Of a stretch of 64,000 nt of DNA, positions 1 through 64,000 are shown piece after piece. Numbering within the stretch: position 1 is the first letter of the stretch; every line of letters begins with the position of its first letter. Location of the stretch: assembly GCA_946699065.1 (NCBI GenBank), contig CAMPDV010001491.1, positions 1 to 64,000 on the forward strand, given 5' to 3'. The DNA comes from Loxodes magnus (lineage: Eukaryota; Ciliophora; Karyorelictea; Loxodida; Loxodidae). The notes beneath the pieces are model-generated. The model had not been told where the DNA came from. It worked only from the letters and a program-made list of their open reading frames with translations, and made no database searches. Both the position numbers and the translations under genes were made by a program.

Positions 1-3000
1 TGTTTTTCATTAAATTTTTGTTTTATCAATATTGTTTTAATGTTTCTGTTAGTTTTTTTCTAAATTTTAGTTATTAAATCTTTCTTTTAAACTATAATCA
101 GAAAAATCTTAATTAAAGTTATATAATTACACAAACTCTTTCTTCATTTTCTAGTAATTTGTCTTTAATTTTAAGCTATTTAAGCATTTTGGTATTCATT
201 CCTTTATTATATTATGATAAATTACCTAAGCTTCTATACTTAAATTATGTTGCTTATAAATTTCGATCTAGTTAAAAAATTTATTTTAACAGTGAATGAA
301 GAAATATTAGACTTTTATGATAACTATCTGATTCTATATTAAATTAAGGGAAGATAAAATTTAAATTCTTTAAACTCTATAAATCTTCATGATAACTTAC
401 TTTTCTCTAAATAGCTAATTTCTAAAGCTAGCAAATACATCTAGTAACTACTAATTAAATAATTTCTTAATTATGCCTTTTCTTTCTTTAATAGAAGCTA
501 CTTATTTTACTAAAAAGTATTAATTAAGCTAAGAAAATATATTTGCTTTATAGTCAGTTTAATTAAGTAAATTAAAGAATATTATAAATAAGCAGGTATG
601 AGGAAAATAGTTCTAGAAGTAAACTTAATAATAATAAATTTTAAACTAAAGGAAAGTTCTCTTAAATGATAATTATTACATTATCTTTCATCATCTATAT
701 AATATTCTAATTAAACCTCTTGAGCTTACAATTATTATCTATTTAGTTAATCAAATAAATTCCTACATAATAAAGTTAATAAACCAATTACTATTATAAA
801 ATAATAACTTTAACACTATTTATCTTAGTTAATCTAATTTCACTCCTAAAAATAATAAGTTTATAACTATGTCTATTGAAATAAACTAAATAATCATAGA
901 ATCAAGCATTAAATAGTTGGTATATATAGCAAGTATTAGATATATTTTATAGTTAATATAATATTTTAGCTAGAAAACAATTATTAAAGCATATTACATT
1001 TATTACTTACTAATCATTCTTAATTATTAAGTTATTTATGCTTTCTACTTAGCATTCTCACTTTTATCTAAAATTAGTTTTACAAGCAAAAATAAGCTAG
1101 ATAATCTAAATTAAATTTAGAAAGTTTAGTTGCTTTAAAAATAAATAGATAGACAGATTTATTTTACTGAAATACTAATTGAGATGTTTAATCTATTTAT
1201 TTAGGACTTATTATTAGTCTCTAAGATAAAGCTTAGAAGTATAATTTATTTATATAAGCTTTAAATATAATTCTATAAACATTTTTTAGAAATATCATAT
1301 TTATCTTTCTTCAATTATTTACAAATATTATAAGCATCTATCAAGATAAAATTAAGAACTTTCATTTTCATAAGATAATAAAGAAAATTTATTTTCTAGA
1401 TCAATTAATCTAAAAATAATACTCTGCTTTGTAAGGTACTTGGAAATAATTTAATAGATATAATTTTAATTTTATTTCATTTAAGAATGATAATATAAAA
1501 ATGCTTCTGAATATTAGTATAATATTTATTTTATTTCATGTTAGTTCATCTTTTATCAGCTAGAATTAGGAATTAACCAATTATTTATTATTATTTTTGC
1601 CTCTTTAGTGTTATGTCTCCTTAATTATTAAAATGGCTAATTTTAAATAACTAAGCTTATTAAACTTTTTTATAAAAATAGTTTCTTTTATTCTGTAGGA
1701 ACTTGGAATTTCTAACTTTAATAAATAAAATTATTTGATAAAGCTAAAAATTATATTATTGAGTAAATTGCTTAAAGGCTTATCTTAAGCCTATTAAATT
1801 TAATATGATATCGTATAAGGTAAATATAGAGGGTTGATGTTGATTCTTCAAAATAAATGAAATATTTTTTAAAGTTTTACTAAATCCTTACTATTTACTT
1901 ATCTGAATATAGAGCAAAATAACTTCTATAAAGCTATAATGGTAAATATTTAAATGGTTTCCTAAAGCATATTAAAAGTGATAAAATGGAAGGAATAATA
2001 TTAGTTAATTTTAGAGACTTAGTACATAATTTTCCAATATTTGTTTAAAATAGGATTTTATAAAGAAACTTAGATAGCAAATCTGTATGGCTAAATTTAT
2101 GATTTAATATAATTTTCTAAATTATTCATATAAAAGAAAGCATATTCATATTATTGAAAAGGAAATAGTTATATATTTATTTAATCTATTTTTATAGAGA
2201 TTTCCAATCAATACTTGTAAGTATCATGTTCTTAATATAAAATTAAGATAATAAGCTGAGTTTAAATAGCTAATTAATTACATCTAGTTAAGCAATTTAT
2301 GTATAGTAGTTGCTTATAAATTTAATTTTACCTTCTAAGGCAGATATTTTCTGGTTATATACTTTTATCATCTTAACTATTTTTTTATAGACTCTTAAAT
2401 AAATCTTACAGTTCAAACAACTTTTACATTTATAAACTTCATAATTCGTTTTTTTAATCTCATGAGATGATTAAATATATGTAAATGAGAATTAGGGCCC
2501 ATCTCATTATCCTAATATTTATAATAAAATATTTAGTTTAACTATTTAAAATAAAAAGCAGGACTATATGCAATGCAAAGTGAAGATATACTGTTTAATA
2601 AAATTGATTAATTAAACAAAATCCTCTATAATTTCCAGAAGCACATAATATAATTAAAGTATCTACATCATAGAACATAAATAGATTCTTTACACTTATT
2701 TTCAATATTTTTATAGCTTTATTATTAAATTCATTATTGGAATAAATTAGCTAGTTTGCTAATTAAATTTAAGATATCACTCCTTAAGATAACTTTTAAA
2801 GTTTCGATTGTCACTTGTGAGAAAATATTTATAAAAAAGGATTAAAGAAGTTAGTCTTTAATTTTCTTAGTTAAAAGAACATAAAAAATAAAAATCTAAA
2901 GAATTTGAAAAAATGAAAGAATGATATAAATTTTAAATGTTGCTAATTAATTAAATATTAAAATAAAGTAACTACATTGCATATGAGTATAAAGTATAAA

Positions 3001-4927
3001 AAAGGTTTTATATTTCAAACGATAAAGAGTAAAAATTAGTTGAAGGAAAATTATTCTAGATGCAAATGATTCCTATAATTAAAATTGTTAAAGAATACAA
3101 AATAAATATCATTTTTACAAAGAAGTAAGCAAAATATAAATAGCTAATACTTATAAATCTAAACTAGAATCTTTATTGACTTAAACTTTATTTAGTTTAA
3201 TAGATATCCACTATGTTCATTTATCTTCTGATTTGATTATTTATAATATTAACTTCAGCATTTTAATATTTACTTTTATCATATTTATTAAATAGGTTAT
3301 ATTTAAGCTTTATTAGTGATTTATTAAATAGTAATTTACTTGATTATATCACATCCATTTGATGAATAATTTCCTAAATTTTAGATTTCTCCAAAATAAT
3401 ATGATCTAATAATTAATAAACAATAGCTAGAATATTATAAATTTGATTATATTAATAACTAAAAAGAAATCTTCAATCACAATATTTGTCTAATTCCTAA
3501 ATAAAGTGAAATAATTGATTTTTAAAATAGAATTTATATTTTTAACTTTACTAATATTCAGAAACCTTTTCATTCCTTAGTTTTATTAGATAAAGCCAAA
3601 TTACATAATTGGATTAATTTCATTATTTTTCAAACCTGCTTAATATCCTACTTACTTAAATAAATTTTATTCATTTTTAAATCTAGAAAGAAAATTTATT
3701 CCTCATCTTAAAAAATTGTAGTTAGCTATCTTTTTGGAATGCTAATTATTTAAATAATAGAAGAAAGAAAATGAATGATGATATAATAAACATTTGTATA
3801 GATGTTAATTTAAAACTATATAAGAAATGATATTTATGTAGATATTTCTTAGTTAATAGTAAAATATAAAATTATAGTAGCTTATTAAACAGTCAGTTAA
3901 ACTACTCTATATATTTATATTTAGATTAATAACTCTCTTATTATAAATCTTTCAAATCATAACTATTATTTATCTTTATCTTTATTATATTAATTAGTGT
4001 CTTTATGTTTTTAATTTTATTAAGATTTACCATGAGAAAATTAAGGATGCTAATTAAAAAGTTTAGAATGAATATATTAAGAACAAAGAGCTATTTGAAA
4101 GAATTAAATTTAATTATTAAGTTTTAGATATATTTTAATAGTTAAAGATGTATATGCAACTGCATATACATCTCATTCTTATTTTATATACCAAGCAAAT
4201 TATTTCAGACCGCTATTATATTACAACTTACTTTAATTGCTTTAATTCTTTTAAAAATTGCTTATTCTAACTAATATAAATAAGTCTTTAGACTTTCATT
4301 CTTAAAATAGTTTTTGAAACATAAGCTAGTTTATAGGAATTTATTATAATGACTAGATAATAACTAACTGCAAATATTTAATTAACGTAAAATATTTCCA
4401 GTCAAATATTTAGATAATATGATAGAAAGAAAATAAAAGGAAATTTAATATCTATCACTTCTAAGGAATCTCAAGCTTTTTAATTTATTTGCTATTAGTT
4501 AGCCAATAAGTTTATCTCTTTCTTTAGTGCTTTATAATATTTTAATTGATATTATTAAAATAATTTGAAATAGCTATTTGAAATGGTTATAGACAGTATA
4601 ATTTGAATGAATTAATACTTATTTTAATTTATTTAAAAGCATACTACTAAATAATTATTAATAAGCTAAAGATAATTTATCTTTGCAAAACTTAATAGTT
4701 CCCACTAAAATAAGAGCTTCTGTTAGAGAAAGAATATATATAATAAAGAAATCATTTGATTAATAGATATCGTCTGTGTTTATTAACTTGAGTAATAAAA
4801 GAAACACTTCTAAGATTTATAAAGCTTCTTGAATTATAAACAATTATCTTCTCCTTTAATTTATGTAGGATCAAATAATTAGCATAAGAGTTTAATAAAA
4901 TTTAAAAAAAAATATTTTTTTGCTTGA
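1..4927 (+). CDS. 3' part of a large unknown protein, cut by window edge
   Basis: No family recognised. The 5' end lies outside the window. Frame 1 (from base 1) is best supported at 1-666, 1181-1857 and 3070-3770, where it holds 0, 0 and 1 TGA while the other two frames together hold 7, 7 and 10. The 3070-3770 stretch reads as ordinary soluble sequence with many Asp, Pro, His and Glu, for example LIISHPFDEQFPKF. From about 4025 the best reading moves to frame 2 (KDANQKVQNEYIKNKELF), which a candidate 28-nt GT...AG intron at 3997-4024 would explain. Frame 2 meets two close TGA codons at 4925 and 4934, taken as the end. TGA is not depleted in frame 1 at 667-1180 and 1858-2914, so those parts may lie in other frames or be non-coding. 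Expect several tiny introns. Confidence 0.4.
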
Positions 4928-5249
4928 CACTGCTGAAATTATTACAAACTAGTTTATTTTTTAAAGTTTAAATTAAATTATCAAAATAAAATTAACAGGA
5001 ATAGATTTTAAAAGGTTATATAACGTAAATTTATATCCTTTGCTATTAAAAAATGAAAAAAAAGGTATTTGAGTTTATATAGAACTAAAATAAAAATATT
5101 CTGATGATAATACTAAAGGAAGAAATACATAATACAAGTACTGAAAAAACTATAAAAGTATATATTTATTTCTATCTATATATAATAAATTACTTCAGGA
5201 TATTGTGTTATATCTACAGGTGAACACCTTGCAACTTTGTTTTTAATCT

Positions 5250-8200
5250 TCAGACTAATAATTCTTTTCCACCAAATTGCTAGAATCTACTTGATTGTCT
5301 TATTTAAAAATGATCTCCTCTAAATGATTTTCATTTTGTCTTAGGTTTAGCAAATTTAAGGATTTTTATTCTTCTTCTATTTTTATTTCTTGAAATTTTT
5401 ATTTTTTTCTCTTACTTTTTAGTAATTTTTAGGATTAAGCTCTTAATTGAAGAATATAAACTTACACTTAAACCTAAAAATATTATTAAGTTTGTTGTTA
5501 TAACTATTGTTTAGCTTATTCTTTCAGGATTTTCTGAGTATATGGAACTTAGCATTCTTTACTTTTCTTTATCGTCTAAAGTATAAAAATAAAAATTGAA
5601 AGTATAGATAATTGATAGTCATATCTCTTAACCGCACTGGAAAAAGTTTATCCATTTACCTTAAAAAGGTTTAATCTTTATGATGTAGAAAAGTTAAAGC
5701 AAACTTAGAGCTATACAAATTATTGCTTGAGATAATTAGCTGTCTGCAAGGTAAATTAAGGTAACTGACAATAAAAGTCTTCTTAATAGAAAAAAGGGAT
5801 AAAAGAGTAAGGCTTTTCTCTCAAGTTTTAACTCATCAAATACTGGAAAATATTTAATAAGATAAGCTTCTATTTCTTCTTTTTAGAATGAATCTTCTAA
5901 ATTAACTCTATTAAGAGAAGATAACTTATTTTGTAGCAAATTAATAACGGAAGAATAACTCTGAACTTAATCATAATAAAACTTTAAATAAGACACAAAA
6001 ATGGAAATAGAAAAAATACCAATAGAATTAAAAAACAGAATTGAATCCAGAAAAAGAAATGATTGCTACAAGTTTCATTAAAAGATTAGAAAATATAGAA
6101 AATAAATTATCATAAAAAAGAACGAAATAAAGACAATAATACAAACTTTGTTGATGTTGCAAATCAAATCAACATATTTTAAAAAACTGTTGATAATGAA
6201 AGAAAATAAACGAATAAGAGCAGAAAAGAACATGGAGACAACTCAATAAACTATAAATAACTCCAACAGGGATCTACAAATAAAAGTTTTTGCAAGACAA
6301 CTTGAACGGTTACAGTGGTAACCTTCCACTTAATAAAAAGGTCGTGGATCACACCCACGTTAAAAAAACTGTCCGCAGGAACTGGTTGCAATTCCAGAGA
6401 ATGCAAAAATCTACTAACTTTAAGTATATTATTATTATTATTAACTCTAGTAAGGAGTTTAAAATACTTTCTTACTATTAAGAACAAACTGACTATTATT
6501 AATATTTATAAACCCTATAATTAAAAATTACCAACAAAGTCAAGCTGCTATAGTATTTATCGAACTATAGGCACTCTAAAAGCTAGAATTGTTGATTTAA
6601 AGGAAAGTTTAGTATCCTAATTTTAAGCTAAAAACTAAATACAAACTTATGAAAAATCTGTAATGTAAATATTTTTTTCTAAATCTTACTAAAGTTTCGC
6701 AATAAAAATATTTATCAATAATAAATAAAAGGAAGTTGGCAAGCAAAATTATTCCAAGAACTATAAAGTTTGGAAATATATTTACAAGAAAATTGATTTC
6801 TTCTTCTTTAAGTTGTTCCAAATAATCGAACTGCATAAGTTAAAAGTAAGTATCAATTTTTAGTTATTTTTGTACTTTGTAAAATAAATTTTAATTTTAT
6901 TAATAATAGTAAGCTTATAGAGTATCTGGTTTAGAAACTCTAATGTATGAGTTTGTATAGAATATTTCATCAGCTAATATCAGTTAAAAAATGTTTCATG
7001 AAGATTATGATGTTTAAGAAAGTGTACTACTAGTTATTTTGGTGACTAAAGTTATTGAATAAACTTAGTTTTTTATTTTTTGGCTATACTTAATAAATTA
7101 TTTTTGCTAGGTTGAAATATTAAAACTATCTAGTGTTATTTTTTCATTTTATACATCAATTTCTTAAGTATATTTTAAATTTGATCATCTCAATCTTTGC
7201 TTAACAAACAAGAAAATTCCTTTGATATAATGAAAGGCTAATAGCATTTGTAACATATCCTTCCATCTTCTGAGCATTCTTCACAATTCTCTATTACTTT
7301 ACTACAAGATTCACATATTCCTCTCTTCTATTTATCTTATTCTGTTGCTGCACAATTGTCTACACATGTATTTTATGATAGCTTTTATCTTTCACATTTT
7401 AAGCATTTATCTTAATCTTCACAAGAAATACAGTTCTAATGTATTTCTTAACAAGATTTACATTGCTTGTCTATATCTAAGTAAAATCCTTCTTAGCATT
7501 CACTGCGTTACTTTGTATTCATATCACATTTATTGCAATTTTCTATTTCCTAACTACAAGGTTAGCAAACTTTATCTCAATTGTAATCTTATTCTGTTTC
7601 CTCACATTTAACCTTACACTAATTTTAGGATAAATATAAAGTTTTACATTATAAGCAAACTTTTTGATTTTAGCAGATAAAGCAATCTTTAATGATTTCT
7701 TCACATAAAAGACATTGATTATGTTATAGAAAATGATTATTTTAGCAAGCATCACATATTAGTTTAGCATTATCTTAATGGCATTTTTCACATCATTATA
7801 TTTCTAAACTACATAATTTGCAAATATTATCTTTATCTATGTCTTACTCATATTCTGAGCATTCATCTATGCAATCATTTTAAGATAATTTCTTATTACA
7901 AAACTAGCAAATATTTTAAGCATCTTAATAATAGTTCTTAGAGCACTCTTCAACGCATTAACCAGAATCAAGGTAATTAGTTGAACACTTAGTGCAAGTT
8001 AATTGATCAGAACAAGTTGCACAATCATTAATATAACTAGAACATAAGAAACATGTATTGGCCGAAAGGAAATATCCTGTATCGCATTTTGTGCATATTG
8101 TTCCAGCTAAATGACATTAAAGACAGTTAGGAAGTACTCTGATACATAGTTCACATTTATAATTCCCATCTTTGTCTTATTGACTTGAAGAGCAATCAGA

Positions 8201-9132
8201 TTAGCAAGTTCCATCTAATCTAAGATAATAAGGCGATTAACAAGATAAACAAGCTTATCCATCAGTACAAGTTTAGCAGTTACCCATGGTTTATTGACAT
8301 TGTTAGCATGTAAAAAGATTAGAAATTGTACTTCAAGAATCAGAGCTACATCTTCAAATATAATCATTAATATCTAAATATTAATTTGCTCTACAAGTTC
8401 AGCAATTGTTTGATCCTAAACTCTAGCAAGCTAAGCAATTAGGATCGCAATTATAAGTGCATGAATCTAATAAAGGAGTAGTACAATAGCCTGTTGAGCA
8501 CAGAGATTTTATTAAGTAAGAGCATTAAATTCTTAATTAGTAAATCATTTATTATACCCCCAAAATCTTAAGTCCATCATTAATCCATAATAAGGTTATT
8601 ATTATCATTTTTTATCTCTTCCAATTCTCATAACAGACGAAGAATCTAAATTAATTCATCCTAAAGGTTAAATTGTTGTTGCACTGTAGAAAGTGGTCTA
8701 TTAATAGTATTGTATACTACTACATCATGATAAGCTCGGTTAATTAGTCATTTTAATAAGTTGAAAGTATCAAATGTTACTTCCAAAGTCATGGTTAAAT
8801 TCAAAATTATAATTTCTTGAGTCTGGTAAATTTCAAACAGTGAAATATAATTGGAATATTTATATACTTCTAAAGACATTAAGAAGATGTGCCTCAAGAT
8901 TTAGTAGAACATAATTATAATGTAATATCCTTAATTAATGTAATATCATTATTTTAAAGACTTTCTTATTTTAAGAAATACTATTTTCAAGTTTGATTTT
9001 TACATTTTAGATAAAAGAATTTGAAAGATTAAAATCAACTCAGAAAAACAAAATTTATTTTAGTTGTCGAATTTTGATTTGCTTCAGTAATAAAAATAAA
9101 AGATAGAAACTAATTTAATTTCTTAAAAACAT
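5250..9132 (-). CDS. LamG-like / Cys-rich / multi-pass membrane protein, split by a retroelement
   Basis: Paralogue of the gene at 13439-19627. It starts at ATG 9132 with a signal peptide (MFLRNQISFYLLFLLLK). A lectin-like LamG domain follows, with the motif WYFQLI whose Trp is TGA. A 26-nt GT...AG intron (8532-8557) leads into CxxC repeats of the ciliate growth-factor-receptor type. A second 26-nt intron (7064-7089) leads into a region matching the paralogue: KPDTLQAYYYQQ against KPQNLAAYYFQQ, then YLHYRFFISLYL against WLHWRLLISIYL, then FYPFFLLRRLLL against YYPLFLLRRLLL. Between the last two blocks a 0.5 kb retroelement (5963-6441) is inserted. Taking it out with one 7-bp duplication joins the flanks in frame. 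The C-terminal tail is basic and meets in-frame TGA at 5333-5331 and 5252-5250. Likely a cell-surface protein before insertion; whether it is still made is unknown. Confidence 0.75.
5956..5962. repeat. Target-site duplication, left copy (TAACTCT)
   Basis: Seven bases identical to 6442-6448, directly flanking the insert. The host reading frame is continuous when one copy is kept. Confidence 0.7.
5963..6441 (+). mobile_element. Truncated Gag-type retroelement inside the membrane-protein gene
   Basis: A 479-bp insert flanked by TAACTCT at 5956-5962 and 6442-6448. It ends in a (TTA)n tail at 6428-6441, typical of target-primed retrotransposition. Its last codons (VVDHTHVKKTVRRNWLQFQ) resemble the C-termini of the Gag elements at 33193-34032 and 56716-57502. 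A Cys/His patch near 6060 (NDCYKFHQK) may be the rest of a zinc knuckle. The coding frame is degraded. It lies antisense to the host gene, and insert plus one duplication is 486 bp, a multiple of three. Confidence 0.8.
6442..6448. repeat. Target-site duplication, right copy (TAACTCT)
   Basis: Follows the (TTA)n tail immediately; matches 5956-5962. Confidence 0.7.
7064..7089 (-). other. 26-nt intron
   Basis: GT...AG on the minus strand. Removing it brings the Cys-rich frame into the frame that aligns with the paralogue at 17560-17830 (SITLVTKITSSTLSQ and onward), so homology supports it. Confidence 0.7.
8532..8557 (-). other. 26-nt intron
   Basis: GT...AG on the minus strand. Removing it joins the end of the LamG domain (MMDLRFWG) to the first Cys-rich segment (SLCSTGYC) and moves between exactly the two frames that hold these domains. 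Confidence 0.6.
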
Positions 9133-9889
9133 TTATTTATAGCTAGTTTATTTTAAATTTAGCATTTGCTATTTATTTTATCTTAATATCTTTCTATTTA
9201 TTTCATTCTAACTTTCAAGTTAATAATTATCAATACTAACCTTCTAATTATTTTTTTTATGCACTGATGTTTTTTTGCTTAGGCTATAAAAATAATTTTT
9301 GCTATAACTAAGCTAATTTGATATTTAAGGTTCTGAAATATGATTAATTATAACTATATATATTATAATAAGTTTATAATTTGCAAAGATAGTAAATCTA
9401 AGTAATAAAAGGGGAAAATATAACTCTAAGGAAATAAAGCTAATTACATAAATACACAATATTTATTATATCTTTCTATATATCCTTCATAATTTTACAT
9501 TTTATTGTTTGTTTTATAATACTTCTATCTTTAATTCAAGGGAAAGAAGGTTCATACTAATATATTAGCTATTTCGTTCTCGTTTTTAAGAAACTATGAA
9601 ACTGTATAAAATAGTTCCCTAAAATAGTTCTAATACTGTTTAAATAAAATCTTAAGGAAATAACGTATAGCAACTAATTTATTTACCAGAATGTATTAAA
9701 ATAAATAAAGAAGTATACTAAAATCATATTTCCAACTTACTAAGTTTTATTAGTGAAATATCAATTAGCTATACATTTTAGAGATGTATAATATAAGTAA
9801 TTTGATATTAGAATGTATCAATAACACTTAGATTTTAGATTATAAAATTAGTAATTAAATTATAATATAATAGTAATCAGGTTAAATAG
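9133..9889. promoter_or_regulatory. Divergent intergenic region
   Basis: Spacer between the divergent starts at 9132 (-) and 9890 (+). It must hold both promoters, but I can point to no specific motif in this very AT-rich sequence. Confidence 0.3.
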
Positions 9890-12277
9890 ATGAGTATATA
9901 TAAAAGATGAAGATCTGAGGATAATTAACTAAATAAAAGGTATAAAATAAATTATTAGATTCTTTTAGCTTTATTTAGGTAATTAGATATTTATGCTAGA
10001 CTGATATTTTTTGATTAAATAGATATCTCACTAATACCTTTTCATTATTTTTAAGTTATCTCTATACATTTTTTAAAGGCAAAGCTTAGGATTTAAAAAT
10101 TTTAAGTAAGTGATTTAATTATTTTTATTCAAGGTTTTGGTTAAATTAAATACGAAAAAGCATTTCAAGTGCTTCGTTATTTTTAAGCGAAAAAATCATA
10201 AAGGGTTCTGAGGCGAATTAAATTTGGCAAATTGATGTTTACTATTTTGAAACTAATATTTGCAGATTTAGATTTTGATGATTATAAATAATGCTTTGGT
10301 TCATCTTTAAAATATTGGTATATAAAGCTTCATTTAATAAATTGATGTAATATTTCATGAAAAACTAACTAAATAATTTTTTATTTAGTAAAAGAAGATC
10401 GAGCTATCTCACTTTTTACATATCCTCTTGTTAATTTTGAATATGATATCTATAATCCTTTAACATGAAAAAGGTGTTTATTGCCAATTAAATTTTATGT
10501 ATTATTAAAATAATCAGAAAGGTTATAATTTCCATTTATTAGATAGAAAGAGAGAATTAAAAGAAAACTATTTTCTTAAACATGGATAAAATAATATTTA
10601 ACAGGACATTTTAGCTTTTTGATTTATCCTTAAAAATAGTTATTCTCTTTCATTTTGGAACTTGAAATTGAGCATCTACCTCTTTCTTTATTTCTTTTTA
10701 TGATAGGAGTATTTTCTTCAATAATTGCACTCTTTGCATTATAAGGTACCTCTGTCTAAATTAGGATAATTTTGATTTTATTAATTTAGTAGTTTATCAA
10801 GTGGTCATATGACAATTAATGTTTATCTTAATAAAAGCTTCATTTTTAACTTAGGTTATTTAATAAAGAATTAACTCTATCAAATTAATTTTCTGATTTT
10901 ACTTTTAAGAAGCTACTTTTGAATTTTGACGAAGATTAAAAAGGGAAGATTTTGGTTGATTAAATGGGATCTAGGAAAACTAAGGATAGATAATATCCTC
11001 TTAATAAACTGGTGTTGACTTATTACAAAGACAGATATTAATCTTAATATTTAGCTATAGAATAATAAAAGGGAGTAAAATCCTTAAATTAATATTTTAC
11101 CATCTAATTTCCTTTTTCAGTTATATAACTAAGATAATTTACCTTTCTTTAATCTAATTAAATTAAATAGTTTTAATAAGTCTTTTATTTGAAGTTGGTA
11201 AATAGGATAATAGAGTTTATATTAATGCTAGCATTCTAAGATACTTTGTTCAACTATACTAATATTCTATAATTAAAGAAGGATAAACTCATAGCTTATG
11301 TTTATGATCTTTAAATCTCTCTTAATAGAGTAAAGAGAAATAAAATGAGATAAAAAGGGAAAAGCAAATATAGTATAGATAAGAGTTAGATTTATAAATA
11401 TCATTGCTATCTAAATAAAATAATCAAATTTAGAGTTATAGTGACTAAAGCTAAAATTATAGCTAGCTTATTAAGTATATTAAGATAAATAGAAGAGGTA
11501 AATCTATTGTAATTATTATATTTCATTTATAAACATTTAAAGCTTTGGGATATAAAGCATAGAAGCTATAGCGAATAGATCAACTAATCAAAAATGAAGA
11601 ATCAGTGTAATTAATTGATAAAGTTATGTGAAAGAGATCAGTTAAAACTGTAAATATAATAAAGCTTATAAGTGTTCTGTATATAATTTGGCTTATTTAA
11701 AAATTACTTTTTCCTTTTAGGATAAACTATCAAAGCTAAGCTTTAATTCTAATCCTTTATCTATTATTTCAATTAGATTTAGAAATACACTAATAATAAC
11801 CCTTTATAGCTCTTTAACTAAATAGTTTATTTTTAATATTTGATAACTAAATCTTCTTCATATTTTCTTAGAACTAAAAATAATCTCAAAGGAAGAAAAT
11901 ATTTATTTAAGCAGGAGAATCTAAAACTCAATAATAATCAATTAAGTAAGTTCTTATTAAACTTTTATTTTAAAATAATTCTAACTATGAAAACTAAAAA
12001 TAAGACTAAATTACATTCACCTAACTTTATATTTTAGCTCTAAAGATATATTAAGCTAGTTAAATAATATCCCTTGCTTTCAATTTTTTAATTAAGTGTT
12101 ATTGATATTACGCATTTACAAATAAGGTTTATTACTAAATGTGATATATTAGAAAGATTTAAGAGTATTAAAGCAGTCAATAAGCTATTTAATTAGTGTC
12201 TATATTAAATTGCTACTATAATTAATTCCTCTAGCTTTACTAAATCTACAATAAGCATTTTTAAGCTTCTTTAATGA
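9890..12277 (+). CDS. Membrane protein of unknown function
   Basis: No family recognised. In frame with ATG 9890 there is no TGA between 10469 and 12275 (about 600 codons), while the other two frames hold over 20, so one frame is under coding constraint. TGA at 12275 is the likely stop, because TGA frequency returns to background after it. The protein has hydrophobic segments (LPLSLFLFMIGVFSSIIAL, then IRIILILLIQQFI) near residues 270-310, followed by a long Leu/Ile/Lys/Gln-rich region that may be cytosolic. The start is less sure: between 9890 and 10469 four in-frame TGA codons must be Trp, so the true start could be further in or an intron could lie there. Confidence 0.6.
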
Positions 12278-13438
12278 TTCCTTTCTTTAGATAAGACTCT
12301 CTAAGCTTTTTAGTTAATATAATTAAAGGTATTAATTATCTTTGAGTAGAGAAATTAACATTACTTTAAAAAGAAAGGTTATTAGCCTCATTTTATTATA
12401 GCTTCATTTAATATACCCAACTATAATTAGATTGAACTGTTTGCTTAATATCAACATTTTTATAGCTTATTTATATAAGGTAAGCTTTATTTATTTCTAT
12501 AAAGGGTATTAACTATCTTAAGGAGCCTCTTAATTATTAAAGACTTACTATAATTTAGATTATCATAGCAATGAAGAGAGTGAGAGATAGAAAGAATTAT
12601 ATCTTACATTAATAAAATTTACTTGATTAGAGAAATCTCAGAAAGCCAATTTATTCTAAAGAGGCTAACTACTTTCTATTCTTCTTTGATATATTACAAT
12701 AGATCATTACTAAGGAAATACTTATTTAATGCTATCTCTAGATTTTTATTTTGACTCTAATCATTAAAAAACTAAAATAAAGAGATTAATATATATGAAC
12801 AGGTACTTTAATTCATATTAGATTGAGATAACCTTAATACTAGCATCACTCTCTTTATAACCAACTCCATCAAATTAAATAAATAAAATATTTCTTTCAT
12901 TTACCAAGCTTGTCAAAAGGATCTAATAGCTATTTATTTCTAAAGCTAATTAAAGTTATTAATAGTGCTATAACTAAAGCTTAATTATAATTAGCTTTAT
13001 ATTTAATCATAATGATGCTATAATAATTTATCCATTTATCTTCTAAGATAATTTCTCTTTAATTAGTTTATTAATTACTAAAGAAGCTGCATATAGCAAG
13101 CTAAATTAAAGCATAGTTATTTAGTAAATTGGAGTAGTTTAGTTTATATCTAAACCTTTATTTAATAAACTTATATAACTCTTAGTCAGATTTTGCTTAT
13201 TAGCTTTAATTGTCTTAGTATATTTATTATCATTCACTCCCATATCCATATCTTATTATTTGAATGCTTGAAAGTAAAGGAGTATCTCAATAGATAGGAA
13301 TATTAATTAAATAATTATTAAAGCTATTAGATGTGTATCCACGTATATAAACGTAATAAGAGAATCTTACATTGATATACCTTCCATTAATGTAAGTTAA
13401 TAGTTGATTAAGAAAGTTTCTAACTATTAAGTTTAAAT
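12278..13438. other. Intergenic, no supported gene
   Basis: The frame of the upstream gene stays open to TGA 13373, but TGA is equally common in all three frames here. I see no domain, so I do not call it coding. It holds the promoter of the gene starting at 13439. Confidence 0.4.
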
Positions 13439-16400
13439 ATGGATATAGAATTTTAGCTATGACTACTCTTGTTGCTTAACTGCTCCTTTAGAATTGTAAG
13501 AGCTGGTAGCTTTATTAAAATAACAGACTTCTATTACTCTTAAGAGATAAGCTCTTAATATTATACTTCTTTCAATTTTCTTACTAAGTTACAGTACAAT
13601 CCTATGCTAAGCAATAAATCCATCACTCTTACGTTTTGGATTAACAACTATTGCAAAGATGAGTAAGAAAGAGAATTAATAGCTCTTAGTTCTTAAGCTG
13701 ATTATAAAATAGCTATTACTTTATATCAAAACAAAAGCTAAGAATAAGGCTTTAACTTTTGCTACTATGACTCAGTAGGAACTTTTTAAGAGTGCTAGAT
13801 GTTTAATCTTAAATAGACTTGTAACTAATGAAATTTTATAGGTATAAAATACTAAGAACTAGAAAATCTGTAAGCTAACATTGTCTTTTGTAACTATTAA
13901 TACTAGACTTATGGGTTTAGTAAGAACTGCCTAACTTAAAGCTTATACAAGTATGTATTCAAGTTTTTCTAATAGAGCTCTATATTATAAATAGGCAGCT
14001 CTATTAGCAAAGGTGTAGATGGAAACCTGTTATAAGTGCTTTTCTGATAGTAAAATTCGAAAGACATATCAGAGAACTTTAAAGAAGCTTTGGAACTAGT
14101 ACCTTGTACCTAGTATTGTGGAGCTTAATGTGCTGGAGTTGAGATAGCTGATTGCAAGAATTACCAATTTTACAATATAACAATGGAAAATATCCCTTAC
14201 ATATCTCTACAATCAAAACAAGAACTAAAGTTTCAAATGACAGATGAAAGTGGAAACAGTTTACTACAATACTCTGGAAATTATCTTAGCTTTTCAACTT
14301 GAATCCAAAGTGACTACTAGATTAAGCAGCAAGAGTAAAAAATCTGATCTATTGATTCATAACAGTCTCTATAATTTTATATCTCACAAAAATAAGATTT
14401 GAATTATACATTCAAGCTCATTTGAAATAATACTTAAGGTAATGTTATAGATTTGTTTTAAACAGCTGATTTTATAGAGTTCGAAAGTTGAATTTTTGTA
14501 GGGCTTTCGCTGAACAAAAAAGAGAAGATATTGTAGTAAAGTGTTGGAATAATTCTGAATAATGATTATAGAGTTGCCTAAAATACTTTTAATACGATGC
14601 TAGAATGGAAAAACAACTCTTTTATTACTATTGGTTCAAGACTTTCCTTTAGTGGACTTATGCTATAAAGTAGACTATATCTATTTGATACTCTTTTAAC
14701 CTTCGACAATTTTAACTAAATAGCTGAACATTAAACTCCGTGCCACTTAGAAAAAGAATGTAACGAATGTCCAACTCCTGAAGTTAAAAGCTGCTATACA
14801 ATAACAAGCTCGAAGTAATATTTAGAACTTTCAGATAAACCTTTAAAAGCACTAAAGCCAGGAGAATTATAAAAGACCTCTTTTGATTATTTTGGCTATT
14901 ATCCTGAAAGATATTCTAAAAGCAGTTGGTAGCTTAGTTTTTGGCTTAAAAACTATGGCAATACAAACTTGGAGGAAACTCTTCTCCTTATAAAACTGGA
15001 GGGAAAACGTAGAAATCTTGTATAAGACCAAAGCATTAAAATAAGTGTCTCGTACGATTTAATTTTAAACATACAAAAATTTAAATTCTATAGTAATTTT
15101 AGTTATCGTGATACAATAGTTAAAGTTAGCAGAAACATTTGATATTTTCTATCAGTTTCTGTTAATTTCTTTAAGCATATGGATATATGCTGGACTGATT
15201 CTATAAAGTAAGCAAATTTGATTTGCTAGTAAAGTTAGATAGACTTCTTTTCTTTTACTTTCATGTATAGAGTTTGAGTTCAAAATGATGACTCTTCTTA
15301 AAATTAATTTAATGGTGAAACTTTGTAGCCTAGGTTTTATACTTATGACTAGTAAATAACTAATGATGAATGAATATCTATTATCAAGAACTTAAATCCA
15401 TGTGCTATCGCTACCTAATCAACTTGCCTTTCTCCAGATATTTAAGATGATTCAAATCTACATTTTATAAGCTTTACTAACAGTAGTTTAGAGCTCTAAA
15501 TAAGTGATTAGTCAAAAGCACTGCAGTTTAACTTCGTTGACTTTGGATATGATCCTGAGAAATATTCTATTAATAGGTATAGCATTTCCTTATGATTCTA
15601 CAATTATGGCTTAAGTTAGTAAAGCCGTATAAGATAAATTAGAAGTTTAGAAGCTTAGTAATGAAAAGTCATCTTTTAAATAGGGCTACCTTTTTAAAAC
15701 TCTATACTGGTCAGAGTTAATGAAATTGACTATCAATAATCAGAACTTCAATTAAGTTTAAATTCTGTTGATTAGAGTTTCTCATACAGTCAGATAATAA
15801 AAACCATAAAGTGATATTTCCTTTCTTTAAGCTTAGACAAGTTAAAGAGCTCTTAGCAAGTTTGTTTATCTGAGTTTTCTTATACTGAGTAAATTTTTTG
15901 TGAGCCTGTAGATGTTTAGTTTGTATAATTGAGTAAAGAAAGTTTAATAACTTTAGGAGCTAGTTAATAGTAACTAAACTTTAATGGTACTATTTATGAT
16001 TTTCGCTTCTTTACTTATGAGACTTATTTGGAATAATAGCAATCTTATACTCTTTTTATGAATAGTGACTGTGCTCTTATCTGTCCCTTATAATCATGCA
16101 GTAGTCCTAATACAAAAAGCTGTATAAGAGAATGTCATTAGAGTTGCAAAAAATGCTTTGGAATTAATTAGAACAACTGCTTATCCTGCTTTGGAGACTC
16201 TTATCTGCAGACTTAAACATGCGATTTATGCTCTAACTAGATATAAAATTGCTAGAGTTGTAGTATTTAGAGTTAGAGCCTAAGATGTAAAACATGCAAG
16301 ACAGGGTTTATTTTAGATAAATAGTAGAACTAATGCAAGCCTTGCTAGCTTTATATAGATAAATGCAGCTAATGTCTTAACTAGTCTAATTAAGTGGTTT

Positions 16401-19400
16401 TATGCACTAAGTGTTAAGGCTATTTTAAGTTGTCCTACAATTAATGCTTCTGTAGTATTAAGAATTGCAAGTAATGTGATGACTTAGGAGAGTATTGCTT
16501 GAAATGTGCAGAGGGATATTTTCTAGATGTTTAAGGGAAATAATGTAAAACATGCGAGTTAATAGATAAGAATTGTAATAAGTGTGCAGACTTAGAGAAG
16601 TGTCTTGAATGTAAATCTCCATTCAAGTTTTCAGAAAATAAATGTGTAGATAGATGTCCTGAATACGAATAAGACTATGATAAAGACTAAATTTGTCAAT
16701 CTTGCTAAATTTTATTTCCTGATTGTAAAAAATGTGACCAAGCATAACCAAAGTGTTTAGAATGCTAGCAAGAGTTTGAGCTTGCTGATATATAAAATTA
16801 GTGTATTTAGTGTAGCTAAAAAATAAAGAACTGCATTTCTTGTGAAAATGGCTAGTGCATATAATGCTCAAATGGATATATCACTCAAGAAGGGAAGTGT
16901 GTATAAAGTTGCAACTCTGAAAAATGAGTTTTAACGTAGTAAGGTTGTTAAGCCTGCGACAAAGTGTATAGTAACTGTGAAAAATGCAATGAAGATCAGT
17001 GCTTATAGTGCAAAAAAGGTTTCTTTCTAAACATAACATAATGCCATTAATGCTCATAGTATATAGATTACTGTGAGGAATGCAAGTCAAATATAGAATG
17101 TCTAAAGTGCTAACAAAATAGAATTTTACTTAAAAACCATTGCTATGAAATATGCTATTTTAAAAGCCAAACCTTAAATAGCGATAAATGCGTGTAGTGG
17201 AATTCTATTTTTACTAATTGTAAATCATATAACAGAGATACTATCTAATGCGATGAATGTGGGGATGTATATTATTTGGAAAATGGGAAGTGCTAATTAT
17301 GTAATATTACATGATGTGCTAAATGCATATCAAGTAATAATTGCTCAATATGTTAAGGCGACTATATTCTTTTCAATAATTAATGCATCGAAAAATAGCG
17401 ACTATAAAACTTTTAAGATGATTTACTTAATCGAAACAACTAAAATTATGAATAAGGAGCCCCTCAAAGCTTAGATTATTTTAATATACCAGCTGCTTAT
17501 TAGTAATTTTTAGAAGATCAATAGAAAGTCTTAGATGCTATTTTTTATTTTGGAATCGGTAGTTCTGCAATAATAACTGTTACAGCGAAATCTTCCACAA
17601 GATCTTCTAAAGCTTGATTTAATTTACTTCTTGCTTTTTAGCTAATTTTAACAAACGCTTTTATTAACGTTCCTAAACCTTAAAATCTAGCAGCTTACTA
17701 TTTCCAATAAAGTGAAAGCAAAATAATTACACAAGGAAATGATAATAAGTTTATCTAATTCAACTTTGATGAGAAGTAGTTAGAAGTTAAAAACGATTTC
17801 CTGCTAGTTATGGGTTACTAAAACTACACCTTTCTATCAAATAGCTTTTTCCATTTAGCCTTTCTCCTTTTCTATCTTATATTAGATTTTTTAGTTTTTC
17901 TAACTGGGAAACTTTTTCACTGATAAAAGCTAAAAAAAATGAGAAGCAATTGATTGCATTGAAGACTCCTAATATCAATTTATTTAGCTTTTGCTCTCTA
18001 GATTGATTATGCAGTTATGTTATAGCTTTTCAACAAAAGTTAAGAAACTTCTTACACCTATTTCAACTGAATCTTGGCTATCTTTGTATTGGTAAGTTTT
18101 TTATACAGATATGCTAAATTTTTATCATCCTTTATCTATTGAAAGTGATTTATAAATTCTAAGTTCTCAATAAAAATCCAAGCACTAAAAGTGAAGAGTT
18201 CAAGTAAAGATATTATCCAATATTTGAAGAGCTAAAGACTAACCAAGCAAGTGCCTTAATTTACTACCCTTTGTTTCTCTTAAGAAGACTCCTTTTAGCT
18301 TTGGTTTTAATATGGTTAAGAAAATTCGGGTTTCTATAAATAACTTTATGCTTCTTAATGAGTTTAGTCCAAATACTCTACTTTACCAATTTTCAACCTT
18401 TTACCAGCAAGATTCTTTATGTAGCTCATGTGTCATTAGAAGTTTGGCTTGTAGTTCTAAATTTCGTCAATATTTGATTTCAATCTTTAGAGCAATAAGA
18501 TACTAATAGAGCTCTCAACTATATCAACTCAGATTAATCTATAAATATAGGCTATTTAGTAGTTATCTTGTCTAATGTTGCTACTTTCATTGGCATAGGA
18601 CTGAGTACTTATTGCTTGGCACAAGATGTTATAGATAATATGAAATTAAAGAAGTAAGTTCAAAGCTAATAAAAGCCTGATGATAGACTATTTAAAAGTG
18701 TGGCTATAGAAGTTCCTAGCGATAAAATGAATAATAAAAAGGAAGGTTTTTAAGATTATAGTTAAGATAACAGTGAATTAACTCTAAGAATAATAAATCT
18801 TGAAGAGATTAAATAAGAAATTAAATAGGATAATTAGAGTGACCAAAATACTACGGTAATATTTTATATATCAGAATGTCTTGAATCTCAAAGAAGAATA
18901 CTAGAGCGATGAGAAAATTCCATCTCAATTTATTTTATTTTAGGACGAAACAACGACCACTTAGAAAAGCACGAGAAAAAAATTGATACTCCTTAATAAA
19001 AAGGCTAAAATACGTAGAGGAAAGTTCTTAGTAACGAATAAGAATAAGAATTTAATACAGATAGTCAAAATTTAATAAATAGCTAAATCTTATAAATTTA
19101 ATCTATAATAGAAATTAGCTTTAGTTTAAGCTTCTTAAATTTATATCTTTTAAAGTTTATCGCTAAGCTTACTTCTAATTAACTTTGGTTCATTTAAATT
19201 TCAACTATTTTTATTGAGATAGCTAAAGACAAAATTTATGGAAATTAGTTTATAAGATAATTTTTAAGAATTTAAGTTTAAGCTTGAATTTGGTAATTAA
19301 TGAAGGAATATATAGACATTAAACGAAAATAGAAGATTAAGCATTGGTAGACCGAATGAGTTTACTGATAAAAATTATTTCTTGAAAAGTTTATTTAAAG

Positions 19401-19627
19401 TACAAGGAGACAACTAGGCTACTAGCTTGTAGATTTAATAAAAGAAGAGATATTTATTTATGTATTAATTAAATAATTAAAGCTTAATTGTCTATATGAC
19501 TTATATGATAATTGAATGCTTTTCATATTTATAATATAATAAATTGAATAGAAAAAAACTTAAAATGACTCATTTATATAATAAACTAAGAGGTTTATAA
19601 AGTAGTGAGCTGGTTTGTATCAATTGA
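13439..19627 (+). CDS. Large LamG / Cys-rich / multi-pass surface protein, intact
   Basis: About 2,050 residues. ATG 13439 opens a signal peptide (MDIEFQLWLLLLLNCSF). Residues about 30-870 hold three LamG-like units, each with a W-x-F motif: WIFVGLSLN near 14480, WYFLSVSVN near 15140, WYFLSLSLD near 15810. All three Trp are TGA. Two units open with near-repeats (FGYYPERYSKSSW, FGYDPEKYSINRY). Residues about 870-1320 are dense CxxC repeats of the ciliate growth-factor-receptor/furin-like type. From about residue 1470 come several hydrophobic segments and FLLRRLLLALVLIWL, then a charged tail. Introns of 17 nt (18092-18108) and 19 nt (18856-18874) keep the frame aligned with the paralogue. Two close in-frame TGA codons (19625, 19640) mark the end; TGA 19301 was read through because RLSIGRPNEFTDKNYF follows. 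Ligand and role unknown. Confidence 0.85.
18092..18108 (+). other. 17-nt intron GTAAGTTTTTTATACAG
   Basis: Perfect GTAAGT donor and CAG acceptor in only 17 bases. Removing it changes frame exactly where the downstream half (YYPLFLLRRLLL) needs it, as the paralogue shows. Confidence 0.85.
18856..18874 (+). other. 19-nt intron
   Basis: GTAAT...TCAG. Removing it moves into the frame that reads KEEYQSDEKIPSQF and later RLSIGRPNEFTDKNYF, better protein-like sequence than the unspliced frame. Confidence 0.6.
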
Positions 19628-21654
19628 AAAAAGTCTAAATGATTTTAATTTAAATGCTTAAACTAACAAATATTAAGTAACTTAAGCTTATATCTATTAA
19701 CTATTAGAGCTAGAATAAATCAAGCATTAAATAGATAATTATTCATTCTCCTACTTAAAATCAATTATCAGCTATTAAAATGCTGGATCTTGAAATTATA
19801 AGACATAAAAGAATAAATAAACAACTAGAGGAAAGTTAAGATTTATTTCTGAAGTAATAACTAGTCTACAGTTGTATGCTTAATTTGAGAAATAAAAGCG
19901 AAGAACATTATTGCTAGTTTATTGCTATTTTTGATCTATTTGAACATTTTTAAATTTAATTTTCCTTTGCTTTGCTTAATTTTTGAAAAGATAAAGAAAT
20001 AAAAAATGACTTATATTCTAATTTTTCAAAATCTAAACAGACTTTTAATCGCATAATAGAGGAATAATTTAAAAACATCTTGAAAAATGAAATATCAAGA
20101 CATATCTAATAGAAGGGGGCTTTATATATTTTTCAGATATGACAGAGCTTTGAAATTATATTAAAGATTTAAGCAGTAATCAAAGATTTATCCAATTTAT
20201 AGAATTTTGGATGGATAAAAATAAAAAAGGAATTTATGATTTTAAATAATCAAACATTCCTACAAGTTCATAATTTTAAGCGTTATGTTCAAATTTTCGC
20301 TTAAAATACTTAAAGTTAATTTGAAAATATTTACAAGTAATAACTTAATTGCTATGAAAGAGTCTAAACAGATAAAGTCTAAGCTTAATAAATTTAGAGA
20401 AACAGGATTTTAATAGAATTTATTTCTTTCAAGCTAATTTATAAGCAGTTAACAAGAGATTAAGCAAAAAGATAAGAAACTGACTTTAAGATTTAAAAGC
20501 TCAAAAGATAGAAAAATTAATAAAAAGAATATTTTCTTTCAGCCAAAGAGAATAGAAAATGAAGGAATAAAGTTTCCTTAGAAATTTTACAAAAATATTA
20601 AAAAATCAGTTACAAATATCCTTATTTATCCTCTTTATTTAAAAGCATAATCTCATCTTATTAATATGTTTATATTATAAAAAATAAATTTTACCTTTTA
20701 GATTTATTTATAATGTTTGAGTTTTTTAACAAATGTAAATAATTAATATCTTAAAACTATTTAAAAATTTAATTTAAAAAAGAAAAAATTAGATTATAAT
20801 TAATTTTATTTAATTAATATATGATAGAAAGTTATAGTTATTTACAGACAATAACTTATTAATTATAGATATTAAAAATTAGATTAATTTTAATGCTTTT
20901 AAACTTTCTAAATTTCTATCTTTAATCTATTTTTAAATATCTAATTTTTAAAAGGAAGTTGATAATAATTAAATTTAGAAACTATTTAAATTTTATTTAT
21001 TCGTAATTTGTATAAATAATGAGAAATAACTTTTTTTATTTAAGTTTTTAATCTTAGATGAAATTAAAAAAACTACAATAAAAATAATATTAAATTAAGC
21101 TTAAAATTTTGTTAATTTTTTTGTTTTAATTTTATAAAAATAATCTGAATATTTTTTATTGCTATAACTAATACATAAAATAGCTAGAATTTTATATTCA
21201 TAAGATGGAAGAAATAATTTTAATAGTTATGCGAAAAGATATTTTTTAAAGAAAATTTTAACTTCTTTATTAGAAACTTGATAAATCTGAAGATAATAAA
21301 TAAATATTAATAATTTATTAAAATTTAAATAAAATTACTAAAATGAAAATTTTGGTAGAAAAATAAACCAAAATATTTGAGACTTTTTGTTGTTTATTGT
21401 TATATTCTAATTTTTTATTAAATATTTAAATTGTTTAACTTTAATTTCTAAATAAATCTAAGAATTATTAAAATTATTTAAACTCTTTTAAAATTAAATT
21501 TTGTTTATTTATTTTCAAATTTTTTCTTTAAAAAATTTTTTCCTAAAATTAAAATTTCTCTCAAAATTGAAAAACAAATTTTAATGTATTTAAAAAATAA
21601 TTTATTTAGTTGAAAAAAAGCAAAAATTTTTTATTAATGCTATAAATTCTCACT
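19628..21654. other. AT-rich region, weak coding signal only
   Basis: No domain or clear TGA bias. At 20135-20610 (+) one frame reads plausibly (NQRFIQFIEFWMDKNKKG) but carries four TGA codons in about 160, so I leave it uncalled. The rest looks non-coding. Confidence 0.3.
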
Positions 21655-22203
21655 TTTCATTTCAACTCTTATTAAGAAACTTTAGAGCCCTAATGGCCAC
21701 AGTAAAATCCAGCATATACTTTTCCTTCTTTTACTTTTTAATGGTATAAATTGCGATTTATTAAATTTTATCTTCTCAAATTTCTTATACTTCCGTGATT
21801 TGTATTAGCATTCGTTGTGATTTCTTTATTTTTTCAAAATTTATGATTTTTACCAATGATGTTTTATTCTTCAAGTTATTATGATTAAATTATTCTCCTC
21901 ATAAAAAATGCTCATTCATCACTAGCATCAGAAAGAAAAGCATTATAGTTTGTAAAAATTGCTTTGCAAATACTTATTTTAAAAAATCATATACCTCTAA
22001 TGATATTTAATTACAAAAGCTGATATTCAATTTTTAATCAATTTGTCTCTATTAAAATCGAACGAAATTCAAATCCACTTTTAAAAATCACTGCTTTTAT
22101 AATCTAAGAAAGCGAACGTAACTGATTTCTTTTTCAAGCCTAGTTTGCATTTAAAGTAACAAAAATTTGGAAAAACTTCAAATTTCATCATATTAATTTC
22201 CAT
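21655..22203 (-). pseudogene. Decayed SPRY-domain gene copy
   Basis: Starts MEINMMKFEVFPNFCYF against MGIHMMKYEIFTNLCNP in the copy at 31178. It keeps a scrambled SDASDEWAFF (conserved Asp-Gly-Trp region, Trp as TGA) and ends EGKVYAGFYC against EGKTYAGFCC. The three blocks lie in different frames, so the copy is broken by several small indels. It lies just downstream, on the same strand, of a decayed Gag element. Confidence 0.7.
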
Positions 22204-22269
22204 TTTAGATAATAAAAAGCCAACTCGCTAGTTTATATTTACTTCCTTTTTTCCTAAATAATTAATTTT

Positions 22270-23215
22270 GGCTAAATGCCACTATTTATATATTTCCTTT
22301 TACCCTTAAACTTTTATTTATATGCAAATGCAGATTCTTAATTGAAAAAAAGAAATAAAATTCAAGACAACTATAAATGAATTTTTATTTCATATTTGCT
22401 AAGTTTTATTATTGAAAATTATCTTATAAATCGAATATTTTTTTATAATATCAACTTAAAAATTTTTTGAACATGATTAGTTTATATTTTTCACTTTTTA
22501 AAATAAAAGATGCTCTTTCTCTTTTATGTTACAATTGTTTATCTTCACGTTTTCCCATTCTTTTTGTATATCTTTTCTTCATACATCTTAAATTTATTTA
22601 TTTCTATAGATTTCATCATCACTTGCTACATAGATTTTCCAAAGTATTTCACAATTTTATTCTAGTTTTTATTATTTTTTGTTTATATCTTCAGCAATTC
22701 AGGTAATTATGTCCAAATTTTTATATATTTCACATTTCTTTATTTTTCTTTTTATTGTTATTGATAGTTTTCTTAGTCCTCCGAGTTTTTTTATTCTATT
22801 TCCATTTGAAAATTTTAGCTTAAAGGAGCCTAAGCTTGAAATTAAATTTATTCTTATTTTATTGTCGAATTTGTTGCGAAATTTTTTCCCATTAATATAA
22901 ATTTGGAAATTAAGGTTTATAATGAATTTTAGATTTAATTTGCTAAATTTTGATATTCCTTTCTTTTGCTTTCCAGAAGCAATCTAAGATTTTGGTTTTC
23001 CTCTTTAAATATCTATATTTCTATTTTTATTTACTCAAATAAGGAATATAATTGTCTAGATTTTCTCAAGCTTTTCATTTTTCTTGGAAAATTTTGATGC
23101 CAAATTTCTAGCATGAATAATTTTTTTTAACCCTAGAATCTTATTAATCAACGGCCGATTACGATTAGTCTGTTAATTAAGAATTTAAAATTCATTATCC
23201 CGGGCTTTTTTCCAT
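22270..23215 (-). mobile_element. Decayed Gag-type retroelement
   Basis: Starts at ATG 23215 (MEKSPGQW). One frame holds a long coiled coil (FKEENQNLRLLLESKRKEY) and the family signature FQMEIEQKN, matching PMEIEN/PMEIEQ in the other Gag copies just before their zinc knuckle. The knuckle itself is damaged, with first Cys kept and others lost or out of frame. The start, coiled coil and knuckle remnant lie in different frames, so this is an old, inactive copy. Confidence 0.6.
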
Positions 23216-24633
23216 TTTTCTATATAATATTTTTTAATTTATATAGCTAGAATTTTGCTTAATTTAGCGAATTAAAAGTTTATTTTTATAATATATTTAC
23301 AGAGCAACCGAAAATATTTTTGATTGACTATAAAATTTTCTAGTTTCGAATTTGAAAATATAGGCCAGTCTAGCATAAATTATTTGCTTATTTTTTTAAT
23401 TATAATATATGAAGATCAAATAATGAAATCTAATGAATTTCTATGGAAATAAAAAATAAAAATAATTAATTATTTATATATTTATTGTTATTTTAATTCT
23501 TTTATATTTTAATTTCTACAAGCATTAGTTTAATTAATTTAATTTAGAAAAATGTTCAGAAAGATCTAAAATTTCATTTGTTTATTAAATTTAAAATTTT
23601 TATTAATTTTAGGGGTATTTACTCAAGATTAAGCTAGCTTAGCTTCTAATTAGATTTAATTTTTTATTAGTTCATAAATGCTGCATAATTTTTTTTTAAT
23701 ATTTACTTTCTTCATAATATCTTTTAAATGTTGCTTAAAATAAATTTTCTAGAAATAGTTTTATCTTATTTACTCAATTTAATTAAGTTTAATTAAATTA
23801 AATTAAATAATTTTATTGTATCAAAATTTTAATTAAAGCTATGTTAATTTATAAAGAAAATAAATTCTTTTATTAAAGAAAATAGGGAATTTTAGATAAA
23901 ATAATAAAAAACGGAAATATGGAGATAAATAGAAAATCATAAATTTGATAAACTTGAGAATTTCATATAATTTGCATTATTTATTATTTAAGATTAATAT
24001 AATTATTTATTATAGCTTAGTTGAAATATTAGAAATAAAATATCTAATTATAATTATAATTTTATTTCAATAGAAATTATTTCATTATTTGGAAAATGTT
24101 ATTTCTATATGAAAGTTCCCTTTTAAAAATAATTCATGAAATATAAATATAACTCATTTATAAATTTACCCAAGTATTCTCCTTCTTTTTAATTAAAAAA
24201 ATTAACTAGATATTTATAGAAAAGCATTATAGTGCTTTCCTCCAAATAGAGTTTTTTAAATTTTTCTGATTAAACATATGTAAAATATATTTTCAATTAA
24301 ATAACAAATTTATATTTACTTTATCTTTTCTATTTATTTTTAACTTTGTATTAGGCTTATTAAATTAAACTTTAATTTTAATCTAATTAATTTATAACAA
24401 TTATAAATATTGAAGCTTATTTAAATAGTCCCTTTAAACTTCTTTTATTTTTATTTTTCAAGCATCTTTTTAAGAAAGTACAACTTAAAGCTTTGTTCTG
24501 ATGCTCAAAATAAATTTTTATTTTTGGTACCTTAAAACTTTTTTCTCTTGTTCGTTATAAAAATATTAAAAAAATACACTTTAAGAGTTTAAAAATATAA
24601 TTCCTATAAAATTAAATTACTTAATAATAATAA
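23216..24633. other. Very AT-rich, nothing recognised
   Basis: Long A/T runs and simple low-complexity sequence. No frame shows homology or a TGA bias on either strand. Confidence 0.4.
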
Positions 24634-25140
24634 TTAATTAAAGTGATACCACCTTTCATTAGGATCATCACTGATATAATGTTTATAAATGTTAAAAAAA
24701 GTATTCTGGATATATTCTTCATAGTCTTCTTCTGTCTTATGCTTCATTATTACATATCGACTATTACTTTTTTCTCCAGGTTTTATTATAGGGATTTGGT
24801 TAAAATCTAGTTCTTTTCCAATTATTTACTAGGGTCTAAATCATATATTTTCTTCAGGACCGATTTACTAATTTTTTACGTTTGTTATCTTAAGTCTATA
24901 AATTTTACCCTCTTGAGTAGCATACAATCTGCTTAATTTATTCAGTGTTTTTTAAATTCTTTTATTATCTTCATTTTGTTTATTTTAATATTTCCAGTAT
25001 TGTTAAATCAAAATAGATTCTTTGATGACTTAAAGTATAAATAAATATGAAAAAGGATTCTATTTAATCCACTTTTCAATGTAATTTAAAATAAAGATAT
25101 AAAATGATTGTTTGAATAATAAATGGAATAGAATACTACT
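24634..25140 (-). CDS. Unknown soluble protein, start not placed
   Basis: No family recognised. The frame reads as normal hydrophilic protein: KLSRLYATQEGKIYRLKITN, then FNQIPIIKPGEKSNSRYVIM, then HKTEEDYEEYIQNTFF, ending SDDPNERWYHFN at TAA 24636-24634. It holds one in-frame TGA (in NIWFRPQ). No ATG is seen at the upstream end, so a tiny intron or a start further upstream is likely. The 3' end is followed by a TTA-rich run like the tails of the retroelements here, so it could be the end of a mobile element. It is divergent from the SPRY gene at 25234. Confidence 0.5.
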
Positions 25141-25233
25141 GAAACTAAATAATGATACTTAATTAAATTTATTTATATAAGGAAGAAGGCAAAAGAAAGA
25201 GAAACTAGTTTACTTAACCATTTGATATCCAAG

Positions 25234-25803
25234 ATGGGAATTTATATGATGAAATACGAAATTTTCACTAATTTATGCAATGTATAATTCTGATTTAGTT
25301 AGAAATTAAAATCTGATGCTTATTATGTTATAGATAATAAAACTGGTGTTTTTAGAAATAATTTCTATTTTCCTTCTATTTTGTTAGAGCCTTCTTTATG
25401 AAAAAATAGAATTTATGCTTTTAAGTTCTAATATCTGGCTAATACGCATGCTTATTTAAAACTAGGTGTATGTAAAGCTAATTTTACTAATTTTAATTCT
25501 TGCTTTTCTGATACAAATGATGGTTGAACTTACTATCTAGCCGAGGGTTAATTACTACATAGTTCTAGCAGCCGAGTAAAATCTTATGGTAAAAGATAGT
25601 CTAAAGGAATTTATGAAATCATAATGACAGTAAATACATTTAATGGGAGCATTTAGTATAATATAAACGGAAATAACTTTGGTATAGCTTTCGATAATAT
25701 TGAAGAATTAAAAGAAGGAAATACGTATGTAGGACTGTGTTGTGGCACTGAAGGGAATAAAATATCTTTGATAGAAGCTAAAGTGAATTATATTAAATAA
25801 TGA
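25234..25803 (+). CDS. SPRY-domain protein, copy 1
   Basis: 189 residues, almost entirely one B30.2/SPRY fold. Order of motifs: KNRIYAFKF, AYLKLGVCKANF, SCFSDTNDGWTYYL, GQLLHSS, SYGK, GSIQYNINGNNFGIAFDNIE, GNTYVGLCC. These match the SPRY pattern (LGVC, G-x-x-YG, I-x-Y-x-x-NG-x-x-x-G-x-AF). SPRY domains usually bind protein or peptide partners; none can be inferred. Trp is TGA in DGW and in SLWKNR. It ends TAA TGA, the TGA at 25801. About 60 bp upstream a block (GGAAGAAGGCAAAAGAAAG) is shared with copy 3 and probably belongs to the promoter or 5' UTR. Confidence 0.85.
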
Positions 25804-25866
25804 GATTTTATTAATTTATATTAATTTAATTTTTAATTAATTAATTATTAAGATATAATATATAAA

Positions 25867-26735
25867 ATGGCTTCTAAGAAATAACAGAACTTTGAACAAA
25901 ACATTTAAACAGGAAAATAATCTAAAAAATAAAAAAATGAAATAATTACAATGAGTGAAAGTGAGAAATATGATTGATATGACGAACATTAACCACTTGG
26001 AAATCCAGAACTAAAAAAGCTTCTGACACAAACTCAAATAGAAATATTATCTAAGTCATTAAAAGAGTTTATGTTTAAAAATAGATACCTCACTGATAAA
26101 GTAGAAAAATTAGAGAAACTAATAACGTCTTTACTTGAGAAACAATATTAATAATCATAAGAAATAGAAGACAAACTGGAACAAAGAATTCTTTAAATTT
26201 AATAATAAATTCAGGTTACGCCATTTTCGTTTTAACAGAATTAATCAGATCCTATGGAAATAGAAAATGAAGCCTCAAATTAAAATAAACAGTAAACGTT
26301 TATTTAAAATAAGTAGTAAATTTAAATTAAATAAGTGTTACAGGAATAATAGTTTAAAAGAAGAATAAAATGCTACGTGTGCAATAAATAACACCAATGA
26401 AAATACTGCTACTAACTAAGCGAAATTTAAAGAAAGAATAAATAAGATATTTTTAGAAAACTATTTAGGATATATCCAACATAAAGCGGAAAAATTTATA
26501 GAAAAAATCCTTTAATTCAAATCTTAATCCTTGGATAAATAATTAGGAACGCTAAGTGCAAGACCAAAACTATTCCGAATATTAAAGGATGGTGCACAAA
26601 TGAAGTGCTACCGCCTAACTAAGCCTAGTAGGAATTCAAGACAAACTAATAGAGACAAGCTGATAGAATAGGTCAGATGGCTGACTACTAAGGCTTTAAC
26701 AAAGCTTTTTAACTTTTAACTTTTTTTTAATAAAA
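25867..26735 (+). mobile_element. Gag-type element, repeat family copy A
   Basis: One of three near-identical copies (also 45194-46060 and 58903-59764). ORF from ATG 25867: N-terminal polar region (MASKKQQNFEQN, then YDWYDEHQPLGNPELKKL), coiled coil, PMEIEN signature, then zinc knuckle CYVCNKQHQWKYC (CX2CX3HX4C). A basic tail with IYPTQSGKIYR is shared with other Gag elements. Two TGA codons are conserved as Trp in all three copies. Copy A lacks one base near 26505 and two bases near 26612 relative to B and C, which together restore the frame. It ends with AACTTTT repeats. No reverse transcriptase follows. Confidence 0.8.
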
Positions 26736-27495
26736 TTTTAAAAATATATAAGAGTCTTTAAATAAAATAATGCTGAATACTTAATTTAAATGATTAATTA
26801 AAAATAAAATTGATTAATAATAAAATTTCTTAACTTATAATATTTTTAAGTACTAACTAAACATTTTTATATTAAATATTTCATACTAAAAAAGTAAAAT
26901 TTAGATAGAAAATAAAAAATAATTTAAATATAAATTTATAAGCTTTATCACCATTTTTAAATTATAACTTCAAATCATTTTTATATTTTAAAATATTTTA
27001 AAAATGTCACTAATAATAAAATTTATGAGATAAATATTTATTTGCATTAATAAAAAGAAGTTATATGGTGTAAATAAAGGAATTGAATCTAAAGATATTA
27101 CTTTATTAAATAATTTACTTAATTTTGTAAACAAATAAAATAATATTCTTATTAATAAAATGTTATAAATAGAAGTTTTAATAAATAATTAAGGCTATTA
27201 TAATTATATTTTTTACTATCGTTTTTTAAAGGTATAAAAGATAAGCTTAATTTGAAAAAATCAGAAGATGTCATTAAATGAAACAAGTTTTTATGAATTC
27301 AAATTTGTTTATAAGATTTAAGTCTTAAATAGGTTAAATTTTGCATCAAGTTCTTTTTTATGCTTTTTTATTTTATTAGAAAGAAAGTTTTCTCCTATTT
27401 TAATAAATAAACATTTTAAATATTTTCATTTTTTTAGTAATATCAAAAGTTATTATATAAAGGAATAACGGCTCAAATTAATTAAATTGCATAAA
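26736..27495. other. AT-rich spacer, nothing recognised
   Basis: Low-complexity A/T sequence between two Gag elements. No gene, hairpin or repeat array stands out. Confidence 0.4.
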
Positions 27496-28245
27496 ATGTA
27501 TAAAGAAACTAGTAGTAAAAATAGCATACAGAAATTTACTTCTTAGAGATATAAAACAAAAAATATTATAATCTGTTAAAGAGTTAATCAAGCAAATTAG
27601 CTCTTTGGTTAATAAGGTAATTCAGTTCTTAAACAAGAATGCCTGGCTTAAAAAAGATATCATCCTTAACTTTCTATAATCTAACTTGACTTAGAACTTT
27701 AAAAAGCAGAACAAAAAATTAAATAATTTAAAAATCTATGATCAAGAATATTTTCCCCCTAACTATAAACTAAATCTCTTGCATATAGAACTGCTGATTA
27801 AAGTATATTCTTTAATCAATATAAAGAAGTTGAAAAAGGCAAAATTTGCAGAAAACTCAGATATATCTCTAGAATTTACAAGACAAAATGCTGATTTTGT
27901 GAAAAGATTGGGCACATACATAGCGAATGCAGATACTTTCAGAGGAAATAATAATATGGAAATAAAAAACTATGAAAGAATATAGCTAAAATTTACGTAA
28001 CCCTAGAAGGAATCATTTTAAGAAATAATTGTTTAATAGGGGTTAATTACTTTTGGAAATTGTTAGCGCATAAAAAAGAAGAGCATCATTAATTTTTGTA
28101 AAGTTTATATTGAAGTAAAATTCCAACAGTAAAGAAAGGCTAAATACTCTCAAGCTGTATTTATAGAAGAAATTGATTCAGATTATATATATATAATTAA
28201 TGATTTAACTTACTCAACAACATTTAAACTCTTTGATTCGTGACA
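27496..28245 (+). mobile_element. Gag-like ORF of a separate lineage
   Basis: ATG 27496. Polar N-terminus, then a perfect CCHC zinc knuckle CWFCEKIGHIHSEC (CX2CX4HX4C) at 27889-27930, with the first Trp as TGA. Downstream the better frame shifts by one (NYERIQLKFTQPQKE, then KAKYSQAVFIEEIDSDYIY), so an indel or tiny intron lies near 27930-27985. It ends near an in-frame TGA at about 28243. It is not closely similar to the other Gag copies and is the only member of its type here. Zinc knuckles of this kind bind nucleic acid in retroelement Gag/ORF1 proteins. Confidence 0.65.
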
Positions 28246-28252
28246 AACCAAA

Positions 28253-28806
28253 TAAAGGTAGCTACATATAAATAAGTTATGTTATTTAATAAATTATTCT
28301 CCTTTTAAATTATAATTTTTTAGTCAAAAAGCGTATTTTCAATACTAAAATAGTTAAATTCATTGAAGAGGTATTTTCTTAATAAATTCTAAGATATTAA
28401 ACTATCTTAAAACTAGCCCAAAAAAATATATATATTCTTCATTATTATTCGAAAAACGTAATTAAATCAACGCAAAATATATTTTTTATTGGAACATTTT
28501 TAAAGATCAGATCTAAACAAAATATTGTAATAATTTATCTTTAGGAAAAATAATCAATTTAAATAGAAGTAAATAAAGCAAAGTTTAAATAAATTAAAAT
28601 AAATTTTTAATTAAGCATATATATTACTATATTTATTTTTAAATTATTTAATTATTATTTGTAAAATTTAATAAATTAAGGTAAAATCAAAAATAATAAT
28701 ATTGCTCTTATTAGAAAACTCATCTAAATTAAAAAAATTAACTTTTTATATATTCTAACAAAAATATTATTTAAAATTCAAAATTTTTATAAATAAGTAA
28801 AGATTA
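28253..28806. other. AT-rich spacer, nothing recognised
   Basis: No gene or repeat supported. Confidence 0.35.
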
Positions 28807-29208
28807 TTATTGAGCACGTAGCACCTCGTTGGCATCAGCTCTTTCAATATTGCTATTTAATATTAAAAGAATGTTCTCATATTTCTTGTTAAAATTCTTG
28901 TAGCCCAATGAGTCACGTAAGCTGCTCCAAACGAGGAATTTACTTATTAAAGATTATTCTCTAATTTTGAATAATATGCTCCAGTCTTCTTGAATAAGGT
29001 ACAAATAAGAATAAGTTATTAAATCATTAATTTGAAGGCCTGTCAGTCAGCCATTCATACTGTTAGCAAGAACCCTTAGGCAAGTTAGGCTTGTCTCTTC
29101 CAAGCTTGTCCACCCTTCCTCGTGGTAGCATCTATTACAAGATTACTTGTAATGCAGTAAGCATTGCACTAGTTTATCTATTAGTTCACCCGACCGCAGC
29201 CAATATCC
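28807..29208 (-). CDS. GC-rich coding cassette A, unknown protein
   Basis: Much richer in G+C than its flanks. One minus-strand frame reads well from 29208 to a TAA at 28809-28807: GYWLRSGELIDKLVQCLL, SCNRCYHEEGWTSLEETS, LVWSSLRDSLGYKNFNKK, ending NIERADANEVLRAQ. Only one in-frame TGA. No ATG found at the 5' end, so it may be truncated. The last 45 bases resemble cassettes B-E, and the 3' end is followed by AATAATAAT, like a retroposed tail. Its ends also pair with each other (CCTCGTTGG near 28825 with the sequence near 28930), so a structured RNA role cannot be excluded. No family recognised. Confidence 0.45.
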
Positions 29209-31177
29209 TTATTTATATATATAATAAAATGATAAAAGCAATAAAATAATGATTAGAATAATAAAATATTAAAATAAAGAATAATTTATTCTTAATAGAT
29301 TTAAAAGATTTAATTATAATATAATATATTTTTGCTAATTTTGATTGTTAATTTAAATTATGTTGCTATTTAATTTAAAGGCTTTACATTTTACTAATTA
29401 GATTAAAGAAACATGATTTGGTATTTTTCTATCTAGATTGAATTGAATGGTAATTTTGAAATAAATAAATATCTTTTTGTTGATTTCATAAATAAATAAA
29501 AAGTTCTTATTATTAAATCTTATTAGTTTATTTAAAAAATCTTGATGCTATTATTCTAAATGATAATTTAATTATAAAGGTTAATATTTAATTAGTTTAA
29601 ATTATTAGTTATTTATTAGCAAATTATCTTAAATTAATATGTAATAGGCTAATCTTTAAAAAAGTAAAGCTTAAATTATTTTTCATTTAGCTTTATTTTT
29701 TATCTCTTTTATCTTCATAACTCTATTTAAAATAAAATAGCCTTTATCTTTTCTAGCAAAAGCATTTTAAAAGAATTTAATCCTAAAGTAAAGAAATTAA
29801 AAATATAGTAAAATTTAATATCTAATTTAATTAAAAGAGAATAATTAATTTAGATGCAATTAGTTAAAGCAATTTTATAATTTAAATACTTTTTTATTAG
29901 ATTTAAATAAATAACTTATTAGCATTTTTGATATAAATGAAAAAGATCTTTTAGAAATTTAGAATAATCTAAATATTTATGATATAAGTGCTCAACTATT
30001 AAACATTTTCTTTTTTAGTAGACTTAAATATTTATTTGCTAATTACAATTTACACCCTTTAAATATATTTAAGATATATTGAAATGTTTATTCCTTATTT
30101 AAATTAATTTACTGTATTTAAATATAAGTTTTTCATTTAAATTTTCAATATAATTTATAATAAAATAACTAAAAGTTTTTTATATTCATTTTCTATTATA
30201 AATATTAAAATAAACATTTTCATTCAAACTATTTAAAAATAAGACATTAACTTTCTTTTCAAATATAAATCATTATTGACTCAAATTAAATTTGGAATAC
30301 TTATGTAAAAGTTTATTTTTTTGTTTATATTAATCTAGAAATTATTAATCAAAGGTTTATTTTAGTAGAATATCAATTAAAATTGCTGTTTATTTTTATT
30401 TTCATTCTTATATTAATGCTTGCTTATTTTATATTGTTTATAATCCGTTTAGAGTATGCTTGATTTTGAGTAAGAACGTATTGCTATTTTATGAGTTATT
30501 TTGACTATCTCCTTAAAATATTTTCTTAGATTCTATATTGTAAAACTAAGGTAGTTTGTGATCTTATGTTTTAGTCTAATAAATTTGGTATTATTCTCAA
30601 GTTTTAAAACTAATTAATTAATCAGCAATAAAATAGCTTTTCTTGGTATCATATAGAGAAACATAAATGTATGCTTTTATCATTAGTATTATTATATTTT
30701 GATGGGGAAGTTAGGATTTAATATTTTAGAATCGAATAAAAGCAAAAAGATAGATCTTTAGTTAGACAAGTAATTATCTTGGAAATAAATAAAGCAAAAG
30801 AGAATGTATTTTATAAGTCTAGTTTATTATGATATTTCATAAATCTTAATATTATATAAAAGTAATTCACTTAAATAAGTACATCATTTTAATAACTTTA
30901 TCTATTTTTTCTTAAGAAATAAAAAGGTTTAGAATGTATAAATTAAGCCTATTAAGTGATTTTAATTATATAAATAGACTGTATTTTAAAACTTAAAATC
31001 TTCTTTATTATGCTATCAAAAAACGCTATTTATAAAGGCTTATTTATTGTTTTATTATAAATGGAATAATAAACCCTAAACTATTAAACTAAAGTATGAT
31101 ATCTAACTAAACTCATATTTTTAAGGAAGAAAACTAAGGAAATCAAAAACAATTAACTTGCACTTTATTTTTCGAGA
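29209..31177. other. AT-rich region, open but unproven frame
   Basis: A plus-strand frame is readable throughout (MIWYFSIQIELNGNFEIN near 29413), but it holds about seven TGA codons, the number expected by chance, and no domain appears. The last 90 bases carry the conserved upstream segment of SPRY copy 2. Confidence 0.3.
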
Positions 31178-31756
31178 ATGGGAATTCATATGATGAAATA
31201 CGAAATTTTCACTAATTTATGCAATCCAAAAATATTCTTAAGTAAGAAAAAAGCATCAAATTCATTTACCTTTAAAGATGCAAAGACTGTTGTTTACAAA
31301 GGAGATTGCTATTTCCCCGCTGTTTTAATAGAGCCAATTATGTTAAAAAATAGAGTTTATACATTTGAATTTTTGTATTAAGCAAAGGAAAGAGCTTATT
31401 TGAAATTAGGAGTATGTAAAGAAAGTTTTACTAACTACGACTCTTGTTTTTCTGATAAAAGTGACGGATGAACTTATTTTTTAAGTTCAGGATAACTAAG
31501 ACATAATTATAATGGTTGAGGAGAGTAATATGGAGATAGTGTCTCTGGTAATAATACTTATCAGTTAAAAATGATAGTTAATACTAGGAGTGGAAGCATT
31601 AGCTATGAGATAGATGGAGTAAACAAAGGAATAGCATTTAATGATATTGAAGAAATAAAAGAGGGAAAAACTTATGCTGGATTTTGTTGCTATTGCTAAG
31701 GTGAAGAAATAACACTTGTAAGAGCTTTAGTAAATCATGCTAAGAATGATTTTTAA
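31178..31756 (+). CDS. SPRY-domain protein, copy 2
   Basis: 192 residues, paralogue of copies at 25234 and 40317. Motifs: AYLKLGVCKESF, SCFSDKSDGWTYFL, GQLRHNYNGWGEQYG, GSISYEIDGVNKGIAFND, GKTYAGFCCY. Two Trp codons are TGA. It differs from its siblings at the end: where copies 1 and 3 meet TGA, this copy has TAA (31754-31756) right after NHAKNDF, and the next in-frame TGA is about 220 bases away. Either TAA can stop here, or this copy is read into the flank. Confidence 0.85.
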
Positions 31757-32037
31757 CTTTATTTTAAACTTATTAATATTATACTAAAGAAAAGATATTT
31801 TATTATGTATATATCATATACATATTTACTTATAAATTAGAAAAATATAAAAATATATTCAAAACTTAGAAAAATATTTTACTACAAAAATTATTAAAAA
31901 AATTTAATTTATTAAACAATTAATTTTATTTAGAATTATGTGGCTTTATCTCATTATAAAATAAATTATAGGAAATTGAGTATTAAAATAAAAATATATT
32001 ATATTATATTATATTAATTAATTAATTATAATTTTAA

Positions 32038-32342
32038 AAAAGTTGCTCGATCAAGGGACTGGAAACTCCTTTTCAATAAACGACCCAAGGTATTCTCTTG
32101 ATACACATAATGTAGATATTCTGTTACTTAATTAAATAAGTTTCGGCCAGAAAGTTCCATAACTATGGGCCGATAGAATTCAAACTGTTAGCCTGAATGG
32201 ATTACCAGAAAGATTTTCCTCACTTGTTGAGATTAATCTAGCCAAGGATGTTCTCAGCGACAGGATAGGAACTTTATCTTATCTATAAAACTAGAAGGTT
32301 TTATCAGAGAATCAACCTTAGCTCCCGCCATCCCTTTAATTA
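32038..32342 (-). CDS. GC-rich coding cassette F, unknown protein
   Basis: Minus-strand frame: DGGSQGWFSDKTFQFYRQDK, VPILSLRTSLARLIS, LSAHSYGTFWPKL, REYLGSFIEKEFPVPW. It aligns with the cassette at 57561-57860 (TFWFYGQEQVPFLSLRKSL and AHSDGVP) over about 90 residues, and DNA identity is clear around TTCCTATCCTGTCGCTGAGA. Two copies conserving a protein rather than exact DNA argue for coding. Neither end has a clear start or stop. No known family recognised. Confidence 0.5.
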
Positions 32343-33174
32343 TAATAAAAAAAATTAAATAAAGAAAAACTAAAGCATTAGAATATCATACTCGAAATCA
32401 CAAATTTAAATATATTTTTTGAATAGAAAGTAAACTAAAAATAAATAATTGTATATTAAAATAATTATTTAATCAATAAGTAACTATTTCTTATAACATT
32501 TTTCAGTTCTTCAAAATCACTCATACAACTTGAGGGTAACTAATTAACTATCATTAGTTTTTTAATTAATTTTTTTATTTTTTATTGATATTAAAATAAT
32601 TTATTATTTTAGCATATTATATTAAGCAAGAAACGATACTTTAGTTATTCTAAATAACTTAATAATTTAAAATTAATTAAAATGCTTTGATTTTTTATGA
32701 CTATTTATCTCTAAAGAAATATTGGAATAAATAATTCTTTCTCCCTATAACATTTTAAAATTAATAAAATTGCTTAAAATTCGAGCGAGTATATTTATTA
32801 TAGCATTAGACTAAATGATTTGATTTTGATAGCCAAAAAATTAAAAAACCATAACAATTAAATAATATAAAAATAAAATAATCTTTTTGAGTAATAAACA
32901 TAAACAGAGTAATTTTGTCCTTGCTATATTTATATTTTATAAAACCAGATTTATTAAGAAATAAGCATTTTTATAATTACAATTTTTTAATATTATTTTA
33001 TATAAAAAGAATATTATTTTATAAAAAGCATCTAAAAAATGAAGTATGTAATATTAAATTTACACATCATAAATTATACTCTTAAATAAATCATCTCTTT
33101 AAAGAATAATTTTGTTAGCAAATTTAATTTTCATATTTAATATATTTGATATAAACTAGTTCTTAATCTTGAGC

Positions 33175-33192
33175 ATTTAAATTTATAAATAC
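33175..33192. repeat. Target-site duplication, 18 bp
   Basis: Matches 34033-34050 at 17 of 18 positions; directly abuts the (TAA)n tail. Confidence 0.75.
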
Positions 33193-34032
33193 TATTATTA
33201 TTATTATTATTTTAACTAAATGTAAAATTAAAGTTTGCATATCCTGGGTTTTCAACCAGGTTTCTGCTGACAAGTTTTTTTCCATGGTTGTTCTCCACGA
33301 CCTTCTTTTAAAGTGGACGACTACCACGAAGGATTCTCTTAGTTTCTTGTTCATAGTTTCTATTTATATATTCCTTAATCAGTAATCCAAAGTTTGTTTA
33401 AGTTTCTTCAGGTCCTTTATTCTTCATTATACTTGAGTTATCTTCATTTCTTACAATGTCTTAGTAAATGATACCAAGATTAGCAGTACCAACAATTTTT
33501 ATATCATTTTTCTAATTTCTATTTTTAAAAAACTTTTTCTCCAGCATCTCAATTTTTTGTCTATGTTTGTATCATTTTTTACTTAATTTTACTTTTCTTA
33601 ATGTTGTATTTTGTGCTAATCTTCTTCTATGATCATTCTTTGTGATTAATTGAAGTTAGTTTACGACATTTCATAAAGTTAATTTTCTGTTACTACTGAG
33701 TTTTTAATCAGTTAACTTTTGAGAATTAGCAGTTCGTTATTTTTATCTTCTATGTAATTCATTAGCTCCCTGATTTTTTCTCCTTGATTAAAAAATATCT
33801 CTTCATATTTTGCAATTTTTTCTTTCATTTTTTCGATTTGGCTTTGGAGTAAATTGTTATTTTTGGTTTCAGGGTTTTATTGTTCATTCGGACCAACCAT
33901 TACTTTTCCCTCTAAAGACGAGCTAGATTCTCTATCCTGTCTTTGCTTTTTTAGCTCCTCGTTCGTCACTTGTTTTCTTGTTTTTCTTTGTTATTTCTTA
34001 GAAAGACGAATGTTCTTCTCCATTTTTTTTAA
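33193..34032 (-). mobile_element. Gag-type element with 18-bp target-site duplication
   Basis: Complete 840-bp element. It starts a few bases before ATG 34023 (MEKNIRLSKKQQRK). A charged N-terminus is followed by a long coiled coil (EKMKEKIAKYEEIFFNQGEK). A CCHC knuckle is not visible in one clean frame, so the middle is probably damaged. The C-terminus (KRRSWRTTMEKNLSAETWLK) matches the element at 5963-6441. The 3' end is a (TAA)n tail at 33193-33210. It is flanked by ATTTAAATTTATAAATAC (33175-33192) and the same with one mismatch at 34033-34050. It has no room for a reverse transcriptase, so it must be mobilised in trans. Confidence 0.8.
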
Positions 34033-34050
34033 ATTTAAATGTATAAATAC
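34033..34050. repeat. Target-site duplication, 18 bp
   Basis: Partner of 33175-33192, directly abutting the 5' end of the element. Confidence 0.75.
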
Positions 34051-34302
34051 TAAATAATAAGAATTTTAAATCTATAATATTTAATTATTTATATTATTTA
34101 ATTTATTTTTTATAAATTTTATTAGTTATAAAATTTATTTAATTTTAGGGGAGATTAATCAATATTATTTAAGTTTTGATCACTATTGCTTTTCTAATTT
34201 TTATCAAAATTTATAATAATATTTATAAATCCATAATTTGAATTTATTTTATTAAAAGTCTTATTTAAAATTATTTTATAGTATAAGTTAGTTTTAATAT
34301 TT

Positions 34303-35059
34303 ATAATAATAATAATAATTTATTAAAATTACTTCACTTTTATTTTATTTGTCGCATATTAGTTTGCTAGTTTATTGGTTTAAAAATAAATATCCACTTA
34401 AAATTTGCTAGGGTCTTCACTGTTATTTTTTCTTGATAATTTTAAAATTATTTTCCTTTATTTTTCGTATAGGTCGAATCCAAATAATTTTCCATTTAAT
34501 TCAATTATGTTCATTTAGATATAAGGAGCTTCTTTATTTAGTTGGAGTATTTTTTTCGATAGAGTAAACCTTCACTTGTGTAGTATATTCTAAATATATC
34601 TTACCATTTATTTTATATTATTCTCTTTTATTTTTATTAAAATTGGAAGCAATTTCTTACTTTATGTCCTGAACGCTTGCAATACCAGTATATCACTATT
34701 TTTCGATAGGAAAGTTTTTATTAAAGGTGCTATTCTATTTCTATTGGGTCATCCTTTTAAGGATTATTCTGGATTACATATTTTCTAATTTTAAATTTCT
34801 CTTATTATTTTTTTGTCTGTAAAATTCTACCTTAAATTTGTTGCAAGTGCGGGTTTAGAATAAATTCATATAGTTGTTTTGAATTTTCAGATTTTAGAAT
34901 TTCCATAAAGTTTAATAATTAATTAGTTCGTTGATTTAGATCTATAATAGCTTTTGCTAATTTTTAATTATCTATCTAAAGAAGGTAGAGATTATTGGCT
35001 ATATTCTGCTTAGTGTTATTAGATTTTGTTAGTGAAGTCTGTTATTTATTAGGTCTCAT
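34303..35059 (-). mobile_element. Gag-type element beside or in a Cys-rich gene
   Basis: ATG 35059 (MRPNKQQTSLTKSNN), coiled coil (AKAIIDLNQRTNQLLNFMEI), signature DPIEIE, then a zinc knuckle YWYCKRSGHKVRNC near 34660 in which the first Cys has become Tyr. After it comes IYYTSEGLLYRKK, aligning with IYPTQSGKIYR of the repeat family. It ends with a TTA-type tail at 34303-34320. It is older than the 33193 element: one knuckle ligand is gone and the frame shifts just upstream of the knuckle. The 5' edge touches a secreted-protein gene (35060-35676) on the same strand. Confidence 0.65.
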
Positions 35060-35676
35060 TAAATATATAATAGTTATTCCAGACCCCTGTATCGCAAGAA
35101 TATTCATTAGATGTTCTTAAGTTTTAATTTGATCTACAAGACGTACAATTATTTACAGTTCTCCAACAAGTTAAAAAATTTGAATCACATTCTCAAATAC
35201 AGGATTCGATTATAGGCAGAGAACAGTTTCCTGCACAGTTAATATGACAGCATTTTAATTATGCAATTTCTCCTATTTGATTTAGCATATCTAGTTTCTA
35301 TTTGATTACTTAATTGAAAAATCACATTCCACAAGTTCATTTATCATTTATATCCTTTTTATATTATTTACATGTATTAATTTCATAAAAATGGTATAAT
35401 TAAATTTAAATTATAATCATAACTCTATTCATTTGTCTGCTTTATAAATGCCAACAGTTTAATAAAATTTGCCATCACGATTATCTAACTTAAATCAGCC
35501 AGAAAAATCTCATTTTAATTATAAATCCAAACTGTTGAATCATAATTAAAAGACGAAAATGTGATTTTGAATCCTTACTTTCCAATAAAGTGTATAGAAG
35601 TGCCTTTGTTCAACGGATTAAAAGATGTAAAAAAGTTTCATACGCAAAAAACTAAAAGGAAAGTTAGCTTAAACAT
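35060..35676 (-). pseudogene. 5' part of a secreted Cys-rich protein gene
   Basis: ATG 35676 starts a signal peptide (MFKLTFLLVFCVWNFFTSFN). A lectin-like stretch follows (KGTSIHFIGKQGFKITFSSF, STVWIY), then Cys-rich sequence of the same ciliate type as the 13439 gene: CCHINCAGNCSLPIIESC and TCWRTVNNCTSC. The lectin and Cys parts lie in different frames, so a tiny intron or indel sits near 35400-35480. Cys-rich coding stops at the start of the Gag element (35059), and no continuation is seen beyond 34303. The gene looks truncated by, or next to, the insertion. Confidence 0.5.
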
Positions 35677-36044
35677 TTAATTATATTGACAAGTAGATTG
35701 ATTAGAGCTTTCACAATTAATATATATTATCTAGGATTTTAATTCTATATGTTTTAACTTTAAATTTTTTATCTATATAGCTAAAATTTTAATAAGGTTA
35801 TGTATTTACGTGACTTAATTATTTCTTTCTGCGTTATTATATTTCAATATACCATCTTAATTTTTAAATAATTATTAAAATAGATTTTTTAGCTAATATA
35901 ATAAATTAAGAAGTATATATGTTGAAGCAGAGATAATTAAGTAATTACATTAAAATAAAGCTTAAAAATCGTTAATTTATTTATCTACTTAGCTTATTAT
36001 TCCTTTACTTTCTACATTAAAATTTTATAAATAAATAATTTGGA

Positions 36045-36407
36045 TTATAGAGTGCTTAGCACTCTAGTTGGTTCGCAGCTCTTTAAATTAATTTTATTTA
36101 ATATTGAAAAATAACATTTTATGGGTCTCTCTATCCTTCTTTTCTCTTCCTGCAGTACGTCCCTGTAATTTTTCCTTCCAAAACATAGGATGCAATATGC
36201 AATTACGGGTACATTTCCCCGACCTATGATGAAGAAAATCTCCTCCTCGCATTCAGAGTTCTCCAACTTGTCATATCTTCCTTCTCTTGTTATTGGTTTC
36301 TCTTCCTCCGATTTATCCTCCGTCCGAGCTCATTTTTTAGTTGCCTTGCTGGGCCTCCAAGCAGAATCCGAAGGAAAGGGCTTTCCATCCAATTTAAAAA
36401 CTTTCAT
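36045..36407 (-). CDS. GC-rich coding cassette B, 120-residue unknown protein
   Basis: ATG 36407 to TAA 36047-36045: MKVFKLDGKPFPSDSAWRPS, ITREGRYDKLENSECEEE, IIGRGNVPVIAYCILCFGRK, ending NLKSCEPTRVLSTL. Only one TGA (Trp in KKWART). High in Arg, Glu and Pro, with far more G+C than neighbours. The CILC pair could be half of a zinc-binding site. The 3' end carries a 19-bp palindrome (TAGAGTGCTTAGCACTCTA, 36047-36065), which overlaps the last codons. Related to cassettes A, C, D and E mainly by this terminal segment. Function unknown. Confidence 0.5.
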
Positions 36408-37158
36408 ATAATAATGCTTATAAAATGAATGGTAAGGAATAATTATCGCTATACATGAGTAAGTTTAGATTTATCTATTTTATTAGTAACTTTTATACTA
36501 AATATACTTTACAGATAGCTTAGATAAACGATTGCAACTCTTTTTATAAATCTCTTTTTAAATCTTAAATTCCCTCAATAAAAGAGACATCAGAAATGTT
36601 CGCTATAAAAAGCTGAAATATTGATATATTTGAGTTTCTTTATATAATATTTTAAGGTTTTATCTGATTCAATACTCATGGAAACTAAAGTTTTGTGACT
36701 TAATAGTTACATATTAAATATAAAATTAATGATATAATAAAGATAATCATATATCTATTTATAATTAAAGCTATATTACTTTAATTACTAATATCTCATA
36801 TATAAGCAGTTGTACAACTCTTTCTTATAATGCTTATAATTTATTGTTGCTTTAATTATTAAAAATAAATTTAATTTATTTAAATTAAATAAGTTAGGTA
36901 AAGTTTATCTAACCTTGTAATCATTCTAACTCAGAGATTCAGATAAGAATAGAATATTATGAATCTAATAGCTGATATTATAGCTTATCTAGGAAAATAA
37001 TTAATTTATTATGTAACTAACTTTCACTTAATATGAACACTAGCTAAGAAATAGCTTAAAAGTAATTATTTTTAATCTTAAAGGATTATTTTACCTAACT
37101 ATTTCACAACGAACTAACTATCACTTAATTAATTTTTTAGCATGCATTTTTTTATAAA

Positions 37159-37174
37159 ATTATTATAAAAACAG
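37159..37174. repeat. Target-site duplication, 16 bp
   Basis: Identical to 38060-38075. Confidence 0.85.
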
Positions 37175-38059
37175 ATATAAAAAAATTGGAGTCTTAAAAT
37201 CTTGTTCCCGGCTTTTTCTTGAGCAAAGAAGAGAAAAAAGCTCTAGAGAAAAAGCAGGCATAAAAAAGTATCAAGCGTCTTCTTCTCCCCACTTACAAAA
37301 CTAATAAAGAACCTAATAACTATAATAAACACCTCCTAAAGTAATAAAAAGAAAAGAATCTAATATAATAACAGGAAAAGAACTTCCATCAAAGATAATT
37401 AAAAAGGAAATCAATATTTAACAGTTAGTATTTGAAATATCCAATCTCTAAGAAGAGATTAAAGTGCTTAAGTTGGAAAATTAAGAACTAAGAAACTTAT
37501 TATCGCTTGGATAAGATAACTTAGAGATTAGAATTATTAATTAAGAAATGGAACTCCAAGCATATTGGAACATTTAAACTGAACATAGATAAGAAACAGC
37601 AAGGCTTGGAAATATCGTATAAAAACAAGAGTTGGAGTTTATTAAGCGAAACAATATTAGCACAAACATAACTAATTAGACAAATTAGATGGAATTAGAA
37701 TAAAAAGAGGTTATAAATCGAAAATCAATCAGATAAGTAAGGAAGAAATGCTACTACTGTAATAGTAAGTGACATTTGTACAAGAATTGCTAAAAATTTT
37801 AGAATTTCAAGAAAAAATTTTGGCGTAAAGAATAAGAAAAATACTAGAGGCTTTTGCAACTAGCATGGAGATATTTACAGAAGAAAATGATATGAAGTAC
37901 CTTTTGAAATAATAAGAACAAGAAAACAAAGAAACTGAGAAGACCTTAGTGAAGATAATTTCATTAGAAAATCAAGAATGATGAGAAGTGTTGCTGATAA
38001 AACAACTTATTTTAAACGTTGTCCAGATTGGCACGGTTGAACATTTTAATTTCATTATC
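37175..38059 (+). mobile_element. Gag-type element with 16-bp target-site duplication
   Basis: 885 bp. One open frame holds a basic N-terminus, long coiled coil (VFEISNLQEEIKVLKLEN), then a perfect zinc knuckle CYYCNSKWHLYKNC (CX2CX4HX4C, Trp as TGA) near 37750-37791. A basic C-terminus follows, ending near KTTYFKRCPDWHG at TGA. The expected start is TTG (AAATTGGAG) where relatives have ATGGAG, so the start codon seems lost by one substitution. Flanked by ATTATTATAAAAACAG at 37159-37174 and 38060-38075. Confidence 0.85.
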
Positions 38060-38075
38060 ATTATTATAAAAACAG
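38060..38075. repeat. Target-site duplication, 16 bp
   Basis: Identical to 37159-37174; begins within the T/A tail of the element. Confidence 0.85.
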
Positions 38076-40316
38076 GTTGGAAAATAAATAGATAAAGCAA
38101 CAAAAATGATATAAAGATTTACTATAATCTGGATAGAAAGCAAACTTAAAATTTCATTAATTATAGATTATTTTCACATAAGAAAGTTTGATTTTGTTTA
38201 AATTAAATTTATTCTAGTCGAAATAGCATGACATAATGCCTTCAGAAATACTTTCACAGTTCTTTTGAATTTAAGAGTTTTGATCATTAAAATATAATTA
38301 TAAGAGAATTTTCTTATAATTTGAAAATTAAATATTTGTGTCCTATATAATTAAGGTATTCAGTTTTTTATTATAAAATAAATATTCATAAAAAATTAAG
38401 AAAACTTTTTTATTAAATTAAGTTTATCATTAATCCTATTTATTGCTTAAGACTCTTATTTCTTTTGCATAATTTTGCTTTTAATTTACAGGGAAAATTA
38501 AATATTTAACTAATTTCAATTATATAAGTTTCTTCTTTTAGAACTTATATCTAAAATTATTTTATTTAAATATAAAATTTTATACATCAAGCAATAGAGT
38601 GTAGTTGATATATTAAAAAGGTAACTAACTCTTTTGTCTATCTGATTTTATCTACATTGGCTAAAAATAAACTAAAAAGATAATTTTTTAGTTAAACTTC
38701 TAATTTAAAACTTTGATGATATTTCCTTTCATAAAACTTTTTTTTGTTTTAACCTAAATTTTTCATCCTTAAGATAAAATTCCTTTAACCAATTTTCTAA
38801 AATATATCTTCTTCACTGTTTTATTAGAATGTCTAGATTTTAAATAATTGTATTATTCTACTAATAGTGAATTAATATTAAATATATTAATTATTTTATA
38901 TTTTAGTATGTTACTTATTTAAGCTTTATTTATTTTTTATTTTAATATTTCAAATATTTAAGTTTTTAGAATATTTTCAGAAATTTCATTTACTTATATC
39001 TTTTTTTCAATTCTGCACTTATAATTTCTAGCTTTTGTTGTATTTAAAGTCTAGAGATTTGGCAATGTTTTAATTTTAAATTATGATAGAATATCATTAA
39101 ATTGAGATTCTAAGTCTATAAGCTTTATGATTTTTTTAATAATTAGAATATTTACTACATAGAGATATAATATCAGGCTATCTAATTTTAGAATGCTTTT
39201 TATTTCCACAAAATAGGCTTTTTATTATTTAAAAATTGGGTTCTTAATAAATTTACAGTCATAAATGTTTTTCTAAAATCCAATAAATGAAAATGTTAAA
39301 TTGATTATAGAGTAAATATTAGTTATGTTATATCTTATCAATTGATTATGAATGAAGCTTAGATAAGTATATAGACTGAATGTTTCTCTTATATAGAAAT
39401 GTAATCAAATTAGCTTTCTTTTAATTATCATTAATCTTAAAATCCCTATTATTTTCTTCCTTAGTTGGAATTATTTATAGTGGTAATTCTTAAATTCTAA
39501 GAAGCTAGATATTAGCAGAACTCTTTTTACTGATTTAAAAATGAATGTTTTTTAAATATAGTTGACTATATTAATATTATTTTTAATTGAAAGGAATAAT
39601 AAATCCATAGTGAGGTGTAATTTAGCTAGGATAAATAATCTAAAAGATATTAAGCATTTCTAAATACCTAGAAATTAAGATATCTAAGACTCAATTAATA
39701 AAACTTTAGTTTATTTAATCAAAACAGTTTCTAGTACTTTTAAGCTTAATTTTAAGAAAATACCGCAACTCTTCAAAATGCACCATTTATAGTTTACTCT
39801 CTAGCTAACTTTTTAATAGAATAAAAGGGAAAAAAATCTAAAATCGATAAAATTAAAATAAATTTAAGCTAAAATTTTGTAAGTTTAGTCCTATATAGTG
39901 GAGTTATAAGCTAAAGCTTGATATTATGAAGAAGTCTAATAGATAATTAAGTAAATAGGCTTAAAGCTTATTAATTAGTTAAATAAATTAGACTTAGTTT
40001 ATAAATAACTATACTTCAATAATTATTAAATTTTAGAAGCTTAGTTAGCTTCTTAATATACACAGAAGCAGAAACTATAGGGATAATCATAATAAGAAAT
40101 AAATAGATATAGAAATGAAGAGTATTTGTTTAATACTGTTTAATTCTTTGTAATAATTAGCTTTAATTTAATAAAGATTTATAATAAAGCTACCAATAAA
40201 TGGAAGAACTGCTTCAAAAATAATAGACTAAATAATAATACTTAACTAGAATTATTTTTATTAGGAAGAAAGCGAAAGAAAGGAAATCAAATTAATTTGC
40301 ATTTATCTTTTCAAGA
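38076..40316. other. AT-rich region, no supported gene
   Basis: No domain found on either strand. The last 110 bases (40200-40316) match the upstream region of SPRY copy 1 and are probably its promoter or 5' UTR. Confidence 0.35.
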
Positions 40317-40889
40317 ATGGGACTAAATATGATTAAATACGAGATTTTCACTAACTTATGCAATAATAATATATTCTTAAGCAAGAAACTATCATCAAAG
40401 GCTTTCACTTTTATAAATTAAAAAACAGTGGTGTACAATGGAGGTTATTACTTTCCTTCAGTTTTAATAGAACCTGTTTTGAAGTAAAATAGGATTTACG
40501 TATTTGAGTTTTTATACATAGCAAAGAGAAATGCTTTTCTGAAAATTGGAGCTTGTAAAGATACTTTTTTTAATATTAATTCCTGCTTTTCCGATTCAAC
40601 TGATGGATGAAGCTATTTTTTAAGCAATGGATAACTTCGACATAATTCTAATGGCTCAGGAGATAAATATGGAATAAATGCTGAAGGTGATAAATCGTAT
40701 AATCTTAAAATGATAATAAATACTGCAAGAGGTAGCATATCATATGGAATAAATGGAGTTGATTACGGAATAGCATTTGATAATATTGAAGAAATAAAGT
40801 AAGGAAGCACATATGCAGGATTTTGCTGCTTCTCTGAGCAAGAGCAAATAACTTTGCTGAGAACTTTTGTGAAGCATGCTAACTCCTGA
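40317..40889 (+). CDS. SPRY-domain protein, copy 3
   Basis: 190 residues from ATG 40317 to TGA 40887-40889. Motifs: NRIYVFEFLY, AFLKIGACKDTF, SCFSDSTDGWSYFLSNGQLR, GDKYG, GSISYGINGVDYGIAFDNIE, GSTYAGFCCF. TGA encodes the Trp of DGW, as in copies 1 and 2, yet TGA also ends the ORF, so the same codon is used both ways in one gene. Intact; probably expressed if the shared upstream block is its promoter. Confidence 0.85.
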
Positions 40890-41278
40890 CTTCAATTAAA
40901 ACAATTATTCTTCATTATATCTAATCTAAGTCTTACTCAAATAATATCGATTTAATTATTATATCCTCTATTAAATTTCCATATGATAATTAAAATATTA
41001 AGGCAATTCTTTATTAAACTCTTATTATATTTAAATATTCAATTATACAACCAACATTTATTTATTATAGATTAACAACCTTATATAACTTTTAGCTTTC
41101 TCTTTTTTAATTATTTTTATCCTCTAAAATAATTTATAATTTAATTCTTAAATATGGTTAATTAATATGACTTTAATTAAAGCTTATTTCTTCGTGCTAA
41201 TAAAAAAATACTTAATTTATTTAAATTAAGCTTACTTTTATTTTCATTTAGTCTCATAACTAATACAAATTTAGACTA

Positions 41279-41536
41279 TTAAGCACGTAGCATCTCAATA
41301 GCGTGTTGTTTTTATTTAATTGCTCTTTGTGCTAGCATTCTCTTGAACTATCTTACCTTTTATAGAGATATAATCTAAATATTTTCCAAAAAGATCTTAA
41401 AATCTGAGCATATCGATCCTTAACTATTTGATGCGTTATTCTTTAATTCCCTCTTGACTACTATCAAGATTCTTTAATGTCTTCGCATCAAGAGCTCTTC
41501 CTAGTACCACAGTTTTATAAATTCAGTGCTAAGATT
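41279..41536 (-). CDS. GC-richer coding cassette C, short and uncertain
   Basis: Ends AIEMLRA at TAA 41281-41279, closely matching NEVLRA of cassette A in protein and DNA. Upstream a different frame reads better (KTVVLGRALDAKTLKNLD, DMLRFQDLFGKYLDYI), so the cassette is frame-shifted or the reading is wrong. Moderately GC-richer than flanks. Function unknown. Confidence 0.35.
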
Positions 41537-42175
41537 ATTCCTTCTTATTTAAATTAAATTTTGAATATTTTAATTTAAGAAGAAATCTGCTACTAATATT
41601 AAAGAAGTCTTATTAAACCTAATAAAATAGCAAAATTTAATTAATTGTTTAGATAAAAATAATATTAAAGGTTTATAAATGGAAACTAATATTTTGCTCA
41701 ATTTAAAAATATAGCAAAAATAAGGTTTAAATGAATTATAAATAAATATATTTATATAAATATAAAGTAAACCTTCATAAATAAAATAAATTAGAATAAT
41801 GATTGCTGTTTTATATAGTTTATTACAATAATAAGTTTAGTTAATCCTTCTGTTTATTCTTATTATATATACAGTTATGTTTAGTTATAACTCTTTATTT
41901 TTATTTAATAAGAGTAAGCTATTTCTGAATCAAGTTTTTTGGTTAACTAAAATGATACTTAAAATTAATACTAAAAGTTAAATGAAAATATCATCTAGAT
42001 TGTTATAAATTACTAGCAAATTAACTTTAGTATCTTAGAAACTTTATTACTTTATTCTTAATATAATGCAAAATTATTATAAAGCTATTTACATTTATTC
42101 AACTAATGCTTATAGGTTATTAAGCTTCTAAACCATCTTCATTATAATTAATAATCAATATCTTACAAGCTTTAG

Positions 42176-44308
42176 TAGCAATATGCTAAATCACTCACTA
42201 TACAAAATGAATTGAAAAGAATTAAAATTTTAACTATTTTCAAAAAAGGAAGTAAAAATGTCTGATGTAATTGAAGACCAATAGCCCTATTGAATTGATT
42301 ACTTAAAATAGATGATAAAGCATTAACTTAAAGACTATATAATTTAATATATGAAAGAAATATCATTCATTAAGCTTAATTTTACTTTTTTCGGAAAAGA
42401 CCTACATCATAACAAATTTGAACAATTTAATAGTTTATTGACTTGCATCGTAGATGGTCACAAAAAAAATAGTTAATTGCTACTCTAATAGATGTGGAAA
42501 AAATGTTTAACAGTATACCAAGGAAATTGCAATTTGACATCCAAGAAGACTTAGATTACCTCTAGTATTGATAATGACACTTGAATCTTTTTATGAAAAT
42601 AATGAGGCTAAGTTCCTTATTGATGATAATATTACAAAATCAATTAAATTAAATAAGGAGTATTATAAGGAAGCAGCTATTGACCTGTACATGCAATACT
42701 TTATTATGATATTTTAATTAGATATTTAGAAGAAAAATAACATAAATGTGGCTATAATATCTGCTAGAGAAATTTTATCGTTAGTGACTATGCAGACAAC
42801 TTAATTGAGTTTTCTAATTCATAGTAAAATGCATAAATATTACTCAACGCCACCAAAAAATATTCTCTTGAGTAAAACTAAATATAAATGTGGAAAAATG
42901 TGAAGTAATTTAGTTCTTAAAAAAGAAAGAAAATATAATATATAAATTTAAATATTAATGGAATTCTTATTGTTTATAAGATCGAAATTACATATCTTGG
43001 ATACAGATTAAGAAATAATTAAAATTATAAACTATACTATCAAAGCAAAATATCTGAATTCAAAGTAGCAGCTTTGAAAGTATCAGCAATTATTTCTAAG
43101 TATGGAGTAATATCATCGCTCAATTTTAAAACAGTTTGCAGAAAGTTTATTTGACTAAAGTAGAATATGGAAGTAATATAAATCCTTGAAGTATCATGTC
43201 AGAACTTAAAGGAATTAAATATAAATAACACAATTAAAAGACCCATTTCAAGGAAAGCATTTAATTAGTCTTACTTCATTGATCTTAATTGACTTCCGTT
43301 TACACACATGACAATATAAAAATTCATAATCTTTTATTCCAAATTAGAATAAATCAGTAGAGAAAATCTGAACTCTGATATAGTATTCTTGTTTTCTAAA
43401 TGTATGCAATGCAATTTGTCATATATGAAATACATAAATAAAGGTCTTGAATAATATAAAATTGATATTTAAAGTGCGACAAACCTAAATGATTTTAATA
43501 AGCATATTATTCAAGAGTGAAAGGAAAATTTTTATAAGAATGCTTTTAAAGGAATACACAGATGCCTACAGCTTAAAGATACATGTAATCTATTTAAAAT
43601 AATAAAAATGTATTTCTTGAAATAACTTACACTAAATTTAACTGACATCGAATATTAGACATAATTTCTATTTTCAAACTGAGGACATTCACCTATAATT
43701 TCTAATAAGAACTTAGTTTGTGTCACATAAGCACATAAAATGGAATTGATTGAGCATGTGGTTTAGTTCAAAATGAATTTGATCATATATTTGAATGTGC
43801 CTTCTATGAAGATGTCTTTTAGGAATTATCTAATCGAAAAATATTTTTGACAAAGATTATAAAAAGCTAATTCTGTAAGACTAAAATTGTATTAATTCGA
43901 ACTTTGTAAAAAGTAAAATACCTAAGATCGACAAATGCATTAGAAGTTTTCATCAAAAATTGCTTAAAAAAAGACTATAAATTTAAAATTTTAATAGTTA
44001 AAACAAAAAGATAAATTGATGGGAGAAAAAAATTATAATTTAAGAAAGAAACTTAAGTAATAGATATACAAAATATAAGTAAGAAGAAAATTGAAAATAA
44101 TAATTGAGGGAAAAAACACTTGAACAGAATTTAGAACTATTATAGAAGAAATAAAAGAATGGGAGCAGGAAGAATTAACTAGAGGTTGATTATAAGTTGC
44201 ATAAACTATTATACTTAACATAATTCCCATGAAATAAAATTATAAGTAGTTAGTTATGTCCCAATAATCAAAGTCCTGAAACTTTTTATCTTATTATTAT
44301 TATTATTT
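42176..44308 (+). mobile_element. LINE-type retrotransposon, 5'-truncated, RT decayed
   Basis: Reverse transcriptase blocks in order: TIFKKGSK and NWRPIALLN (block 0/1) near 42233; ATLIDVEKMFNSIPR (motif A, with the Asp) near 42479; ESFYENNEAKFLIDD; GVLQGSSYWPVH (motif B) near 42657; SDYADNLIEFS (motif C) near 42790; TYLGYRLR thumb; then a C-terminal Cys/His segment LCHISTQNGIDWACG...HIFEC near 43710-43810. The blocks occupy three frames, and motif C is YADN instead of YADD. Both show it is inactive. The endonuclease end is missing. It ends in (TTA)n at 44290-44308, like several Gag elements, which suggests shared machinery. Confidence 0.85.
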
Positions 44309-45183
44309 TAGAATATTTTTTTATTGTCTTATTTAATGACTAAATTTACATTTCTTATTTTACTACTTTCAGCTGATTCTAGCAATTTAATTATTCTATT
44401 TTATCTGAAAGTTTCTTTCCGAGTACATCAGCCTTCTTTTTAAATTTTACCAATTATTGCGAGCCTTTTATTATATTCTTTAAATTTTGAATATTCTTTG
44501 AAAATTCGCAAAAATTATTCTTATTGCCAAACTCAAATTTTTTATTATTATAGAATTTTATATCACTACTGAAGTGGAACCTTCTCAAAATTTAAAATAC
44601 TAGATATCAAATTTTTTAAATTTTATCTTCTACTTCTTTTTCTAAAAAATACAAAATCCTGTATTATTTTTTTAAAATTGTTAAATTCATAAAAAATATT
44701 AACAATTTTACTATAAATATTCAGTAATAAAGCAAAATAAATTATATTTAGAATTAGAATTTTATTTAATTTAAAGTTTTATTAACTAAAATATAAAAAT
44801 AAATAAAAAATATTAAATTAAGAATATTTTATATTAAGATACCATTTTAGGATTCTTAAATCATTATAGATATATAAATAAAAAGCATTTTAACTTTATT
44901 AATTATTTATATTAAAAAATGAAATATTGATAATAGTAAGTTTTTATTATTTCTTTTTATTTAAAAATATTGCTATTTAATATTTTAATTTAATTAAAAC
45001 TTAAATTTCTGGTTTATTAAATTTTATAATAAGCTTACTCATTTATAATTACATACATAAGCAAGAACAAGATTTATTGGAACGAAAAAAATTATACCTG
45101 TAGTTATCCTTATGGACTCAGTAAACGATATTTTTCGTTACCGAGTAGTGAGATTTTAATACATTTATAGAAAGTTTTACTAA
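44309..45183. other. AT-rich spacer with a small hairpin
   Basis: Nothing coding seen. Around 45117-45147 CTCAGTAAACG and CGTTACCGAG can form an imperfect hairpin of unknown meaning. Confidence 0.3.
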
Positions 45184-45193
45184 ATAAATATAA
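45184..45193. repeat. Target-site duplication ATAAATATAA
   Basis: Identical to 46061-46070. In such AT-rich DNA a 10-bp match is less compelling than the longer duplications. Confidence 0.6.
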
Positions 45194-46060
45194 AATGGCT
45201 TCTAAGAAATAACAGAACTTTGAACAAAACAGTTAAACAGGAAAATTCTCTAAAAAATAAAAAAGCGAAATAATTACAATGAGTGAAAGAGAGAAAAATG
45301 ATTGATATGACGAACATTAACCACTTGGAAATCCAGAATTAAAAAAACTTCCGACACAAACTCAAATAGAAATATTATCTAAGTCATTAAAAGAGTTTAT
45401 GTTTAAAAATAGATACCTCACTGATAAAGTAGAAAAATTAGAAAAACTAATAGCATCTTACTTGAGAAACAATATTAATAATCATAAGAAATAGAAAAAA
45501 AAACTGGAACAAAGAATTATTTAAATTTAATAATAAATTCAGGTAACGCCATTTTCGATTTAACAGAATTAATAAGATCCTATGGAAATAGAAAATGAAG
45601 CCTCAAATTAAAATAAACAGTAAACATTTATTTAAAATAAGTAGTAAATTTAAATTAAATAAGTGTAACAAGAATAATAGTTTAAAAGAAGAATAAAATG
45701 CTACGTGTGCAATAAATAACACCAATGAAAATACTGCTATTAACTAAGGGAAATTTAAAGAAAGAATAAATAAGATATTTTTAGAAAATTATTTAGGATA
45801 TATCCAACATAAAGCGGAAAAATTTATAGAAAAAAATTCTTTAATTCAAATCTTAATCCTTGGATAAATAATTAGGAACGCTAAGTGCAAGACCAAAACT
45901 ATTCCGAATATTAAAGGATGGTGCACTAATGAAGCGCTACACCGCCTAACTAAGCCTAGTAGGAATTCAAGACAAACTAATGGAGACAAGCTGATAGAAT
46001 AGGTCAGATGGCTGATTACTAAGGCTTTAACAAAGCTTTTTAACTTTTAACTTTTTTAAG
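45194..46060 (+). mobile_element. Gag-type element, repeat family copy B
   Basis: Near-identical to copies A and C, 867 bp, ATG 45195. Flanked by ATAAATATAA at 45184-45193 and 46061-46070. It keeps the knuckle CYVCNKQHQWKYC and the long C-terminal frame, but lacks one base near 45455 (LEKLIA then out of frame), so the ORF breaks in the coiled coil. The 3' end is AACTTTT repeats rather than TTA repeats. Recent by its high identity to the other two. Confidence 0.85.
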
Positions 46061-46070
46061 ATAAATATAA
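46061..46070. repeat. Target-site duplication ATAAATATAA
   Basis: Partner of 45184-45193. Confidence 0.6.
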
Positions 46071-47650
46071 GCAAATTTATTCACTTTGATAATTCTTTCT
46101 TAATTACTAAGAAATTCAGTTTTATCTAAATATAAAAAAATAGTATGAAAAAAAGTTTTATTCTCTAAGCTATTTCAAAAAGAATGAATTTTTTAGTTTC
46201 TAATTATAATTAAATATATTTAATTATTTATTAATTATTCAAATTGCTTAATTAAAAAAATTAAGTTATAAAGCTATAAATTATTAATACTTAAAATAAG
46301 CTAATGATATATTTAGTTAGATAACATTTTAAATTAGAAAGAGTAGTAGACTTATGCAGCTACGTTATGCTGTTTTTTAATTAATTTTTTTAATTTATAC
46401 TCTATTTATTAGATATTTATATAACTACATTTACGTGATAGCTTTTATGTATTAAAGTATAATGATATTAATATTCTAAATATTCAACTTTTAGTTTTGG
46501 CTAAATTTTTCAAAGTTCCTTCTATTAAAAATAGTTTTTAAATAAGATATTCATACTATCTTATAAGAGATTATTTATTACATGAAAGTGAATCTAGACT
46601 CTTTATTTGATATATCAATATCATATAATACTAAGCTTATGTCAGTAAAATAAACCAAAAGTTTAATAATATTTCCCTAAAAATTTAAATTATATTTACA
46701 TTCTAAAATAAAATTATAAGGTTAAATGATAAAGATAAAGTTGTTCTCTAATTTTTATAGTTAGTTCTTTTCATTTAAGCTAGCTAAAATATATTAATAT
46801 ATTATTTAGATATAGATAGAATAGATTTCAGGTTATTCATAGCTTATTTTTATAATATAACATTTATAATATTTATCCCTTTAATACTAATTTTATATCT
46901 CTATTAATTTATTTTCAGTCTTTTATAATGATAAAACTATAATATAATTAATCTTATAATATTTTATAAGACATTTCAATAAACAGAGAAGCAAGTAATG
47001 GGATATAGATATAATTATCCTGTTTCTTTTACTTCATTACATCTATTTAATTCTCAAATGTCACTTTTTTATCTCTTTCCATTACTTCTTATAAATAATA
47101 GTTTAAATATATCATAGATATTATTTATTCTATAACTACATCTTATAAATATATCTAAAGTATTTAAGAATAAACTATAATTCTTATATAACTAAGGCTT
47201 CTTGGCTAAATATACATTTTCAGTTTCTAACTTTAAACTAATAAAATAAACAATGCTTTTCTTATATTTAGATTGTCCTTATATATTTCTAAAAACCGTA
47301 GAAGAATATTAGCATTACTCAGATAACTATCCAATTACTCTTTCTATAAATTTATTATCTTAATCGTTTATAAATATAGATATATTTAAAGTGTACGAAT
47401 AATTAAATTGGCTATGAATTTTAATTTAGCAATCTAGATTATATACAACTAATTATTTATGCTTAGTTTAGATTTAATTTTTAATTCAAGTAAGCACTTA
47501 TTATAAATAAATTAGGTTCATTTTTCTACCTATTTAATTTTAGTTAATCTAGCCTTTAATATGTAAATATATAATAAGCACGAAGTTTTCGTATTTTTGA
47601 TGTGTTAACATATTTATGAATTTAAAGTATAAGAAAATAAAAGTTAGTAA
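46071..47650. other. AT-rich region, no supported gene
   Basis: No recognisable protein, RNA or repeat. The end must include the promoter of the RING gene at 47651. Confidence 0.35.
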
Positions 47651-49906
47651 ATGTTTAAGCTTCTACTTATTATTGCTATAATTGTAGAAGCTATTTAAGA
47701 AGATTATCTTCAGAATATGGAGTATAAATTCACCTACTATTAGTATTAATAATAGTTCTCTATTAATTGTTTTATTTTATCGCCTTATAACAGCTTCTAG
47801 CAAATTTTTTAATAGTATAACTATTTAACTATATAGATGGATATTTATAACAAAAAAAATATGGTAGAAGGTTTCAAAAAGGGCTTCTATACAGCCTCTT
47901 TCTAAGATAAAAAGGAAGAGAGGAAGCGGGAAACCTAAATTTCTAAACACTACACGTCATCTTTCAAAACCTAATCTTCTTCTTTAACCATATAGGAGCA
48001 ACTCTAAACAGCACCCTCCAGATAATCCTAGAAACACTAACATGCAACAATATCGACTGAGGACCTTCCCAAGAAGCAAAAGATTAGTAACTTTCAGGCC
48101 TAGATTAGGACATTCAACCCCTACATGGACCTCGGAGATCTCAATAAAGAAAAAATCTTAGGAATGACGAAGGAGGAAATGGCTAAGCTTATCTTAGCAT
48201 TAATAGGAAAAATAAAGATCTGGAAAAACAGAATGAAGAACTAGCTTAAGAACAGCAAGAGCATTTAGAAGATGAGGAAACCCATGCTCCTAGAAACTTA
48301 AACCAGGCGGCAATGAATATCAGAATTGACGAATTCGATAGGCAGCTGGAACAATTATATGAATCGAATGAAAATATTCATATCAAATTGGAAAAATTAG
48401 AGACAAGTGTAAAATAATAGGCTATACAATCTATCCCAATGGAGATCGAATAAGAGAATAATAAGCCGATTGAACAAACTAAAGAGAAATATTTTAGGAA
48501 AAAATGTTACATCTGCAGGAGAACAGACCACCTATGGAGACGATGCTGGAAGAGAAAGAAGATTTAATAGAAAATATGGAATGACCTAATCTAATTTTAC
48601 CCAACCAGGAATGGAGAAATTTATAAGAAGAAAACAAGCTATATGAAGAGACAACCATTCCGAAAACTTGACAGTGAAGGGAGGAGAAGACCACCTAGAG
48701 ATCAAGTTCCTATTGGTTGGATAGGGAAGTAGGAAGCTCTTAAGTAGACGATCCTTCTTTAGCACTTTAATTTAATTTAATTTAATTTAATTTAAGATAG
48801 ATGGATATCATTAGTAGTAGTTGGAATTGCTCTATGACTTTATATCCTACTAGTTCTAATTAAATTTAGTAAGATCCAAAAACTGACTGAGATGCAGTTA
48901 ATTAACATAGGAAATACTAATTTATAGCCTTGAATGCCTCTACTTCAAATTGATCTATGAGCATTATCAATTATGATATATAACAACCTTTGATATATAA
49001 CCTAACTTTCATCTATTCAATATCTTCAAGATGTCCTAAAAGTTGTAACAGCAATGGCTTTTGTGATAAAAACTGCAGATGCTAATGTAGAAGTCCTTTA
49101 ATAGGTAACGACTGTAGTATCTAAGGAACTGAAATAGCTATAGGAGAATGATTCAATATTATAATTAATTCTTCTTAGACTTAGTGACTGTATAGTTATC
49201 TCTTAAGTAATGCAAATTAAATAAAAATAAAAATCTAGCAAAAGATTATAATACTAATAAAGCAGTAAAGCTATGGAAATTCTATTTTACCTACTGAATA
49301 GAACTATTAAAAATGATAACAGCTACTTCTAATATAACTATTACTTATAAATTTTCAAGTGGTCTTTGATATTTCAAACTTATAAAGGAGACGAACTCAT
49401 AATTGAACTTATCGATAAAGTTAGAAGTTCAAAGTAAAGATGAATAGAACATAATGATGTGATGCATTATAGGAGCTGCTATTTTTAATATGATATTAAT
49501 AACTTTCTGCCTTTATAAGATATATAATGTTATTATTCGTACTTCATAGAGAATTTATGCATAAAGCTAAGAGTAAACTAATAACGAATAAATATCTAAA
49601 CTTATGTCATAAGAAAAGTTTCCGATTCTAAATTACAATGCAGTAGTCAATGATTCTAATTTTACTGATATAACTTGCTCCATTTGCTTATGTAATTTTA
49701 AAAACCAAGATTTAATAAGAAAACTTCCATGTAATCATTACTATCACAAATAGTGTATAGATTATTGATTTAAAATAAACACCAAATGTTGTATAGCAGA
49801 AGAGATTATCTAGAATATGACAGTTAAGATCAAAAGAATGAAAGCCAACTAGTAAACAGTGAAATAACGTTCGATGCTAATAATTAATCTTTGGGGGTAA
49901 ACGTGA
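47651..49906 (+). CDS. EGF-like / transmembrane / RING-H2 protein, split by a Gag element
   Basis: ATG 47651 opens a signal peptide (MFKLLLIIAIIVEAIQ). The luminal part is interrupted at 47845 and resumes at 48809 in the same frame (QMDI, then ISSSWNCSMTLYPTSSN). An EGF-like module follows (RCPKSCNSNGFCDKNCRC). The frame then changes, best explained by a 32-nt intron near 49207-49238. After it come KFSSGLWYFKLIKETN, a membrane helix (CIIGAAIFNMILITFCLY) and a RING-H2 domain (CSICLCNF, LPCNHYYHKQCIDYW). The last ligand pair reads CCIA instead of C-P-x-C. It ends at TGA 49904. The order suggests a membrane-bound ubiquitin ligase of the PA/EGF-TM-RING kind. The insert breaks the frame, so this copy should be non-functional unless the element is removed. 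Confidence 0.75.
47833..47844. repeat. Target-site duplication ATAGATGGATAT
   Basis: Twelve bases identical to 48797-48808. The ATG within it is in the same codon phase on both sides of the insert. Confidence 0.9.
47845..48796 (+). mobile_element. Gag-type element inserted in the RING gene
   Basis: 952 bp between duplications ATAGATGGATAT (47833-47844 and 48797-48808). ORF from ATG 47861 (MVEGFKKGFYTASFQDKK) with an acidic coiled coil (IDEFDRQLEQLYESNENI), PMEIEQ signature and a perfect zinc knuckle CYICRRTDHLWRRC near 48507-48548. A basic tail with FYPTRNGEIYKKK and RRRPPRDQVP follows. The two halves of the ORF are joined only if one A is added to the A-run at 48208-48212, so it has a one-base frameshift or an assembly error. 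It ends in a (TTTAA)n run at 48766-48795. GC-richer than the host gene. Confidence 0.9.
48766..48795 (+). repeat. (TTTAA)n tail
   Basis: Six pentamers at the 3' end of the Gag element, a different tail unit from the TTA repeats of its relatives. Confidence 0.85.
48797..48808. repeat. Target-site duplication ATAGATGGATAT
   Basis: Partner of 47833-47844. Confidence 0.9.
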
Positions 49907-50865
49907 GTGTCAATATTTCCATTAATCAAGTGTAACTTTAATATGTTTATAATTAATTAAATAAGCAAAGTATAAATAGCATTCAATAACTTTATTTATC
50001 AATATTATAAATATTATATATAAAGGAATGATTGCCTGAGTATTATCAAACCTTTCTTTATAAGTTATATAAATTTTTGCTAAAATAGAATTTATATATT
50101 TTAATATTTCTTAAAGTCTTTTATATTTATTATAGATAAAATATATTATTTTGTTATATATTTTTAATAGATGAAGCATTCATAAAAAAATGGAGATAGG
50201 ATAAAGAAGATAAGTCAGAGCTTAAGGTTTTATTTAAGTATTTGAATAATTATAAATTACTTGCAGATAAGAGGGGCTAGTAATAAAGCAATATCTTTTA
50301 TACAAGAAAAACATTGGATGAATATAATTTTGTGTGGTTTTAATTTTAGTAGAGGGTTTTCTTTTACGAGGCAAATAACCTCTGTATAGCAGTGTATAAA
50401 AAACTAAAAATAATAATGCTATATTAAAACTAGATTAAAAATACAATGAGAATAAAGATACTGTATAATAATAAAGCATAAGTAATCTTTAGTATATTTT
50501 ATTTCTTTATGTAGTTAAACAATAATTTAAAAATACCTTCTTCTTTATTTTCCTATCTTAACTTTCATATTTAATCTTCAGATTTAATATCATAAAGAAA
50601 AGAAACTTAAACTTTAATAAAACTGGAAATACATGAACGAGATGGTAATATTCACATAAGAAATTTATATTAAGTGGAAAAATTTGCCTTATTTAATATT
50701 CTTTTGTTAAGTTAATAAAATTTTAGCTTTAGAATAAAAAACCTTAGAAGTTTAAAAAAATAGTTCGCAAATATACGTAAAATTTAAATTTTCTTAAAGC
50801 TACTAGAAAATATTATTTCTAAGTTGAATAACTTAGGTTGATTTATAAATATAACTAAATTTTAT
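49907..50865. other. AT-rich spacer, nothing recognised
   Basis: No gene, repeat or domain supported. Confidence 0.35.
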
Positions 50866-51870
50866 GTTAATAATAATAATAAGATAAAATTTCAATACTT
50901 TGAGTATTGGGACATGATTATACTACTTATAGTTATATTTCATGCGAATTATGTTAACTATAAGAGTTGTGTAAGTTTATAATCAACCTCTAGTTAATTC
51001 TTCCTGCTTCTTTTCTTTTTTTATTCTATATTGCTTTTATGTTGTGCTTTCGCATTTTCCTCTATCTTCTAATTTTCAATTTATTCTTATTTATTTTTTT
51101 AATAGACATTACTTAAGTTTCTTTCTTAAATTAAACCCCTTTCATTCATCAATTTATTTTTTTGTTTTAATTATTAATTTTTTAATTTCTATCCTTTTTT
51201 AAGCAATTTTGGATGAAAAATTTTAATGTATTTGTCAATCTTAGGGATTTCATTTTTTGAAAAATTTGAATTAATATAATTTTAGTCGTAAAGAATTAGT
51301 TTTTTATAGACTTTGTCATAAAATAAATATCGACTAGATAATTCCTAAAAAATATCTTTATAGAAAGTACATTCAAATATATAATCAAATTTATTAGGAA
51401 TTAAACCACATGCATAATCAATTCCATTTTATTTGCTAATGTGACGCAAACTGAATTCGTATTAGAAATTATAGGTGAATATCCTCAGCTTGTAAATAGA
51501 AATAATGTCTTATATTCGTTATCTGTTAAACTTAGTGTAAGTTATTTCATGAAATACACTTCGATTATTTAAAACAGATTACATATATCTTTAAGCTTTA
51601 GACATCTGTGCATTCCTTTATAAACACTCTTATAAAAATATTTCTTTAACTCTTAGAATAATATGCTAATTTAAATCTTCTATACTTATGATACCTTCAA
51701 TATAAATCATATATAATTCAAGCATTTTATTTATGTATTTTATATACGGTAAATTGTTTATTTAAAAAATAAGCAAAAACAATACTTTTTTACTTAAATA
51801 ATTTATATCTCTATAAATGAAAATGCTATAATGGATTTATATTTTCAAATACTTTAGAAATACTCAAAAT
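50866..51870 (-). mobile_element. 3' fragment of the LINE family, second copy
   Basis: Inverted and diverged copy of 43340-44308. The match is strong at 51410-51480 (Cys/His segment, aligned with 43680-43770) and at 50930-51010 (aligned with 44180-44260), and fades toward 51870. It ends in a TTA tail read on the minus strand (50869-50882). It is 5'-truncated, lacks the RT core and holds many substitutions, so it is old. Confidence 0.75.
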
Positions 51871-53500
51871 GTAATTTATTCTTTATTTATATTTATTTTT
51901 TATAATTTTCTTAGATAAATGAAATTGCTAATAATAACTATAAAGGCTTTTTACCTTCGATTAAAATTTATGATTATTAATATTCCATCATTTGTATATC
52001 AAAACTAAAGCAACCACAAATAAGATTATAATAAATAACTTTATAATTAAGAATAGTTTATGTAGAATAATTATATTTTAATATGCTGATTGTCTGCCTA
52101 AATATATGATAAACTTAAAATATTCATTTACAACTCTATGTAAATTGATTTGCTTTTATCTCATTTCTTCTTAAAAACTTAGATTGAATCTATTTGAGTT
52201 ATTTGCTTTATAATAGATAAATCTTAGTGAAATTTAATTACTAAAGTTACTTTGTAAAATAACGAAAATTTAATTCTCTTAAGTTTTAATTCATTATTGA
52301 CATAATTTAAGTTATATGGATTGTGATTGGTTAATTATGATATTTATCAACCTTTATTATGTAAATATTTAATTTATAGAATTAAAAGCTAAAACTTTAT
52401 AAGGTAAAAATAGCATTCTTTTTAACTTTAATCTTATAAATATTTTCCTTTTATCTAATCTTCTCTATAACTTTCACTAAGTAATAAATTTAATTATTTA
52501 TAGTTTAATTATTTTAATTAGAGATAGCTATTTTATTTTAACTTTAGTAGAACTGCTCTTTTAAGCTTTATAATTGCTTTTATTTTAGAGATATTAATTT
52601 GCTTATTAAGTCAAAGCTAGATAGTTGTATATAACACTTTATTTAAGTAATATATAATCCTATTATTAAAGAAGCTATTATTTTTTCATTCTAGTATAAA
52701 AACATTAATTTCATGCTTAAGGTCATATTTACTTTAAATCATTTTATAATCATAAGCTAGGTATACACTAGACAATAAAAGCTAGGATGGTATAAAATAT
52801 ATAAAGTTAATTGTCTTAAATATATTAGAGTTGAAATATTATAAGAACATACTCTATTAACTTTATAATATTTAGATAGACTCCTCTTTCTTCTATATAA
52901 ATTAATAATATTCTCTCAAATCAGTAAAATATAGAAGAAATTAAGTGATATCTAAATATAAACTATTTTGCTTATTTTTGTTCTAGAAGAAGTTTAATCC
53001 ATTGGCTTTATATGAATCTTTATTAAGATTAACTGCCTTTTTTTTATTTTAATTGTTCTCTTATTGATCTATTAGTTAGTATAATATTTACCAGAATACG
53101 AAGAACAAATTTTAAAAAAGTATATTTATAATTTAATTTGCTTCCTTTAGCCTAAAATAATTTAAATACCTAAAATATGTAAATTGATTTTATATATCAG
53201 TAGAATAAATCATAGATAAGTAAAAAAAATACAAAGATAATTAGCGAAGCAATGAAAATTTAGAATATTAGCTTCTAATTTTTTAATTTTACTCTAGTTC
53301 AACTTTTTTTACTCTATTTTGCTTTGATAAGTTGCTATTATTTTTATATGCTTATTTTAAAGTATATTTAATCGAAATGATTCTTAACCTTTTTTTAACT
53401 TTTTTTTTGTTTTTTTAGAAAAAAAACTTAAAATATTAATATTTTAATGAATGGAAGCTAAAATTTTTGAAAGTTATATTATATTTTGATTATATGATGT
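51871..53500. other. AT-rich region, no supported gene
   Basis: No domain or convincing frame bias. Long T-runs near 53390-53420. Confidence 0.35.
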
Positions 53501-55018
53501 TCATTTGCTACTTTCATCCTGTTACTTTTGCTATAAATATCTTATGATATCCTCCCAATCTTTATTTTTAGTTTGATTATCTCTTACTGCAAATAATGCA
53601 ATATCAAGTAGTTCTTTTCTGAAATTACAACCAAGTTTTAGAGTATAAATCCATTAAAAATGGTCATAAAATTGATATTTATAATGCAAAAAGTCGCAAT
53701 CTTATAAAAAGATTCGTAAATTGCTTCAATTTTTATTTTGCAAATACTTAAAGCATCTATTATTAGGTTACTAAATATAAAAATGCTTTTTGTAAAATTT
53801 TACTCTGTTTTCTCCATAAAATAGTAATTGATCAGTGTCATTAATGTTATTCTCCTTGTAAAATTAATCAAGTCAAGTTTTATTAAATTAAAGTATTTCT
53901 CACTTTTCAAGAAGGTTTGATGTATAAAGTTCATCATATCCTTCTCAATATGGTTCTGAGTGTATTTTCTGCAATTTTTATAAAATGTACTCAAACTTTT
54001 TGTTTTTATCTCATGTAAATATTTCAGTTGCATTAAGGAAAATCTAGACAAAATCTCAAGCCTTGTAAGATAATGAAGGATAGAGTAAACGTTATTTAAC
54101 TATATCATCATAGAATTAAAATTGAAACTTGTAAATGTTCTTTCAAAAATGGAAAAATTTATAGTTGCTTTATTTTTCGCTTCGGAGAAATTCGCAATTT
54201 TGCAGAGCAGTATCGCCATCACTTTATATTAACAAATCTTGAGGCTAAAAAAATAAAGGAGTTCATAATCTTTAGTTTTGATGTCATGAAATTTCTTCAG
54301 CTTTCGATTTAAAACTATTTGGCTTAGAAATATTGTAATAAATTATTTGAACATTCTTATATCTAAGAAAATTTAAAATTCGTTAACGCTACTAATTTTC
54401 TCAATCTTACAAGCTATTTTGCTAAAAGAATACAATGTCTCATCCACATAATTAATAAAATATAGTAATAAATGGGATTGTTACTGAATAGTTTGCATTG
54501 CATGAAACTGTTATGTATCTATTTTTTTAAAGATTTTACCTTTATCAAATCTTTTTCGTATCAATTGCTACACAAATACTTAAATTATCGTAAAATTCTA
54601 AAAGCTGGATAGGAGATTGCAAAGTCTCTGTTGATGTGTCTTAAAATTAAATGTTGGAAGTAAAATATTTAGTGAAATCATTTAGATTTAGGTTATCTTA
54701 TATGTGTCTGCTCAATGTTTGATTTTGATTTTTATAAAATGCGTAGTTTTTTTTCTCATCTTAGTTTCTATCACGATTAAAGAAATCAACTTCTTTTTCA
54801 ATTTAGTCAAATTTTTTCAAATTTTCATTAACATTATCTGTTTAATTGTTTTGAACATCTAAACTAGCAATTTAAATATCATGGTCTAAAATAAATTTAG
54901 TTTCATTCAGAAAACTTGAAGCAAACTAACTATCTTTCTTGGCTATAAAAAGGAAATTATAGAAAAAATAAAAAATAACCAAAAAGATAATAAAAAGGAT
55001 AAATATTTTAACTCTCAT
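53501..55018 (-). CDS. Type II membrane protein of unknown function
   Basis: ATG 55018 gives a basic start and one hydrophobic anchor (MRVKIFILFIIFLVIFYFFY), then a hydrophilic region (FNRDRNQDEKKNYAFYKN, DTSTETLQSPIQLLEFYDN). Downstream the best frame reads FINYVDETLYSFSKIACK through LMQLKYLHEIKTKSLSTF and FIHQTFLKSEKYFNLIKLDL with no TGA for over 200 codons. The C-terminus reads DHFQWIYTLKLGCNFRKELL and DNQTKNKDWEDIIRYLQQ, ending at TGA 53503-53501. The frame changes near 54540 and again near 53720, so at least two small introns are present but not placed. The single N-terminal anchor suggests a Golgi or surface protein. I see no glycosyltransferase motif. Confidence 0.7.
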
Positions 55019-55689
55019 AATAATTTTAAACTTCAAAATGATTTGTAAAATAAAATTGCAATAAAATAAAAAAATTTAATTATATAGAAGTAAAATTAAA
55101 AAAAATAGAAAATTAAATTAAAAGTGTTTAAAATATAATTTTAGATTTTATTTAATAATGCAATAATTAAGTTTATTTTTTATCTAAATTTAAAGCGAAT
55201 AAATTAAATTTATTTATTCTTGTAATCATAGGTTTTGTTTGTAATATAAAGATCGCATATATTGAAGCAATTTTATTTTTTATTTTTTTCTTAAAACCTT
55301 TACATCTTTGATTGAAATATCAATAGATTAGAAAATTATTTAGATATTTGCACATTTTAAATTATTTTTCCTATTTTAGTAATAAATTTTTTCTCAAGTT
55401 TAAAATTAAGCTTCAAAATCTTTCCTTTAAGTTCTTTTTCTGTATAAAATAATCTTTTAAATTGAACATAATGATCACTATTCTACCACCAATTTTTAAA
55501 GTTAATATTTGCTTTCAAAGTGGCATTCTATCTTACAGAACGCATTAAGCCTAAAGTTCTAGCCAGTATGAGTTTTCATTAAATTTCTTGGATAATTTTA
55601 AATCTATTTGCGTACGAAGATTTAGTATTTTCATTTTTTTGATTTTGACTCTTGACAAAAAAATTTCTACTTATTCATGTGTGTAGATT
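55019..55689. other. AT-rich spacer, nothing certain
   Basis: Contains the promoter side of the minus-strand gene starting at 55018. No other feature supported. Confidence 0.3.
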
Positions 55690-56030
55690 AGGCGAGTTCT
55701 AGGCACTAAAAGAAATAGCATAGAAGAGCCAGTTTTAAAATTTTAATATCTTGGCAGCATCCATATTTGCTAAATATCATCTGCCAAAATTAGAAATTTT
55801 CTTTGTAAAAGATCTCCTAACAAAGTAAGTTAGGAACTAAGGAAATATATCTCATGCAAACTTGAATCTATGGTACGGCTAGCAAAAATATTGAAAATTA
55901 CGAATCCATATCACAATTAGAAGATATATTATGGCGGAAATTATACAATAATTTTAAGAAAAACAAGATTCGAAGGAATTATAAAAAACATTCTCGAACA
56001 TTTTTTAAAATTTAAAAATCTTATAATTTT
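55690..56030 (+). mobile_element. Possible LINE C-terminal fragment
   Basis: Frame reads KRNSIEEPVLKFQYLGSI and later LRKYISCKLESMVRLAKILK, resembling the F-x-YLG region just after the RT core in LINE ORF2 proteins. No catalytic motif is present and the fragment is short. It is not close in sequence to the LINE at 42176. Tentative. Confidence 0.35.
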
Positions 56031-56715
56031 AAAAAAAAGCAGAAGCTAAACTTTTAAAAGCAAAGCTACTGAATTTAATTTTTATGAAATTTAAAATTTT
56101 TTTTTAATATTAAAGTTGAAAAAAGTAAACATAACATTTTTCCTAAATGCCATAAAAGAATAAATTTTCCTTTTTAAGTAATATAACTAAATATAAATCA
56201 TTTTAAACTAATTAAAAAAAGTATAATAATTACAAAAATTTTGTCTCTCTGCTAATTTAAAATAAGCAAAATCTACTATATAACATATAAAAACAAAAAT
56301 AAAAAAAAGAGAAATAATATTTAAAACTAAAACACTTATCTACTTAGAAACACTTTGAAAATAAACGAATATGATTTTTAAAACATTTCTAATAAATAAG
56401 TAAAAATAAATCACGCATAAACTTATAGAAACTCTATAAAAATATTGAAGAAAACTAAAAAATTAAAATTCTTTAATATATAGAAGAATAAAAAAGTTTA
56501 AAAATAGTATCTTTTTATATACTTTATGATTGCTTTTAATTTAATATTAATTTAGTTTATTTTATCAAATAACTTATTAATTTCTTTGCTTTTTTTGTTT
56601 TTTAATTATACTTTTAAAATTTAATTTTTTAGATATTTTTCTTCATCATTAATATTTTAATATATAAATCTATAATTTTAAAATAAAATATATTTTTAGT
56701 AAAAAGGATAAAAAG
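56031..56715. other. Very AT-rich spacer
   Basis: Mostly A-runs and T-runs; nothing recognised. Confidence 0.4.
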
Positions 56716-57502
56716 ATGGAAAGCAAGCAATAGAAAATTGAAACGAAAAAGATAGGAATCTTGCATAAAAAATATAGTGTCAAATAAAAGAACTTACTGG
56801 TCCTGATTCTCCTCCATCGGCAAGAGATAAACGACTTTAAGGGAATACTGAGGAGCAGGAATCTAATACAATCGAAGCTTTAAGCAATTAAGTTTGACTT
56901 ATGAAAAAAAAATTGAAAAAAGCAGGATAGAGAAATATTTAATCTCGAGAAAATATAAGAGAACTACTAAAAAATTTGAAGAACTTAATTAGGAAACCAA
57001 CTGCTTAAGGAACCAACTGATAAAAAATCAAATAGTGACTAATGAACAACCCTGAGTATTACCTTAATCTAGATCGAATAAAATTGACATAATGGATATT
57101 GAATAAGATTAATAAATATAGAAAAAATAGAATTAATAAGATCAAAAATAATAATGGAATCTAATAGCTAGAATAGAAAAGAATAGAGAATTACTTGTAC
57201 CTGGAACTCAATTTTAAAACCTTAAATATAGAAGATGCTGTTTTTGCCATTCGAAGAATAATTACTGAAGACCTGCAAAGCTTCAAACAACTAAAGAGAA
57301 AAGAAGTTTAAATAACGAGAAGAGAACCTGCAAGACTATATGTAGTTCCATATTGAGTATTCAAGAAGAAGACTTTCAACAGAGCAAGAAGATCATCACA
57401 GTGGATATCTCCCACATAAAAAACATGGTCGTGGTTTCCACCACATTAAAAAATTGTCAGTGAGAACCTGTCCAGATCCCAGAGAACTCAAACTCTTTTT
57501 GA
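56716..57502 (+). mobile_element. Gag-type element, partly decayed
   Basis: ATG 56716 (MESKQQKIETKK). The N-terminal part shifts frame at least once (KELTGPDSPPSARDKR). From 56990 one frame is clean: LRNQLIKNQIVTNEQ, IDIMDIEQ (the family's MEIE signature), RIEKNRELLVPG, then knuckle remnant RRCCFCHSKNNYWRPAK. It ends KNCQWEPVQIPENSNSF at TGA 57500-57502. The knuckle lacks its His and last Cys. The C-terminus resembles the elements at 5963-6441 and 33193-34032. A TTTTA-rich run follows, then immediately the GC-rich cassette at 57561. Confidence 0.7.
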
Positions 57503-57560
57503 CTTTTATTTTATTTTATTAATATTATTTTTATATCTTTAATAAAATAAATATAATAAT

Positions 57561-57860
57561 TGAAAAGATGGTGGGAGCTGAGAATGACCTTCGTGACAAC
57601 ACTTTCTGGTTTTATGGTTAGGAACAAGTTCCTTTCCTGTCGCTGAGAAAGTCCCTGGACAGAGTCATTTTCTGAAGGGAACGCTGTCTTTGAGATTATC
57701 CGCTCTTGATAGGGGCTTGAAGCCTGGCTGCTCATAGCGATGGAGTTCCCTCCCTAGCAGCTGTGCCTGGAGCACAACAGGATATCCCCGTCATTCCATA
57801 AAAAGAGAGCGTCGGGTCGTGCAATCGGAAGGGAGTTTCCGGTCCAAAAACTTTTTTAGT
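57561..57860 (+). CDS. GC-rich coding cassette G, unknown protein
   Basis: Near 50% G+C in an 80% A+T setting. Frame: MVGAENDLRDNTFWFYGQEQ, VPFLSLRKSLDRVIFWRE, SLAAHSDGVPSLAAVPGA, DIPVIPQKESVGSC. It aligns with cassette F (32038-32342, opposite strand) over the first 60 codons. The segment CATAGCGATGGAGTTCCCT is shared in inverted orientation with cassette E (58491-58513). In-frame TGA codons: three. No certain start or stop. Function unknown. Confidence 0.45.
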
Positions 57861-58384
57861 TGAAATTAAATAATTAATTTAAAAAGCTTATTGAAATATT
57901 TTAAAACTATTTCATTTAAAAAAAATTAATTAAAAAACTCTTATTTTAATTTTTATAAATTTAATCATAATTTAATAAAATTTTTTAATCTTTTTATTCT
58001 AAAACTATTGCAAATCTATTTTTATAGAAGGACTAAATACAGTAATTATTAGATAATAAATAAAGCATTTTATTATCCTTAAATATTACAATTCTTTTTT
58101 TATTTAAGCTCTATTTTATTATGCTTTTTTTATTTTTTAATGACTAAGATAAATTAAATTTTTTAATTATTAAATAATATTTTATAAAAGGAATATGTTT
58201 AAATGCATATTTGCTATTTTATTATTAAAGTTTTAAGAATATATATATTTTAATTTATTTTATGATTGAAAGCTAATTGGCGAATTTAAGAATTCTAAAT
58301 ATTTCTTTCATAACTATTCGGCCAACTTTTTATTTTTCGTTTTTTATTATTATTATTAAGCTTTAATTGTTTGATCTGATCTGA
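57861..58384. other. AT-rich spacer with (TTA)n
   Basis: TTA repeats at about 58346-58362, which read as an AAT tail behind the minus-strand cassette E. Nothing else seen. Confidence 0.4.
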
Positions 58385-58660
58385 TCGAAAGCTCAGCACC
58401 TTGTTCAGCCATAACTCATAATATACGATCTTTAAATACTAACGATTTTCAGTGGCATGTTGGAGGCAGTTGATATTTGGATTCTGCAGTCAGGGAACTC
58501 CATCGCTATGACTATCTGTCGTCAAGCCCCTGCCAAAGTAAACATGATAATTCATCTTGACTTTTATTCAGAATGTTGCATTCATACTAGTAATTTGTTC
58601 TAGTTGTAGACGAAACACTCCTCCTGAAACCGCCAAATTTAAATTATATTTTATTTTTCT
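58385..58660 (-). CDS. GC-rich coding cassette E, unknown protein
   Basis: Minus-strand frame: VSGGVFRLQLEQITSMNATF, YFGRGLTTDSHSDGVPWL, QNPNINCLQHATENR, ending YYELWLNKVLSF. It shares HSDGVP and about 20 bases around it with cassette G, and its last segment (KVLSF) resembles the ends of A-D. It thus links the two groups of cassettes. Followed on its own strand by an (AAT)n tail, which suggests retroposition. Confidence 0.45.
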
Positions 58661-58902
58661 AAGAAATTAATTAAAAGCCCTGATTTGATAAATTTTACTA
58701 AAAATTAGAGGAATTTTTATATTTTCTAGATTCATATTTTCAGTTAAGAAAACAAAGATCCATAAAATTACTTTTTTATATTTTTAAATATTAATACAAG
58801 GAAAAAATTAGATTTCTAAGAAATACTTAAAGATTAAAAAAATTTATTTATTACCAGTATAAAGAAAAGTTATTCAGATTTAACTTTTAATTTAATTATC
58901 AT

Positions 58903-59764
58903 AAAAAGTTAAAGTTAAAAAGCTTTGTTAAAGCCTTAGTAGTCAGCCATCTGACCTATTCTATCAGCTTGTCTCCATTAGTTTGTCTTGAATTCCTACT
59001 AGGCTTAGTTAGGCGGTGTAGCACTTCATTAGTGCACCATCCTTTAATATTCGGAATAGTTTTTATCTTGCACTTAGCGTTCCTAATTATTTATCCAAGG
59101 ATTAAGATTTGAATTAAAGAATTTTTTTCTATAAATTTTTCCGCTTTATGTTGGATATATCCTAAATAGTTTTCTAAAAATATCTTATTTAATCTTTCTT
59201 TAAATTTCGCTTAGTTAATAGCAGTATTTTCATTGGTGTTATTTATTGCACACGTAGCATTTTATTCTTCTTTTAAACTATTATTCCTGTAACACTTATT
59301 TAATTTAAATTTACTACTTATTTTAAATAAACGTTTACTGTTTATTTTAATTTGAGGCTTCTTTTGCTATTTCCATAGGATCTGATTAATTCTGTTAAAT
59401 CGAAAATGGCGTAACCTGAATTTATTATTAAATTTAAAGAATTCTTTGTTCCAGTTTGTTTTCTATTTCTTATGATTATTAATATTGTTTCTCAAGTAAA
59501 GACGCTATTAGTTTTTCTAATTTTTCTACTTTATCAGTGTGGTATCTATTTTTAAACATAAACTCCTTTAATAACTTAGATAATATTTCTATTTTAGTTT
59601 GTGTAAGAAGATTTTTTAATTCTGGATTTCCAAGTGGTTAATGTTCGTCATATCAATCATATTTCTCACTTTTACTCATTGTAATTATTTCGCTTTTTTA
59701 TTTTTTAGATTATTTTCCTGTTTAACTGTTTTGTTCAAAGTTCTGTTATTTCTTAGAAGCCATT
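58903..59764 (-). mobile_element. Gag-type element, repeat family copy C, probably intact
   Basis: ATG 59763. Same protein as copies A and B: MASKKQQNFEQN start, DWYDEHQPLGNPEL, coiled coil, zinc knuckle CYVCNKQHQWKYC, basic C-terminus with NPWINNQ and MADYQGFNKAFQ. It has neither the coiled-coil deletion of copy B nor the two downstream indels of copy A, so it is the best candidate for an intact ORF (about 280 residues). Differences include LLTQTKIEILSKLLKEF. Ends in AACTTT repeats. No clear target-site duplication found. Confidence 0.8.
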
Positions 59765-60207
59765 TTATGATATATAATATAAAATTCTTAAATAAAGCAT
59801 TTATTTTATTTATATTTTAAGAGCTAAAAATACTATAATCTTTATGAATATTTACTCTTGATGGTTATTAAATAAACAAAAAAGTTTACCTAGAGATTCA
59901 TAACTTTATTTTGTTATTCTGACTATTTTTATTCCTCACTAAATATAACTATCCATTTTAGCAAATATTTTAATAAAAGTGTATTTTAATATTAACTGGA
60001 GATAACTTTGATTTAATTTAATTTTTAAAGAACTAGAAATTAAAGGATAAATAATTATTTCCAGTTAAATAAGAGATTATAAAACTTATAAAGGCTTTTA
60101 AGGATAAATATTTTCGTCTTTATAAAGAGTTTAAATTTAAAAACCTTTAAAAATATAACTAACCTAAAACTTATTTATGCTTTAACTAAGAATAACTGGA
60201 GATAAAA
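59765..60207. other. AT-rich spacer
   Basis: Between the Gag copy and the membrane-protein gene at 60208. No motif recognised. Confidence 0.35.
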
Positions 60208-63120
60208 ATGAATAATGAAAGATAGAGTTATAAAATATATAAGTTTGGCTTAAATGCCTTTCTTTAAAAAGAATAATTTAAATTATGAGCTCAAGATATA
60301 TTAATTGACATTATTTAGAACTTAAATGAAAATAAACTGAGTGAATTATAAAAATAGTTAGAATAAGAGATTTCGTACTTTCAATAATATATTAAAATGG
60401 ATAGGATATTTTGAAAAGAAAACTATATAAAAGTGAGAAAATTTTAATTCGGTTTATTATATTCTGGATAATATAGATTTATATTCCTTTTCTAACTTAT
60501 GAATAATAGTTGAGAAGAGAAATAATAATTAATTAAAAAAAATATTATAGAGAGCGTGGCACTAAGCAAACGCGCAGCTTTTTAATTATAGTCTTTTAAA
60601 GTTTAAAAGTGTATTACGATACATTCTTCCCTGCGCTATCATCCCTTGGAAAATTTTTTCTCCTATAGGGTCAGTGTCGGAGTGCTTCCCTAAAGAGACC
60701 TTAATCTCAGACATCGTTCAAAATATTGTTACTTGATGCCTCGGTCTTGACATAATTGGCTCCAGCCAAGATTCTTGTTCATTTCTTCACACAAAGTACT
60801 TCCTAGTTACTGAGTTTCTTTCAATCATAGCGAGAGGATTTCTCCTCCCTATTTGAAATCAATTATAATAGTAAAATTAAAAATTTTAATTTCTATCTTT
60901 AAACTGAGAACTTTTCTAATAATTTTCAATAAGAGCTCAGTAAGTGCCACATTAACTTTAGATATAATATTATTTGCTTATGTGGGTAAGATTTTGATGA
61001 AATTGATCGTATTTTTGATTGCTAACACTATTCAGATATTATAGAGATTTAAAAGTCATAAAGCTTTTAAAGAAAAAAGAAAGGAAGAAATTATCTCTTA
61101 TGACTAAAACTATAGAAACAAACATTTCTCAATGAATCAAATTCCTAAAATAGACAAATTCATCAAAAATTTCATTCAAAATCACTAAAAAGGCATCTTG
61201 AAAATTATAAGCTTAAAAGATGAGATTTTAGAAGAATCTCTGAAAGAAAAAAACAAAAACAGTTCACCAAAACAATAAATAACAAGAAAAGATTTGATTG
61301 ACATTTACAAACTTTTATTATTCAAGATATTTGTAATATTTATATCCTAAGCTATATCTATTGCAACTATATTCTAGTATTCTTAAATATTGAAACTATT
61401 GTATTTTAATTAACTAATTAAATTAAAAATTTTAATATAAGATATTACATTTGTATTAATATTTAGTTAATTATTTTTAATCTATAATCTATTATATGAT
61501 AAGCTCATAAAAATTTTGAAAATACATAAAAAAAAGAGATTTATTTATATTAATTTGGAATAAGCATTTAGAAGTATTTTATAGAGTAACTAAAATTATA
61601 TAAATAGGTTAAAAAAGCTATTCAGGGAATAAAAAAGCTAAATATGATTTTATCTGGAATAAAATATAAACCAGTTTCCTTATTTTACAAAAAGGATTGC
61701 TTTTAAGTAGTTTATTCTATAATATCCAATGAACATTGAACCAGAATAGATAATAAGAAAGAAAAGAAGAAGATAATGGTAGCATTGTAAAAAGCTTAGA
61801 CATTTCTTAAGATTCTGCTGGAGTTTTCAAAATAAGCAAAAGGCTAAGAATTAGAAAATTTGCAGAAAAATAAGTAAGTTGCATGTTGCTCCAAAATAGC
61901 ATTTTAGATTTAAGATACTTAATGAAAAATATTTGCTTTGAAATTTAAAGAAATCTAATTACGCTTTCATAAATAAATATTAGTCATCAATCTGAATTTC
62001 AAATCAATACTTATAATCTAGATAGGTAAAAAGAGTTTTCACTAGATACGTTAATATAACATAACTGAAGAATAATTTAAACTTCTTGTAAGGGAAATTA
62101 TTCTTAATGACATTAAAAATTTATCCAGTGATGAGCCTAATTGAAGATGGTGCTATTGATCATTTAGCTATTAATGATATAATCTTTTTGGATAATTAAA
62201 ATTAAAAAAAAAAGAATAGTTTCATAAAAAATTAAATAGAGGATATAGAAGTTAAGAAATATAATGAAGACATTAAAAGGTTTTAAATTAATTTTTAACA
62301 TGAAAAACAATTTATGAAAATAAAGATAACAAGACTAAATAAAATACGAAGTGAACTTAAAATTTTAAAACTTAATATATAATATAATTAATCTAAATCT
62401 GATTAAATAAAATAAAAAGCAATAGAAAATTATCTACAATTTTAGGATTTTTAATTTTAACTTAAAAACGAAATTATTTAAAATTAAATTTTTTAAATTA
62501 ATAAAGTTAAAATGGGATATTCTCAATTTAGTTAAACATATAAAATAATAAAATTATAGACAATTATCAAATAACTTGAAGGATATTTTTAATAAGATAT
62601 AACAAATCTAAGATAATAAAGCTTTAATTATTTGATATTATATAAGTAATCATTTCATACTAAAATATCTATTTCTTAAGAAAAAATTAAATCTATTATT
62701 TCATTAAATCAGATTAAAATCAAATCATTTATAAAAACTAATACAGTTTTTTAATTATCTTAAAAATAATTATTTATTAGCCTTATATCTTTAGAGGTCG
62801 TGTATGGAATTATTCTTTCAAAGGTTAGATTAACAATTATAAAATTGATTTTTGCTTTAAGTATTTTACTTATATTTGTCATAAAAGGTAAAATAGAAAT
62901 AATGTTATAATGGCTAATAAAATTTAAATTATTGACTGTAATCTTTTATTTATTAAGGTATACAAAGTTGGGCATAATAAATGCAAACAAAACTCTTAAT
63001 TTAAATATCTTTTTAAAAATAAGCAAATTAGAGTTTATATGTTTGAAGAGTACTTATTAGTCATTTAAAATAGCTTTAGTTAGTCAAATAAATCAAGTTC
63101 AAATATTTATGAAATATAAT
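60208..63120 (+). CDS. Multi-pass membrane protein carrying a GC-rich cassette
   Basis: ATG 60208 (MNNERQSYKIYKFGLNAFLQ), then helical sequence (NKLSELQKQLEQEISYFQ). A GC-rich cassette lies at 60545-60850. The same frame continues with hydrophobic segments (TLTLDIILFAYVGKILMKLI), a basic loop (FKEKRKEEIISYDQN), KEKNKNSSPKQQITRKDL and another helix (LLLFKIFVIFISQAISI). A frame change before 61742 gives IVKSLDISQDSAGVFKISKR. A 41-nt GT...AG intron (62088-62128) would join this to SLIEDGAIDHLAINDIIF. From 62131 to 63120 the frame has no TGA, against about 15 in the other two, and includes LIFALSILLIFVI. The stop is not seen before the tRNA. Possibly a channel or transporter, but no signature is visible. 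Confidence 0.6.
60545..60850 (-). CDS. GC-rich coding cassette D, inside the membrane-protein gene
   Basis: Minus-strand frame: REEKSSRYDWKKLSNQEV, KKWTRILAGANYVKTEAS, ILNDVWDQGLFREALRHW, RKNFPRDDSAGKN, ending IIKKLRVCLVPRSL at TAA 60547-60545. Four in-frame TGA codons. Its 3' end resembles cassettes A-C. The plus strand is also open in the frame of the host gene (VGVLPQRDLNLRHRS), so the segment may be read as part of the host protein. The orientation of real coding is undecided. Confidence 0.4.
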
Positions 63121-63128
63121 AATATAAA

Positions 63129-63201
63129 TCCACATTAGTCTAGCAGGTTAGGATATTCGGCTTTCACCCGAAAGACCCGGGTTCGAGTCCCGGATGTGGA
63201 A
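63129..63201 (+). tRNA. tRNA-Glu (anticodon UUC)
   Basis: 73 nt. Acceptor stem TCCACAT (63129-63135) pairs fully with ATGTGGA (63194-63200), with A as discriminator. The A-box region (TTAGTCTAGCAGG) matches eukaryotic tRNA-Glu. Anticodon stem TTCGG/CCGAA closes loop CTTTCAC with anticodon TTC at 63163-63165. The T-arm has GGGTTCGAGTCCC. No intron. It reads GAA and, by wobble, GAG; it is not a suppressor tRNA for the reassigned codons. Confidence 0.97.
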
Positions 63202-63207
63202 TTTTTT
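63202..63207 (+). terminator. Pol III terminator T6
   Basis: Six T residues directly after the tRNA discriminator base, the usual RNA polymerase III stop signal. Confidence 0.85.
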
Positions 63208-64000
63208 ATTTATTTATAGAAAATCAAAAAATATACTAAATTTCATTATGGTTAAAATAAATATAACAAAATCTAATTCACTTAAAAAGCTCTTTTTAAG
63301 GAAACATTTTTTTATTGCTTGAATTACTTAAAATCAGTTTATTAAATGTCAAGTACAATAATTAACGCAAATTTTTTTCTTATTTTATTTCAAAATTAAA
63401 TTAAAATTATTACTCTATGACTAACTATCTTGATTGACTGTATTTCACATATTCATATTGATATTTAAATAAATTTGAATTATATAGTAAAAACTGTATT
63501 AATTGATATTAAGACCATTATTGATTCCAGTGTCTTATAGCTTATTTAAATTTTAGTTGAAGAGTAAGTTGAAATGCAACTTTATGGGTTTTTAAAAACT
63601 AACTTTCCAGATTTAAACTCTTATTTCTTTTTCATATATAACTCCATTTAAATTTATATATTGTTAATAAAGCAAAGTATTATCTAACTATAAATACCAT
63701 ATCATATTCTTTCTTTTTACATAATACAACAAAATCTTAATATGTTATTAATATTTTCAATTGAAACTAGAATCAGAGAAAGATTTATTAAACAAATGAT
63801 GAAACAATTTGATTTTTGAGACATTTGAATTGAGCCATGCTAAATTAATATAACCACAATCAAACGATTTAAAGTAAATGATCAAGCTATTACATAGATT
63901 CTTCAGTTATTTTTAAACTATTAAGAAATACATTTTTATAGAGACTAGATATTTCCTTTCTTTCTAATATAGATAATTTATCGTTTTATAAGATTCTTAA
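63208..64000. other. AT-rich flank, nothing recognised
   Basis: No gene or RNA supported up to the window edge. Confidence 0.4.

What the first reader, a model, noticed from the sequence alone, without database searches (positions are those of the whole stretch)
22270..59764. A class of Gag-only retroelements without reverse transcriptase
About ten elements of 480-950 bp encode only a polar N-terminus, coiled coil, a P-M-E-I-E signature, a CCHC knuckle and a basic tail with I/FYPTxxGxIYK. Five have target-site duplications of 7-18 bp, directly at the ORF ends, so they are complete units rather than LINE fragments. Known non-autonomous elements are usually non-coding (SINEs) or internal deletions. 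Short elements that keep a coding Gag alone, in several diverged lineages, suggest selection for the protein, perhaps to package or guide its own RNA for a LINE RT supplied in trans.
Basis: partly seen in the sequence, partly recalled or inferred. Interest (0 to 1): 0.82.

Follow-up and report, generated by a model that had tools for sequence, protein, structure and literature searches.

The report
Protein-coding SINE-like parasites of LINEs
This ciliate genome carries several young families of mobile elements under 1 kb that encode only a Gag-like protein and no copying enzyme; one family wears the front end of one resident LINE and the tail of another, so it most likely hitch-hikes on their machinery.

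Summary
The observation largely holds. The window lies in a 706-Mb assembly, almost certainly Loxodes magnus (TAA/TAG = Gln, TGA = Trp or stop). It holds 11 detectable Gag-like loci in several diverged lineages, plus one decayed candidate. Searched genome-wide, four lineages (A, D, H, K) are young, homogeneous families: in each, all 40 scored copies (the best of 1,305-2,590 unscored candidates) span nearly the whole unit at 95-100% identity. Where flanks were read (A, K) independent copies lie in different sequence, so the units are complete. D has a 12-bp target-site duplication backed by an empty site; A and K show none above chance. No RT follows the Gag, and the ORF1s of the three LINE families read are not hit by the Gag profile. 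K is chimeric: its 5' end is mostly 81-83% identical to LINE1, its 3' end resembles LINE2. Four other Gag-only elements end in LINE2-like tails, one marginally; A, D, E, G and H do not. Coding constraint is supported but modest within families. Best reading: non-autonomous, Gag-coding, LINE-mobilised elements, working like mammalian HAL1 but with a Gag not seen in the LINEs read, and with swapped LINE ends. An unseen LINE carrying this Gag is not excluded. New variant of a known kind.

The parts
47845..48796 (+). Element D: Gag-only unit, 16-nt leader, ATG at 47861, one frameshift, tail (TTTAA)6 at 48766-48795
   Evidence: empty site in L011; coordinates; 40 of 40 scored genome copies full length
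47833..47844 (+). Left copy of the D target-site duplication ATAGATGGATAT
48797..48808 (+). Right copy of the D target-site duplication
33195..34032 (-). Element H: Gag-only unit, ATG at 34023, frameshift before the CCHC, tail of ATA/TTA repeats; duplications of 19 of 20 bp at 34052-34033 and 33194-33175
   Evidence: 40 of 40 scored genome copies full length
25867..26725 (+). Element A1 (family A), 1-nt and 2-nt deletions; end approximate
45195..46057 (+). Element A2 (family A), two compensating frameshifts; end approximate
58902..59763 (-). Element A3 (family A), no indel against the family; end approximate
24610..25003 (-). Element K: 5'-truncated copy of the chimeric family (LINE1-like start, Gag, LINE2-like 3' end)
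   Evidence: 97% over 395 bp to the full-length element in L038
27560..28285 (+). Element F: Gag-like with LINE2-like tail core CCAAATAAAGGT at 28248-28259; limits approximate
34304..35059 (-). Element I: Gag-like, first knuckle Cys changed to Tyr, marginal LINE2-like tail and (TTA)n; start is a candidate ATG
37033..38070 (+). Element E: Gag-like, frameshift after the CCHC; limits approximate
5935..6442 (+). Element G: 5'-truncated Gag-like element, 97% to a copy in L012, tail (TTA)n
61537..62175 (+). Element J: Gag-like, decayed, LINE2-like tail; limits approximate
22270..23150 (-). Possible decayed Gag element in split frames; not significant
   Evidence: by eye; 11.8 bits, E 1.2

Best explanation
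These are non-autonomous, protein-coding non-LTR elements: short mRNA-like units with a leader of 0-16 nt, one Gag-like ORF (charged or coiled-coil-like region, P-M-E-I-E-type motif, CCHC-like knuckle, basic tail), a 3' UTR and an A/T-rich simple-repeat tail. They carry no RT and amplify when RT and endonuclease of resident LINEs act on them in trans. In family K the element begins with a LINE1-like 5' end, fused in frame to the Gag, and ends like LINE2. SHOWN: unit structure, boundaries, homogeneity of the best copies, no RT in the sequence that follows, LINE-like ends of K, LINE2-like tails of F, J, an element in L013 and (marginally) I. INFERRED: that LINE2-type RT recognises those tails, that the LINE1-like start gives promoter or translation start, and that the Gag binds and escorts its own RNA, which would explain why the ORF is kept. 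Which LINE serves A, D and H is unknown.
For: 40 of 40 scored copies nearly full length in A, K, D and H. Flanks of 17 anchored A loci match only within duplicated loci; K in five distinct 5' contexts. Empty site for D. K start 74-83%, mostly 81-83%, to LINE1 5' ends, and its last 395 bp 97% to window K. LINE2-like tails in K, L013 element, F, J (p 0.002, the floor of 500 shuffles) and I (0.034). Gag frame N/S 0.67 in A, other frames 1.08 and 0.92. H vs L012 dN/dS 0.13.
Against: A, D, E, G and H tails match no LINE2 tail, and weak matches at p 0.016-0.05 to LINE1 or LINE3 tails also occur (Kf, H), so that test has background. Covariation over six tails is not above shuffles, and the predicted fold of the K tail alone is not the LINE2 hairpin. 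No TSDs above chance in A and K. K N/S not significant (p 0.16). Scored copies are the best ones. No transcript, protein or retrotransposition evidence.
Confidence: 0.7

Rival explanations
1. HAL1-style derivatives: an autonomous LINE with this same Gag as ORF1 exists or existed, and the short elements are internal deletions of it that kept ORF1 and the 3' end.
For: HAL1 arose this way several times (PMC5753468, passage). Only 150 of 3403 RVT_1 candidates were scored and only three LINE families were read. K and, weakly, D start like LINE1 ORF1.
Against: The Gag profiles find the Gag only as separate elements in 16 LINE-centred regions, not in the LINE1 or LINE2 ORF1, and not in the one longer LINE3 copy. 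K mixes ends of two LINEs, which one deletion cannot give.
Confidence: 0.2
2. Split system: the Gag-only elements are not parasites but supply a Gag that resident LINEs use, so that Gag and RT live on separate mobile units.
For: Gag and RT units coexist, are young and share ends.
Against: LINE1 and LINE2 carry their own CCHC ORF1 and the longer LINE3 copy has a coiled-coil-like upstream ORF, so they do not obviously need it.
Confidence: 0.05
3. Non-coding SINEs whose open frame is a by-product of a code without dedicated stop codons.
For: Open frames are free in this code; many window copies have frameshifts.
Against: Protein-level recognition across lineages, N/S low only in the Gag frame, third-position excess between lineages.
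Confidence: 0.03
4. Retrocopies of a cellular Gag-like gene spread by LINEs.
For: mRNA-like ends with very short leaders.
Against: Several diverged, young, high-copy families and LINE-like ends in K; a single-copy parent gene was not searched for.
Confidence: 0.02

Closest known systems
HAL1 (half-L1) of mammals
   Same: Non-autonomous, encodes only ORF1p, arose several times (PMC5753468, passage)
   Different: HAL1 derives from L1 itself; here the Gag is not the ORF1 of the LINEs read, and K takes its two ends from two different LINEs
HeT-A of Drosophila
   Same: Gag without pol; RT thought to come from TART or TAHRE (PMC5537684, passages)
   Different: HeT-A is telomeric; these elements are dispersed and under 1 kb
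LINE-tail-sharing SINEs (stringent LINE/SINE pairs such as UnaL2)
   Same: Short element sharing a 3' tail with a LINE that mobilises it (PMC4176376, passages)
   Different: SINEs are non-coding in the cases I recall; these encode a conserved protein
Autonomous LINE families of Loxodes magnus (rnd-1_family-27 and -19)
   Same: Same genome by inference; [quoted passage not shown] probably LINE1 and LINE2 here, not matched by sequence
   Different: Autonomous; that paper's main text has no hit for gag, SINE, nonautonomous or zinc knuckle (supplements not read)

Membership tests
HAL1-type ORF1-only LINE derivative | Encodes an ORF1/Gag-type protein and no RT | tested here: met
HAL1-type ORF1-only LINE derivative | The ORF is the ORF1 of the parent LINE | tested here: inconclusive
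   not found in LINE1, LINE2 or the one longer LINE3 copy; other LINE families not read; K shares only the first part of LINE1 ORF1
SINE with LINE tail | 3' end shared with a resident LINE | tested here: inconclusive
   met for K, L013 element, F, J, marginal for I; not met for A, D, E, G, H against three LINE tails
SINE | Pol III head and no protein | not tested
   no pol III box search was made; the protein-coding frame argues against it
Non-LTR retrotransposition product | Target-site duplication of variable length plus repeat tail | tested here: inconclusive
   firm for D and H and for the L012 relative of G; not above chance in A and K
Zinc-knuckle Gag | CCHC recognised by zf-CCHC (PF00098) | tested here: inconclusive
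   K Gag 19.0 bits against cut-off 20.8; no zf-CCHC hit for A Gag

The most novel reading that the evidence does not exclude
A protein-coding class of SINE: a Gag gene lineage that lives without RT as many families at once, captures starts and 3' recognition ends from different resident LINEs, and is kept by selection because the Gag delivers its own RNA to whichever LINE RT fits its tail.
Probability: 0.4. Interest if true: 0.8.

Novelty: new variant of a known kind. Interest (0 to 1): 0.62.

Why it matters
If several independent Gag-only families stay young in one genome, Gag alone must help an RNA that borrows its RT. That makes an old question, what ORF1p does and for whom (cis-preference against help in trans), testable by natural variation: families with and without LINE-like tails and starts, side by side. 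It may also account for a part of the interspersed repeats in this genome that are mostly unclassified (PMC11441545, passage).

Tried and rejected
RT hidden in the window: motif scan negative and Pfam scans of LINE-like stretches negative, yet 42200-43978 is a decayed LINE3 relative by DNA. Lax blastn scoring gave A/T noise, redone stricter. TSDs in A and K not above null. Covariation of six tails not above shuffles. Head matches other than K are weak: D to LINE1 p 0.02 and H to one LINE2 copy p 0.02 among 18 comparisons. PDB: weak hits only, among them Copia VLP protein E 0.02. Structure prediction not run: queue full. Genome-wide Gag search not obtained: protein query unanswered, alignment query not accepted. 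Literature searches without a direct precedent in ciliates; HAL1 and HeT-A came. My note says 4 of 8 K frames intact; one search shows 2 of 8 without any indel, 4 more differing only near codon 266, 2 with an early shift.

Errors of mine: protein 1 and alignment A2 read family A one base out of frame; redone, the wrong ones not used.

Full report
WHAT THE WINDOW IS. The assembly has 705,730,643 bases in 7,843 contigs. The Loxodes magnus macronuclear assembly is reported as 706 Mbp (PMC11441545, passage) and that species reads TGA as Trp or stop (same paper). The window agrees: TGA falls at aromatic positions in the knuckles and at a GW position of SPRY-like proteins (SPRY 17.6 bits, below its cut-off of 26.3). 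The species is thus an inference from size and code. With no dedicated stop codon, open frames prove nothing; coding claims rest on conservation.

THE OBSERVATION. Leaving out each of 10 lineages, the other nine find it at 6e-7 to 2e-19 (family A not included, seeds mostly picked by CCHC-like motifs). Elements in L013 and L022 were found by the first profile without being seeds. Outside the window, 7 loci lie in 155.6 kb of LINE-centred regions (6 of 16 regions), and the 20 A loci hold 6 hits besides A, two of them one duplicated locus and two weak. Such samples are biased towards repeats.

COMPLETE UNITS. Genome searches score only the best 40 of the first-look candidates, so completeness is biased upward and candidates are not confirmed copies. 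A: 2590 candidates, 40 of 40 at 96-100%, starting at 1-28 and ending at 886-905 of 905. K: 2368 candidates, 40 of 40 at 97-100%, starting at 1-15 and ending at 895-912 of 912, several of the top ones duplicates of one locus. D: 1305 candidates, 40 of 40 at 95-100%, starting at 1-12, ending at 932-942 of 942. H: 2230 candidates, 40 of 40 at 96-100% over 824-826 of 826 ends. In 17 of 20 A loci both ends could be anchored. Their flanks match each other only within duplicated loci: L025/L026, L030/L038 and L032/L033/L039 on both sides, L035/L036 on the 3' side only; A1 and L037 also look like one duplicated site. K was read in five distinct 5' contexts.

INSERTION. D lies in a 2.9-kb repeat whose other copy, in L011, has the empty site; the duplication ATAGATGGATAT is at 47833-47844 and 48797-48808. 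H has 19 of 20 bp, the L012 relative of G 15 of 16 bp. Of 20 elements tested against cross-paired flanks, 3 are below 0.05; A and K show nothing above chance. Elements start 0-16 nt before the ATG, and LINE1 leaders are as short, roughly 10-17 nt. The 3' ends carry an untranslated stretch and a simple-repeat tail.

NO RT, AND THE LINES READ. LINE1 is about 5.5 kb with copies 87-98% identical and a 70% relative in L013; LINE2 about 5.4 kb, two copies 97% identical. Both have an ORF1 with another knuckle. LINE3 has Exo_endo_phos_2 and RVT_1; L016 and L045 are one locus, truncated within the endonuclease, and the single longer copy (L046) has a coiled-coil-like upstream ORF by eye. Gag profile hits in the LINE regions are separate elements beside the LINEs. 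Only 150 of 3403 RVT_1 candidates were scored, so other LINE families may exist, and a genome-wide search for Gag next to RT could not be run.

SHARED ENDS. In L038 and L030 (one duplicated locus) a full-length K element lies directly behind an A copy. Its start is 74-83% identical, mostly 81-83%, over 104-144 bp to nine LINE1 copies, and its last 395 bp are 97% identical to window K. The intact L030 copy begins MAGFKKGFFTTSSEQERKPEA, against MVSFKKGFYTTSSEQERKPEA translated from LINE1 (sequence), and runs on into DPMDIE, CWFCRKPGHFVRQC and YVTQEGKIYR. D begins MVEGFKKGFYTAS, a weak match (p 0.02, one of 18 comparisons). The LINE2 tail is matched by K, the L013 element, F and J at the floor of 500 mononucleotide shuffles and by I at 0.034; A, D, E, G and H do not match it; weak matches to LINE1 or LINE3 tails at 0.016-0.05 show the background. 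LINE2 RNA folds into a hairpin better than most shuffles (10 of 200 as good); K alone folds differently. LINE2 and K differ in the outer stem by a G-C to A-U exchange, but over six tails pairing and covariation are not clearly above shuffles. LINE2 is young: 8 of 40 scored 3' ends, the query among them, are identical over 163 bp.

IS THE PROTEIN KEPT? Of 18 A copies (five near-duplicates dropped; A1 and L037 both kept), 13 have no indel. The Gag frame has 73 N and 37 S against 82.1 and 27.9 expected (0.67, p 0.049); the other frames give 1.08 and 0.92; shared variants alone are not significant (0.63, p 0.31). K: 21 N and 12 S against 24.6 and 8.4 (0.60, p 0.16); 2 of 8 copies have no indel, 4 differ only near codon 266, 2 have an early shift. 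Pooled by my arithmetic: 94:49 against 106.7:36.3, z about -2.4. Between lineages ten pairs give dN/dS 0.13 to 0.68; the lowest is H against the L012 element (160 codons, dS near saturation), several others cross frameshifts; LINE1 ORF2 gives 0.09. The protein has been constrained, less than an RT.

MECHANISM. The anatomy fits a short mRNA that makes Gag and is reverse transcribed in trans by a LINE RT that recognises its 3' end, as shown elsewhere for stringent LINEs and their SINEs (PMC4176376, passages). For K the partner would be LINE2-like; for A, D and H it is unknown. Why the Gag is kept is inferred: it may escort its own RNA.

KNOWN OR NEW. ORF1- or Gag-only non-LTR elements are known: HAL1 (PMC5753468) and HeT-A (PMC5537684), passages seen. 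Different here is the combination: several young, diverged Gag-only families in one genome, a Gag that is not the ORF1 of the LINEs read, units under 1 kb, and in K a start from one LINE with a tail like another. The Loxodes paper's main text does not mention gag, SINE or non-autonomous elements.

Noticed in passing
25107-25742, 31057-31743, 40196-40882: Three dispersed paralogues, 68-72% identical, of a SPRY-like protein with TGA at a conserved Trp (SPRY below cut-off).
   Followed up: partly
42200-44305, 50868-51756, 60889-61433: Decayed 5'-truncated relatives of LINE3, 69-81% to L016.
   Followed up: partly
46057-50198: A 2.9-kb repeat at 90-93% to L011 and L014 that holds the D insertion; its nature was not worked out.
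   Followed up: no
50198-50207: Empty site of the LINE1 copy in L011.
   Followed up: partly
L030, L038, L047-L049; L009; L013: An A copy runs directly into a K element (duplicated locus). In 2 of 16 LINE regions a same-strand Gag element starts within about 100 bp behind a LINE. Possibly tails are insertion hot spots.
   Followed up: partly
G000:C5131 and C20: RT hits recur at spacings of 2532 bp (and 2504 bp in C5131), as in tandem arrays of a LINE piece.
   Followed up: no
17099(+), 7756(-): Cysteine-rich repeat proteins.
   Followed up: no
63129-63201: tRNA-Glu (ttc).
   Followed up: no
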